The notes below the pieces were generated by a model, which saw nothing but the letters and a program-made list of their open reading frames with translations, had not been told where the DNA came from and did no database searches. The position numbers and the translations under genes are program-made. DNA of 64,000 nucleotides, from the NCBI RefSeq assembly GCF_019649055.1, contig NW_026570313.1:496001-560000 (forward strand), written 5' to 3'. Positions 1 to 64,000 of the stretch are shown here, piece after piece. How positions within the stretch are numbered: position 1 is the stretch's first letter; each line of letters begins with the position of its first letter. The DNA is from Paramacrobiotus metropolitanus (Eukaryota > Tardigrada > Eutardigrada > Parachela > Macrobiotidae).

Positions 1-316
1 AGGAGAACTGTCCTCCGCTTGACCAGGCGGTCTACGACCGAGTACGCTCCGTTCATCGCCGTTGGCTGGACAAGCTGCAGTATCCCGACCAGTGGAGTCC
101 TATTCGGCGCTTTCTTCAGCTGTATGTTGGCACAAAAACGCGCTTGCGCATGGTTCATGCAATTTGGTCTTGTGATAATTTTGCAGGTACAGCGGTTTCC
201 GTCAAGATGGCAGCGTACGCGACTGGGCGGATGCAGACCTTCGATTGATGGATGTATCCACCCTAACTAAGCTTGCTGTGGCAGTAATTGACGCGAATTT
301 CGACGCTGCAGAATAA
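1..316 (+). CDS. Copy A, 3' end of Tudor-like/F-box-like family gene (cut by window edge)
   Basis: Only the end of the gene is present. The penultimate exon runs from the window edge to 121 and the last exon is 187-316, ending in TAA. The 65-bp intron 122-186 starts GTATGT and ends TTTTGCAG. The first codons give the block ending in YDRVRSVHRRW and LQYPDQW that is conserved in all other copies in this window. The last exon encodes the C-terminal block with LYSGF, a DW pair and VSTLTKLAVA. The last exon is 130 bp, the same as in copies D and G. No break is seen in the visible part, so the gene may be functional. The function is unknown; see copies D and E for the full architecture. Confidence 0.75.
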
Positions 317-2504
317 ACACTCCTTATCAATTGCTTTTTATTGCATTCGTGGACCGTTATTGTTTTTTACGGGGAATAAGGCTTTGGCCAGACAGCCGGG
401 CTTATTGAAGAGAAGAGAGCTGCGCTTGCCAACTTAGAGCAATACTTTAGCCCTATTTTGCGGCTGCCATATATCACGTTAAATACGTAATCGGTTATGG
501 TATTCTGTTCTTATAGTTATTCACTCTGTCAGTACTCTGTCCAGTACTCTGTTGTTATTTAGCGAATTATGTTGCGCAGTTTTCTGATCGAGCGGAATGA
601 AGACAAATAATTTAGTAGGCATATCGCTGGTATTCTCCGTGGTACACGTTATACAACGTGGAACCCTTAAGTGATCGGAGCTTCGCATTCCTGATGGCCC
701 ATTTGTGGAACCAACTACAAACGAGTAGCCAAAGGGTCCATTCTTATCGTTGCTAAATACGGCCTCTGTCTGCACTCTCTCCGTAATTCGGGACATCTTT
801 TACTGTTGGTCTGCTTGAATTAATAACCGCACCTTGCTGACTCTGCCTCCCATAAGAAAAATTTCAACCTGCATAATTAACTGCTGAATTAGCCTGAATA
901 CGTGAAAATACGTAAATATATATATTCGGAAAAACAGGCCGAATAATGGTAATGAAAGGCGCTTACACGACAGTGTGAGAAGATTTGTATGCTAGAGGAT
1001 GATGCCGCAGTAGTACAGTGGTTAGCCGTTCGGCTCTAGACGCAGCTGGCGCGGGTTCGATTACCGCCTGTGGCGCGCTTTTTGGAAACAAGTCTCTTTC
1101 CACACAAACAAATAATATATCGATGTCGTTGACCTGCTTCTCGTTTTACTGTAGTCGTTTATGACAGTTAGTTATGAGCACACCCGGATCTGGTAGTTCA
1201 AATTGCACCGAGTTTGCGATCATTCATCGCTGCTTTTCTTCAGTCAGCGTAAATTTATAATCATCGCGTATCGCGTTATTGTAATAACGTGCCACAATAT
1301 TTGATTAAGGCCTCGTCCCCAATCTGCAGCGAATCTAGCTACGGTACAGGACACCACCGTCCCATAATAGGAGATACGCGATACGGTATGTCGGTTCTCG
1401 CTTCGCGTATCTGGTTATCAGTGCAAAGATTCGGGACGGGGGTATGCTGCATACCCGAATGCGTCCCGTTTCCACAACTCTTAGATACGGTATCCTGCGA
1501 ACCGCATCTCAGAACCCGTACCAACCCCGCGTCTCATATCAACCAAAAATTTTACGCGCCCTTTTTACGTATACCCTGAAATACAAAGAAAAACGATACG
1601 GTACGCGAAGCCACCTCCAGAGGTGGCTTTCCCTGGTATCTTTTTGTTGATGAGCGAGCATTTTTTATTATTGCCATTGTGTGACGATTTCTTTTCGTGA
1701 GTTATTTAAGTTTATGAAATTTCTAATCGTTTTAAAACCCAACTAAATGCACAAAAAATTGAAACAAGAAATTTGACCAGCTCAAAACAATACAATAAAA
1801 TCCTACCAAATAACAACAATTAAGTACAACATCATGCGGCTACAGAGAAGCGGAATGGTTTCGAAAAACAATGGTTTCGAAAAACAATTATCCAGACCGA
1901 GTGTGTTTTCAAATACGAAATTAGTTTCTATTCTTTACCACATAAAATACTGAATAGGAGCGCTTGGAAAATGAAGATCTAAATTTGCAAATTCTGATCC
2001 GTATGTAGCTGCTCTAACGCTATTACTATACTGCAGCATGCTGGCCAAATTAAGTTGCGCGGGTGGTTTGCGACTGATCTGACTCATCACCAGCTAAAAA
2101 GTAAAAAGTAAGGACGATGATGCCAAAAACTTTCAATCCAGGGAACAACATTTAGCAATTCAGACTGGGAACTAACTAGAATGAGGGCATAAAAACAGTT
2201 AGCACAAGAATTCCTCCAACAAACCCCGAGAACACAAAAAAAACTGGTAAACAGTGCGATATGCGATCGAAGCGATGGGACGCAAATACAGCGATACGGG
2301 GCCAAAGCTGAAGATTCGATACAGGAAACGGAGAGCGAGCCCAGTTTCGATATGCGTAGCCTGTACTGCATCTTGGTGGTGCGCACCAAATAGTGTCCCA
2401 TTTTTGTACTGTAGCGAAACTAGATACGGTGCTGTATCGCAACGAGATACGCTTTAGAAAGGGACGAAGCCTAAGTAGTGTATTTCCTTCATAAAGCCGC
2501 TTTT
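317..2504. other. Intergenic, no gene recognised
   Basis: About 2.2 kb between copies A and B. It holds a tRNA-like sequence near 1004 (separate entry). Two CpG-rich stretches, about 1290-1640 and 2250-2460, are dotted with the short word GATACGG and with small palindromes, such as the one at about 1619-1634 (CCACCTCCAGAGGTGG). Short open frames here overlap one another on both strands and show no family resemblance. Confidence 0.5.
1004..1074 (+). repeat. tRNA-like sequence, probably a tRNA-derived SINE head
   Basis: Seven bases at 1004-1010 (GCCGCAG) pair fully with 1068-1074 (CTGTGGC), counting one G-U pair. An A-box-like stretch (TAGTACAGTGGTTAG) and a B-box-like GGTTCGATTAC are correctly spaced, for a total of 71 nt. 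The anticodon stem does not pair well and the T stem has a mismatch, so an active tRNA gene is unlikely. A related sequence lies at 5786-5850, which points to a dispersed tRNA-derived repeat. Confidence 0.4.
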
Positions 2505-4904
2505 ATGGATACGATTCCATCGGGTTTTTTTCGACGCCCGCGGTCCAGTTCTCACCAAGTCAGCTACGGCAACACGGTGCTGGTTGAGCGTGACACTGGT
2601 GAGCGGTGGCTGGGATACGTGCAGGATATTGATGGCGACCTCATGTTCATCGATTTTGACTGCAGTATGGTCGCTGCCGGCTGGATCCATTCGCGTCATG
2701 TGCGGGCACAACATTTTCTAAATGAGGACGACCAACTACGATTCGGCGTAGACGAACAGGTGGCCGTCACCGGCGGTTGTGGCTTGCAGGTGGCGCTGCG
2801 CCACACCGCGAACGGACCCCACATTTTCCACCCGGCCCGTCTGCTGACACGAATGGCGGCGGCTGGTGAATCGGGCGCGTTCTGCGTCCGACTAGACCAC
2901 ACGGCCACGCCCCAGTATGCCGTGACGCACCTGTGGCAGGTTGCCGTCAACATGTCAGAGGCTGTGGATGAGCCACCACTGTTCAACCAGACCAGCGGTC
3001 TATACTATCGCAAGTTCACTGTTCCCTTCCCGAATGCTCATATGATCGGGAAGCTGGATATGAAGGCCATACGAATGTGTGCATATCAAGCCGGACGAAG
3101 ATCCGCAGCATCACGTGGTAGTAGCAAAAGCCGGGGGCATTGTAACACGCACGTTGCCTATCGCGTCTATGTCCGTGTTACTGGAGACGGTCTTCTTTTC
3201 GTTTGCGCCCAAGTCTACTCGAATAATGCTAGCGAACGTGCGGAATGGGATGATCATGCTCTCATAAAAGTGTGTACGAAATTCTATCCCGATCCGTCGC
3301 TCACATCCGATGTAAGGAAGGAAACAAAGGACCCTCAACAAAAGCGAATGTCCCCTACCTCGAGCAGTAAGTATCTAAGAACTATCCATACAGCAAAGGT
3401 TCTCTGCAAATATTGCGACTATTTCCTTCCTGCGTGTGATTAGTTCTGGAGAAAGCAGTAGGGCAAGCCTGTACAGCTGATTCTCGAAATCTACCTACGC
3501 TTAAGTAGCGTCTCGAAATGTAGACTTCAGATGTAAGGTTCTTTATCTGATTTACAATTTAGGCTGGACTCGGATCGTACCCAAAGCAGTAGTATCTACT
3601 ATTCCTGTGGACAGATACGGATGGATTGGTGACGTGGTGGACCAGGACCCGGTTATGGCCGAGATCCTGATTGGCCTGGATCTGCACACTCAAGCGCGAG
3701 TCGAAAGGTAGTGCTAACAAATAATGCTCAAACAGTACAAAAGTTTCGAATGTGAAAAGTTTTCTTGTTGTTACAAATTTTCTGTAAAATATTGCGAAAA
3801 CTGCAATTGGCTGAAAACTCTCGTACTGATAAATTCAGTTTTACAATCATAAATAAATTCGAACATCAAATTTTTCGATTTTACGTTAAGACTGTGTTTG
3901 TTTATATTGTACGGTCGACGTGCACCAGCCATGTCAAATGCAGCAAGACGTAAAGGGCATGGATCTGAGCGTAACCCGTGAAATTCTGTATTTCTTGTAC
4001 GAGGACCTTCACACAGAAAATAAATTGCCGGGCTTGTATACTGATCCGTTGGATGCATTTCAGGGTGTGCACATTGTGGATACAACTGCTATCCGACAAT
4101 CGCGTCAGCCGTCACATCACCATCGATACCTCAATGATCACTCTGAGCGAATTATACACATCTAAGTGCAATGACGTCTACCGCTTCACATGGGGTTGAA
4201 TGAGGCCGTAACCAGCCACACGGATAGGCTGGTGGTGCTGGAAAACGTCCACTATTCAAACCTGACCACGGTAACGACAGTGCTGGTGGCGCTGTTAGCT
4301 GCCAAGAAGATCCAGCTGCCCTATATCCTCCTCCGAGATGGCAGCACTGCCCATGGGATAACCAATTCTCCGAGCAGATTCGACGCGGACATACCACCTT
4401 ACGGTTTTATGATCGAACGTGCGTGGCGTTGCGACAAATTAACCAAACTACTGACCATTGGTCGCCGGCTGGTTCTGCGCAATTACTTTGTGGGGGATAT
4501 TGTCTGCAACGATAGTATGGGGTGGCTGTTCCGTGATAGCGACGACATTCCCTGGAAGGAAGCCGGTTTCATCAGTGGCACCCCGTTTAGTAACCCCCGA
4601 AATCCCATTACGATCCGCTACGCTGTGCTTCAGTCCATCAATGGTGATGCCGGCGTAATTCGACAGTTTCTGCTCGCGGCGGAGATAAGTTGTCCTCCGC
4701 TTGACCAGACAGTTTACGATCGAGTGCGCTCCGTTCATCGCCGCTGGGTGGACAAGCTGCAGTATCCCGATCAGTGGCATCCCATTCGACGCTTCCTTCA
4801 GCTGTATGTTAGCGGAAACAAGATGCATGATTTAATGTAATGTAATGTCATAATGTATTTGCAGATTCAGCAGTTTTCATCTAGATGACAGTGCGCATGA
4901 CTGA
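2505..4904 (+). pseudogene. Copy B of Tudor-like/F-box-like family, broken by frameshift and nonsense
   Basis: Exons: 2505-3366, 3563-3707, 4064-4803 and from 4865. The start ATG at 2505 opens the family N-terminus (MDTIPSGFF), followed by the Tudor/SH3-like segment (GNTVLVERD, WLGYVQDIDGD, FIDFDC) and the conserved YYRKFTVPFPNAH block. Exon 1 ends in phase 1 at a strong GTAAGT donor. Exon 2 encodes the DRYGWIGD to LDLHTQARVER part and exon 3 begins VCTLW, so the F-box-like motif is split between them. Exon 3 is 740 nt where a multiple of three is expected. One base is missing at about 4194-4197 after FTWG, and the frame resumes at NEAV. In exon 4 the conserved Asp-Trp pair is Asp-stop, with TGA at 4902. 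Two independent lesions make a recent pseudogene the best reading. Confidence 0.75.
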
Positions 4905-5785
4905 TAGGCCGTTGATCTTCGTCTGCTGGAGGTGTCCAGCCTGACGAAGCTGGCAGTGGCAACCCCTGACGCGCGCTTCACAATCAACACGGTACACGAT
5001 GCCGCAGCCGACATTGTTTGTCGTTTTCAATATTGACCCTCACCGAGTCACCGGCATATTAGAGTTCGATTGAAAAGCAGATTTATATGGCTAGAAGAAG
5101 AGCGCCCTGCGTGGTAATTAATGCGATGCAGTCGAATGAGAAACACACGCTGCAAACTTTGTTTACAGGCAGTTGTAGGAATTTTTTGATTGCGTTTTTG
5201 TCGTTCTGTACGGCAGTTTTAAATGTTTAACAGGTTTACTGTACAAAAAGCAACTTTGTGACTTAACAACGGTATATTGAATGGCTTTTATTCGTTCTTG
5301 ATCAGCATTCCTTTTTTTTCGATTTCTTTAACGTATCACATGCTCAACTAAGTTCTGAATTCCCATTACGATTGTGTGAGTGATTTGTCACCTACTCATA
5401 AAAGGCTAAAACAGACAAAAGTTCAGTTAGACCTGTCAACACATATAACTCTGGTTTATGAAAGGGCATAGAAGAAACGGTGGTCGGGGTTTCCTGCTGT
5501 AGCAGCTAGTTAGAACTTAGTATTACTGTTTTCGATTTTGATGCGCAAGCGGCAGATTTTGTTATGCTAAGAGGACAAAGATCTAACGAGAACTGTTAAT
5601 ATGAACACTGCATTGATTTCACTACGCAAACACCAACTGCCTGTTCATAGTACAAAGCTCGCTTCAAACTAATCCGCAGGAGAATATTAATGCCGCACCT
5701 ATCTGCTACATATGGCGTTAGCTGGTGTGAACAGAGAAGCGGCTCACGTAAAGCGATAAAGTCTGTCAAATGATTTCAACGTATT
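4905..5785. other. Intergenic; decayed tail of copy B, then nothing recognised
   Basis: The first about 80 bases still match the family's last exon (LEVSSLTKLAVA-like) beyond the premature stop of copy B. The rest is AT-rich and has no supported gene. The expected exon 1 of copy C is absent here. Confidence 0.45.
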
Positions 5786-5850
5786 GCGCCGTGGTGCAGT
5801 GGTACTGCCTACACGGATCTAACGACGTAGCCGGGGTTCGATAGCGATGC
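5786..5850 (+). repeat. tRNA-like repeat, second copy
   Basis: It contains GTGGTGCAGTGGTA (A-box-like) and CCGGGGTTCGATAGC (B-box-like). It aligns with the sequence at 1004-1074 through shared CGG-TCTA-ACG and GGGTTCGAT words. It lies just upstream of the orphan second exon of copy C, where exon 1 is missing. It looks like a degenerate SINE head. Confidence 0.35.
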
Positions 5851-5882
5851 TGATGCTAAAATATTCCAAGTTTACATTGTAG

Positions 5883-8189
5883 ACATCCACACTGACGGAT
5901 GGATAGCGCACGTGGCACACCCTGTTCTGGCCGAGATGTTGTTTGTCTTGGATCTGCACACTCAGGCACAAGCAAAAAGGTACGAAGTACCGTTTAACGA
6001 ATACTTTTTAGTCTCTTAAGGTATGTGCTCGCAATGTTATTACCAGTAAAATATAAAAGCGTATACATATAAAACGGTAACTGAGGTCCGCTGTATAGGG
6101 TGGTTACAGGACTTACAGTTACATCAATGCAAGATTTTGGAAATCCCCTTAGTTAGGTTTCGTATTCTTTTTTTTCTCACATGTTTATGTACTCAGTATC
6201 CACAAAGCACATATTACACTCCTTTGCGAAAAAGCATGTTCGGTATCGCCCCAGTTGCTTCTCGTGTTCTATAATCACAATTCTAAAACCATGAAACATT
6301 TTTGAAACCGCTAATAATCAGAAACGATCTGCAGGAAAAATTAATTTTACGATTGTATGTTTCATGTTACTACATTTGCGAATGCAGTAAAATCTGAAAG
6401 GTAAAATCGATTTGTCTGTTTTGGAGTACTTTTACAATCTATTCGCAGTTAAATCTGAAAACTGCAATATGCATATGGGTTACAGGGTGTGTGCACTATG
6501 GCGCCAGCACCTTTCTGATCAGGCCTGCGCTGAAAGTCTGAATCTGAATCTGATTCTGAATGCTAAAAGTCTGAGTCTGAATACTAAAAGTCTGATTCTG
6601 ATTCCTGGAACTCTGAATAATACACAACTCTGAATCTGAATAATAAAACAATAAGTCTGGCAGGTGACGACCCGAGTCTCTCATCAAAATTATAATGCAG
6701 TTGCGTTAAGACAATAATTAATACTCGTAGCTCGTATAGATAACAGTTATGTATAGATAACACATTTACATGGGCGTATATTATGCTCGTTCGGTAAATT
6801 CAGAGGAATTACCGGCTATCTCATCCTACACTGGACGCAAAACACCGTTTGTTTTTACCACACAAACGACTTGGTAACGTCTCTGTAGAGCGGTACGCGT
6901 TGTTTTTTACAAGCAGTTCCCACCGCCTAATACTAATCTATAATTACTCGTATACATAACTATTATCTATACGAGCTATTAATTATTGGCTTAACACAAC
7001 TGCATTATAATTTTGATGAGAGACTCGGGTCGTCACCTGCCAGATTTAGTGTCTTATTATTCAGATTCAGAGTTTGGTATTCAGATTCAGAGTTCCAGGA
7101 ATCAGAATCAGACTTTTAGTATTCAGACTCAGACTTTTAGCATTCAGAATCAGATTCAGATTCAGACTTTCAGCGCAGGCCTTCTGATCACCGTGTGGTC
7201 TCCCGGCACGTCGTCATCGATAGCTCCATGGTGATGTTAAAGGCAACGTCTTCATTGATTGGTGATGACGTGTACAGCTTCACCTGGGGCTTGCATCAGG
7301 CCGTCACCGGGTACACCCAAACCTTGACGACGGTCTATAGCGCCGGCAGCACAAACCTGACCCAGTTGACGGAAGTGGCGGTGGCGCTGTTAGCCGCCAA
7401 GAAGATCCAGCTACGCCACATCCTTCTTCGCGACGGCCGCTCTGCCCGCGGTATTACGAACTCACCAGCCAGGTACAAAAGGGGCGTAGTATGTGGCTCG
7501 GATCGTTACGCAGGATGGCACTGCAAAAACTTATCCGAACTTATGACTATCTGTCGCCAGCTGGTCCTCCGCAATTACACCGTGGAGGATCTTGCCGCAG
7601 TCCGGAACCTGATTTCCCTGTTTCCTGGCTATCCACCTTTTGATTTCGACGACTTTTTGAAGAACAGAGTCGGTTTAGCGTCTGCCACCCACCGAAAGGT
7701 CCGGGTTACCCTCCGCCATTTATTGCTACATTGCGCGGATGGGGATGATAGTGTCCTTCGGCAGTTTTTGCTAGCGGCGGAGATGAGATGCACTCCGCTA
7801 GACCGAACCGTATACGATCGAGTGCGCGCTATCCATCGGCACTGGCTGGGACATGTGCTGTATGCTAATCACTGGCGTCGGATTCGAAACTTCCTTCAGG
7901 TGTACGTTGCCGACAGCAGGTCACGCCTGCGCATGGTTCTATGCATGTTAATTTATCGTTGTAATGATTTCGCAGGTACAGCGGTTTCCGCCCAGATGGC
8001 AGTGCACGGGACTGGACGGATGTTGACCTTAAAGTGCTGGACGTATCTAGCCTGACTAAGCTTGCCGTGGTCACACTTGACGCGGGCTTCGAAGTTCCAC
8101 AATATACACGCTCTAGCGATCCCTTAAAACAGATGGTTGAGGAGTTTTATGATCATTCAGTAATGCTAGCAAACAGGAAGGACAAATAA
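5883..8189 (+). pseudogene. Copy C of Tudor-like/F-box-like family, lacks exon 1 and carries a MITE
   Basis: Exon 2 is 5883-5979 (DGWIAHVAHPVLAEM, LDLHTQAQAKR). Exon 3 starts at 6486 (VCALWRQ) and is interrupted after 6521 by a 660-bp foldback element and its target duplication. It resumes at 7191 and runs open to 7901 (SRHVVIDSSM through VYDRVRAIHRHW). Exon 4 is 7976-8189. Exon 3 without the insert is 747 nt, a multiple of three as in intact copies, so the insertion is the only lesion in that exon. Exon 4 lacks the usual stop and runs about 28 codons past the normal end, to TAA at 8187. No exon 1 is present upstream. It is a 5'-truncated, transposon-disrupted copy, although a long ORF (7195 onward) survives. 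Confidence 0.75.
6522..7181. mobile_element. Foldback MITE, Mutator-like by its 9-bp target duplication
   Basis: 660 bp with terminal inverted repeats of about 215-225 bp that are about 90% or more identical. The left end begins GGCCTGCGCTGAAAGTCTGA and the right end is its reverse complement. The repeats are full of CTGAATCTGA and AAAAGTCTGAG words. The flanks 6513-6521 and 7182-7190 are both TTCTGATCA, a 9-bp target-site duplication. Long inverted repeats with a 9-bp duplication are typical of non-autonomous Mutator-like elements. No transposase is encoded. It is inserted in exon 3 of copy C. Confidence 0.8.
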
Positions 8190-8590
8190 GAATCGAGATG
8201 CCAGAGTAGTTTAGTGGAAATTTTAAAAGTGCTCAACGCACGTTATCGAGTATTAAGACAACTCCGATACCACTGAGTGGGAAGACCAGGCTACAACCAT
8301 CGGTGACAACCAATTGTGGAATCTCGAACATTATGGACAATCTTCCATTTCATTTTCTTTTTTTATTAGGCAGTGCAAATGTACTCCTGCTTTTGCTAAT
8401 ACGTATCTATCAACTTTGTGCACAGACCACCGTTTATCTATTTCAGTTTGTTCATAACACTTAAGGGTATGTCGACTAAGTTTTGTAATTTCCGCTTTGC
8501 CCGATATATCTGTACTTGTACATTTTATACGCTTGTGTGAGTTATGCATCACCCAGAACTCCATGCAGCAAGCAGGCCAGAAAAGATTAA

Positions 8591-9126
8591 GGGGATCACT
8601 AGCAGTAGAAAGCGGGTTTGGGAAAACGGGAATAGTTTGAAAACGATGGCCAGATATGTGTTTTCACAACTTTGACTGAACACAGAGAGGATTTAGCTAC
8701 ACAATGGTGTGGCGCGATCCGCTCTGGCCTCTGTCTAGACTGAGCTATTCATCAAACAAAAAAAAAACTTTGAAACTCAAAGTTGAATGAGAAAGTTTCT
8801 TTGTTTGTGTTTTTTGCAGTTATTTGGAGTGCTATCTGTTGTGCAACATTGGAGTTTCAGTATATAAGCTTTCCAGAAGAAAACACGCACAACGATGTAT
8901 ATTACATCACAAACAAAGAAACTTTGTCATTCAACTTTTAGTTTCAAAGTTTTTTCTTTGTTTGAAGAATAGCTCAGTCTAGACACAGGCCAGAGAGGAT
9001 CGCGCCACACCATTGTGTAGCTAAATCCTCTCTGCGTTCAGTCAAAGTTGTGAAAACACATATCTGGCCATCGTTTTCTTACCATTTCCGTTTTCCCAAA
9101 CCCGCTTTCTACTACTAGTGATCCCC
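8591..9126. mobile_element. Foldback element flanked by TTAA
   Basis: 536 bp with inverted repeats of about 230 bp (about 8591-8825 against 8900-9126), which begin GGGGATCACTAG. The two arms match apart from scattered changes and include GTGGCGCGATCC and GGCCAGATATGTGTTTTCAC. TTAA lies immediately outside both ends (8587-8590 and 9127-9130), as expected for a piggyBac-type target. The short centre holds no ORF, so it is non-autonomous. Confidence 0.7.
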
Positions 9127-9425
9127 TTAAAGGTTTAGTACGGTCCATATTTTATTGACTTGCATGAAGTCTTACAACATGATTACAATGAGCACGTTGT
9201 ATCGGCCTGAAAAATGGTGTGTAATAGCATCAGATGCTGCGGAATGCCATACTGCCTCATGCGCAATATTCTGTAAAGCCGCAGTGTATACGAACAGCGC
9301 AGCATTCAAAGACTAGAGTGATTAACTTATTTTTCGACTACAATCAGCATAACCCTACTTCTCATTACAATCGGGGGTTAAACTGTAGAGTATTCTTGCG
9401 CATTTGCAGCAACGACGCCCATCTA

Positions 9426-9716
9426 TTAATTCCGATCCCAATCAAATGCCGGCAGCACGCCTCGATCCGTACATTCCGAGCTGTCCACAATAATACAAGT
9501 AGCCGCCAATCTCTGCCCGCTGTTATTGGCAGCGAGACCATACAAGTAGGAGTCGGAACTGGCGTCGTATTCGACGATTTTGGCGGGAAGACTATGTAAG
9601 GCATTCCATTGAAAGGACCCCAGAGGGCGTGATACCAATATATAATCCGATTGCAGGACCGAGTCGCTACTATCGAACGGCAGTGTCACCGGGTTATTGA
9701 TCAACGTGGGCGCCAA
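9426..9716 (-). CDS. Unrecognised open frame, possible exon
   Basis: A 96-codon minus-strand frame with fairly balanced composition (contains WNALHSLPAKIVEYD and SYLYGLAANNSGQ). I do not recognise a family. It lies between the TTAA foldback element and a Kelch fragment. It could be an exon of a decayed gene or a chance frame, since overlapping frames exist on the other strand. Confidence 0.2.
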   Translation of the reverse strand: MAPTLINNPVTLPFDSSDSVLQSDYILVSRPLGSFQWNALHSLPAKIVEYDASSDSYLYGLAANNSGQRLAATCIIVDSSECTDRGVLPAFDWDRN

Positions 9717-9929
9717 CGATTCGGTAATGAATAATGATGGTGTATGATATAAACAGTCACATATGTAGAAGAACCGACCATGAACTCAAGGTTACAAACA
9801 CACAGTGCCATTGTTAATTTGTCAGTAAGAATTGTTATTTGTTACGTGAAAAGTATAAGCGTTTTTGTTAATAATATAACCTTATAAGAAATCAATTTGG
9901 TAACAAAAAAATCATGTTGATTAGGGGAT

Positions 9930-10054
9930 ATGAACTTTGCGAGGGCGAAGTCGGGATTGGCGCTGCTGAACGGCAAACTGTATGCCGTGGCCGCCTGCCG
10001 GAGCATGAAGAAGACGGCGTCGGGGTGGAGTGCTACGTCCCGGGAACGGATAGC
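9930..10054 (+). pseudogene. Kelch-repeat gene fragment, frameshifted
   Basis: The frame gives ARAKSGLALLNGKLYAVAA, a typical Kelch strand. After a one-base shift at about 10004 the continuation reads EEDGVGVECYVPGTDS and then TGA, where Kelch repeats normally have Trp. No BTB or BACK region is nearby. This is a small orphan relic, related to but not adjacent to the intact Kelch-like gene at 26.9-29.9 kb. Confidence 0.5.
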
Positions 10055-11209
10055 TGATCAGCCTCCCATGAGATTTTGTTCCCCTTCGTGCAGGAGAGCC
10101 TGGACTGTGTTGTGGTGCAGCGTCATACTGTGTGGAGCAGTATGCAGTGTTCTAATGCCGGCTACTAAGACTAATCCGTTAGCCCTGAGGAACTTCGTCA
10201 TGGCCGTCTCCGTTGTGGTCGCATTCCTGTTTTCCCATTATTTCCTCTTTCGGTCATGTCTTTTCCAGTTTTGCTTAGCCTGCCTGTTATTAATCATTGT
10301 TATTGTTCATTTCTTTTCGTTTGAGGCTTACAGCTTGGAACGTAAAATGGCTGTACAGTACGATACTGAATTTTGGCTGTTGAAACCGTACTCTGTAGAA
10401 GTAAAGTCCTTACGGGTCGACAACGAGAAAAGTGAACAAGAACTATCTATCTGCTTAGCGGAAATGTACTGCGGAGACCTCAGATCAAGACCGAAGTAGC
10501 GAAATTTTCGCGAGCTGAGCAGCACAGGTCAGCGCTAGCAGCCAGAGCAATTGCAAAATATCGTCTGCATAATTACTCTATCTCCTATTTCCCGCCCTTC
10601 CCATGGCACAGTCTAGCATTTTTTACGGGATATTAAGGAAAACTTTCTCCTGCTCTTCGGGTATTTGAGGAGTTGTGGTCACGAAATTGATGTCGCCATC
10701 CGTCTGGCTAGTCCTGACCTGCAATCACTCCTGCTTATCGTCAGTGTTGAGCTTTCTTCTGCGGTCTGGCGGATGATCAGGGACGGTGTTGACCATGGAG
10801 CCATTCATCTTCATTCTAATTCTTTCCGCCTTTCTTGCATCCTGACCAAACCAGAGTTTTGAGTCTTTGATCTACTCCCTAGTACAGTTTTGTTAATGAC
10901 AACGATTGTTGTTGATGATTCTGCTAATTCTTGTCTTCCGCCTTGACTTTGAGGGAGTACGCCCAGTTCCGCGAGGACGGTAAATCGTTAATGGCACAGA
11001 TTCTCTCATACTGGAAAATTTAACATGGCATTACAGAGCAGTGTAGCATTTAGGTAGCTGGACATACCCGCGTTTTTTCTCTGATCGGAAAACGATCAAA
11101 ATCAAGTTTTCTTAGCCCATTCGTTTTCTCCCGAGCACATCGAATTTCGGACCGAATAAAAGTCATTAAATTAGACCTATCGTACATAAGTTATCCCGGC
11201 AAAACTGGA
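10055..11209. other. Intergenic, nothing supported
   Basis: The frame continuing from the Kelch relic includes a hydrophobic run (about 10200-10330), but it has no start context, no splice support and no family match. The rest of the stretch shows no gene. Confidence 0.35.
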
Positions 11210-11635
11210 GCCACGAGGTACATCCCACACGTCCGACCGCCGTCTGGATGGGTGCACCACCTTTGCGTGAAAACGCGGTATGTGTTTGGCATGGGATGTG
11301 ACCTGTGTGGATACCGTCGCTTTGTCTTATTGGAAATCCAATTCCGCCACTGCGGGATCCGCCGCTGCGCAGGCCATAAAAGTGCGACAGTACTCGTACC
11401 TGGAGGGCACATACGCCTTCGCACCACTGGCTTTGAAACTTTTGGACCATGAGGAAAGTCAGCTGCCCGTTTAGTGGAAGAAATCGGCAAGAGACTCTAT
11501 CAGCATACGGGCGAGTCTCGCTCCCATGAGTCTCTCCGTCAGCGACTGTCGTTGAAAATCCAGCGAGGCAACGCTGCTTCCGTCCTCGGGAAAACCAAAG
11601 GAGCGGCAGGGTTAAGTGAATTTTTGTTATTTTAG
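11210..11635 (+). pseudogene. LINE 3' fragment (C-terminal region of a reverse transcriptase ORF)
   Basis: Read across shifting frames, the plus strand gives RPDG, LAWDVTCVDTVA, SATAGSAAAQAIK, QYSYLEGTY, FAPLALKLL, then RQRLSLKIQRGNAASVLG. This is the order found at the C-terminus of non-LTR retrotransposon polymerases. The same order occurs at 56690-57425 (minus), where the frame is better kept. Several frameshifts and stops show it is dead. The overlapping minus-strand ORFs are shadows. Confidence 0.6.
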
Positions 11636-11991
11636 TTAGCTGATTTCTTAAACTGTGATGTTTCCGCGCTTTGTGAAATAAGAACACCACCTGTCGTAAG
11701 GTCGCATAGAAACGCCTGCCGATTGCGAAGATCAAACGCGCGCCACCATGATCTTAGGCCGATATGGCTACCACTGGCACTGGGCCATCGACAGAACATA
11801 CAAATTGTATCGAAACATTAATTTTATCGAACGATTCTGTAGAGAGAGGCTGCTTATGTGACTGTGTTACACAGATGTAATCATACAAATTGCATTAACG
11901 CTACACAATAGCAAACAAGTAGAATGCAATGGGGGGTAGGTTTTGTTGCATAACCATACTGGCATCCACAGATGCCGGGTGTACAGCACAT

Positions 11992-12034
11992 CATGGTCAA
12001 TACAAACACACAAACAGGCCAAAGGTCATCCTCC
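11992..12034. repeat. Direct repeat, left copy, bounding the DIRS-like remnant
   Basis: 43 bp (starts CATGGTCAATACAAACACAC) that recurs unchanged at 13379-13421. It may be part of the split direct repeats of a DIRS/Ngaro element, or a footprint of the internal deletion. Confidence 0.7.
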
Positions 12035-13378
12035 AAACCCCCAAAACGCTAGCTATGCTTTGCCGATCCTACAGCTGATTGCATGGCTTCGCAAAATCCT
12101 CGGCGTAGGTCCTCGGTGCGAGATATGTATTCCTGGAAGCAATCGCTCAGCCAGTTGCCTTGCGCTTTAATGAAGTCTTCGCCCAGTCCAGATGCGGAAG
12201 CAAACGTTGTTCCTCCCCGTCGTAACGAATGCGTCGACCAGCTAAGTGGATTATAGCCGTTGTGCTCCATAATTGTCGTTAACGATTGGTTAAAGACTGC
12301 AGCTGTAAGCGGCTTTATGGTGTTGGCAATTCGGTAGCAAAATAGCGGGTCCGAAGGTGATGGTTTGCTTTTATACATCATGGGTGAGATTGCTTGAACA
12401 GGGCAGAAAATTGTCCCTTGAAATTTTGATTGTCGCAGCTTGAAAGCGGTTAGTTTTTAGCACTCATACTGAGAGGATAGCATGATTGTTTAGCAGAGAC
12501 AAGTCTTTTACTTGTAAACTCTTCTTTCTGTTGTTAGCGGCAGGGAACATATTTGCACTACGCAGTAAGGCAAAGAATCACGTGAGACAAGCAGCCCAAA
12601 AGGTCTTGCGGATGCGTTTGTTTATAAGTAGCAGGGAGCGGTGTATAATAGCTAAAATATCGAGTGTGATCGCTTTTCGTTTGTTCGGACGCTCGAGGCG
12701 AGATCGCTGAACACCCGCTAGCGCCTGCTTAATGACGAAGTGGTTTAGATTTGGAGCATCGACGTTATGATAATTGTGTAAGGCGGTAATATAGCGACAT
12801 AGTTTAAAATTGTTGTATTTTCTAGCCGGCGAGCTAAATAGGCAATGAACAAAGCGACTGTTGTCTCGGAAGCGGGAACAGCTTGCAATCTGTAGCGAGA
12901 ACAGAAGCTACGGTACTGTTTCCACTGGTTCATTCGGGTTCGCAGGGATGAACTTGAGTACGAGTTTACGTAAGCTGGTTGAGCTCGGTGATCAATTTTC
13001 CTGTATTGAAAATTAGCATTACGCATATGATTTTCGAAATCTTCGATAGCCGTAACGCCGGCAACCGGGTAGAGCACGTCATATGAATGTGCCGGGCAGT
13101 AGGCCCGGTTAGCTAGCAAAAGCTCGCCGTAGGACGGCTCAGTCATTATGCGGCTGAGTGCATCGGCAGTTATATTATCTACGCCAGGATAATGTCGAGC
13201 AGAACAGCGGAAGTTATACTTTAGCGACGCGTAAAAAATTAATTTTAGCCATTTTAGCGCTGTTGCACTTTTTGTGGTCCCTCTGTTTATAAAGGAAACA
13301 GTGGCTGTGTTATCGGAAAGAACTATTATGTGTTTCTCAATGAACAACGGCGCCCATGTTAATATGGCAATGCAAGCA

Positions 13379-13421
13379 CATGGTCAATACAAACACACAA
13401 ACAGGCCAAAGGTCATCCTCC
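13379..13421. repeat. Direct repeat, right copy, bounding the DIRS-like remnant
   Basis: Same 43 bp as 11992-12034, lying just upstream (on the minus strand) of the surviving RNase H coding segment. Confidence 0.7.
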
Positions 13422-13800
13422 TCGGAGAAAACAACAACAAAAAACAAAGTCAATCTAGAACATGGCGGTGTGGTGGGTGGGAAGAAAAACCGCAACAGTA
13501 AGAAACTTCTGATGACCACTGGCTGCGTGCGCATCGTTTATATATGCGTCGTCGATAACGGGTGCACTGCAGCCAGTGGTCAGCCGTACACTGCGAGTGG
13601 CCAGCTCCGCGCTTTGCAATAAACAGATTCCAATGCTTGGAATCTTCTACGTAGAAGCAATAGTAAGTACATTGTGATGGCTTTTGGCTCAGTGCTCACT
13701 TATCACATTCTGTCCTCGTGTTGTTCCATTATGCTTGACATCCGGCATCCGTGTTCACTGCGCTTTGCGGAGGCCAGTAGTTTGGCCTAGCTATACCGGG
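13422..13800. other. Gene-free stretch, possible old LTR/UTR
   Basis: It contains AATAAA at about 13619 after a GC-rich segment with repeated CAGTGG/CAGCC words. This could be the polyadenylation end of an old retroelement. No gene is supported. Confidence 0.25.
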
Positions 13801-16800
13801 TAGAGCTGGGCGCAGGACAGGGATCCTGTCCTGAACCTGCAGGATCCTGTCCCTGCAGGACAGGTTCAGGGCAAAACGCTAGCCTGAAATTTTGTTCAGG
13901 GTCAGGTTCAGGGCAGAGGAATGCCCTGAAAGTTCAGGATCAGGAGGTTATGTAATCCCGCAGGAAATTTGGAAGTTAATTAAAATTAAATGCGAAAGCA
14001 TTAAAAATTAAAATTCACGGGTTACTGGCGCACTTGTAGTCTATGTACAACTTCTTCCGCACGTGGAGAGCAGCTACCTCATCTGCCACCGGAAACAGAC
14101 AAAGTTACTTGCACTGTGCCCGCAAGATATAACTGCGGGGCAGATTGCCCAAAAAACAATTAAAAGCACTGATGATGACATAGGCTGACGTATTTGACGT
14201 ATTAGTTCGCTACGCTACTATTGCGCCTGTGATTTTTGAACGCTTATTTTATTTAATAGTCTCTGGTAATCGAAAACCAAATATTTGATTTGAATTTGTT
14301 CAAACAAAGTTATCGTTTGTGGTAAAGCTGAATCGACAATATGAGTGGTCACTGTTTGGACGCTATCTTGATCGAGTCCGATCCAGAAACGGCTGATGAT
14401 GCTGATGTGGGGCCTTTACGGGGTAAAGTTTCGAAAGGAAGCGCTGATGGATCTTCGAAGCGACTCCGTACATTACCTTCACAATACGATGCATACAAGT
14501 ACGTTTTTCTTGGTATTTCTGTTTCTGATATCATTGAATTATTTATTAACAAGATGTGTTGACGCGTTTGCTAACGATTTGCAGAAATTTACGGCCAGAA
14601 ATAATTCGTTCTGACTTGCGAAGCGGACTGTTGAGCAAATTTAAACCCGATGTCGCAAAAGCAGGGTTCTGGAAAACCATCTCGAGAATCAGAGACGTGG
14701 AGAAGAAAGCTGATTTGCCTTTTGTAGTATGCGATATTTGCGAGAACATTTGGAAATATCATAGTAATTCCGGAACCAAGGCCCTGAATAGCCATGCGGA
14801 AAGTTGTGTTACAAAATCGTCAGCTCCGGTTTTGCTGCAGCCTAAAATCACAGATAAACTGGTGGCGACGAGCGTTCCTCCGCATCTGAAAGATACTGTC
14901 ACAGGCGCTGTGGCACGCTATTGTGCCCGAGAGTCGAAGCCTTTTAATATTGCCGAATCGGATGGATTTTTGGAAATGATGGACGTCATTCTTACCAGTT
15001 TGCGAAAAGACAAAAGCGTCTATAATGTACGTGAATTATTTCCTGTTCATAAGACTGTCAGCACCCGGATCGGCAACGAAGCCAAGGCACTCCGAATGGA
15101 ACTGGCTAAAGAGATTGTACCCCCAATTAAACAGTACGGAGGGAGCGTCTCTACAGATTACTGGACAGAGGACTACACCAAGACGGCTTATCTAGGTACT
15201 ATAATCGATACCACCTAACAAATTTGCTACGTAGTGGCCGCTTAGATATGTACTATGCAGTATGTAGTATGTACTTTCAGTAAAACGTTTTTTTGTACCA
15301 TTATTACTCTTAAATATAGACGCATACGCAACAACACTGCCGTAAAATATCTTCAAATTGCAGTAATAATAATTTTGCTGTTATAATTAGCTGCATTACA
15401 TTAGTACTCGTACTTTATGCTATAATGTTTCACAGGAGCAACGTTTATGTATGTCGATGACGATTGGATTTTACGAGAGAAACTGCTGTTCTGCAGCGAA
15501 TTTGACTGCATGATTTCGAAGTCCGGAGTCAATACACGAAAGTTTATTTTCGATCGGTTAGCAAAATACGGATTGGTGGAAGGAGATTTTATCGGAACAA
15601 GATTTATCACCGATGAAGGATCCAACATGAAAAAGGCGTTCAGCTTGCCCGATGTTGTCAAGATTGTACGGCTTAACTGCAGTGGACATCTTCTTAACAC
15701 CGTTCTTGAGAATACGTTTAACCAAAAGAAGAAATCTGAATTCAAAATGCCAGATAACGCTGCTCCGTGCTGGGATTTAATCAAGAAATGTAAAGCCTTA
15801 GTAGCGCACTGCAAAAAGACTTACATATCCCGTTCCCTGCCGAAGACGTTGAAGCAAGAAGTAGAAACAAGGTATGTGCTAGTGTAAAATGCTATGTCAA
15901 TGGTTTCCCTATGGAAAAATTGTTATATCTCGTTTGCAATAATTTTAAAAAAATTAAATTTGGTAAATTTAGTTGAATATAGTTGCCAGTACTGGTTAGG
16001 TTTGAGTATTACGTATATTCAGTAAATCAGTTGTGCCTGTTTTGCATGTAGATGGCACACCAAGTACGACATGTTACGGTCCGTTATTGAATCTTATTCC
16101 GAGTTAGAAGGAATCTTACGAGAGGGATGAGCTTGAATTCCTTCCTGGTCCCAAAGACGAGCTGGAAGTCCTGGCCGACCTGTTGTATCCCTTTAAATCG
16201 GCGACAGAGCTGCTCAGTTATTCCGATCGGCCGACCTTGTAGTTAGTTGCGCCAACGTTTTCGAAGATTGTGCAAGGCTTAAAAATCCCGGACGCGTCTG
16301 AATACCCCGAAATGCAACACCTAAAAGCCCACTGTCTCCGTGTTGCAGAGGAAAAGTTAAAGCTGGACATACTGCATAAAGTTGCAACTTTCTTTAATCC
16401 CCGTATGAAGCATCTGGCCATGTTCACCAATGTTGAGAAAAAAGAAATCGAAGATTTCGTCCGTCGAAACTTGCCGAAAAATTCTGCTTCTACCGCGTTA
16501 CCTGTGCCGGCACCGTCAACTTCAAAAGCTGCGTCGCTGTGGGATTTTAGTGAATTTGAGCTGCAATCTTCTGTGGGAATCAGCTGTGATGAAGTGCAGA
16601 GATACAAAGATTCTACTGTAACGGAAGATGTGAAGCAAGATACACTGTTGAAATGGTGGCAAAAACACGCGGCCGATTATCCGGCGCTGTCCCAGTGTGC
16701 CAGATCAGTGTTGGGTGTACCTGCTACGAGTACTCCTGCGGAACGGCTGTTCAGTCAAAGCGGATATGTGGTCAATAGTACTAGAACAAGTCTTAAGCCA

Positions 16801-17082
16801 GATAAGCTGGATGATTGTCTATTTGTGAAGTGGTATTGGAGAGATAACTTGAGAAAATAAAGTATTTTTAGAATTTACTGCATAGAGCTAACATCCCGTA
16901 AAATGTCAGCAAGACTGAAAATTATTCAGGTTTTCAGGACAGGGCCGGGGTGGAGCCGCTCAGGTTCAGGACAGGGTCAGGATGCGTTTTGCGGCGCGTG
17001 TCAGGGACAGGACAGGTTCAGGGAGAGACAAAACGAAAAAGTACAGGTTCAGGGCAGCTTAGCCGTCCTGTGCCCAGCCCTA
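13801..17082 (+). mobile_element. hAT-family DNA transposon with decayed transposase
   Basis: The ends are inverted and match the hAT terminal pattern: TAGAGCTGGGCGCAGGAC at 13801, and the reverse complement of the right end reads TAGGGCTGGGCACAGGAC. Both subterminal regions (13815-13950 and 16925-17060) are crowded with CAGGTTCAGG/GGACAGG words in both orientations, as expected of transposase binding sites. The transposase gene lies between them. I could not find a clean 8-bp target duplication. Confidence 0.75.
14341..16860 (+). pseudogene. hAT transposase (BED-finger type), spliced and broken
   Basis: Exons: 14341-14498, 14585-15195, 15436-15871 and 16052-16860, with phases that agree. 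Exon 2 carries the BED-finger region (GFWKTISR, FVVCDICENIW, NSGTKALNSHAESC) and STDYWTEDYT, which holds the first acidic residue of the RNase H-like core. Exon 3 has FITDEGSNMKKAF (second acidic residue) and LNCSGHLLNTV. Exon 4 ends with the hAT dimerisation region (YPALSQCARSVLGVPATST, ERLFSQSG, DDCLFVKWYW). There is a one-base frameshift at about 16124-16128 and a TAG at 16240. The element can no longer make a full transposase. Confidence 0.8.
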
Positions 17083-17228
17083 CCTGAGTATACCCTGACT
17101 CTTTCTAAAAAAATATTTTGCTGTTGTGTTAATCTTCTCTAATTTTATCAGTTGGACATAGTGTATATAGTAAACGAGGGAAAGCAAATAAGACTCGATT
17201 ACAACAATTTCTTCCTACTAACACAAGA

Positions 17229-20200
17229 ATGGACCATACGCCATCGTACTTTTTCCGCGTCCCAAAACGGAGTCCTCGCGAAATCAACTACGGGAACACG
17301 GTGCTGGTTGAACGTGACAATGGCGAGCGGTGGCTGGGATACGTGCAGGACATCGATGACGACCGCATGTTCATTGATTTCGACTGCAGCGCGGTTGCCG
17401 CTGACTGGATCCACTCCCGACACGTGCGGGCGCAGCGCTTTCTCAACGATGACCCCGAGCTTTGGCGCTTGATAGACCCGCAAATGGCCGACACCAACAG
17501 CTGCGCCGTGCAGGTGGCGCTGCGAAACATCCCGAACGGTCCATACATTTTCCGCCCGGCGCAGCTGCTGACCCGGACGCCGGAGGTGGGCGAATTCTAC
17601 GTCAGACTGAACCAAGCGACCACCACCCAGTATGCGGTGGTGCACTTGTGGCAGATTGCCGCCAACATGAAGCTGCCAATCGATGAGCCGCCGCTGCTTA
17701 ACCAGACCCGCGGTTTCATCTACCGTAAATTCACAGTCCCCTTCCAGAATGCCCATATGATTAGGATGCTGGATAAGAAGACCATTCGCAGATGTGTATA
17801 CGAGGCCGGATTGGACATGCCACAGTTTGATGGTGGGCGGTCGTGCAGTCCCTTTGTCTCTGACCGCTACTTCGTCAAGATTAGTGGAGATGCTCTCCAT
17901 TTTGTTTGCGCCCAGCTCTTTTCCCGGTCTCACCACGTTTGTGCGGAATGGAATGAAGAGAATCTCATAAGAGCGTGTACGAGCCACTATCCCAATCCGG
18001 CGCTGCTCCACGTGGAAATGAACATCCCCCAGCAGCAATTAATAATCAGTTATGTTTATCATTTATAGAGCGTATGTACTATATTGTAAGGGGAGTACGC
18101 CTAACGGCGGCGGTCTGACCAGAGCGTGAAAAGCCTAAATAAGCCTGAAATCTGAGCATTATTCCAAAAAATGTTGCCAACGCAGGGAATCGAACCCCCG
18201 TCCACCAGGCTGGCGGTATAATGCTCAAGATTTTATACGCCTAAACGCTGAATGAAACGCTCCTCACAACATACTAATTTTCTGTACATACTGTGCAACA
18301 GTTCATGATCATACTCACTTCTCAGTGATACGGTGGGGTCACTGGGAATCTTCGTTAAGTTCAAGGTGAAGGCTCCGCATACCACCTTTGGCTCCTAGTA
18401 CCACCTTTGGCTCCTAATACCGCCTTTTGCACACCACTTTTGACTCCGTGTACCAACATTTAATATTAATAAGGATATCTGGTAAAACCGAATGGTTTGC
18501 TTGTGTACAGGCGCGTCTAAATTAAATCTTCATATACAATACATACAATGGAAGACAAAATTCACTTAACTCCGGACCGTCAGCCGCTGTCGGCTTACAG
18601 CGCATACGAGAATGAGCGCCGCATATCCGTCGCGATAGCCGCTCACTGAGCAGAAGCGCGGCAGCCGTGTTCTCTCTGTTCTCTGTCTAAAACTAAAGAC
18701 ACAAAACCGGTTCCGAGGTTAAGTAAATTCTGTCTTCCATTGTATCTGTATATGCTGCAATCGGGGGCTATACAATTAAATCCTGATCTTTTCAAAATAT
18801 TCCACTAGCCATTTTCGGATACCTTGTTCGGTGTACGATGTTCGTACGCTTCCTTACAAACAGTACGAATACGCATTTCCGGTGTGCGTTCGTATTGTTT
18901 TTCCATAGCGTCGGTTGCGATACTGATGAATGCCTTCAAGTTGCCATCTTTTTCCATTCGGTACACGGAAAGATTTGATCTCGTTTCTTGATGTTAAAAA
19001 TTCACTTCTGCTAAAAATTTAAATTAAATAGTGGCATGCGGAGTCAAAATTGGTGTACAACAGGTGGTGTTAGGAGCCAAAGGTAGTATGCAAGGTGGTA
19101 CTAGGAGTCAACGGTGGTATAAAGGGGGTATGCGCTGAGTCTAGTATGCAGAGCCGTCACCTAAATTCAAACATTTTAAAGCAAAGCAGTGAAACGAGTT
19201 GGAATAGCTGGTTCCTGAATTTTTCCGAAATAGATATTTAGCAATGCAAGAGTGGCTGTAGTTAGGAGAACGATGCTAAATACAGTGTATTTATTCAGCT
19301 TACTTATTTATCCAGGTATGCATAATGACATACACTATGCAGACAAGTATCGCGGAAAGAAACTTCGCGTCAATTTAAAACACTGATTTATATATTAATA
19401 CAGTGTGGCGTAGTATAGCAACCATGTTGCTAGCGTATGGTCATCAGTGTGAGACCATCAGTGTGTGTTGGGTCGAGCTGCAGTAAACTACTAAGTCGTG
19501 ACAGTGGCGTGAAGGTACGACTAGTGTGATACTCCGCGAGCAGAAATGCCCAGTACGGGTAATGTGACTGCTTCTAATATGACGGCTCCCGCAGCGCCCC
19601 GTGAGGAGAATGGTGGATCTGGCCTTCTGCGGTTCGAACCTGCGGTCATGACGTGGAGGTCATGGCAGTTTCGATACCGCAACTATATCAAGTTGAGGAA
19701 GGTTACGGACACAGATGAACAGAAGGCCATCCTGCTGGACGCCTTGGGCGTGGACGCGATGGAAATGCTGCACTCCATGTGCCTGCCGCGTGACCCGGAC
19801 GATTACACCAATGCTCAGATTGTGGATAAACTCGAGCAGGCATACGTCCGGAAGACCAACGCGACTGTAGAGTGGGCAATGTATTTCCAGCTGCGTCAAG
19901 AGGCCGGGGAAACGTTGTTGGAGTTTTCCAACAAGCTGCGGAGGAAAGCAATTACCTGCAACTTCCCCGGAGACGTGTTGTAAAAGAACATGTCGTCGAC
20001 GTTCCTGAACGGTGTGGCCAGCGATGCCACGCGTCAGCACCTCATGACCAAAGATTTCACGACGCTCGAAAAGGCCCTGGAGATGGCGCAGCAATACGAG
20101 CCGGCCAAGACCACCAAGCGTGGCCAAGCGTCCACGGAAGTGGCTGACGTAGCCATCGTGCGCAGTAATACAGAAGGGCGTGGCCAAGGTCACCGTCAAG

Positions 20201-22377
20201 GTCAACTAGGCCGAGCTGGGGGAAGAAGCGACGGCACAGGCGGAAGCTGCATGAGAGGCGGTGGGCGAGATGAAGGGAGCAGCCCAGCCGACCGCGGTGG
20301 CGATACCGCCGGCACCAGTCGACTGCCCGGAGGAGGTGCAGGATGTTACTCCTGTGGCGACCTGGACCACAGAATGGCGGACTGCTGGGCAAAGGACGTC
20401 CGTTGTGGCAACTGTGGCAAACGAGGCCACATTGCCAGGATGTGCCGCTCGGAGCCTAAAGAGCGGGAACAGCACCAAGGTGGGAGGCGAACAATGCTCA
20501 TTGAGGATGAATTTGATGTCATGGGCATCAACATCGCCCCGGAGAGCACAGACGACTCGCTGGACTCAGTATGGTGCGTGTTAGATACATTAAGCAGGCA
20601 GCTGAATGAACTAGCGGAACGGTGCCGTGCGCTGGAGCGGGACGGCAGAAATTCCGCGAACGAAGGTTCCCAGATGGATCAGGCAGAAGTGTTGTTTATG
20701 AGTGAAACAACCGCCTACGGGCGTATGGCGGACGGAACCGAAGAACGGAGAAATAGCGGTACGGCGTACGGAGACGGAATCAGCTGTACTCGTAGTGCAC
20801 GACCAAGTCAAAGCCAGTGCGAGGCGACAGTTGCTGTTGCGGACGCCGAGGCCGAACCGGTCATCAGTGTGAGACCATCAGTGTGTGTTGGGTCGAGCTG
20901 CAGTAAACTACTAAGTCGTGACATACAGAAACAGGCCCGGCAAAAAATTAGTGGGCGAAGTATTCCCGAACAGTAATATTGTGCTCTGGATTGCAGGCAG
21001 TGCAGTTACTGGAGCGGATGACGGATGGATTGGCGACATGGTGCATCCGGTTATGGCCGACATTCTTTTCAGTCCGGATCTGCACACTCAGGCTCAAGCA
21101 AAAAAGTAACCGCTCACGATTACGGCTCTCAGTGCTTATATACAGTAGTTCATTTTACAGGTCGGTCTTCTCGTGGTCAGTTAGCAAGAAATATAAAGTT
21201 TTGGCACTTACCGAAAATCTTAGCGTATCGCAACTGCGAGCAAATTCAGGCAGATGCCGGAACAATCAGTAGACCTTTTACAGCATGGGCTTTCCACATT
21301 TTTTTTTAAATCGAAGAACTTATTTATCTTTTCAACCGTTTATTTCACCAATCAATAAAATTTACAGTATAAGCGCTATCGAAGATATGCCCAGAACTGC
21401 TTGCGGACATGCATTTACGAACTGACCAACATCATGAATTGCAGGGTATGCACATTGTGGCATCAGCTTCTGTCCGACAATCGTGCCTTTCGGCACGTCA
21501 CCTTCGATAGCTCCATGTTGATGGTTAGCGAATATTACCCGTCTTTCTACGACGACGTCTACCGCTTTACCTGGGGCCTGAATGGGGCCATAACCGGCCA
21601 CACGGAAAGTCTGACTGTGCTGGATAAGCATACCCCGTACTGCAGTAATCTGACCTCGCTGACCACGGTATTGGTGGCGCTTTTTACTGTCAGGAACATT
21701 CGCCTGCGCTATTTCCTCATTCGCAATGGCTGCACACGCTACGGTGTTACGGACGCGCATCCGCATGACGTCGACGCTGTGGCCAGCGATGAATGGTACT
21801 GCTACCATTTAGCCACGCTTACGGCCATTTGTCATCGGCTGGCGGTGCGCAATTACTTTGTGGAGGATATGGCCAGCGACTGGGATATATTGGCGCTATT
21901 TCCTTTTAGCGACGACTTTCCTAGGGAGGAAGCCGGTTTGACCAAGTCCAATTTGCGTCACGTTCACCGTGCGATCCCCATTACGATCCGCTATGCGATG
22001 CTGCATTCCGCTGACGGTTATGCCGGAACTCTCCGACAGTTTCTGCTGGCGGCTGAGATGAATTGTCCTCCGCTGGAATCGACGGTCTACGATCGGGTCC
22101 GCTCCGTTCACCGCCGGTGGCTGGACAAGCTGCAATATCCCCATCAGTGGCATCCCATTCGACGCTTCCTTCAGATGTAGGTTGCCGGTGGCGAAGGATG
22201 CCTTAGCGCAGGCTGTATTGCACTTTGACGTTTTGATGATTTTTCAGGTATTGCGGGTTCCGTCCAGATGGCAGCGCATACGATTGGACGGGTGTTGACC
22301 TTCAACTGCTGGATGTGTCCAGCCTAACTAAACTTTCTGTGGCAGCAATTGACGCAAATTTTGACGCTACGCTATAA
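17229..22377 (+). CDS. Copy D of Tudor-like/F-box-like family, apparently intact
   Basis: Exons: 17229-18048, 20997-21105, 21445-22176 and 22248-22377, about 596 residues. The ATG at 17229 gives MDHTPSYFF. Residues about 15-60 form a Tudor/SH3-like segment (NYGNTVLVERDNGERW, GYVQDIDDDRMFIDFDC). Later come VQVALRNIPNGPYIFRPAQL, VVHLWQIAANM and FIYRKFTVPF. The F-box-like motif joins exon 2 (DGWIGDMVHPVMADIL, DLHTQAQAK) to exon 3 (VCTLWHQLL, RHVTFDSSM). The C-terminal half has leucine-rich stretches, YDRVRSVHRRW, and finally YCGFRPDG with LLDVSSLTKL. Phases are 1, 2, 2, as in the other copies. The first donor (GTTATG) is weak and is chosen by phase. Intron 1 is 2.9 kb because two mobile elements sit in it. 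The function is unknown; SCF substrate adaptor is an inference. Confidence 0.7.
18175..18260 (-). repeat. B-box-bearing tRNA-like fragment
   Basis: The minus strand reads GGGGGTTCGATTCCCTGCG followed by TTGGC, a good tRNA T-arm and 3' acceptor half. The 5' half does not fold or pair, so this is a tRNA- or SINE-derived fragment and not a gene. Confidence 0.3.
18365..19161. mobile_element. MITE with 9-bp target duplication in intron 1 of copy D
   Basis: 797 bp. The left end starts GGTGAAGGCTCCGCATAC and the right end, reverse-complemented, starts GGTGACGGCTCTGCATAC. Both arms contain CACCTTTGGCTCCTA-type words arranged inversely over about 100 bp. The flanks 18356-18364 (TAAGTTCAA) and 19162-19170 (TAAATTCAA) form a 9-bp target duplication with one mismatch, again pointing to a Mutator-like mechanism. 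A second, inner inverted pair lies at 18544-18571 and 18717-18744. Confidence 0.65.
18544..18744. repeat. Inner inverted repeat within the MITE
   Basis: 28-base arms (18544-18571, starts TACAATGGAAGACA; 18717-18744, its reverse complement with two or three changes) enclose about 145 bp. It is either a nested foldback element or a secondary structure of the MITE. Confidence 0.5.
19404..19503 (+). repeat. 5' LTR (100 bp)
   Basis: Begins TGTGGCGTAG and ends AAGTCGTGACA, preceded by the target duplication TACAG. Positions 19439-19503 recur as the truncated 3' LTR. Confidence 0.75.
19546..20858 (+). pseudogene. Retrotransposon gag with two zinc knuckles, one nonsense codon
   Basis: The ATG at 19546 opens a gag-like frame with WRSWQFRYRNYIKLR, TDEQKAILLDALG and GETLLEFSNKLRRKA, then FLNGVASDATRQHL, as in Ty3/Gypsy-type capsid regions. 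Two CCHC zinc knuckles follow near 20341-20450 (CYSCGDLDHRMADC and CGNCGKRGHIARMC). An in-frame TAA at 19981-19983 splits the otherwise single frame. The frame then runs directly into LTR sequence at 20859, so protease, reverse transcriptase and integrase are missing. Confidence 0.75.
20859..20923 (+). repeat. 3' LTR, truncated
   Basis: 65 bp identical to the end of the 5' LTR (19439-19503), followed at once by the target duplication TACAG. Confidence 0.75.
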
Positions 22378-22994
22378 AAACACCGTGGTAAGCGTCTTTT
22401 GTTGCAATCAGTAATGATGCTCACGGGCGAATTAGACCTGGGTTGAACTAGAAAAAGGAGAGAGGACAGTTATGCCCGACAAAACGCAGAGATTTTCGTT
22501 GACCCTTTCTCAACGCTTGACTAATGTACTTTGCCGTTTTTTGTAGATTCTATTTCTGTTAATGTCTTCGCTATTCCTACTGTGGGTGCTTTTAAGTGTG
22601 CTTTGAGCGCTCACTTTCGTCTAAATGGCCTCGTTGTTCTGACTGTCTACAGATAGTATGCATAATGCATTTACTGTCTGGCCAAGTTTAAAATCCCATG
22701 CTAGTACGGTATGTCACCCTAGCCTGAAATTGGTTACCTGCTCCGTGAATAATAATAGTTATAATTTATTCTAGTGAAAAAACAGTGTTGTAACGAATCG
22801 GAGTGAAGATCAGTACGCGTATCGCTGGTATCATTTAAAATTCTTAGCACGTTGCTCGTTAATCATCTATCACTTCCGCAACATTATACAGACTTACCCG
22901 ACACGTAAAAAGTCATGGCTAACATACGGGCAATAAAATCGTCACTGGTAAATAAATATCTGGTAAACGAGGTGCAGCAAGTCAGTGGCCCATG
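22378..22994. other. Intergenic between convergent copy D and acyltransferase relic
   Basis: No gene. About 22780-22850 resembles 550-640 downstream of copy A (shared words around ATCGCTGGTAT), so the 3' flank appears to have been duplicated along with the gene. Confidence 0.4.
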
Positions 22995-23260
22995 TGCAGG
23001 TGCAGCAGGATTTCTCTAACAGAGTTGAGACCCATGCTAAGCAGTTTTCTTGCTGATATCTGGGTGGCAGCCAGCCGGCAAGTATGGATACGGCATTCAT
23101 CCCACCGCAGTGCGTACTCTTTGGTGTTGCGTCCGCCTACATCCCATTTTTTAACTTGTGCGTATCCGGCCACACATTATCCTCGCCTAAATTCGTCGGG
23201 GTTTGCAACAGGCCCTGCAACACCAACCGTAAGAAGCCCGATCGCCAGTAGCCGGACCAG
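22995..23260 (-). pseudogene. GNAT acyltransferase fragment (relic of last exon)
   Basis: The minus strand aligns at DNA level with the last exon of the neighbouring gene at 23455-24675. Shared stretches include GGCTTCTTACGGTTGGTG, GTGTGGCCGGATACGCACAAG, AAAGAGTACG and TGCCGGCTGGCT. Many small indels break the frame and no other exons remain. It lies tail to tail with copy D and is evidence of an older tandem duplicate. Confidence 0.6.
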
Positions 23261-23454
23261 TGGGCTGTCCGGCAGGGGGCAGACAGCGGCCGAATCTAAC
23301 AGTGGTGCCGTTTCATCTAGCGTCTACAGTAAGTGCTGTTCATCTTATTAAAACCAACTGGCTAAGAACAGGCATGCCGATTCCAAAACATACGTCGACT
23401 GGTAATAGTGCAGTGACTAGTTGACCAGTGTCCACAATGAAAATAACTAAAGAT

Positions 23455-24675
23455 TCACAGTAGTACATTAGCTAAGTGCCTAGTGACTTTCTCGCTGGCT
23501 ACTTGGCTGTAGCCAGCCGGCCAGAATTGCATCCAGTCCACCATATGTCCTTCGTACTCTTCGGCGCCCACGGCTTTGAAGGCCGCCTGCGTCGCCGGGT
23601 TGAACTTGTGCGTATCCAGCCACACGTTGACTTCGCCCATCTCTTTCAGTTTTTGCAGTAGCGCTCGCAGCACCAATCGGAAGAAGCCACGGCGCCGGTA
23701 TTCGGGATTGGTGTAGGCCGCGCCAATGACGCCTTCGCTCTTGTACAGACAATACGCGACGGGTGTGTCCGATCCGGCGGGAAATAGCGCAGCGCTGGGG
23801 AAACCCTTCTCGAGCATGTAGCGGAAGTAGATGGCGTTGTTGGCCAAGTGACCGTAATTACGCTCGCGGGCGATTCGGTCCGCGTGCTCCGGTTGTAAAG
23901 TATCCAGACGGAAACCATCCGGGGCTTCAAATCTACAATCATCGTACGACTGAATACCTAACATTATAAACGGGATTTAAAAATCCTGGTATGTGCCATA
24001 AGGAACGTAAAGTTATGGAAAAACAAAAAAATAATCACACAAAAAAACGAATCAGGCTGACGTTAGATTAAGGTTGGGCCAATGGAGACGGAAGTGGTTG
24101 CACTGTCCGGCCGAGAAGCCTTCAGTCGACGACATCTGCTGGAAAGTACCGCCATGAAAACCTCGACCAGAACCCAGAAGGATGGACTGCTCCGCTACCG
24201 GCAGATCTGCACAAAAAGCATTTTTCCAATAAATTTTTTTAAATGCGTTGGGCGGCTTGTGTCGCGTACCGGCGAAGACGATATTCTGTGTCCAGTCCAG
24301 CGTGTCCGGCTCGTCGAACAGCATTCGCCGGAAGACATCGGCGTCTTTAGAGTAGACGAAAACCTGGTAGCCGTTCATTATGGGGATATATTCCGGGTCG
24401 TTCTTCCGTGGTCGGCAGATGCAGACAGACGGACTGGGGAAGGTGTCCACGAGGAACTCGACGCCGGGCCAAGCGAAACGCTGGCGGAGGACGTTGCGCA
24501 TCAGATGATATATCTGCGAAGCAAACGCATTAATGCGTATTGCTTGTCTACATTCTAATAACGCTTTCATGTATATAATTTCCGCAGTAACTATCAATAC
24601 CGACAAGCTTCGAGGGAAATCGTTCTCCAACTGCGGCAAAACTTCCGCCATTTGTCCCTGGGTTAAGACTGGCAT
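23455..24675 (-). CDS. Glycine-N-acyltransferase-like GNAT protein 1
   Basis: Exons on the minus strand: 24675-24601, 24513-24270, 24206-24062 and 23932-23455, giving 313 residues, about the length of GLYAT proteins. The start is MPVLTQGQMAEVLPQLE. The N-terminal half holds MRNVLRQRFAWPG, NGYQVFVYSKDA and DTLDWTQN. The C-terminal half is the acyl-CoA-binding GNAT part, with ARERNYGHLANN, then VIGAAYTNPEYRRRGFF (the R/Q-x-x-G-x pyrophosphate-binding loop) and NVWLDTHKFNPATQAAFKAV. Introns are 57-129 bp with consistent phases. Members of this family move acyl groups from acyl-CoA to amino groups; the substrate cannot be predicted here. It is transcribed divergently from the gene at 25304 and converges on copy D. 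It is closest to the gene at 51240. Confidence 0.85.
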
Positions 24676-25303
24676 TATTCTGGCTTTGATGCAGCAACAG
24701 TGTTGGACAAATGTTGGGCGGGGATAGTCTAGGATTTGCTGCCAAAGCGACTCGTATTACGATTTTGGTTGGGAATCAAAAGCTTAATTAGCATTTGCCA
24801 GTGCGGAGCATTAAGTTACGGTAATTCAAATTATTATGCAGCTTTGCAGGTACAGATAAATCATGCCGCTATAACGGTATAATATTATGTAATCATACTG
24901 CAATGCCAACGGTAATTGCAGCGCTATCACATTCTGTTATCAGCGGTGCCTGTCAGACAGTAAAGCGTTGACAATACAATATGCTGCGGATATTGCACGA
25001 GTGTGGATAATATCCACGTTTTCATGGCTTTCCTACCATGGCCAAAATTGCAGGAAGCGGTGAGAAAGTAGCCGGTATAAAGGTCGGAGAAAGCCACAAT
25101 AGTGGTTGTACTAATTTGACGCTGGGAACGATTAATGACTACAGACTACACTTGAATTAACGACTTAATCAGCCACCAAGGCAAAGATAACACACCGTTT
25201 GTACTATGCTCGCTTGCCGGTCCTTTCTTGCAGCAATTTTAATTCATGTTCCTTGAAGTCGCGTTTATATTTGTGGCTTATATATTTTTTTACCAGCTGT
25301 ACA
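24676..25303. promoter_or_regulatory. Shared intergenic region between divergent acyltransferase genes
   Basis: 628 bp separate the start codons of two divergent, paralogous genes, so both promoters must lie here. A TATA-like TATAAAGG occurs at 25076-25083 on the plus side. No other site is claimed. Confidence 0.45.
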
Positions 25304-26478
25304 ATGAAAGTATTAACACACGAACAGCTTGCAGAATTTTTACCAGTGCTGGAGAAGGATTTCCCTCGCAGTCTTCCGGTAAGACGCTGCTAATTCTACT
25401 CATCTACTTTGTAAAGATTAACAGTTACTGTAAGTCTGCAACCAAAACATGCGCTTGCGTGTTTTAATATAGGTGTATCATGTTATGCGCAATGTTGTCC
25501 GTCAGCGCTTCGCCTGGCCCGGCATCGAGTTCATCGTTGACGACTTCCCCAATCCCTCCGTCTGTATCGCTCGGCCCCGCAAAGACGATAAATCCTTCGT
25601 TCCCCTGATGAACGGTTATCAGGTATTTGTCTACTCCAAAGACACCAATGTCTTCCGGAAAATGTTATTCGAAGAACCTGACACACTGGACTGGACACAG
25701 AATATCATGTTTGCCGGTACAAACCACTGACTTAATCTACGTTTGAGTATGGTTAAGCAATAACGAAAATTTTGTGCAGATTTATCGGAGCCTGAGCATT
25801 TGGTACTGTTGGAAGGCGGTAAAGGCTTTCGTGGTGGTACTTTCGATCATCTGATTACGATGGAAGGCTTCCCAACGGGAGAATACTGCTACTACTTCGA
25901 TTTACCAAACCTGGATTTACAGTGAGTTCCGAACTTGCTATTTATGTTACTGTTCGAACAGTTTTAAGGTCGCTGAACATTGGGTTAACCAAAATTAAAA
26001 TGGCCACTGATATTGTAGATATGAAGTGCCGGAAGGTCTTCGCCTGGGCACGTTGAACCCGGAGCACGCCGTGCAAGTTGCCCGTGAACGCAACTACGGT
26101 CACACGGCTAACAACATTGCGTTCTTCCGCTACATGATGGAGAACGAATACCCTAGCGCTGCCCTCTTCCCTGTTGGTTCGGATTCGCCCATCGCCTACG
26201 CCATTTACAAGACAGAAGGCGTTGTGGGCGCCGCCTTCATCCACCCCGACTACCGCAAGCGGGGGCTGTACCAAGTGGTGCTACGGGCGCTGCTGAAGAA
26301 ATTACGGGATATCGGGGAAATCCACGTCTGGGTGGAGACGATGAAGTTTAATTTGGCCTCGCAAGCCGGGATAAAGGCGGTTGGCGCTAAGGAGTACGAG
26401 GGACACACGGTGCACTGGATCAATTACTGGCCGGCGGGGCATGCATTCGACAGAGATCCGTACAAGAATTTCCGATGA
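25304..26478 (+). CDS. Glycine-N-acyltransferase-like GNAT protein 2
   Basis: Exons: 25304-25378, 25473-25716, 25780-25921 and 26019-26478, giving 306 residues. Exon 1 (75 bp) and exon 2 (244 bp) have exactly the lengths of the two paralogs in this window. Start MKVLTHEQLAEFLPVLE. The N-terminal region has MRNVVRQRFAWPG and DTLDWTQN. The GNAT region has ARERNYGHTANN, VVGAAFIHPDYRKRGLYQ and the WVETMKFNLASQAG block. It differs more from the genes at 23455 and 51240 than those two differ from each other, so the split from them is older. A TATA-like element lies about 220 bp upstream. Confidence 0.85.
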
Positions 26479-26898
26479 GGATATGCCGATACAGTAATTA
26501 GTGGCGGATGTCATGATGCTTTTCGAACTGAAGATGCAACTAATGGTATGCAGTGCACGTTCCCAGTGCGTTTTCCGTGGAACCATTCAAAAACATTTGT
26601 CTGCTCTATGAGATGATTGTGTATAAATAATCTGCAGTATGAGCTGAAGGGTAGAAAATCGTACTTTTACACCACCCAACTTGTTCGAATTTCTTTGACC
26701 CTAACTGTTATTCGAAGAAAAAACTGCAAAACATACGATTTGCATCTCGTTAGACTTCAGAGAGCGTAAGAGCAAGAATTCGGTCAAAAAGCAATGAAAC
26801 ACCTGGAGGCGTGAACAACTTCTCATTACCTGTCAACTCCACCAAAACGCACATTTAGTACAAACGGAGCTATAGTTCTGTAAAACCTAGCTTAACCG
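26479..26898. other. Intergenic, 3' ends of two convergent genes
   Basis: 420 bp between the stop of acyltransferase 2 (plus) and the stop of the Kelch-like gene (minus). Nothing else is seen. Confidence 0.4.
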
Positions 26899-29800
26899 TC
26901 ATTCTGTAATTTCAAGGTACTCGCTGTGATCCTTCGGGATATCTGCCACACTGCAGCTAAGGCCCCATCTTCCAACCGGCAACGGACTTTCACTAGTCGT
27001 CCACGTGTCCGACAGGATGTCGTAGATTTCCACAAATTTCTGACTCCCTAAAGTCCTAGAATAACCTCCCAGGACGTAGATTTTTTCGCCGAAACAGCAG
27101 GCTGAAGAGGAATACGACGGGCGACTCAGTGCATCTACAGGTGCGGCAAAACAGGGCACGATGAGCCGCCACTTTCAAAAGATACTCCCGATGGCGATGA
27201 AATACAGTAGTTACCTCACTACCCTTACGTTTATTGATCCACTGCTTGGTGCTGGGGTTATACGCCTCTACGCAACTCAGAGCGCGCTCTCTAAATCCAC
27301 CTATAAAACGAAAAGTCTACTGCTGCAGAATGTACGTATGTATACCCTATACAGTGTACTGTGTGCATGCAAACATCACTGCTGCTACAGCGTGCTTATG
27401 TGACGTCGTTAATGTCATGAAGTAATGAACATATTACTTTACCGATAATTCGAAAATTCGATAACCGATCATTCGCTACCGACGATTCGATTCTTCTCAA
27501 GTTCTCGATTGCTACGTTACAGCCTGTTTACGGTACCCAAAAGCGGTTCGTTCTTAGCTGGTAACCAACTGAGTGAACTGACCAATGACGTAAATCCACC
27601 CGTCTGGTCCGACACACACGGAAGCGCGGCTTCGTGCACTAGGCATTTTTGGTAGCTCACTCCACCGATCGGATTTCGGGTCGTAACTGAACGCCGAATC
27701 CGTGATCCCGTGAGCCGCTGCCGTAGAACCTCCAAAGGTAAACACCTTGCCTTCAAAACTGACAACGGCGGATTTCGTCAAAGCCCAGGGTAAAGATGCC
27801 ACGAACGTCCACTGATCCATCAGCACATCATAGCGTTCCACGGTGGCCAAAGTTGCCAAGTTCTTATCATGACCACCAACAGCATAAATATGGCGACCCA
27901 CTGCAGCCACCCCAGCGCATCCGCGCCCGGTGCGCATGGGCGCCACATCCTTCCACTCAGCCACAGCAGGGTTATAGCGAAGGGTGCGCGGCGTAACCCC
28001 AGACTCCCCACTACCGTTGCCACACAGGAACAAATCGCCGTGGAAGGTCGCCAAACCAACCAGGGCCACACTGAACGGTATCCGGGCTAGCGTCCTCCAA
28101 TTGGAGGTGTGTGGGTTAAAACAGTCGACACGGTCACGGTCCGACATCGATTTCCATGAGTTCCCTCCAGCGCAAATAATAACCGCTTCGAAACCTGAGA
28201 TAAAGCAGTAAAAGCACTACCGCTTCAGGTACTCGGGCCCGAACTGTAGGGTTGAGTCTGACGCGTAGTACGACTACTAAACGTCTGACTCTGACCAAGC
28301 ATTTTTTAGTCCTTCAGAACTTCTTAGTTTTCTGAGCTTTCTTATGCTTTTTACCTTTCTCAGATTTTTTATGGTATTTGTGAGGCTTTCGCAGAAATTT
28401 TTGATTTGTTTATTTTAAAAAAATCTAAAAAAGTAAGAACCTAAATAACTAAGAAAGTTAAGCAAACCCTAACACAGCAATAAAAAGCACAACAAGACGC
28501 GAATTTGTATAGTCAGACTCAGACTTTTAATAGTCAGGGCTCACAGTCAGACTCAGCCCTAGAGCGCGGGCCAGCCGGCCAGGTATTCGGAGTACACACG
28601 ACAACAAACTTACGAAAGGCTTTTCGTGGAGTGCGACGAGAGGTGATCACGTGGCTGTCAGATCCCGGCAGCGTCTTCAAGTATTCTGCCTGGCGCATAG
28701 CTTTGTTTCCGCCGGAATAATCCGTGACGGCGTTAATGCAGGCCACCAGGTAATCATCCAGGCCCTGCGGACCCAGATACGACAGCCGAATGTTCTGCAA
28801 TATCTCCCAAAATTCCCCGCGTCGCTGCTCCAGGTCGTGATGCAGCCACCGCATAACGGCCAGCAGCACATCCTCCTCGCGTGTTGCCCACAAGTCGTCG
28901 GAGCGAATTAGGTCCAAAACCTATTCAGAACCAAAACTGCCAAGTGCCGTTATGTTACGAATTATGGCCAATTTCTGCAGCAATTTACGATCCAGTCGTA
29001 TGCAACGATCTGCTCCTGTTCGTGCTATAACTGCCGATTAACTGTATGCCATCAAAACACCATAAAAAAGTAAAAATCGTAAAGATTTGAACAGTTGATT
29101 AGTCAACACGGTTGTCTATTGCTTACCGTATTCTTCGCCACTTGCAGGAATTCTTGTCCTTTCGAGATACTAACAAAATGTTTGAGGACCAAAGTCTTGG
29201 CTTTGTTGGCTAGCGTCGGATTTTTGTGTGCATCGGAATCCGCGAAACAATACAGCATCAGACAGTTACTGACGTCTATGTGATCGTCCATGAATTTCCA
29301 GCAGGCATCCACGACGGTGGCAATGTCCAGAAACGCAGCAGCAATCAGCATTGACTGTACGTTGCTTTCGGTGACGCGCAGATCCGCCATGTAGCAGTAG
29401 TCTACTAACCTGCGAAATTAAATTAGGGAAATTATACCAATAACTGGTGACCACAAGTCCACAACTCGCGAAAACATTCTGCGCTCACGAAATGTACGCA
29501 ATCATTTTCCGTAGTATGGTACTAGTACGCTAAGTAGAGAAGGAGCCATTATAATAAAAACTACGAGCAATTCGCAACACACTGGGCTTGCGAAAGCAAA
29601 GACTCACCCAGAGAGAACACTGTGAAATGTTTTGCAGTTGAATAACTTGCTGCGTTGATTCTTTCATTCCCGACAGAAACATGGTGCGAAAATACGCACT
29701 GCGCACACTGAGAACGCTGCGATGACACGGAATCCCAGCAGAATCAGCTTCACAACCACGCAGCTCCACATCGCACAGCATTCGTGAGGCGCGCAGATTT

Positions 29801-29913
29801 TGCCATTCTCGACGCAAATCCACGATGTCCGACCCAATATATATCGCGCTTTCATCTTTCTGAGAAGGATGATCGGGCTGGCCGGCTTGTTCAGCAGTCC
29901 TCTTGGCTGCCAT
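26899..29913 (-). CDS. Kelch-like protein (BTB-BACK-Kelch), probable CUL3 adaptor
   Basis: Exons on the minus strand: 29913 to about 29621, 29409-29127, 28920-28614, 28194-27583, 27300-27215 and 27171-26899, about 617 residues as is usual for KLHL proteins. The BTB domain has MLCDVELRG, IPCHRSVLSVRSAYFRTMF and, in exon 2, LVDYCYMADLRV. BACK follows (CWKFMDDHIDVSNCLMLYC, HFVSISKGQEFLQVA; exon 3 ATREEDVLLAVMRWL). Kelch repeats with GG and Y/W marks follow (VIICAGGNSW, CFNPHTSNWR, IYAVGGHDKN, KVFTFGGST, IYVLGGYSR). Family members recruit substrates to CUL3 ubiquitin ligases. The exon 1 end is uncertain: the strong donor at 29608/29607 does not keep the frame with exon 2, while the weak one at 29621/29620 does. 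The last intron is only 43 bp. Confidence 0.8.
28235..28572. mobile_element. Degenerate foldback MITE filling a Kelch-gene intron
   Basis: Imperfect inverted ends: the left begins GGGCCCGAACTGTAGGGTTG and the right, reverse-complemented, begins GGCCCGCGCTCTAGGGCTG, followed by GAGTCTGAC on both. The word AAAAGTCTGAGTCTGA is shared with the element at 6522-7181, so the two are probably one family. It occupies most of the intron 28195-28613. No clear target duplication remains. Confidence 0.55.
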
Positions 29914-31506
29914 TCTCCAACGGAGCGGGGAAGCCTCTACAAAATCGGGGGCCCATCAAATGCACATGTCAAATAACAACGACATCGAAACCGTGTGCTT
30001 AACAGTTATTCTGAACTTACTGATATCAAGCCCGACAGAAAAAGGGGTTCCTGTGGCAATTCTTCGAAGCCAGAAAAATTGACACGTTGTCCACGTATAC
30101 TCGAAGTAGCTGTCAAACAAATCAAATCTCTCAATGTTTCGTGCTTAAACAGGATCTGCGCTTTTGCAGCCAGCAAGTGGAGGGTTTCTGTGTTGGATAA
30201 GCCCATTAGACTGGGCGGTAAGGTAAGCCTGCCGGGGGTAGCGAGCTGAGCTTTATGTGGTAAAGCCGATGAGTCACGGCTGGCCAGCGTGGTGTGTTTT
30301 TACTTTTTAACGGTGTGATGCGAGACTGTGAAATTGGACGGGGATCAGTTCGTGATCAGCTCTTTTCCAACCTCTAAAAACTGCTGACCATGGAGGCATG
30401 GACGTCCTGCCGTTCGATCGATCATTGTTAGTTGTTACCTTTCGAGTTTCGACTCACATTCCCTCACAGCCTTTCGTCCTGAGAGTTCAGTCTTCTTCCT
30501 CAATCATATTTATAACATCTCGATTATTTGTACGTAAATAGTAATTTAGATTTTAGAGTCTTAGACCGCCAACAAAACCTGGTTAGCGTCGTGGCGCGGT
30601 GAAGAACCAACCCTCAGTAAACGGAAGTTCAACATGTGGCCATCCGTTGTAATGTCGGATAATAATGTCGGCTAGATTTGTTTCAGTAGGCACTAACACA
30701 ATGGTCCTTACTATAGGAAAACTGTGGCGTTGTTTTAGAAAATAAAGGATGTTGTGGTCAAAACGTAGATACAACTGCGGCACAATGTTGTATCTGTACA
30801 GAGTACAAAACAGATATTAAAGTTATTAGCTAATTGCGTGGTGTTTTTCTTTCGGGTCCGGATGATTACTGAAGAGTGCAGAGAGGTAAAAAAAGCATTT
30901 AGAGCCAAAGATGACACAATCTGTTGCCTGAGAATACAAGTGGGATCGGACTGCCACCGAGGCATTGCGTTCGTACAGCGGTCAAAAAGGTTTGAGTGAT
31001 ACTGCATGACTGAGTGCATGTCATTCTCTGCCTCTGCATTAGATTTTATGAGTCTCACTATTGTTAGGGCGGGACGCTCCGCCCTCCTGAGTAGCTATTC
31101 GCTGTTTCTGGGATTTCCATCCCGGTTTCTGGGATTTCCATTTCCACTGAAGCATTTTTCCCTCTGTAATTTCAGTCCGATTTGACCAATAAAAGCAGTT
31201 CGATTTGACCAATAAAAGCAGATTTGACCAATAAAAGCAGTGTCACTGAAACACGGAACTGAATCGTAGTGGATCAGTAATTATTAACGCTTCAATCAGC
31301 ATGGGTACAATACAGCTGACAACGTCGAGCAAATTAAGAAATGCGAGTAAAAAATCGATCTCAGCTCGCACGCGTTAAGGAAGAGTAGCCGAACCTTCTA
31401 AGCTGAACTTCTTAAGCAGAAAAGGTGAAAATTAAGAATCTCCAGTAGAACCAATAAATACAGTACATAGGCTTCCCTATTATAATATGTACAAGTATAA
31501 GAAAGA
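29914..31506. other. Intergenic and promoter region of the Kelch-like gene
   Basis: No gene is supported. It contains the short tandem repeats listed at 31179-31240 and a two-copy TTTCTGGGATTTCCAT repeat at about 31108-31144. Confidence 0.4.
31179..31240. repeat. Three tandem copies of a CCAAT-containing 20-mer
   Basis: GATTTGACCAATAAAAGCAG occurs at 31179-31198, 31202-31221 and 31221-31240. The unit contains CCAAT. Confidence 0.8.
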
Positions 31507-33198
31507 TCAGGGAGAAACGTTAACAGCATTGATCTTCTCGAATGACTTAGAAAAGGAATTGCTCAGCTCGCCGAAAGCCCAGCGTCGGTTGCTGTTGGCT
31601 CGCCAGTGGTGGCTGCCCCGTTGCCCGAAGCGACCGATGGGCATATGCACGCGACCGCTGTTGGCCAAAGAATCCCGGTCGGTGGAGGTCTGTTCCGGGC
31701 TGGGCGCCAGGGATTTCTCCCGGAAGCAGCGGTTCAGTGCTTTCACCACGGCCAGTTTCCGCCACAGTCCCATGGACCAGATGCCGTAAACGTACGGATT
31801 CACCACAGAGGTGGTTACGCCGAAGATGAAGAGGATCTCCTGGCACAGCTGGTTGAAGTCCTGTGCACTCGCTCTGCAACATAACAACTGTCGTGAAAAG
31901 ACAACAAAAAACCGAGCTTCTAATATTCACTACGAGTACGTATTTCATTGCTTTTCGATATTCGTAATAATTATTATGACCTTTCTAGACAAGCATCGGC
32001 CGCACAAATTCGGCCCAAAGCAAAAATAATTTTTTTGTAAGCAAATACATAAATAAATACTGATAACTGCTGAGAAAGTTTATTTCAGTACACGTTTCAC
32101 ATACGTATAGGGTCAGATTAGGTTCAATGAAAATTTAGAACAAAACTATTGATTTCTGTTAGCTGTCGCAGTTTAAGTATCGCATTAGAGGGGCTGCTTA
32201 TGCAGATAAGTGCTTTTTGAAGTACTGTAAAATCATGCAAAAACGTATCTAGGGAAAGCACTTCTAATGGAAACAGCGTCGAAGTAACCGATAATCAGGA
32301 CTCGTTAAATGATTGTTTGGATTTTATAGACACGACACATCTGTCTTACCTGTCAATAAAATACCACATGGACATGATTTGGTACGGCGACCAGCACAGT
32401 ATAAAGATCCCCACAATCATCACTGCAACACCCGATCAATTAATTATACGTCGGCATTCTGATGTTGACATTTTTTACTCGCACTTGTTGATGCTTGAGT
32501 TTTTCACGTACCAGTCATCCGGAGTGTCTTGTGTTTGGCCTTAACGAGCCGGTCGGAATTGTTGGTGCGCAGCGACAAGGTCAGACTGTGGGTGCTGTTC
32601 CGTCTCAGTTTCGTGGTGGACGGCTCTGTTGACAAATGCATCTTATTAGGTTATCATCATCCATGAAATTTCCATTACACTTCTCACGTCCCGACCGCGT
32701 GAATAAATACATAACGGTTTGATGCGCTTAACAGTGGATACGGACTATGCATGACTTGACCGACGTCAGAGTTATTTGATTAATGATTACTATACCCGTA
32801 TTTGAATTACAGTCAGCATCCTGTATCGGTTAACGCAGATTTGAGCTTGTAATCTATGCTGTGTATTCTTGAGCAAAATTATAATTATTAAAATACGGAT
32901 ACATAATGTATGCATTGTATTCTTCTTTGATACTTGCCCATTTCAGTTTGCCGGCTGACTCAGCAACGCCCTAAACCATTTGCGCATATTAGAGCTCGGG
33001 TGCATCATTCCGTTACGAAAAATTATTTGCACGTAACTTTCAGCTGTTAAGTTTGCATCTCTACAGGGTGCAGTTTAGTTGATACATACTTTGACGTTTC
33101 TCAACAACTGATCACTGTACATCTCCCCGAATGGACAAAGAATCACCCGGGTATTAAGTTCCTGGAGGCGCAAAATTGTTATATATACAAAAGTGCGA

Positions 33199-33220
33199 AT
33201 CACACCCCATGGGGTGTGAT
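33199..33220. repeat. Perfect 22-bp palindrome
   Basis: A perfect inverted repeat centred on CCCCATGGGG, within intron 2 of receptor 2. Confidence 0.9.
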
Positions 33221-33241
33221 GCAAGTATCTGTGTGATGCAA

Positions 33242-33277
33242 GTGAAAGTAGTGCTGTTGCAACAGCACTACTTTCAC
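33242..33277. repeat. Perfect 36-bp palindrome
   Basis: A perfect inverted repeat without spacer, centred on GTTGCAAC and beginning GTGAAAGTAGTGC. It lies 21 bp from the 22-bp palindrome. Both could extrude as cruciforms or form RNA hairpins in the intron. Confidence 0.9.
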
Positions 33278-36200
33278 GGTTTCACCTAACATCTTTCTGC
33301 TAATTTTTTGAGTCAGTTGCAAAGGCACGTATTGGATGCACAGTAAGGGCGGTGTAAACAATTGTTTTTAAAAAGTGTGCACTTTAAAAAAACTGGAACA
33401 CGGTGGTGGTTAATTATTCAATAAAAATAAGCGATCTTCTGCTGAGAAAAGCTGTAGCAGAAATTAGCCGCTTTCTCTGAAAGTTTCTCTGAAGTTGTTA
33501 TGTTTTGTAGGCAGGAGCCACCGGCGTACGCGTACTAACAATACTTGGAAGCGTCGATCGCTACTTGATGACTAAAATTTAAACAACTGTATCTTTACTA
33601 ACCTTCCGGTAACGCCGACGTGGACATGCGCCACCAAATCCCCATATAGCAGACGAGGATCACAATCAACGGGAGCCCATACGTCAGCGTCAGTAAAAAC
33701 ACCCCGTAGGCCAGTTCAGCAGCTGGTGAGCTGAAGGCGCCGAAGGTGACGCACTGCCGGTACCAGGGGAAGAGCGGATGTTCGGCCACGTGCCAGATGA
33801 CTGCCTGCGGGGCCCGTCCAGGCCAGACACACCATGGAGCGGACGCGCCGACTACCCTGTCGGTGGGAGGCCAACGGCGTCCAGATGGCCAGGAAACGGT
33901 CCACGCTGATAGCCACTAGGAGCAGCGCACTGAGGTACAGGCCGAAGACGCGCAGGAAGGATACGCCGCGGCACGTGATGTCGTCGGCCAGCCAGCGCAC
34001 GCTCAACTTCCAGCAGATCTACGAGGGATTGATATGGATCAATACATACTGTAATTGTTATCTCATATTAAATGTAAACCTAAACCAGAAAACAGCATGC
34101 AGTTTTAAAGAAAGGTTTTCCTGTATGCTGAAGGATATATCTCCATGATTCCAGGAATGCTACAGTGGTTACATTATGATAACAAGACCTTTGGACACGC
34201 ACCTTAAAAGTATTATCTAATTTACCAAAGTATTTTGTTTTAGCTCGCAGTTTGCGCGACTGCGTTAAAAGTTACATTCATTTTGTGTTTCGCATTTTTG
34301 TGTTTTTCGCATTGCGGACACTTATAAAATATACGTTGCATTCCGGACATCACAGACCCGAAATTCCCTGTTCATTTTTATTTTAAAGGACTTGTTATTA
34401 ATCAGTTTCTATTAATACGCTTTTAGGATGTATATAAGCTGGTAAAACGACAATAATTATAACACTCAATTTTAGAAACGTTTTTATCACGTGGAGCAAC
34501 GCGGAAACATCTCTGTATCTCTGTAAAAATTGAGTACCTTAAAGATACTCTGAAGGTTGCTTTTCTAGATAGAACATCTTAAAAGGCGAATCTGTCGGCC
34601 TGTTTTTATAAGCAAAATTTCAATGAACCTTCCTTCAGCGCAACGTAAAGAAAGAGTTCAGTTTTGAAAAGTCAAAAAGGTAAGGCAGTACTCGCATGTA
34701 ACGGCCAAGCCCTTGATAATACTTGTACTTTTCTCCAGTTTGCTCGACTTTAACGTCAATAATAAATGCGGCCAGGATGACGAAAACACGCTGTTGACCG
34801 TAAAAAATTACCGCGCACTGTGGAATTATCCTAATCACCTCCAGACACCGACGTCAGTCGCTGCTGAATGCACCGGATACCCCGGACTGGACAAATAACC
34901 CCATCAGCTACTATTACACCGTCGACTCTTCCCCGGCTAATTGACGTCTAATTGTAGCCGGTTGTGTCGACCCGCCAGATGGCAGCGCGCGTCAACACCG
35001 GCCAATTCGGACAATACCCGTCGCTGACGCTCGCTCACCCCCGGATTTTGCCCACTATGGTCGGCCACGCTGGCAGGGAGGGTAGGTGACCCGAGGGGCG
35101 GGGCCTTAAACCGACAAACAACTCCCGGTAATTACCGCTTCGCACGTGCGCGCAATCCACCACCCAGCACGTGCGTTTAAGAAACCGATCGCAATATGAC
35201 CGGAAGGTGAACGCGGCGTCCTTGAACTTTCCACCGGATATCCCAGTTTCGCTTCGTTATTCCCAGAATAAAAGTAACCTTTTGCTTATGCGGATGCGTT
35301 CGAAACTAGATAGAAAAAAAGCTGAATCTGCCCGTTTAAAAGTCCGGCAAAAACGAAGATTGTCGTTTTTCTGGGAAAATGTCCGCCTAGATAAGAAGGC
35401 GGAAGATGCGCAAGTGTCTCTGTACTACGGAGAAAACGATCCGGGAGATTATACAGCTTAATTCCGGTGCAATCCGGCTTTAGCCTGATCGCGGGGAGAT
35501 TAGCGTTGCAGCGTGAACGACACCGGTCCAGAGAAACCGGAGAAGCCGTAGAAACTCGCGATGCCGGGAAATTAGGTATCATGCGTTCGACAAACAGCGA
35601 GATTAGTCAGCATGCACACCATACAAAAAAAGCGTGATGTTTAAGTAGACATTTAACTAAAGATACTTCTGTTATTGTTCTAAACTTAATTTAGAACATC
35701 ATATTTTTCGTTTGAACGGAAAACCAGTCTACGGACTGACCGTAATATTATTATTAAAGCCGGCTTCCAATTTGGCCACAAAATAAACCGGCGCTTCTCA
35801 GTCTTTGCTCAGAACACCGTTTTGTGCGTCACGTGCTTACGCTTTGTATGGATACAGAAGCTGAAAACCACGCTTTTTGGAATTTTATACCGCTGAAAGG
35901 AAACATTGTCCTAAATTCTGTACGAGTGCTAAGAAAACAAAATTTCGCACGATAAATAATTAACACCATATGTTCGTTTTTGAGCGAATGATTAGCGCTG
36001 CTTTTGGATGCCTCGATTTATTATTTTGAGATACGGTCAGCCGACGCCGGGCTTTATTGGAAAAGCGGAAACAGGTCGGAAATATAATACTTAACCTGGA
36101 TTAGGCAATATTATTGTCATCCATGAACATGCGCAACCGGATCCATAAATCGATCCTATCGGCAGCGCCCTAATGGTGTTTAATTGAAGCGTAATACTGT

Positions 36201-38129
36201 TTACAAAAATTAATCGAATATGACATAATGCAATTAACCCGAAATACCGGCACGGTCACGTTATACCCTGCACACAAACGCATCCGGCACATACTTCCGG
36301 TAACAAGGCTAATTCCCGCTGCCCGCCAGCCCGACCAAACTATAGCCCTGTATTAACCAAATGCATTCAAGCCCAATGAGACGCCAAACAAGCAATCTGA
36401 CACCGGCATTGTTCGCGCCCATTTTGTGTTGGACGCCTATAAGCAGCTGGTGCCGGTTTAATGCCGCACAGCTGACGGAGGTTTTTTATTTCATTCTCGC
36501 GAAACTGTCATCAGGGTGTGCGGGTGGTGGGCAGTGTGCGGTGGTGCGGAAGACCAACTGCCGCCTATGCATATAGATTGACGATAATCAGCCGCAACAG
36601 GGACCTTCATTAGAAACTCGTCTCTTTACTCAGACGCCGATCAATACACATCTGCACCTGATTTTCTCGGTAAATAACCGGCCAAAATAAAGATGAATAT
36701 ACGCACAATAATACTGCATAATCAGGAGCGTCTTTTCACGGCAGTGCAGACAAACATTTTTGCTGTCGAATTATTGACGGCCGCTTACAGACAAAAACTT
36801 TCTTATATGTTTTTACAAAACATAAGATACCTGAGAAACCAATGCAAAATTGCCGTTATGCATTATTTCAATATTTTCGGAGCATATACGCTTTAGCTGT
36901 ACAGTTTACGGACAGTGAGTATTGAGTACTTATGGTGAGAAATACTGAGCCTCATTATCAGCCGCTCAAGCGCGCGGCTACTTGAGCAACGAGACCTGGC
37001 GGAAGTCAGCAGTTTATACGTATCCCGAATGTTTTTAGTCAAACGCCACGTAACTACATATACAAGCCTGCATAATATATTCTGAAAACTTTTAAATTAC
37101 TTGTGTTTAGAATATTTACCAACAACACAGTTACAGAAATTAAACTGGTTCTGGATTACCGGTGAGAATTTTGCCAAGTATCAAAGTATCTAAGTTTTTG
37201 CCAGATAAATTAATAGAAAGTATTTAGGATGATTCTAAATTTAAAATAAAAATTTGTGAAAAAGCATTTCTAATCGAAGCATTGTAATAACCTTTTTTTG
37301 TTAGTGTAATTACCATGCCGGTATGATTAGTATGCATAGGGTATACCTTTAAGGGCATCTCCACCAGCGTGGTGATCGTATCGGCCACACACAGATGCAT
37401 GAGCAGCACATGCACCCGGCCTTTCTTCTTCCTCTGCGCCAGGTTGACCAGCACCAGCAGATTGCCGACCAGCGAGATCCACAGCAGATTGGCGTAGATC
37501 CCGATGACCACCACGTTGACCACGGTGAACTGCATCTCCAGCGGCAGCAGCAGGCTGACATTGCCCACCGTCGTATTCTCCATGATAAAAAAGTCCCAGA
37601 CTCCCGGTAAAATGTCAGTGAACCATCGCTCTCGTTCAACGCAATGCAAATATAAATTGCGGATTAAAGGTTATCGCTGGATGATGAATTGAGATAACTG
37701 TCGCGCATCCTCGACGCGGGAATATACGGGAAGAAAAGCGGACAAATTGCCAACGACCGATGGATAATCCCCGGTTAGGGAATTAATCATATGAGCAGCG
37801 CACGCGGCCTTCTTGACGAAATTGTGTTTTTTGTTGAAGTGGATGGGAAATGTGGGACGCCGCGGCAAAAGAGTGGTTTAGAAAAGAGGCAACTGGGAAT
37901 CGTGCCGGCATACAGATTGAATATAACTGACCGCGTTGCATTCAACGGGAAGATATGTCGGGATGGGATAGATGACGGGGCCGGATTAGCGGCGGGATTA
38001 TGACGAGCATACCGGCAGCCGAGCGCCGGGAAGGGTGTACGACTGTACGTACTACGTACTAGGTAGAATGTACGGCGAAAATCGGTTAAGGTGCACCGTC
38101 AGATCACCGCCCGATCATTTATCTGGCTC

Positions 38130-38191
38130 TAATTAAGTATATACTTAATTATTACGTAGATTATTACGTAATATATTACTATTATTACGTA

Positions 38192-38232
<41 letters not shown>

Positions 38233-38284
38233 GTAATTATTACGTAATTAATATAATTATTACGTAATATATTACGTAGATTAC
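38130..38284. repeat. ATT microsatellite flanked by inverted ATTACGTAAT arrays
   Basis: About 38193-38231 is a run of ATT units. On both sides the palindrome ATTACGTAAT or variants recur several times, so the whole block is close to a palindrome. It lies about 550 bp upstream of the receptor 2 start. Confidence 0.7.
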
Positions 38285-38794
38285 ATTTTGCTCTTTCGCG
38301 AGTTTTCCTTTCATTGGATGCTGCTTTCTAAGTTCGTGGCGCTTAGTGCAGGAGTGTTTTATCATGGCGATAATTACAGATCTAGAATTGCCGCAAGCCT
38401 TTTACTTAATTTACAACTAGAATTATTTTGCCTTTGATTAACAAAAGGGTTAATACACCGCATTATTTTACGTGTCTGTCGCGGACATATCAGGTGGTTT
38501 TGCGTCACTCTGGCTTCCAACCATGCATTTACAACTTGAAATATTTTCTCGTAGTTTATTCTTGCTACGCCGAACGATTGCAACAAATTCAAGCGGCAGA
38601 AGTTCTTTGATTTTCGTTATAATTTCCGGAAATTTAGGTATAAAAGATTTGCATTTAAATATTTAGAGGTTTTCGAGAGAAATACTGTAAATTGTTGTTT
38701 TGGGCAGCGGTAATTCTTTTCAGCGTTGAGTGATAGGAGAAATTACCCAGCCTGTTAACACTCTCAGGTTTATTCAACTGCGCGATCGGCTATA

Positions 38795-40776
38795 GCCGGA
38801 AAATCGGCTTAACCGTTAACTCAGTTTTGTCGTCGGAAGTATACATGAGCCGGCTAATCCTGGAGCGGTTAAGACGGCTGATCAAATAGACATGCAATAT
38901 ACACCGGCAGAGAAAAGCCCTGCTGATGCAGAGTTGCGCTACACCGATACATGCGCTCACGAGGGGGCGGCGTTGACGGTGGCCGGCGCTCTCTGATTAC
39001 CTCCCAAAAAGGTCGTCGCCCAATAATACATACTGCATCAGGTGTACCTTCTTTTCATCGCAATTATTCTAATGATGACACGTTGCATCTCTCATCGACG
39101 TCATGATCCTTCTATTACCAGTTCATTTTTACTGCGAACCGAATTATCCCACTATGATTAGTTATGTGTTATGCCCGGTACACAATTACCGGAGAAATTA
39201 AAATACATCGACCTGCTAACAAAAAGATCATAATTGAGCGTTTGCGCCATCACACCGAAGAATGTGTTATAAAGCGGAATACTTTGACGGTTGTCGCATT
39301 CCGGACAGTTCCACAATATGGATTCGCGTAAAGACACGGTTGTTCCACATGACAAAACATTTTTTAAAAATTGATCACGTAACAATCACTATTTTTACAC
39401 AAGGTTGCACACAAGACTAACTAATAACAGTCTTCTAATGTAGAACAACGAAAGAAACGTGTACGGAAATTCCATATTGTGAAAATATCCGGAATGCAAA
39501 AAAACCGTCAAAGTGTACACGAAAAAAAACAACTGTACTGAGAACTACAGGAGACGCGCCGCGCCGTAGCCGTTCAGGCGTTCTGTCGACGCCAGCGAGC
39601 GCGAGAAGGAGTTGCTCATATCCCCGAACGCCCAGCGTCGGCTGCTGTTAGGTGTGTAGCTTATAGAGCTGTTGGGTGTGAGGGTGTAGTGCTGTAGGGA
39701 CCCGTTGGTGGGCAGGGACACCCGGATGGAGAGGGCGCGGTCGCGGCTCCCGCGGCTACAGCGTTCCGGGTCCGTCCCGTCGGCGTCCGTCCCGATGGCC
39801 CGCGAGAGGTAGCCGCTGTGGCCCTCCCCACCAGGGGGCGCTTTCTGGAACTGCTGTTTCAGGCAGGGAAGGGCGCCCAGGACGCTGAGGTTGCGCCATA
39901 GCCCCATGGACCAGATGCCGTAGACGTAGGGGTTTAGGACAGAGGAGGATACGCCGAAGATGAAGAGGATCTCCTGGCCTAACTGGTCGACCGTCTCCGC
40001 GCTTTTCCTGCAAGAATATTACACAATCAACATGAAATCTAAATGTTCTGTATAATTAGTTGCTCTGTTTTTGGACTGAAAGCGCATCGGCGACAATTCT
40101 CGCTGTATACAATTGTACATATAAATGATACAGTGATATGTTTGGTACTCCATATCAAAAATAGTTCGCTCCAACTGCCCAGGTGGAAATTAAAATAGTT
40201 TATTGCGAAATGAAGTTCAGGAGAAATAATGCGGTTAGAATTAATGGTGTTGGATGAAAAAATGTTTGAATGCAGTTGCTACTTTTATTACACGTACTAT
40301 ACAGAATCTGTTACTTCCTATACTTCTAAGGAAATCTTATACTTCTAGCCAAAAGGTTTCTTATGAGAAATACGTCAAAATAAGGCAATGTACGCGGAAT
40401 CGGGTTACGATTCCCATACGTTTCTACCGTGGTAACTGGTGCCTGGTATTATATTAGCCAGATTCATTAGGTATATTAGCCAGATTTTTTCCTTGGCAAA
40501 AATTCTGAAGAAGCGTACTTGCAGGCTGCAGTTATACTGGACTTGCGAGGTCCTTTGTTAACATAATATTATTCAAATTTTACGAAGATACAGTATGTAC
40601 GCATACCTGCTACGCAGTTGAATATATAGGTACATGCACTTTATCGTTAAAGTATAATTATACGAGCAGACAGATAAGTTAAAAATTTTAAGATACATGC
40701 TTTAGAAGTATCATAATTATGGAAAACAGTCAAGACTGCTTTTATGGCCATCCGGTTTAGCATCTGTTAATTAAAA
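38795..40776. repeat. Tandem duplication, copy 1 (complete), holds the last exon of receptor 1
   Basis: 1982 bp starting GCCGGAAAATCGGCTTAACC and ending CATCTGTTAATTAAAA. Copy 2 follows one base later. This copy keeps the full open frame of the last receptor exon (40007-39545). Confidence 0.85.
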
Positions 40777-43700
40777 AGCCGGAAAATCCTTAACCGTTAA
40801 CTCAGTTTTGTCGTCGGAAGTATACATGAGCCGGCTAATCCTGGAGCGGTTAAGACGGCTGATCAAATAGACATGCAATATACACCGGCAGAGAAAAGCC
40901 CTGCTGATGCAGAGTTGCGCTACACCGATACATGCGCTCACGAGGGGGCGGCGTTGACGGTGGCCGGCGCTCTCTGATTACCTCCCAAAAAGGTCGTCGC
41001 CCAATAATACATACTGCATCAGGTGTACCTTCTTTTCATCGCAATTATTCTAATGATGACACGTTGCATCTCTCATCGACGTCATGATCCTTCTATTACC
41101 AGTTCATTTTTACTGCGAACCGAATTATCCCACTATGATTAGTTATGTGTTATGCCCGGTACACAATTACCGGAGAAATTAAAATACATCGACCTGCTAA
41201 CAAAAAGATCATAATTGAGCGTTTGCGCCATCACACCGAAGAATGTGTTATAAAGGAATACTTTGACGGTTGTCGCATTCCGACAGTTCCACAATATGGA
41301 TTCGCGTAAAGACACGGTTGTTCCACATGACAAAACATTTTTTAAAAATTGATCACGTAACAATCACTATTTTTACACAAGGTTGCACACAAGACTAACT
41401 AATAACAGTCTTCTAATGTAGAACAACGAAAGAAACGTGTACGGAAATTCCATATTGTGAAAATATCCGGAATGCAAAAACCGTCAAAGTGTACACGAAA
41501 AAAAACAACTGTACTGAGAACTACAGGAGACGCGCCGCGCCGTAGCCGTTCAGGCGTTCTGTCGACGCCAGCGAGCGCGAGAAGGAGTTGCTCATATCCC
41601 CGAACGCCCAGCGTCGGCTGCTGTTAGTGTGTAGCTTATAGAGCTGTTGGGTGAGGGTGTAGTGCTGTAGGACCCGTTGGTGGGCAGGGACACCCGGATG
41701 GAGAGGGCGCGGTCGCGGCTCCGCGGCTACAGCGTTCCGGGTCCGTCCTGTCGGCGTCCGTCCCGATGGCCCGCGAGGTAGCCGCTGTGGCCCTCACCAG
41801 GGGCGCTTTCTGGAACTGCTGTTTCAGGCAGGAAGGGCGCCCAGGACGCTGAGGTTGCGCCATAGCCCCATGGACCAGATGCCGTAGACGTAGGGGTTTA
41901 GGACAGAGGAGGATACGCCGAAGATGAAGAGGATCTCCTGGCCTAACTGGTCGACCGTCTCCGCGCTTTTCCTGCAAGAATATTACACAATCAACATGAA
42001 ATCTAAATGTTCTGTATAATTAGTTGCTCTGTTTTTGGACTGAAAGCGCATCGGCGACAATTCTCGCTGTATACAATTGTACATATAAATGATACAGTGA
42101 TATGTTTGGTACTCCATATCAAAAATAGTTCCTCCAACTGCCCAGGTGGAAATTAAAATAGTTTATTGCGAAATGAAGTTCAGGAGAAATAATGCGGTTA
42201 GAATTAATGGTGTTGGATGAAAAAATGTTTGAATGCAGTTGCTACTTTTATTACACGTACTATACAGAATCTGTTACTTCCTATACTTCTAAGGAAATCT
42301 TATACTTCTAGCCAAAAGGTTTCTTATGAGAAATACGTCAAAATAAGGCAATGTACGCGGAATCGGGTTACGATTCCCATACGTTTCTACCGTGGTAACT
42401 GGTGCCTGGTATTATATTAGCCAGATTCATTAGGTATATTAGCCAGATTTTTTCCTTGGCAAAAATTCTGAAGAAGCGTACTTGCAGGCTGCAGTTATAC
42501 TGGACTTGCGAGGTCCTTTGTTAACATAATATTATTCAAATTTTACGAAGATACAGTATGTACGCATACCTGCTACGCAGTTGAATATATAGGTACATGC
42601 ACTTTATCGTTAAAGTATAATTATACGAGCAGACAGATAAGTTAAAAATTTTAAGATACATGCTTTAGAAGTATCATAATTATGGAAAACAGTCAAGACT
42701 GCTTTTATGGCCATCCGGTTTAGCATCTGTTAATTAAAATTTTTAAAGAAAGCTTTTGTTCAATTTATGTCATCTTCCATTTTTTGAATTAGTTTTGATA
42801 TGTATGCAGTGTATCGTGTATCTGTACGTATGAATGAGCATGGAACAGTCAATTTGTTTTGAAGCGGTTTCCCTTTCTGAAGCAAGATTTCTTCATACCA
42901 GGTTTTATAATTTTATTCACTACTTATTTATTAGTTGCATTACTGACGTAAAATACACAAAAGCGTTTTTAGCTTGCGATAATCTCTTATCGCGAGTAGG
43001 AAGCCAAAAGGTTAATCGTGTATTACGCATCTACTGTCGTTGTACTGTGATTTTCGTCGTAATAGTTTCACAGCGCATCAGTACAGCGTTTCGTTAAAAA
43101 AATCGTAATAAACGAAACGGGAGCGTTAAATATATACTAGCTTTTTTTAAATACGAACCTGTCAAAGAAGTACCACATGGACATGATCTGGTAGGGCGAC
43201 CAGCAGAGGATAAAGATGCCGACGATGAAGACTGCAATGGGAAGCGGAAGGAAAGCATTAGCCCGCGTATCGATTGGCCGGGATTTGCATACATATAAAT
43301 CTATACAATCCCGCTTCTCTACGCTGAGCAAACCGAGTGATTTCCGATTGTTGTTGCGGACAATTAATTAGGCGATGATGTTGCACGCCGGAAATGGTCA
43401 CAGTAGGTCCACTCGGCAATGAGCCGCGTCTTCCTCTTCACTATACTATACCACACTTACCCGTCATCCGCAGTGTGCGCTTCTTGGCTTTCACCAATCG
43501 ATCGGCGTTGCTGGTGCGCAGCGCCGCCGCACTGGGCACACTCAGACGCCGGTCGTTGGGGTCGGGCAGCGTGCCCAAATCTGCAAGATACACAACCCTT
43601 TACTGATGTATCTTGACAACACAGCAATAAAAGTGCCTCGGCGCCGGATAATTAATGCGGAGAAAAAACATATACAGCTGGAATGAGAAGTGTACACAAA

Positions 43701-46700
43701 TCACGGGCGCCCGCTTTTGTGCGCCGACAGCTGGCTCCGCCCCCTTGACTGGCGGATGGGAATAAATCAATGCGCAGGACCTAGCGTTGCGCAGCGCACA
43801 GATACACGCAACCGCACAATAGCGGCAATTGCCGCGCCGATTTATGGCGCTGAACGGTCACGGGCCATTTTTGTCTGTATACTTCCAAGTACACACCAGC
43901 TCTTGACGATTTGTTTATGGCCGCATCCGGAGAAGACATTAGCGCTGTTGTCGCGGCGTGGATCGATCGCGGTCTTGCGCAACCACCTGACTGCTAATAC
44001 GCTCTGTGTTTATTTGCTTTCCGGATGCGGGCGCGCGCCGGGAAACATTCCGGTAGTGTGTAAATAAATTGTGTCAATTTGTGTGGCTGACGCAGTGGCC
44101 GACCGCCAAACTGATTGCTTGGAGATGGAGCCAAATTGGGCGAGGAAAGCTAGAGCGGTCGGGCCGGGGCCGGGAAATGATGGGGCACACTTTCTGATTT
44201 CCCACCGGATTTTGCGTATTTCCTAACAAACAGGGCAACAGGCCGGCGGATGACCTCAGTCAGCGTCCGGCGTAAGGGTTGCGTCATAATGATCATGTTT
44301 TTCAGGCAACATACTTTATGGGAGAACGCACAAAATTAATAAACTTTTGCATATACCTACATTCATTCTGAAATTTTTATTTTAATAAATTTAAAATAAA
44401 AAAATATATTCAATTAGGACGATATTAATTTTCCTTGTCGCTATGTATGTGTTATCACTTGAAGCGCAAATCCGTGATTCAAAAAAAAACGTTTGCATGT
44501 GACGTAAAAATCGATTTTCTAAATCAAGATTAAAAAACCAGTTTTGCTCAGGGACTACAGCTTGCTTCGGCTGCGCCATAAATTTTCGATCATTATTAGT
44601 CTGGCGGTTCGAAAGAAACAGAATAAATTCCTAAATTGTGCAAAGGCTTGTACGTCATTTTGCGACCATCAGATTTGGAAACGGTCGTTTTCTTATAACA
44701 AATGACGGCTTTCTTTCGGCAAACGGGAATTTAACGATAAATCAAATACAGCACCCATGCTGTATAAACTTGCTGTCTGCATCTATACGTCATTTTGTCT
44801 TCATTTCGACATAAATAAATCTGTCACCACCATCTGCCCAAGGCCGTAGGCGCTCTCACAGCCGCCCTATCCGTAGCATGCTTTCATCCCATAAAGAATA
44901 TGAGACCCGTATCGTGAGCAGCTGATGCCGGTGTATACTTTCAGAGAGACCCCCTTTTTTCGCGGGTACAAAGTCCCTCGATCACTGCCAGTATATTATG
45001 ATACGCTTCATACCAGGGAGGGTGCAAGATCCCCATGTCATGAGCAACTAATGCCGGTGCTCACTGTCGGAGAATCACCTTGTTTGTGTATACAGGGTGA
45101 AATCGGTGGTTAACTCCATCGAAGGCTAAATGTGACCACGAGTCAGAGAGCGAACAAGTACCGCGAGGTACTTGGTACCCCATTTTGCCGCCCTTTTACC
45201 AAAAACCGGCACGATATACGTACCTTGTTGTAACGAGCTCTGGATGATCTTGATCCAGATGCCCAGGTAACACGCGGAGATGACCACCAACGGCAGCCCA
45301 TAGGTGAGCAGCATAATCCCCAGTCCGTAGAACAACTCCACGTCCGGCGCGGGAAAAGACCCAAAGGTGACGCACTGGTGGTACCAGGGGATCAGCGGAT
45401 GCTGCATCACGTGCCAGATGACGGCCTGCGGTGCCGCGCAGGCCACACTGAACATCCAGGCCAGCAGGATCATGGTGCGCGTGCGCTGCCCGGCCTGCCG
45501 CACGCTCGACAGCGGATCCCAGATGGCCAGGAAGCGGTCCACGCTGATGCAGATGAGCAGCAACGCCGACAGGTAGAGTCCCAGCACGCGCAAGAACGAC
45601 ACGCACCGGCAGCTCACGTCGTCGCCGCGCCACTGCACCGTCCACTTCCACGCGATCTGTCAACATAATACACGGGTGCATAAATTAATTTCTAATTTTT
45701 ATTTCAATTATTCATGAATTTTTTCGGTATTTGGTATGCAAAATTTTCTTGCTGATAATGCCAGGAAATTGGAAGCGCATTAGCGAACGGTCACAGCTGT
45801 GCGGCCATCGTTTTTATGAACAACACCAGATGCATCATTAACGTTAACGCATGCCGATTATCGGAAGCAGAAAAAAAATACAAATTGCTTCACACATTTC
45901 CTTAGTTCCGGGATAAAATTCCGCTCCAATACTTTTCGATTTTTCCCATATTAACCGAGCACTTTTGCGAGCATTTAGATTATCCGAATGCCCATGTCTG
46001 ATAAAAGAAAAAAATTTATTTTAAGAGTTTGTAACAAGGTCAACGCTCTTCTTTCAATAAAATAAAAATGTATAAAAAAATGTAATAATCAAATAAAAAA
46101 CATAATCTCGCACGAAAATAAAGCTAAATAAAACCAAAAAATTATTATGATCATCGGTTTATGATATAACGCGCCACATGGGGCGGGCGCCGGTAATCCG
46201 TTGTTCAAACAGTTTAGAAAAAGGCTTCATTATTGAGAAAAATCAAATTATGGTTATAAAAAATCCACATATACACGCTTATCTGACTGCGTTTGCCTAT
46301 ATTATCCCGCGTTCTTTCAACACAAATTCCGGTCGTTGAACACTTAACCTTTGGCGTATTGCACGTCAATTTGTCAAGACCGCAAAGGGCTCCCGTGGGA
46401 CGATTTTCCCTGATTGGTAGCCCATTAATCTCCCATAAATGCACAGCGCGCAGATTACCTTGTCACTATACTTTGATATTCTTTTTTTCCGGCTTCCTCA
46501 CAACCGCCCCGGTTTGTTGGAAAGAAGCCGGTCGAGTGTGCGCTGAAGGTGCCGCCAACGGTTCATATCAATGGTCATAGTTCTGCGTATATCTTACAGC
46601 AAAATTTCAAGTAGATTGCTTAATAACCCGAATTTGGACAAAATGTTTGAATTTTTTTTTGTTTATTTTAATTCGCCATATCTGTTCAACCGGATGTTGC

Positions 46701-49394
46701 GCGTATAAACGGATTCACGCCAATGTATACAAATCATCTGGCCGTAGAAAAAAATTTATACGAAGAAAATAAAAAATTAGAACAAAAAATTGTTTCGATC
46801 GCGCGAAACCAAAACGCTTTTTTGGTGTACGGTATTTGAATTTGGCGCCATTTTTTAACCGCTTATTTTTCCCAACGTCTAAGTATTCTTTAGCGAGACA
46901 GATCGAGCGCTCAACTAGGTGTTAATTGAACGCTAGCCGGCGCGCGCCGCGCATTCCATCATCAGCCGGCGGCGAGCGGCGTTGACAGGCGAGCGTATTA
47001 TTAATGTACATAAGCGGAACTGATTAAAAAAGTGTCGCAGTGACAACGCCGACCATTAGCGTCTTCTGGCCGGGACAATAGCCGGCAGTTGCTTTGCCAC
47101 TGACGGGATGTTTATTTGTTCGCGTCGGGATATTAGCGTAATGGGCCAATGAAGGGGGGATTCTCTGGACGGGATAAGCCGCAAAGTCGCGCTAACCAAA
47201 CACGCTGTTGACTGTGTCTATATGCGATCCATACACCGACGGGCAGCGCTTAATCCGTTAAGCGGTGCATTTGTTGACGCGCGCGCTTCTTCTGTCATCG
47301 ACCGGCTTTTCATCATATCCGCTTAAGAAAAGAAAAGTACACAAGCGGTCGTGTGATCGGCGCTGACAGGTCTCGAGGAAAACCGGGGAAACACGAAAAC
47401 CCCGGGAAAAAGTGGCCAGTAGGGCTTAAAAAATGCGGAACGCGGCCAACGTTTCTCGGGAAAAAACGGTAGCGTGGGGCGGTTGGCCAGCAGGGAGGCT
47501 CGTTAGCGGCCTGGCGTGCCGGCACAGCGAGGGGCCCAAGTGGCCGAAAGGAAGCCGCAGCAACACAGCCGCAAGTGCCGTGCGCGGCTAATTGAATTCT
47601 GACCTGTGACGCACGGAGCGGTGGATGTGCGGGAGGCCGCGTTACAGCGCCCGCGGTCGGGGTTGCCCTGATATTAAAGTTGTTAAAGGTAGCCGGTACA
47701 TGATATAAGATGCCAGACATTAGACAGGGTTTTTTTCCCTTTAACTGATTGCCGATCGCTTAAAAAATCACCGCAAAATCATGAGTAAGCCAGTTGGAAG
47801 TTACAATTTACAACGAAAAAATAGCTGCGTCTTAACGCATACCTATTTCGCAAACGAGGGCTTCTCTGTTTGAACCCGGTGTTAGCGATTTAATGCGCAT
47901 TGGATGTGTTCCTGTTGCACTCTGTTTAGTACTAAATATAGTTTAGTTTAGTACTATTTCAGTACTAAATATTCGAACCGCTAATCGACTGGCCGATTTC
48001 CAGGTTTTTGAATCCTGTATTGTAAACGTGTGTCCAGCGCTTCGCGCATTTAAACGAACGTACGTACGTCCCTCAAATGAACTCGAATATGCTGTGCTTT
48101 ATATAGCGCATAGGCTTTGCGGTAACTTCCGCAAATTATTGTCGAAGCTAAGACTCAGCTGGGAAAATCGTCTGGCGAATTTGGAACTGCCCGAATTTGG
48201 AAGGAGCATGAATTAAAAGAAGTTAATAAAGCGGTAGAGCGAGGAAAACATTAATCTCCATATAATGCAGAAATTATCTGGAGAGAGCTTAAAATGCCGG
48301 CTGAGCGAATATTAAGCGTTAATTATGCAGCGTCTTCAGGAAAGAGCGGTTACACAATGAAGGACACTTGTGGCCGGGCGCTTGCTTTAAGGGGAGCAAA
48401 GTTGCATAAGCGCACTTTGGCGCTGCTTGCGCCGTAACCCCGAACCGCGCGGTCAACATCTAGGATTTCATTCAATTAAGAGTGCAGCGCGCATCATCAT
48501 ATTCCCGCGATCCGGGATTCAGTGTCACTACCGCGTTTTGACGCCACTCGATCACTGTATCCGGCGCTCGGTTAGAATACTTCCTTATTTATAAACTACG
48601 AGAAAAACATTTCCCCAGGAGGTACAAGACATTTTCTAAAGAGGAAACAGGACCGATGTGTTGCCGCCAGGAAAATAAAATTAAGCAAAAAAAAAACAGG
48701 AAAAGAAAAAAACGGTATTTAATTACATGAACCTGTGTCCTAGCGGTTTACGTGAAGATGTTCGGTAGCATCAGAATAAACTACGAGAAAACCATCTCCC
48801 TAGGAAATACCAGACATTTTTTAACAGAGGAAGCAAAACAGATATCGTGCCTTCAGGCAAACAAAATTAAGAAAAAAAAACGGAGACGAGAAAAACTATT
48901 TCTTGACGGTATTTAATTACAGCAGCCTTGTCTCCCAGCGGATTACGTGAAGGTGTTCGGTAAGATCACCATACTAGGCGGATGCGGCGTTAGCCGCTAA
49001 TTGTTTATTTACCCGGGCCGTCTTTCGCCGCAGCCAAGAGATACGGTTGCCGGCTAATTCCCCGGTCACGCCAGCGCCGCTCTCCGGGGGACCGGCGCGC
49101 TCTAACTGACAGCCGCTTAATTACTGCACACACATTCTTCCTCACCTTCAACGGCATCTCCACCAGCGTCGTGATAGTGTCGGCCACGCACAAATTAATC
49201 AGCAGGATATGCACGCGGCCTTTCTTCTTCCGCCGGAGCAAACTAACAAACACCACGATATTCCCCAGCAGCGAGATCCATAGTAGATTCGCATAGATGG
49301 CGATGACGATCACGTTGACCGTGGTGAACTGCATCTCCTGCGGGAGATTATACAGGTACGGAAAGGTAGCATTCTCCATCGTTCCGTTCGGCAT
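39545..49394 (-). CDS. GnRH/AKH/corazonin-type neuropeptide receptor 1
   Basis: Exons on the minus strand: 49394-49146 (N-terminus, TM1, TM2), 45656-45224 (TM3-TM5), 43580-43461 (third intracellular loop), 43231-43159 (TM6) and 40007-39545 (TM7 and tail). This totals 445 residues with agreeing phases 0, 1, 1, 2. Marks of the family: ANLLWISLLGNIVVF (TM1), INLCVADTITTLVEMP (TM2), ISVDRFLAIWDPL (TM3 and DRY-like DRF), WYHQCVTFGSF, FILCWSPYQIMSMWYF (TM6) and NPYVYGIWSMG (TM7). Family members are Gq-coupled plasma-membrane receptors for short amidated peptides. The last exon is present twice because of a 1.97-kb tandem duplication. The nearer copy (from 41971) stops soon after TM7, while the farther one gives the full tail. 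Intron 1 is 3.5 kb. Confidence 0.85.
40778..42739. repeat. Tandem duplication, copy 2 (shorter by scattered 1-2 base losses)
   Basis: 1962 bp, nearly identical to 38795-40776. All length differences I found are losses of one or two bases in this copy, mostly at homopolymers or short repeats, plus one C/T change near 41758. Examples: CCGGACAG to CCGACAG, and a run of seven A to five near 41476. The receptor exon copy (41971 to about 41522) is frameshifted by them. Confidence 0.85.
44905..45080. repeat. Diverged tandem duplicate of about 105 bp
   Basis: GTGAGCAGCTGATGCCGGTG at about 44916 and ATGAGCAACTAATGCCGGTG at about 45038, with matching sequence before and after (GAGACCCGTATC against AGATCCCCATGTC). 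It lies just downstream of exon 2 in receptor 1 intron 2. Confidence 0.5.
48591..48970. repeat. Diverged tandem duplicate of about 185 bp
   Basis: Unit 1 (about 48591-48777) and unit 2 (about 48777-48970) share ATAAACTACGAGAAAA, ACATTTT-AGAGGAA, ACGGTATTTAATTACA and TACGTGAAG-TGTTCGGTA in the same order. They lie in receptor 1 intron 1, 180 bp from exon 1. Confidence 0.7.
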
Positions 49395-51239
49395 TTATCC
49401 AACGGTGTCTAAATCGGCGCGCTAATCCACTGATTTCCCGCGCATATTACGCGATTTGTGTTGTATGTATATATATGTACACAAATGAAAAAGAGAGAGT
49501 GATAATCCGCGGCAGCGTGTAATGGCCAGTCGACTCGCGGGAATGACATTGATTCCCCTGGCAAAGCGGCGCACACGGATAGGAAGCCGGATAAAAGCGC
49601 ATCCGATGAGTGATGTGTATGATGTATGTGTGTGTGCAGTGTTCTCGCGCATCAGGCTATAATTGGGATTGCATTGCAGCCCGCAGCGCCAATCGATGCC
49701 GGCACCGACAGAGATCTCCCCCCATAATTCAATCAGCCGCTACCATTCATGAGCCCGGGCCGTGCACTGCTGGCTTTAATCATCTTCTTGCGCGCCGACC
49801 GCGTGTTTTTATTATTATAAATTATTCCGCCGCGATGGCGCTCTTCACAAAACTTGCTGCACAACATCCATCTTCCAGGAGACATTCTGTCCCGGGTGAC
49901 CACGCCCGGAGGGCGGTTGCGGGGTGTCGTTACGCTACCGGAAGGGGACTATTGTCGGCCCGGCTTCCGGATGATCGGGGCGCTGCGGTTACGCACTGAT
50001 TGTGCGTCGTCCGGATGCGAATGTCGAATACACACTGTTTTGCTTATCTTAACCACGCGCTACACTTTCATTCATTAGTGGTTTGGCGGCGCTGATGGCT
50101 GTACACCATTAACCTCCTTCCGCGGAACGGCGAAGAAAAGATCCCTGCGCTTGGCCGGGCGCTGTCAATGGGACGGGAGCGCGTAATTGTTGGACTAATT
50201 GGCCAATCGATTCAGCGGCTATTCCCGCTTAACGAGCCGTACACGCTGCTCCTACAGAAGCCCATTGACAGATGCAACTTTTTTCGTTCGAGCGTTCCTA
50301 CTTCCTAGTAAGAGTATATTTGGGCGGCTATTGTGGGAACCGTGCTGTGACGGAGAATAGCGCCGACGCGTTCAGCTGCCGGCACAAGTTTACGCTACTT
50401 TGATGCAAGCACCGCAGCGTGAGATATACGGAGAATAAACAGCCGGATGACTTGCAGACGGGGAGAAAAATATGTTTGCGACATTTATGTAGGATTATGC
50501 AGTTAGCTTTGCGTTGGCGCTCCCGTTGCCAATAACATTAACGTGCTGTACAAATTATAAATATAGCGCCCATTGTAACAACATTAAGGCTACATGACCT
50601 TTCGCTCACACCACATATCTTTTATTTGAGATTTTCCATATTCTACTTGCGCTGCATTTATTATGAGTAATTCACAACGTATTTACATTTTATATAGCTA
50701 AGATGCCGTTCGATGGCTGAATATCGACCGCTATCCCGGCGGTGGTCGCGCAGTCACGTTCGGCCTGATGTCGAGCATAATAGGCCTATCAGTGTTAATC
50801 AGTCAGTGCCAGGGCCGATCGTCTGTTCGCGTACGCATACAAATACCAAAGTTCGTTAATTATCTCGGCAGTTTCCTTCCATGTATATTCGGCAGCAGGC
50901 AATGTGGAAAAAGCGTATAGCATATGTACCTAATACCAGTAAGTACTCTGTAATTGTCGGCTGCCGAATCGCTGATAACAAAATCTGATAGCGTTTCGTG
51001 TTGGGCACAGGAATTGTACTCGCAGTTATTATAACTATAATATTACTTAATGTCGCCTCAGACTCAGTGTTATACTGTTATGGGGGCTTGCACAGACAGC
51101 GCAGTAATGATATAACAGTATCCTTCCGTAGTGCAGCAAAGCGTTCATAGCTTAACTCCAAATCCACAGTTAATTTTAACCGCTGTACGTCTTGTCATCG
51201 AGAACTGCAGTAGTCTATCCACATCCCAAAGACATAACA
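49395..51239. other. Intergenic, upstream of receptor 1 (minus) and acyltransferase 3 (plus)
   Basis: 1.8 kb between two divergent start codons. It is GC-rich near the receptor start and AT-richer towards the acyltransferase. No gene is supported; short frames overlap on both strands. The promoters of both neighbours should lie here. Confidence 0.4.
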
Positions 51240-52559
51240 ATGAAAGTGCTAACTACGGAAGAAATGCTGGCATTCTTGCCGCAGTTGGAGAGCGATTTCC
51301 CTCGCAGCCTTCCGGTATTAACCATTATTCCGCAAATTATATGCACAGTGCAACGATATTGTTCGCACCAGGAACACTTTTTTCTCTATATGGTTTTGCA
51401 CTCAGCCACAGAGGGGTGTTTATTTTGTGAATTTAGGAAGCACAAGCAGTAGAATGCAAAAAGTATGCATTGTCAGGTTACGTCATGGCGAACTGTGTAC
51501 TTATATTGCTGTGCAGATGTATCACCTGATGCGCAACGTCCTCCGTCAGCGCTTCGCCTGGCCGGGCACCGAGTTCCTCGTCGACACCTACCCACATCCG
51601 TCCGTTTGCATCTGCCGACCACGGAAAAGCGACCCTGCCTACGTTCCCATAATGAACGGCTACCAGGTGTTCGTCTACTCCAAAGACGCCGAAGTCTTCC
51701 GGCGAATGTTGTTCGACGAGCCGGATACGCTGGACTGGACGCAGAATGTTGTCTTTGCTGGTACGCGCCAGAGAACGTCGCCATGAAACTGAATCATAAG
51801 TTGATGGTACACTAATCAGAGCGTTCTGATGTAGACTTACCGGAAGAGGAGCAGGCCGTCATTCTTGGTGTGGGTCAGGGTTTTCGCGGGGGTACGTTCC
51901 AGCATTTACCGTCTACTGAGGGCTTCCCGGCCGGACAGTGCTACTACCGTCTCGATTGGTCTACGCTCAATCTGAAGTAAGCCATCGTCTGTTAACGCCT
52001 TTCTATACTTGTTTGGTTTTCCCGCCAATTTACTACCTAACATTTAAATTTTTGATTGCGCGTTTACTGCAGTTGATAATTAATTTGTTGCGACGATGTT
52101 TGTAGATTTGAAATACCCGATGGTTTTCTTTTGGGAACTCTGCAACCAGAGCATGCCGACCAAGTCGCTCGTGAGCGCAATTACGGTCACATGACCAACA
52201 ACGCCATCTACTTTCGCTACATGCTCGAAAAAGAATTTCCCACCGCGGCGGTGTTCCCCGCCGGCTCGGACACGCCCATCGCGTACTGTCTATACAAGAG
52301 CGAAGGCGTTATTGCCGCCGCGTACACCCACCCGGACTACCGTCGGCGGGGTTTTTTCCAGTTGGTGCTGCGAGCGTTACTCCAGAAGCTTAAAGACATG
52401 GGTGAAGTCAACGTGTGGCTGGATACGCGCAAGTTCAATCCAGCATCGCAGGCAGCCTTCAGGGCGGTCGGCGCCGAGGAGTACGAAGAATACACTGTGG
52501 ACTGGATGCAGTACTGGCCGGCCGGCTGCAGCCCAGTTCCCAATAAAAACGTCGTTTGA
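51240..52559 (+). CDS. Glycine-N-acyltransferase-like GNAT protein 3
   Basis: Exons: 51240-51314, 51517-51760, 51820-51976 and 52106-52559, giving 309 residues. Start MKVLTTEEMLAFLPQLE. Exons 1 and 2 have the same lengths (75 and 244 bp) as in the two paralogs. Conserved blocks are MRNVLRQRFAWPG, NGYQVFVYSKDAEVFRRMLF, then ARERNYGHMTNN, VIAAAYTHPDYRRRGFFQ and NVWLDTRKFNPASQAAF. It is closer to the gene at 23455-24675 than to the one at 25304, although that gene lies 27 kb away. It converges on copy E just as gene 1 converges on copy D. The role is acyl transfer from acyl-CoA, substrate unknown. Confidence 0.85.
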
Positions 52560-53344
52560 CAAATGTCAACGTCAGATTTACTCTTCCGTGCCTCACAGGT
52601 CAAGAGGTTCGGACAGGTTGTGATGTCTTAGGATGACCTTTGTGTAATTTGCACTTAGCAGTTAGCAGAAGCCCGTTTAATACCGGACAGTACTTTTTTT
52701 ACCAGTAAAGCTATCCTCATACCGGTACTGGCGTGTCTTAGGTGTCTTAGGCAATTTTGATCATGGCTGACCAAAAGGTAAAAATATTGCTTAATAAATG
52801 GCTGAATGTTATAATCTTCCAGGCGTACTCAAGATTCAAGAACACTGAACTGTTGTGCCAAACTGTTATTAACTGTTGTGCCAAATTGTTATTAATTGTT
52901 TTGCCAAACTGTCACTGAGTAGCGAGCCTCTCTTTTGGCAAACCATTCAGCAGCAATGTTTCCCGTAAGAACAGCAGCGAAGTACGAACTACGGACATAA
53001 CTGCATTACGTTACGGAAGCGCTTTACGTACATAGTACTTGCACCTCTTTCGATTGCATTATCACAAAGTAGGCCTAAAAACTCTGTCTGCGGTGCATAG
53101 ATTTATTAGTAAATCAGGCAAACAAAAGTCAAAACAACAATCATTGCGCACAAATCGCTAGGCGCTAGCACTGGCTTCGAAAACAGTTGCACCTGTTTGC
53201 GCAATATGCTGTCAGAAGCAATTGCAGTTTAGGCTACTGGTGATTTTTGGCGGTGAATTACTTTTTATAATCGTATATGTAACGCTCCAGTGGCTCCACC
53301 ATTACAGTTTCTTTAGCCTTTGTATATTTAAACATTCGCCCAAG
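52560..53344. other. Intergenic with a short tandem repeat
   Basis: Contains about three copies of a 23-bp unit (AACTGTTGTGCCAAACTGTT and variants) at about 52847-52914. No gene. Confidence 0.45.
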
Positions 53345-53808
53345 CATATACCCTGTAGCCGCATCAAATCTAGGAACACATCAAATCTAGGAGCGACTGG
53401 TACCCTCGTGAGCGGCTGTGTGCGGTGACCGTGGGTCAGCGAGAAGCCGGCCGACCGGAGGTCGGCGACCGACCGCGATCCGTGCCCTGCGCAACCGAAG
53501 GCCCCTTTATTGAGCAACGCGAAATAACAACAAAGAACAGCAGGGTGTGGTGGGCGGTAAAGAACAAAAATCACTCGCAGGCACATGAACAGAAATGCAG
53601 TGACAGAGCAAACGCAAATATGCAGAACCAAAAGCAGAACCAAGTGCGGGCACAGGAACAGTGCCGAGTGCAAACGGCCGGCGCCGGCGCGTGTAAGGCG
53701 GCGGCCGCTTTGTTCTAAGCGGCCGTAGCGGCGCAGACTGAGGTAACTGGCTACAGAAGGCGAAAGGAAAGAGCGGGAGCACACAACCTCCAGGCTCCAG
53801 CTAACATT
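53345..53808 (-). repeat. GC-rich block, candidate solo LTR
   Basis: On the minus strand it begins TGTTAGCTGGAGCC, contains CAATAAAGGGG at about 53508-53518 and ends near TCGCTCCTAGATTTGATG, with a nearby duplicate of CCTAGATTTGATG. The composition is unlike its AT-rich surroundings. The polyadenylation-like signal and the start fit an LTR, but I find no target duplication. The open frames inside it on both strands look like composition effects. Confidence 0.25.
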
Positions 53809-53951
53809 AAAACCCATTAACATCGTTAATTGTAACTTTGCCAATCACACTTGCGAGTAACGACAGTTGCGACAATGCTTTGAACGAGTGAATACGCTTC
53901 TTTTCTTCTTACACAAAACATTGTATTACGAGGACGTTGAGCCTCTCTTTC

Positions 53952-56261
53952 CTAAGTTTGCGCAAATTCAAAATGCGCGTCAATGGCGGCCACTGCCAGT
54001 TTCGTCAGGCTGGTCACATCCAGCAGTCTAAGGTCAACATCCGTCCAGTCCCGTGCACAGCCATCCGGATGGAAACCGCTGTACCTACACATCCATAATA
54101 CCGTCTTAAATTACGTAACGGGCCTATTTAAACCAACCTACAGTTGAAGGAATTCGCGAAGGAGACGCCAGTGATCGGGATACTGCAGATTGTCCCGCCA
54201 GCGACGATGAATGGCCCGTACTCGATCGTAGACGGCTGGGCCAATGGGAGAACAGTTCCGCTCGGCCGCTGCGAGAAACGTCCGCAGCACACCGGCCACT
54301 CCCTCAGCGGTGTGCAATATGACATAGGGAATCATAAGCAGGAGGGGGCGGTGAGTTTGTAACTCCCTGGTGGACGCCATATAACCGCCAAACTGTCGTA
54401 TGATGTCATCATCGTTATGAGGGAACACCGAGATCATATTCCCGACGCTGACCATATCCTCCACGGTGTAATTGCGCAGAACCAGCCGGTGACTGACGGA
54501 TGTCAGAAGGGTTAGGTTGGCGCAGCGCCATACGCCGTCAGCCATATTGGTGCCGTGTGGTGGGCCTACGCTCCGGTGGTCCGGTTTATTCGTAATACCA
54601 CCCCGAGCACGGCCATCGCGGATGAGGATGTAGCGCAGCTGGATCTTCTTGGCGGTCAGTAGCGCGACCACCAGTGTCGTCACTGTTTTCAAATTGGTGC
54701 GATCGACATTATCCAGCATCATCAGGCTTTCGGTGCGGTCGGTTATGGCGTGATGCAGACGCCAGGTGAATGTATAGGTAGCATCGCAAATCAGTTGGGA
54801 CCGTTCGTCCAGAATCACGATGGAACTGTCGATGGTAACATGCCGGCTGACGGCACGCTGGACGACTAAAAGCTGCCGCCACATTGCACAAACCCTAATA
54901 CACATTGCAATCTGTATAAATGTGAGGACCTAATTTCTGTACGCAGCCGCAATAGCGAAGATTTTGAGACAATCAAAAACCAGAAAAATGTCCTGGATGT
55001 ATTCGGTTTTTTGGCATGACCGAGCACTTAGAGACGGTCACGCCAAAAACTGTTAACCTTTCTGCTCGAGCTTGAGTGTAGAGATCCAGATTGATGAGGA
55101 CGTCGGTCATAATCGGATGCAACATGTTACCAATCCATCCGTCTTGGTCTACGAGTAAACTGCAGTTCAGCTTATGGGAAGTGTGCCGATACAACCATAC
55201 AGGATACCAAAATCCTGCACAATGACTAATACTGTTATTTTTGCGTAATGCCAAACGCGTTTTTTATATTATTTTTCTATGACATTCTTCGACCAGATCG
55301 GCCTGAACACCGTTTGCGCACGCAACATCCAAGTTTGCTAATTAACACGGATGAAAACTTTAAGTCGTCAACCGAAGTAGCCGGATACTGTTAATTTAGA
55401 CACTCTGCAACAAATACCGAACGTACCGTATATGAACCCTTGCTGAGAATCATCCATTATGCCGTCCAACGGTGATGGAGTGGGATAAAAGCTCGTACAT
55501 GCTTGTAGTAGAGTGTCGTCATCCCATTCCGAAATATCCTGAGGACGTCTGCCGGAGAGCTGGGCGCAGATGAAATGCAGAACATCGCCGGTAATACGGG
55601 CAAAGAATCGGTATGCCACCCAGACATTACAGTCCCGACAGAATCGACTAAGGTCAACGCGCGCTGTAGGCTGATTTACTCCTGCTTTAAAAACACATTT
55701 CCGGAGGGCCTCCACATCCAGCCTATTAATCAGTTGAGCATTTTCGAAGGGAACCATAAACTTGCGATAGTATATTCCGCGAGTCTGGTTCATCAGCGGC
55801 GGCTCATCAAGAGTCTGCTCCCTATTGACGGCAACCTGCCACAGATGCGCCACCGCATACTGGGGTGCGGTCGGGTGGTCCAGCCGAACGTAGCACTGGC
55901 CCAGTACCGCCGTCCGTGTTAGCAGATGGGCCGGACGGAAAATGTACGGTCCATCCGCGGTTCTGCGCAGCGCCACCTGCACGCTACACCTGCCCGTGGC
56001 GGCCACTTCCTCATCTATTGGCTTCCACGTCGCGTAGCCATCATTAAGGAAGCGTTGCGCGCGTACATGCCGCGAATGGATCCAGCTGGCGGCGGCCGTG
56101 CGGCAATCGAAATCAATGAGCATGAGGTCGCCATCAATGTCCTGCACGTAACCTAGCCATCGTTCACCGTTGTCACGCTCCACTAGAACTATGTTCCCGT
56201 AGTTGATTTCGCGGGGTCCCTTTACTGGGAGCTGGAAGAAGTATGCCGGAATATCGTCCAT
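53952..56261 (-). CDS. Copy E of Tudor-like/F-box-like family, intact
   Basis: Exons on the minus strand: 56261-55427 (or to 55418), 55148-55058, 54894-54142 and 54084-53952, about 603 residues. It starts MDDIPAYFF. The Tudor/SH3-like segment lies at residues about 18-60 (NYGNIVLVERDNGERW, YVQDIDGDLMLIDFDC). Then come HSRHVRAQRFLND, VQVALRRTADGPYIFRPAHL, AHLWQVAVN and YYRKFMVPFENAQL. The F-box-like motif joins exon 2 (DGWIGNMLHPIMTDVLINLD, TQARAE) and exon 3 (VCAMWRQLL, SRHVTIDSS). The C-terminal half has TKKIQ-like leucine-rich strands, HRLVLRNYTVEDM, YDRVRAIHRRW and, in exon 4, LYSGFHPDG with LLDVTSLTKLAVA. All phases match copies B, D and G. No lesion is seen. Function unknown; an SCF-type adaptor is an inference from the F-box-like motif. 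Confidence 0.75.
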
Positions 56262-56689
56262 GTGGGTGTCGGTATAAAGACAACGAGATTGTCGACTGTA
56301 TGGACAGATTTCATTAAATAGTCAATAATATTAACAGTAATAAACGATACTGTATCACTGTAATATCTAATAAACAATAATATTCTCGCGTCGGTTGTGT
56401 TTTAATAGAAAAGCACTGGCTGTTCGTTGTAAGTCAAATACAGGACAAGGCAGACAGATTTATTAGTTGCATAAATTTTGACTGAGAGCACAGTTTTGTG
56501 GAACCGATCAAATTTTCACTCTAGTTATTGTCTGTAAATTGTTATCACCAATCAGTGTCGAGTTGTACTCGCCAATGATTGTTAATCGCCATCCAGTTTC
56601 TATTACAGCATTGTAGTACGGTAGTCGTACGAATAAATTATTGGTAAATATAAGAATACGCCTGCGCGGGTTTACACTAATAAAAGTTC
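56262..56689. other. Intergenic upstream of copy E
   Basis: AT-rich, nothing recognised. The promoter of copy E should lie here. Confidence 0.4.
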
Positions 56690-57425
56690 CGAATTTTAAA
56701 CATTGAAAAAACATCCAAAATCATTAGCGTCTTTCGTGAATTTAGTACGTGCGTTAAATGTACCCAAAACAGCCGCTGCATTCCCTCTGACTACAGCTAA
56801 ACTTAAACGTTGTCTCAAAAAGGCTGTAGATCGAGGCTCTCCGGTAATGACACGAATCTTGCTGCCGACGAAACGGATTAGCTCCGAGAAAGCCAATCCA
56901 AATGTCCCAAGTGTCTCGACGGCCAGAGCGTAGAAAAGATACCCCAAATCCTATACGAAGGCGTATTTCCGGCGCTTGTAGTCTTCTGCCATCTGCGCTA
57001 CACTTCCGGCTTTCAAAGAACTAGCGTGCACGTGAGAGACGGCTACAGTGTCCCAGCAAGTTGCATCCCACACAACCGCATTCCCATCGCGTACAGGAAT
57101 CAAAGTCATACCATCGGGACGTTTGTTTTCTTTACCTGACAGGCCCGACGGTTCGGACTGACAAGGGTAACCCGCAGTCTCCAAGGAGCGTTTAACTTCG
57201 TTGTTCAATTCGGTATGACGTGACCATCTCCCCTTGCTGCTTGAACAGGAGAGACCGTGATGGCCATTTACTTCCACGAGGCTTCCGCAATTCGCGCAGT
57301 GATGCTCTTCTACCACGGGAAGTCCGAATCGAAGGGCGACACCCACTCTGACTTCCTCGTCTCGTAGGAGTGTATGCAGACTTGGTGCTGGAAGGGTAGT
57401 TATCTGTCTGCCTGATTCTACCTAC
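56690..57425 (-). pseudogene. LINE 3' fragment (polymerase C-terminal region)
   Basis: The minus strand is nearly continuous: LHTLLRDEEVRVGVALRFG, then HHCANCGSLVEVNGHHGLSC (a zinc-finger-like Cys/His cluster), RPDGMTLIPVRDGNAVVWD, HASSLKAGSVAQMAED, a TAG at 56951, then ALAVETLGTFG and RQRLSLAVVRGNAAAVLGTF. The order matches the fragment at 11210-11635. This is the 3' end of a non-LTR retrotransposon, 5'-truncated as usual, with one in-frame stop. Confidence 0.7.
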
Positions 57426-59041
57426 GGAATACTGGCGCCATGTTCACGTATTGGTAATCAGTGAGCAATTTGATGGTATCAGAAATTAGTTAGCTAAAGA
57501 AAACTCAGCACAACAAGGTCAGGAGGTCGTCGATCGTGCGTAATGCTAAGTGAATGCGGGTGATCTTGGGCGGGACTACGGACAGCCCTGTTATGTCATG
57601 CCAAAAGTGTCAGTGTGTCAAGGTTTCGGTGCCATGCCTCTCTATTCCTGCCTCGCTTATCATCTTGTTAGAAATGGGGCATACGATAGCGGGTAATCAG
57701 TGCTTCGCCTTACACTGAGCAAATGCTAAGGTAAAAAAGGTCATAGATTATTGTCAGATTTTTTTACTGGTGTAAAGTGCACTCTGCCATCATCAAACCA
57801 CAAAATTAGCTATTAATCAGCACAAGGAAAACTGCGAAACGGTGCTACCTCTGCAACTCCACGACCTTTAGGCTCTTGGGTTAGGTGATTCGTCTTACGA
57901 GCAAGCAAACCTTGAAGACTCACAAGCCTGGTCATTAACAATTACACAGCAAACTTTTGAGTAAGATTTTTAGAATGCGAATAAGATTTTTAGGACGATC
58001 AAGCAATATCAGTTTTTATTCAAACGCAAGTAATGATTTATGATTTGGTGAGTGCATGTTTTGACCAGCTTGCCACGACAGTAGCATGACTGCAGACTGG
58101 CCACAAATGCGGACCCTGTTACTCACCATAAGTTTTGGTGTTTTTGTTCCTGTGTATGGAAAGAATAAACTGAGCCCGAAATCCGGTATTTCTCGATCCC
58201 AGGAATCAATCACAGTCTTGTGTGCACTAGTGGCTTACTGTCAAGCTGAACCTCTCACCTAAAAGCTGAATCTGTCTCGAATCGCAGAAGATGATATTGA
58301 CACATGTTTATTCCGCAGTAGCCTTCAAAGCGATATAAAGTCAGCATCAGCGAGTTGGAACTGGCACGGCAACAAACAATCGGTAGAGCGGAAGTGCTTA
58401 AAGTTCAGTATGCTGCACACAACTGAAGGGGCTTATTACCTCTGGCATCAAAAGGTTTCTGACGCGGCATCCAGTGCACAGAGTAACGGTTACATTGGCT
58501 TCCGCGCCAGAGCAGGTCACTGTACAGAGTAGGTTAATGACCAACTCTGTATGCACGGCATATTGGGAAGAAAACTAACCGAACACGCAGCAGGCTTACA
58601 TCTGGTGTGCCTGTATGTAAAGCATGCTTTTCGCGTCTATTTCGAAGGTCGCATTGTCACTGCGTTTGCTGGGTCTATATCTATATCTACCTACAGTACA
58701 GGCCGGCCGGAGAGCTGGCCATTGCTAAGACAATAGCAACCTTTCCTTACCGAAGATCAGCCGTGTTTGACGAGCTTTAGAATCTTAAAATTTTAAATCT
58801 TAAATTAAATTTTTAGTGCATTTGTGGCAGTACTGTACAATTACCATACTCTATCAAAGGTTTATTCTAAAGTAGAAGCAGCTCTAACTCAAGCGTGTTT
58901 GGATTTATTTAATTTGAATCGGTTTTTGGTAACAGCTAAACCAGTCACAAATACTCACAAATAGTATTGTAGTAAAAGAGAAAACATAATAATGCCGATG
59001 ATTCGAGCAGCAGGACAGCGAAACCTTTTACCGCGATGTGA
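57426..59041. other. Intergenic, nothing supported
   Basis: 1.6 kb with no recognisable gene, tRNA or long repeat. Short frames have no family resemblance. Confidence 0.4.
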
Positions 59042-61764
59042 TTATAGTGGAATGTCAAAGCGCGCACCAACGGCTGCTACTGCCAGCTTATTCAGCGTAG
59101 ATATATCCAGCAGTCGAAGGTCCACATCGGTCCAGTCGTGTACACTGCCATCTGGACAAAAACTACTATACCTGCAAAACCATTACACTGTCAAAAGACT
59201 GGTAATTATAATATTAGCATAGTATACTTCATAATATTATAAAAATTATACGGAAACCGGCGCAGTCTGTTTTGATCAACGTACAGCTGCAGAAGGCGCC
59301 GAATGGGATGCCACTGATCGGGATACTGCAGAATGTCCAACCAGCGGCGATGAACGGAGCGTACGTGATCGTAGACGGTCGGGTCCGGCAAAGGACAGCT
59401 CCTCTCCGCCGCTAACACAAACTGTCGGAGTATACTGGCAGGTCCGTCAGCGGAATGCAGCAGTAAATGCGGAATTATAATGGGGATTTGCCGGTTGGTA
59501 ACGGATGCCCGCAAACCGGCTTCCTTCCCGCTGGGAAATTCATCATAAGGAAACAAAGCTCGTATACTATGAATGTCGGCTATGTCCTCGATGGTAAAAT
59601 TGCACAGCACCAGCCGATGAGAAACGGCAATAAATCTGGCCAAATTTACGCAGCCAAATCGGTCGCCGGCATCAACAGATCAGCCGTAACTGTTCGATGC
59701 GTATCCAATACCACCGCCTGTGCGGCCATCACGAATGACGATGTAGCGTAGCCGCAGCTGCTTGGCGGCCAACAGCGCCACTACTACGTTCACCATGGTG
59801 ATCAGATTGGTGGCGCTGATGGCATCGAGCAGCGTCAGGCAGACGGTGTGGCCAGTTACCGCCTGATTCAGGCCCCAGGTAATGCTGTACACCTCATCGT
59901 AACTCGACAAGGACCCTTCGTTTCGAATCACCAAGGAGCTATCGATGGTAACGTGTTGGTGGACACGATTGTCGGACAGCAGCTGTCGCCACAGTGTGCA
60001 AACCCTGCAAACCATGGTTAGTCTGCCATTCTCCATACGTAATGAATAGTGAATACTAAAATAAATGGTGCGCACGGAAAGAATTATTCTTCCCTACACG
60101 CTATACCGTAATTATCGAATTAGAAGCCTAGGGTCACAAATATTTCAAATGACCCACGGGGTGGGCTTCAATTACGGGCATGGGCTTGTATTTAGGGGGG
60201 GGGGGGCCTAGATTTTCAACCCAGCTTTTTGGCATTTTTTAACATGGGCTTTATGGTATTTAATTAAGCCCATGGGCCTCTATTTCGGGGGGGGGGTTAT
60301 AACTTTCAAACGACCTTAAGGGTTGGCTCTAATTACGGGGGGGCTTGTATTTTGGGGGTGCTTCAAATTCGATAATTACGGTATATTACAACAACTGTTA
60401 TTTACAGCAGTACAACAACTGAACTTTTGTTGTTATAGTAATTTGTTTTTGACTCACAATGTGCCCCTGTTTTATGCAATAAAAGTATAACTACTTCTAC
60501 TGTTGATTTAGGAAAAAATATTTTTTTTTCACTGGCACTGCTGGCGCGCGCCCCAGCTCTTATAACCTGCTTTCTGACTCGATGAAACAGTGACCTTAGT
60601 ATATACAGTATGGTTTCTTAGTATAACTTACGACGGCACTAGCCGTTACCTTTTCACTTTAGCTTGGGTATGCAAATCCACACCGATGAGAATGTCGCTC
60701 AATAACGGATATACCCGATCGTTAGTCCATCCGTCATTGTCTACAAAGGCAGCATTACGGTAATTGCCTCTGAATTTAAAAAAAATATTAATTCTGCATG
60801 GGTATAATCCCGTGTAGTGAGTCAACTGATAACCACGTAGTATCGATTTCCACGAAACTGGTGGTGGGTGCCGTATTGAAGATGCCATTCGAATTTGCGG
60901 CAAATGTTCAACATACCGAAACTGCGCACGTCCTGAGGCACCTCCATTATATTGCTGCCGAGTGGCGCCGGAACGGGATTTAATAGTGTACACTCGCGTA
61001 TGAGGGTATCTTCATCCCATGCCGCACACAGTGTAGGATGAGGGTCAGGGAACTGGGCACAGACAAAATGTAGAGCATCGCCAGCGATCCGAACGAAAGC
61101 GCGGCAAGCAACCAGCTCGTTGCCTATGTAATAACCGCCCCCACCGTCAACCACGTCTGAAACACGGACCGGAGTGCGTGCGGCGTTGCACAAGCATTTA
61201 CGTATGATCTTCGCATCCAGGCTCCTAATCAGTTGAACGTTGCTGAAGGGAACACTGAACTTGCGGTAGTACAATCCTAGTTCTGTTCAGCAGAGGCGGT
61301 TCATCGAGCGCCTCTTCCATGTTGACGGCAATCTGCCACAGATGCACCACGACGACCTGGGGCGTTGTCGCGTGGTCCAGCCGGACACAAAATAGGCCCA
61401 GTGTCGCCGTCCTTGTCAGCAAACGAGCCGAGTGGAAAACATGCGGCCCGTCCTTGGTACGGCGCAGCGCCACCTGCAGAAGATAGTTGCCGGTGGCGAC
61501 CATCTGCTGGTCCATATGCATCGAGTACCATGGCTTGTCGTAGAACTCACTCAAAAAGCGCTGTGCGCGGACGTCACACGAGTTAATCCAGCCGGGGGAA
61601 ACCATAGCACAGTCGAAATCAATCAGCATGCGGTCACCATCAATGTCCTGCACATATCCCAGCCATCGTTCACCGTTGTCCCGCTTAACTAACACCGTGT
61701 TCCCATAGCTGATTTCTCGCGGGCTCTGCTTGGGGCGCCGGAAAAAGTATGGAATAATGTCCAT
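59042..61764 (-). pseudogene. Copy G of Tudor-like/F-box-like family, two lesions
   Basis: Exons on the minus strand: 61764-60917, 60740-60650, 60004-59285 and 59171-59042. It starts MDIIPYFF and has the Tudor/SH3-like segment (SYGNTVLVKRDNGERW, DIDGDRMLIDFDC). Exon 1 loses two bases at about 61275-61285, between LLNRTR and YYRKF, where intact copies read TRG-YYRKF. Exon 2 (91 bp, as in E) gives DGWTNDRVYPLLSDIL and VDLHTQAKVKR. Exon 3 begins VCTLWRQLLSDN. It has an in-frame TGA at about 59689, after YASNSYG, and stays open afterwards (FIAVSHRLVLCNF, VYDHVRSVHRRW). Exon 4 is 130 bp and ends correctly. With so few lesions the copy probably died recently. Confidence 0.75.
60140..60375. repeat. 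G-tract-rich imperfect tandem repeat in copy G intron 2
   Basis: Two or three diverged units, each with CTTGTATTT or CCTCTATTT followed by a run of G (up to 13 at about 60195, about 10 at about 60287, shorter near 60340), plus repeated AATTACGGG and TTCAAAC/TTCAACC words. The G runs could form four-stranded DNA. Confidence 0.6.
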
Positions 61765-62360
61765 GACAGTGTTGGTTAGAAGAAAAGAGCGAAAATCGAG
61801 ACTACTCTTAAATATATTTCTTTAGCAATAATCAATCATCCACTGTGAAGCAGTTTAGGTATCTTTGCTGAAACGTAATTGCTGACTGTAGCGTTTGAAG
61901 AGAGTTGACGAAGCAAACCTTTTATGTATATGCATTAACGCTCTATTTGCACAAATTTTGCCCAAGGAATTTCAGGTCAACGGGTCAGAGGGTCGTCCTG
62001 CATTATGCGGGTTGAATACGGATGCCGGATCTCAAGCAGGATGGAACATGCGCAGAGCAACTTGAAATGCTATTAGGTCATACCAAAATTTTTGCCAAAG
62101 GTTCTGTCTGCCAAGAGGCTTATGTCATTCTTCCCTGTCTTGATCGTCGTTTCAGTTTATGACTAAAAGAGTGCCTGCAAAACCGCTTTTTTTAGATAGA
62201 TTAATTTTTAAAAAATTAAATCAGTTCAGAGAAAGCTGCTTGGCTGAAATACTATAATGTGACTGTATTCGGCTTGCCGGCTCTAACCGTGCAGCGCCTA
62301 CTGGTGAATAACAGTATGAAAGTTTTTCGCTCGGAGTGGTCGGTACTTTAAGGAATTACA
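61765..62360. other. Intergenic between copies F and G
   Basis: No gene. Exons 3 and 4 of copy F, expected hereabouts, are not found. Confidence 0.45.
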
Positions 62361-62636
62361 TTAAGGAAGGCATACAATCAATAACTCTATTACTACCGCG
62401 TTCTCAGCAATGGGAAACATAAATGCGATTCCCTTTATAATAAATTTGTGATCAGGGTCGTCAAACGACATGTTGTGCCAACCATCTAAATATTTGGTTA
62501 CACTGGATCTGCTGAGTAAATCAGGATCTGGAACAATCAAAAGGTCGAAAAAATTATGTACAACACCAAAATCAGAAAGAGAATAATATGAAAACATCAG
62601 GACAAGAATACGAATGCCATAGACGCCTCTGATCAC
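62361..62636 (-). CDS. Unrecognised 91-codon open frame
   Basis: The minus-strand frame contains GVVHNFFDLLIVPDPDLL and WHNMSFDDPDHKFIIKG. The composition is plausible for protein, but no family is recognised and it has no counterpart beside other copies. It could be part of an unrelated insert that replaced the 3' half of copy F. Confidence 0.2.
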   Translation of the reverse strand: MIRGVYGIRILVLMFSYYSLSDFGVVHNFFDLLIVPDPDLLSRSSVTKYLDGWHNMSFDDPDHKFIIKGIAFMFPIAENAVVIELLIVCLP

Positions 62637-62682
62637 TTGAACGCTTCATCAAAATTATAGATACATTGGACGTTAATGTCAC

Positions 62683-63591
62683 CTTTTCATGTAGGCTTGA
62701 TTGTGCAGATCCAAGCTGCAAAAAATCTCAACCAGAACCCGATGCGGAACGTCGCCAATTTCCCCGTCCATGTCTGGGGAAATGTAGCAGCGACGGATCG
62801 GGATAGCAGCTCGTACACGCTTGTACAAAAATGTCGTCATTCCATTCCGCACGCTCATTCGGATGGCTAGCAAAGAGCTGGGCGCAGACAAAATGTAGAG
62901 CATCGCCGGCAATCGTGATGAAGAGTCGCTCGGAAACAAAGTTGTTACAAATCGCCCGGCCGTGTCTCCATCCCGGTAACACCGTGGGCGGATCTAATCC
63001 GGCCTGGCCAACGCATCTCCGGATGGCCCCCATGTCCAGTTTCCTAACCAGGTGAGCATTCGGGAAGGGAACCGTGAACTTGCGGTAGTATAGTCCCCGA
63101 GTGTGGTTATGCAGTGGCGGTTCAGTCACCGTCTGATCCGTATTGGCGGCAATCTGCCACAAGTGCACCACCATAAACTGGGGCGCGGCCCCGTGGTGTA
63201 GCCTGACGTAAAACTGGCCCTGTATCCCCTGTACCAAATCGATCCGTGTCAGCAGACGGGCTGGGCGGAAGACGTGTGGTCCGTTAAGGGTGCTGCGCAG
63301 CGCCACCTGCACGAGACAGCTGCCGGTGGCGGCTACTTTTTCGTCTATCGACTTCCACATCGCGTAGTCATCATTGAGGAAGCGTTGCGCACGGACATGC
63401 CGAGACTGGATCCAGCTGGCGAGCTCCGTATTGGAGTCGAAATCAATGAACATGAGGTCGCCATCAATGTCCTGCACGTATCCCAGCCACCATTCGTCGT
63501 TGTCGCGTTCAACCAGCACCGTGTTCCCGTTGTTGAATACATAAGGGCTGGATGCAAGGCGACGGAAAATATACGATGGAATAGTATCCAT
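62683..63591 (-). pseudogene. Copy F of Tudor-like/F-box-like family, 3'-truncated
   Basis: It starts at 63591 with MDTIPSYIF and is open through the Tudor/SH3-like segment (NNGNTVLVERDNDEWW, YVQDIDGDLMFIDFD), VQVALRSTLNGPHVFRPARL, YYRKFTVPFPNAHL and DALHFVCAQLF. Exon 2 (62773-62683, 91 bp as in E and G; DGEIGDVPHRVLVEIF) follows almost at once, so most of intron 1 has been deleted and read-through changes the frame. A cryptic GTACGAG donor at about 62816 with the acceptor before 62773 would give a 43-bp intron in the right phase, at the cost of the end of exon 1. Exons 3 and 4 are missing. Confidence 0.7.
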
Positions 63592-64000
63592 GACAGCGTC
63601 AGTTTGAAGAAAATGCGATAATCGACTGCTCGATGTACCTTCAATAATAATGAATCCTCCGCAGTTATACGGCAATTTAATTCCACTTTGCAGCCAAGTC
63701 TCTACTCTCTTCTTCCTGGCAACCTGGCAACTGCAGATAAAGATACGGCTTTGGTTGATTATCTGATCGGTTTCAAATAATGCGGTAATTAGTAGATTCT
63801 TGCTACTGACGGGTAAGGCCCAGGGAGATAAAAAGCTCCGTTAACTTCCATCAATTGACCAATTCACACATTAAACCACGTGGTAAGCTAGTCACGTGGT
63901 TTCCCTCTCGCATTTTCAGCAGGTGTAGATCGCTGTGTACAACATTCATTAATTTCAGTTACAGCATTGCTTTCGACACAAATGACTAGGTGAAAATCGT
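63592..64000. other. Upstream flank of copy F
   Basis: No gene is supported. The in-frame ATG at 63675 is less likely than 63591, because all other copies start MD-IP. Confidence 0.4.

What the first reader, a model, noticed from the sequence alone, without database searches (positions are those of the whole stretch)
1..63591. Seven-copy gene family joining a Tudor/SH3-like segment to a split F-box-like motif
Copies A-G share a four-exon plan with fixed phases and about 600 residues. The N-terminal pattern V-L-V-E-R-D-x-G-E-R-W-x-G-Y-V-Q-D-I-D-G-D followed by IDFDC looks like a Tudor/Agenet-type barrel. Exon 2 plus exon 3 reads like an F-box (hydrophobic P-x-M-x-D-I-L, LDLHTQA, then VCxLWRQLL and HVTIDSS). 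I know of no described family with this order. Two copies are intact and four carry lesions (A is cut by the window edge), so turnover is fast.
Basis: partly seen in the sequence, partly recalled or inferred. Interest (0 to 1): 0.8.

Follow-up and report, generated by a model that had tools for sequence, protein, structure and literature searches.

The report
FMRP-like front end joined to F-box
In what is very probably a tardigrade genome, the piece of protein that normally begins the fragile-X protein FMRP appears joined to an F-box, the plug that connects proteins to the cell's destruction machinery, and this hybrid gene has multiplied into hundreds of copies.

Summary
D and E give open four-exon models (596 and 625 aa); B, C, F and G carry lesions; A is cut by the window edge. 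The window lies in a 169.8-Mb animal genome whose statistics nearly match the tardigrade Paramacrobiotus metropolitanus. The family is far larger than seven: exon 1 matches 139 merged loci on 49 contigs, a lower bound.

The exon-1 model's first eight PDB hits are FMRP/FXR N-terminal structures (two Tudors, KH0). A second, non-overlapping family in the same genome (130 loci) bridges the sequence gap: its profile matches FXR (hhalign 95.6%, E 1e-8) and the window family (92%, E 5e-7), and it carries F-boxes above Pfam's cut-off. Twelve of 15 sampled F-box genes have this module upstream. The window family's split F-box matches Pfam F-box models weakly in most of 44 members; two pass the cut-off, the window copies do not.

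Most likely these are SCF ubiquitin-ligase receptors with an FXR-type front end and a faster-evolving C-terminal half of unknown fold. KH0 is near chance by sequence; SKP1 binding, expression and substrates are untested. The paper listings searched show no description.

The parts
6..307 (+). Copy A: end of exon 3 (6-121) and exon 4 (187-307); the rest lies left of the window
   Evidence: spliced alignment; exon 1 at C93:493814-494587
2505..4979 (+). Copy B: exons about 2505-3370, 3615-3707, 4064-4803, 4865-4979; frameshift in exon 3, two stops in exon 4
6487..8102 (+). Copy C: fragment of exon 3 start (6487-6513), rest of exon 3 (7192-7901), exon 4 (7976-8102); no exon 1 or 2 found
17229..18048 (+). 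Copy D exon 1: two Tudor barrels plus KH0-like segment (its 3' end is uncertain)
   Evidence: aligned in A1/A3
20997..21105 (+). Copy D exon 2: first half of the F-box
   Evidence: junction segment F-box-like 16.9 bits
21445..22176 (+). Copy D exon 3: second half of the F-box and most of the C-terminal domain
22248..22377 (+). Copy D exon 4: C-terminal end
55427..56261 (-). Copy E exon 1: Tudor 1 (about residues 20-70), Tudor 2 (about 92-141), KH0-like (about 164-257)
55058..55214 (-). Copy E exon 2: first half of the F-box
54142..54894 (-). Copy E exon 3: second half of the F-box and C-terminal domain
53952..54084 (-). Copy E exon 4: C-terminal end with stop
59045..61764 (-). Copy F: exons about 61764-60917, 60740-60650, 60004-59285, 59171-59045; frameshift in exon 1, stop in exon 3
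62682..63591 (-). Copy G: exon 1 (63591-62785) and an out-of-frame F-box first half (62682-62780); no exon 3 found

Best explanation
The genes encode substrate receptors of SCF (SKP1-CUL1-F-box) ubiquitin ligases with an unusual front end: the N-terminal module of the fragile-X family (tandem Tudor, probably followed by KH0), then an F-box split across exons 2 and 3, then about 270 residues of unknown fold. Shown by computation: the gene structure, the family size, the Tudor barrels, kinship of the module with FXR through a bridging family, and the F-box signature at family level. Inferred: the F-box binds SKP1; the conserved FXR module anchors the ligase to a class of targets that FXR-type modules bind (methylated proteins, RNP particles or ribosomes); the faster-evolving C-terminal half selects the individual substrate; copies turn over by tandem duplication and decay.
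For: Fold: the exon-1 model was made from window sequences only. Foldseek's first 8 hits in the PDB are all FMRP/FXR N-terminal structures (E 1.2e-4 to 1.4e-3). VIA aligns 175-179 residues, model 20-262 to FMRP 1-195, Z 8.4-8.6, rmsd 7.2-7.5; the next rows have Z 7.6 or less, mostly over about 45-56 residues of Tudor 1. Sequence bridge: type-II exon-1 profile (21 members) vs FXR N-terminus (3 sequences) Prob 95.6, E 1.1e-8, colinear over 142 columns; vs window family Prob 92.3, E 5.5e-7; 0 of 200 column shuffles reach either score. Type II carries F-boxes above cut-off (L054 7e-9), in L065 within one open frame with the module. Sample: 12 of 15 F-box loci (every 10th of 150) have the module upstream at E<0.01, reversed control best 0.35; the 3-sequence FXR profile itself finds 7 of 15 at E<0.003, reversed best 1.6 (E-values are for the few frames of these 15 loci; no random-locus control). 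F-box of the window family. SKP1-family matches: 4. Median dN/dS 0.27 in exon 1, 0.38 in exon 3; exon-3 dN exceeds exon-1 dN in 79 of 84 non-independent pairs.
Against: No window copy reaches Pfam's F-box cut-off (full-length D and E 10.9 and 9.2 bits of 24.3; junction segments of D, F and B 16.9, 18.8 and 18.5). The direct profile comparison of the window family with FXR is weak and lays Tudor 1 on Tudor 2 (Prob 6.9, E 0.005; score 26.2 against a shuffle maximum of 24.4), so the link rests on the bridge and the fold. KH0 by sequence alone is near chance (Prob 1.3-4.7; 1-4 of 100 shuffles as high), and PF17904 (recalled as the FMRP KH0 model) finds only one gene, the canonical FXR. The exon-1 model has mean pLDDT 59.8, the other four models 39-45, and its best VIA Z is little above the 7-8 that the tool gives as typical for models without a clear match. 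The type-II profile and the one type-II protein tried do not retrieve FXR from the PDB. Of 21 type-II members only 1 shows Tudor_FRX1 and 1 Agenet at E<=1. Two of 15 sampled F-box loci show no module and one is marginal at E 0.026. No expression, binding or substrate data.
Confidence: 0.62

Rival explanations
1. The module is a generic tandem Tudor (Spindlin-, SGF29- or UHRF1-like chromatin reader) that resembles FXR by convergence; the proteins are chromatin-directed F-box receptors with no special tie to FXR.
For: Spindlin1, BAHCC1, PHF1 and SGF29 follow FXR in the Foldseek list; Tudor_4, a histone methyltransferase Tudor, is the commonest weak Pfam hit (13 of 36); KH0 is near chance by sequence.
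Against: FXR takes the first eight Foldseek places and only FXR chains align over both Tudors and the KH0 part among the 50 VIA rows shown; type-II Tudor 1 alone matches FXR Tudor 1 at Prob 93.8; the 3-sequence FXR profile finds the module upstream of 7 of 15 F-boxes. Other tandem-Tudor profiles were not compared by hhalign.
Confidence: 0.2
2. The F-box is vestigial in the window family: the proteins are FXR-like readers whose F-box no longer binds SKP1, and the cluster is mostly decaying duplicates.
For: Sub-threshold F-box in the window copies; four of seven copies broken.
Against: Across the junction segments of all 40 fetched loci and four window copies, I, L, D, V, C and W of the motif are at least 90% conserved at 28-63% identity to copy E; two members pass the Pfam cut-off; both exons look constrained.
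Confidence: 0.12
3. The FXR module, not the C-terminal half, is the main substrate-binding part, for example degrading methylated or RNP proteins.
For: V27, W35, G37, F51, D52 and W60 in Tudor 1 are invariant in all 36 aligned members.
Against: Exon 3 diverges faster (79 of 84 pairs), as expected for the variable recognition half; the Pcl Tudor, one of the weak PDB hits, is recalled to have an incomplete aromatic cage.
Confidence: 0.25

Closest known systems
FMRP/FXR1/FXR2 N-terminal domain (tandem Tudor/Agenet plus KH0; PDB 4qvz, 4qw2, 4ova)
   Same: Order and predicted fold of exon 1; profile kinship through the type-II family
   Different: No KH hit in D or E; an F-box and a C-terminal half of unknown fold follow; hundreds of loci, beside one canonical FXR gene (L041)
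Expanded F-box families of Caenorhabditis (PMC8665587, abstract seen: 39 to 1426 F-box homologs in five species)
   Same: Large F-box repertoire, tandem clusters, decayed copies
   Different: DUF38, a common nematode partner (PMC5392922, passages), gave no hit in exon 3 (26 members); here an FXR-type module precedes the F-box
Mammalian F-box proteins such as FBXL17, FBXL5, FBXW11, FBXO6
   Same: F-box signature; they are among the PDB profile hits
   Different: No WD40 or LRR domain was detected in the C-terminal half

Membership tests
F-box proteins (SCF receptors) | F-box domain over the curated score | tested here: inconclusive
   Copies B, D, E and F below cut-off; paralogues L038 and L031 above it; 30 and 33 of 44 segments match F-box and F-box-like at E<=1; 9 of 10 profile hits in the PDB are F-box proteins; type-II relatives above cut-off
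F-box proteins (SCF receptors) | Binds SKP1 and CUL1 | not testable with these tools
   SKP1-family genes exist, 4 matches; binding needs an experiment
FXR (FMRP/FXR1/FXR2) N-terminal module | Two Tudor barrels in tandem | tested here: met
   Foldseek and VIA on a model of moderate confidence; profile bridge
FXR (FMRP/FXR1/FXR2) N-terminal module | KH0 domain after the Tudors | tested here: inconclusive
   VIA alignment runs to FMRP residue 194-195 and the order of elements fits, but sequence score near chance and PF17904 misses the family
FXR proteins as a whole | KH1, KH2 and RGG region | tested here: not met
   No KH hit in full-length D and E at E<=10; L041 reads as the canonical architecture (KH1, KH2 and RGG labels are my reading), so these are not FXR proteins
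Nematode-type F-box families | DUF38/FTH or FBA2 domain after the F-box | tested here: not met
   No such Pfam hit in 26 exon-3 members at E<=1
F-box/LRR proteins | Leucine-rich repeats after the F-box | tested here: inconclusive
   No LRR hit by Pfam or PDB profile, but the exon-3 model failed (pLDDT 35)

The most novel reading that the evidence does not exclude
In this tardigrade most F-box proteins are FXR hybrids: an arsenal of several hundred SCF receptors that dock on ribonucleoprotein particles, ribosomes or methylated proteins through an FMRP-type front end and choose prey with a fast-changing tail, serving as intracellular defence against viral or retroelement RNPs. It would be a rewiring of the fragile-X module from translational control into protein destruction.
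Probability: 0.22. Interest if true: 0.92.

Novelty: new variant of a known kind. Interest (0 to 1): 0.76.

Why it matters
It is a domain combination of which I found no description (listings): a fragile-X type reader module on an F-box, amplified into a large gene family of one animal. The window family's F-box is cut by an intron, and none of the 150 F-box matches scored in the six-frame scan lies within 2.5 kb downstream of a scored type-I exon 1, so simple surveys may undercount it. It offers a natural experiment on what the FXR module binds, and a possible tardigrade counterpart to the expanded F-box families of Caenorhabditis, some of which are induced by virus and microsporidia (PMC5392922, passages seen).

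Tried and rejected
Pfam on spliced proteins D and E: only sub-threshold F-box-like. PDB search with one type-II protein listed antibody light chains, taken as noise; the type-II profile returned mitochondrial uL24m at E 0.1-0.5. Profile of window-family exon 1 against the PDB: four weak hits, intersectin SH3 (E 0.016 and 0.13), Pcl Tudor (0.43), FXR2 Tudor (2.3). Structure of exon 3: unusable, pLDDT 35. Profile search of exon 3 against the PDB: 0 hits. Direct hhalign of the window family with FXR: weak, out of register; kept as evidence against. KH0 alone by hhalign: near chance. In the VIA list only residues 13-72 of the model are widely covered; families not listed there are not excluded. 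L046-L053 were fetched as possible bridges: L048 and L047 scored as type-I genes (824, 462), L046 152, and L049-L053 65-92 against 50-60 for reversed sequences of two loci; the weak ones were not pursued. A lipocalin search meant to test for tardigrade-specific proteins was not carried further. ARAGORN's tRNA-Pyl I take as false in an animal. PMC11191345 was searched by passages and holds no F-box or Tudor.

Selection in the first F-box test: the 34 segments of A4 were cut out by a VCxx[WY] pattern, so their invariant V, C and W are partly by construction; with A4, 24 and 23 of 34 matched F-box and F-box-like, and all 8 PDB profile hits were F-box proteins. I therefore repeated it on the junction of all 40 fetched loci plus B, D, E and F, motif or not, and report that; L015 and L036 lack the motif and L016 reads ICTLW.

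Rows left out before counts: A3 uses 36 of 47 models (4 of 7 window, 32 of 40 loci); A4 34 of 47 (3 window, 31 loci); A7 26 (2 window, 24 loci); dN/dS 14 genes, 84 of 91 pairs computable.
Full report
Where the window lies. It is G000:C93:496001-560000 of a 169,799,020-base, 533-contig genome. The published Paramacrobiotus sp. TYO assembly, which I take to be P. metropolitanus, has 170,483,395 bases, 684 scaffolds and a longest scaffold of 4,484,941 (PMC8277472, passages); contig C1 here has 4,484,719. I infer this tardigrade; it is not proven.

Gene structure. D and E are open four-exon models of 596 and 625 residues with GT-AG introns. In the 13 most divergent models exon 1 is split further.

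Family size. Exon 1 of E finds 141 matches, merged to 139 loci on 49 contigs; exon 3 finds 150. Only 139 of 700 and 150 of 599 candidates were scored, so these are lower bounds. On contig C93 exon 1 has 13 merged loci. 83 of 141 exon-1 matches have exon 3 in order within 6 kb.

The F-box. Over the exon 2/3 junction of all 40 fetched loci and copies B, D, E and F, six positions (I, L, D, V, C, W) are at least 90% conserved. One by one, 33 of 44 match Pfam F-box-like and 30 F-box at E<=1, best 6e-5; L038 and L031 pass the PF00646 cut-off, B, D, E and F do not. As a profile, the segment finds ten PDB sequences at E<=10, of which nine are F-box proteins (FBXL17 twice, FBXL5, FBXL2, FBH1, FBXW11, FBXO6, FBXO44 and one called F-box protein), E 0.13 to 1.4, and one a peptide synthetase at 0.18. 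An earlier run on 34 segments picked by motif gave eight of eight. Each line is weak alone; their agreement is the evidence.

The front end. The exon-1 model, built from window sequences only, has mean pLDDT 59.8; the other four models were at 39-45. Foldseek ranks eight FMRP/FXR chains first. VIA aligns 175-179 residues to FMRP 1-195 at Z 8.4-8.6, rmsd 7.2-7.5, while all but three of the other rows shown stay on the first barrel. The high rmsd means that the mutual placing of the domains is not reliable, and the Z is only a little above what the tool calls typical.

The bridge. Searching the genome with FXR families (PF17904, PF18336) found the canonical FXR gene (L041, a 619-residue frame; N-terminus to human FMRP E 8e-36; I read KH1, KH2 and RGG in it) and further Tudor genes. 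I then looked at three F-box loci. One of them (L054, C35) led to a second family with 138 exon-1 matches in 130 merged loci, none overlapping the first family. Its profile (21 members) matches the FXR N-terminus colinearly (Prob 95.6, E 1.1e-8) and the window family (Prob 92.3, E 5.5e-7); 0 of 200 column shuffles reach either score. By domain, Tudor 1 carries the FXR link (Prob 93.8), Tudor 2 the link between the families (86.2; with FXR 19.5), and KH0 is not established by sequence (1.3-4.7). L065 holds module and F-box in one open frame (F-box-like 2.6e-6, over cut-off), L063 likewise (PF00646 1.4e-4, over cut-off).

How general. Of 150 scored F-box matches in the genome (150 of 1080 candidates), 13 lie within 2.5 kb downstream of a scored type-II exon 1, against 2 and 1 in two position controls; both lists are truncated. 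I therefore took every tenth F-box match from rank 5 (15 of 150) and read 1.9 kb upstream on the same strand: 12 have the module at E<0.01, one is marginal (0.026), two (L086, L087) have none; the best reversed-sequence score is 0.35. The FXR profile alone finds 7 of 15 at E<0.003, reversed best 1.6. The window-family profile finds only two of the 15 at E<0.01 (L081, L090). These E-values are for a small set of frames and there was no random-locus control. If the sample is fair, most F-box genes of this genome are FXR/F-box hybrids. None of the 150 F-box matches lies within 2.5 kb downstream of a scored type-I exon 1, as expected if the intron hides that F-box.

Selection. Among 14 related genes, 84 of 91 pairs were computable: median dN/dS 0.27 in exon 1 and 0.38 in exon 3; exon-3 dN is the larger in 79 of 84 (pairs share ancestry). 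Both halves look constrained and the C-terminal one less so.

Mechanism. F-box proteins couple SKP1-CUL1 to a substrate (established knowledge). Four SKP1-family matches exist here. I infer that the faster-evolving C-terminal half picks substrates and the FXR module anchors the ligase to a class of targets. The FMRP tandem Agenet domain is reported to bind methylated histones and FUS (PMC5430443, search listing only), and an N-terminal part of FMRP can repress translation (PMC9712993, listing only). In mammals SCF-Fbxo4 takes Fxr1 as a substrate (PMC5688124, listing only), a different relation. Expanded F-box families in Caenorhabditis turn over by species-specific tandem duplication (PMC8665587, abstract), and some members are induced by virus and microsporidia (PMC5392922, passages), which makes defence a reasonable but untested guess.

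Novelty. Searches for tardigrade with F-box, FMR1 or family expansion, for F-box with Tudor/KH/FMRP or Agenet, and for Paramacrobiotus with F-box (0 papers) gave no description in the rows listed (several listed only the top of a longer list). The main text of the Hypsibius/Ramazzottius comparison has no F-box, ubiquitin, cullin or Tudor (PMC5531438). Subscription papers and preprints were not covered. I file it as a new variant: it probably works like an F-box receptor family, but the architecture is new to me.

Noticed in passing
window 31507-49394 (-): Pieces of rhodopsin-like GPCR genes in tandem (7tm_1 1.2e-22 at 45129-45659; weak, below cut-off, at 37227-37670 and 49008-49394).
   Followed up: partly
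window 23455-26478 and 51322-52559: Duplicated GNAT / glycine N-acyltransferase-like genes on both sides (Acetyltransf_1 3.6e-8 at 52080-52556; Gly_acyl_tr_N 6.2e-5, below cut-off, at 24055-24756).
   Followed up: partly
window 19525-20976 (+): A PNMA/gag-like frame (19525-19983, 1.3e-5, just over cut-off) lies inside intron 1 of copy D, so the gene may have tolerated a retroelement insertion.
   Followed up: partly
window 27554-29955 (-): Kelch gene (Kelch_1 3.9e-30 at 27557-28216), by eye with a BTB part upstream: another ubiquitin-ligase adaptor type next to the cluster.
   Followed up: partly
window 16243-16857 (+): hAT transposase C-terminus (1.2e-16).
   Followed up: no
L041:418-2277 (-): The canonical FXR gene of this genome is one uninterrupted 619-residue frame.
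   Followed up: partly
L051, L053: C106:65813 and C209:97496 score over the cut-off for FXR Tudor PF18336; the spliced aligner shows F-box-like segments downstream, but weakly (86 and 65 against 50-60 for reversed controls). Further FXR/F-box subfamilies may exist.
   Followed up: partly
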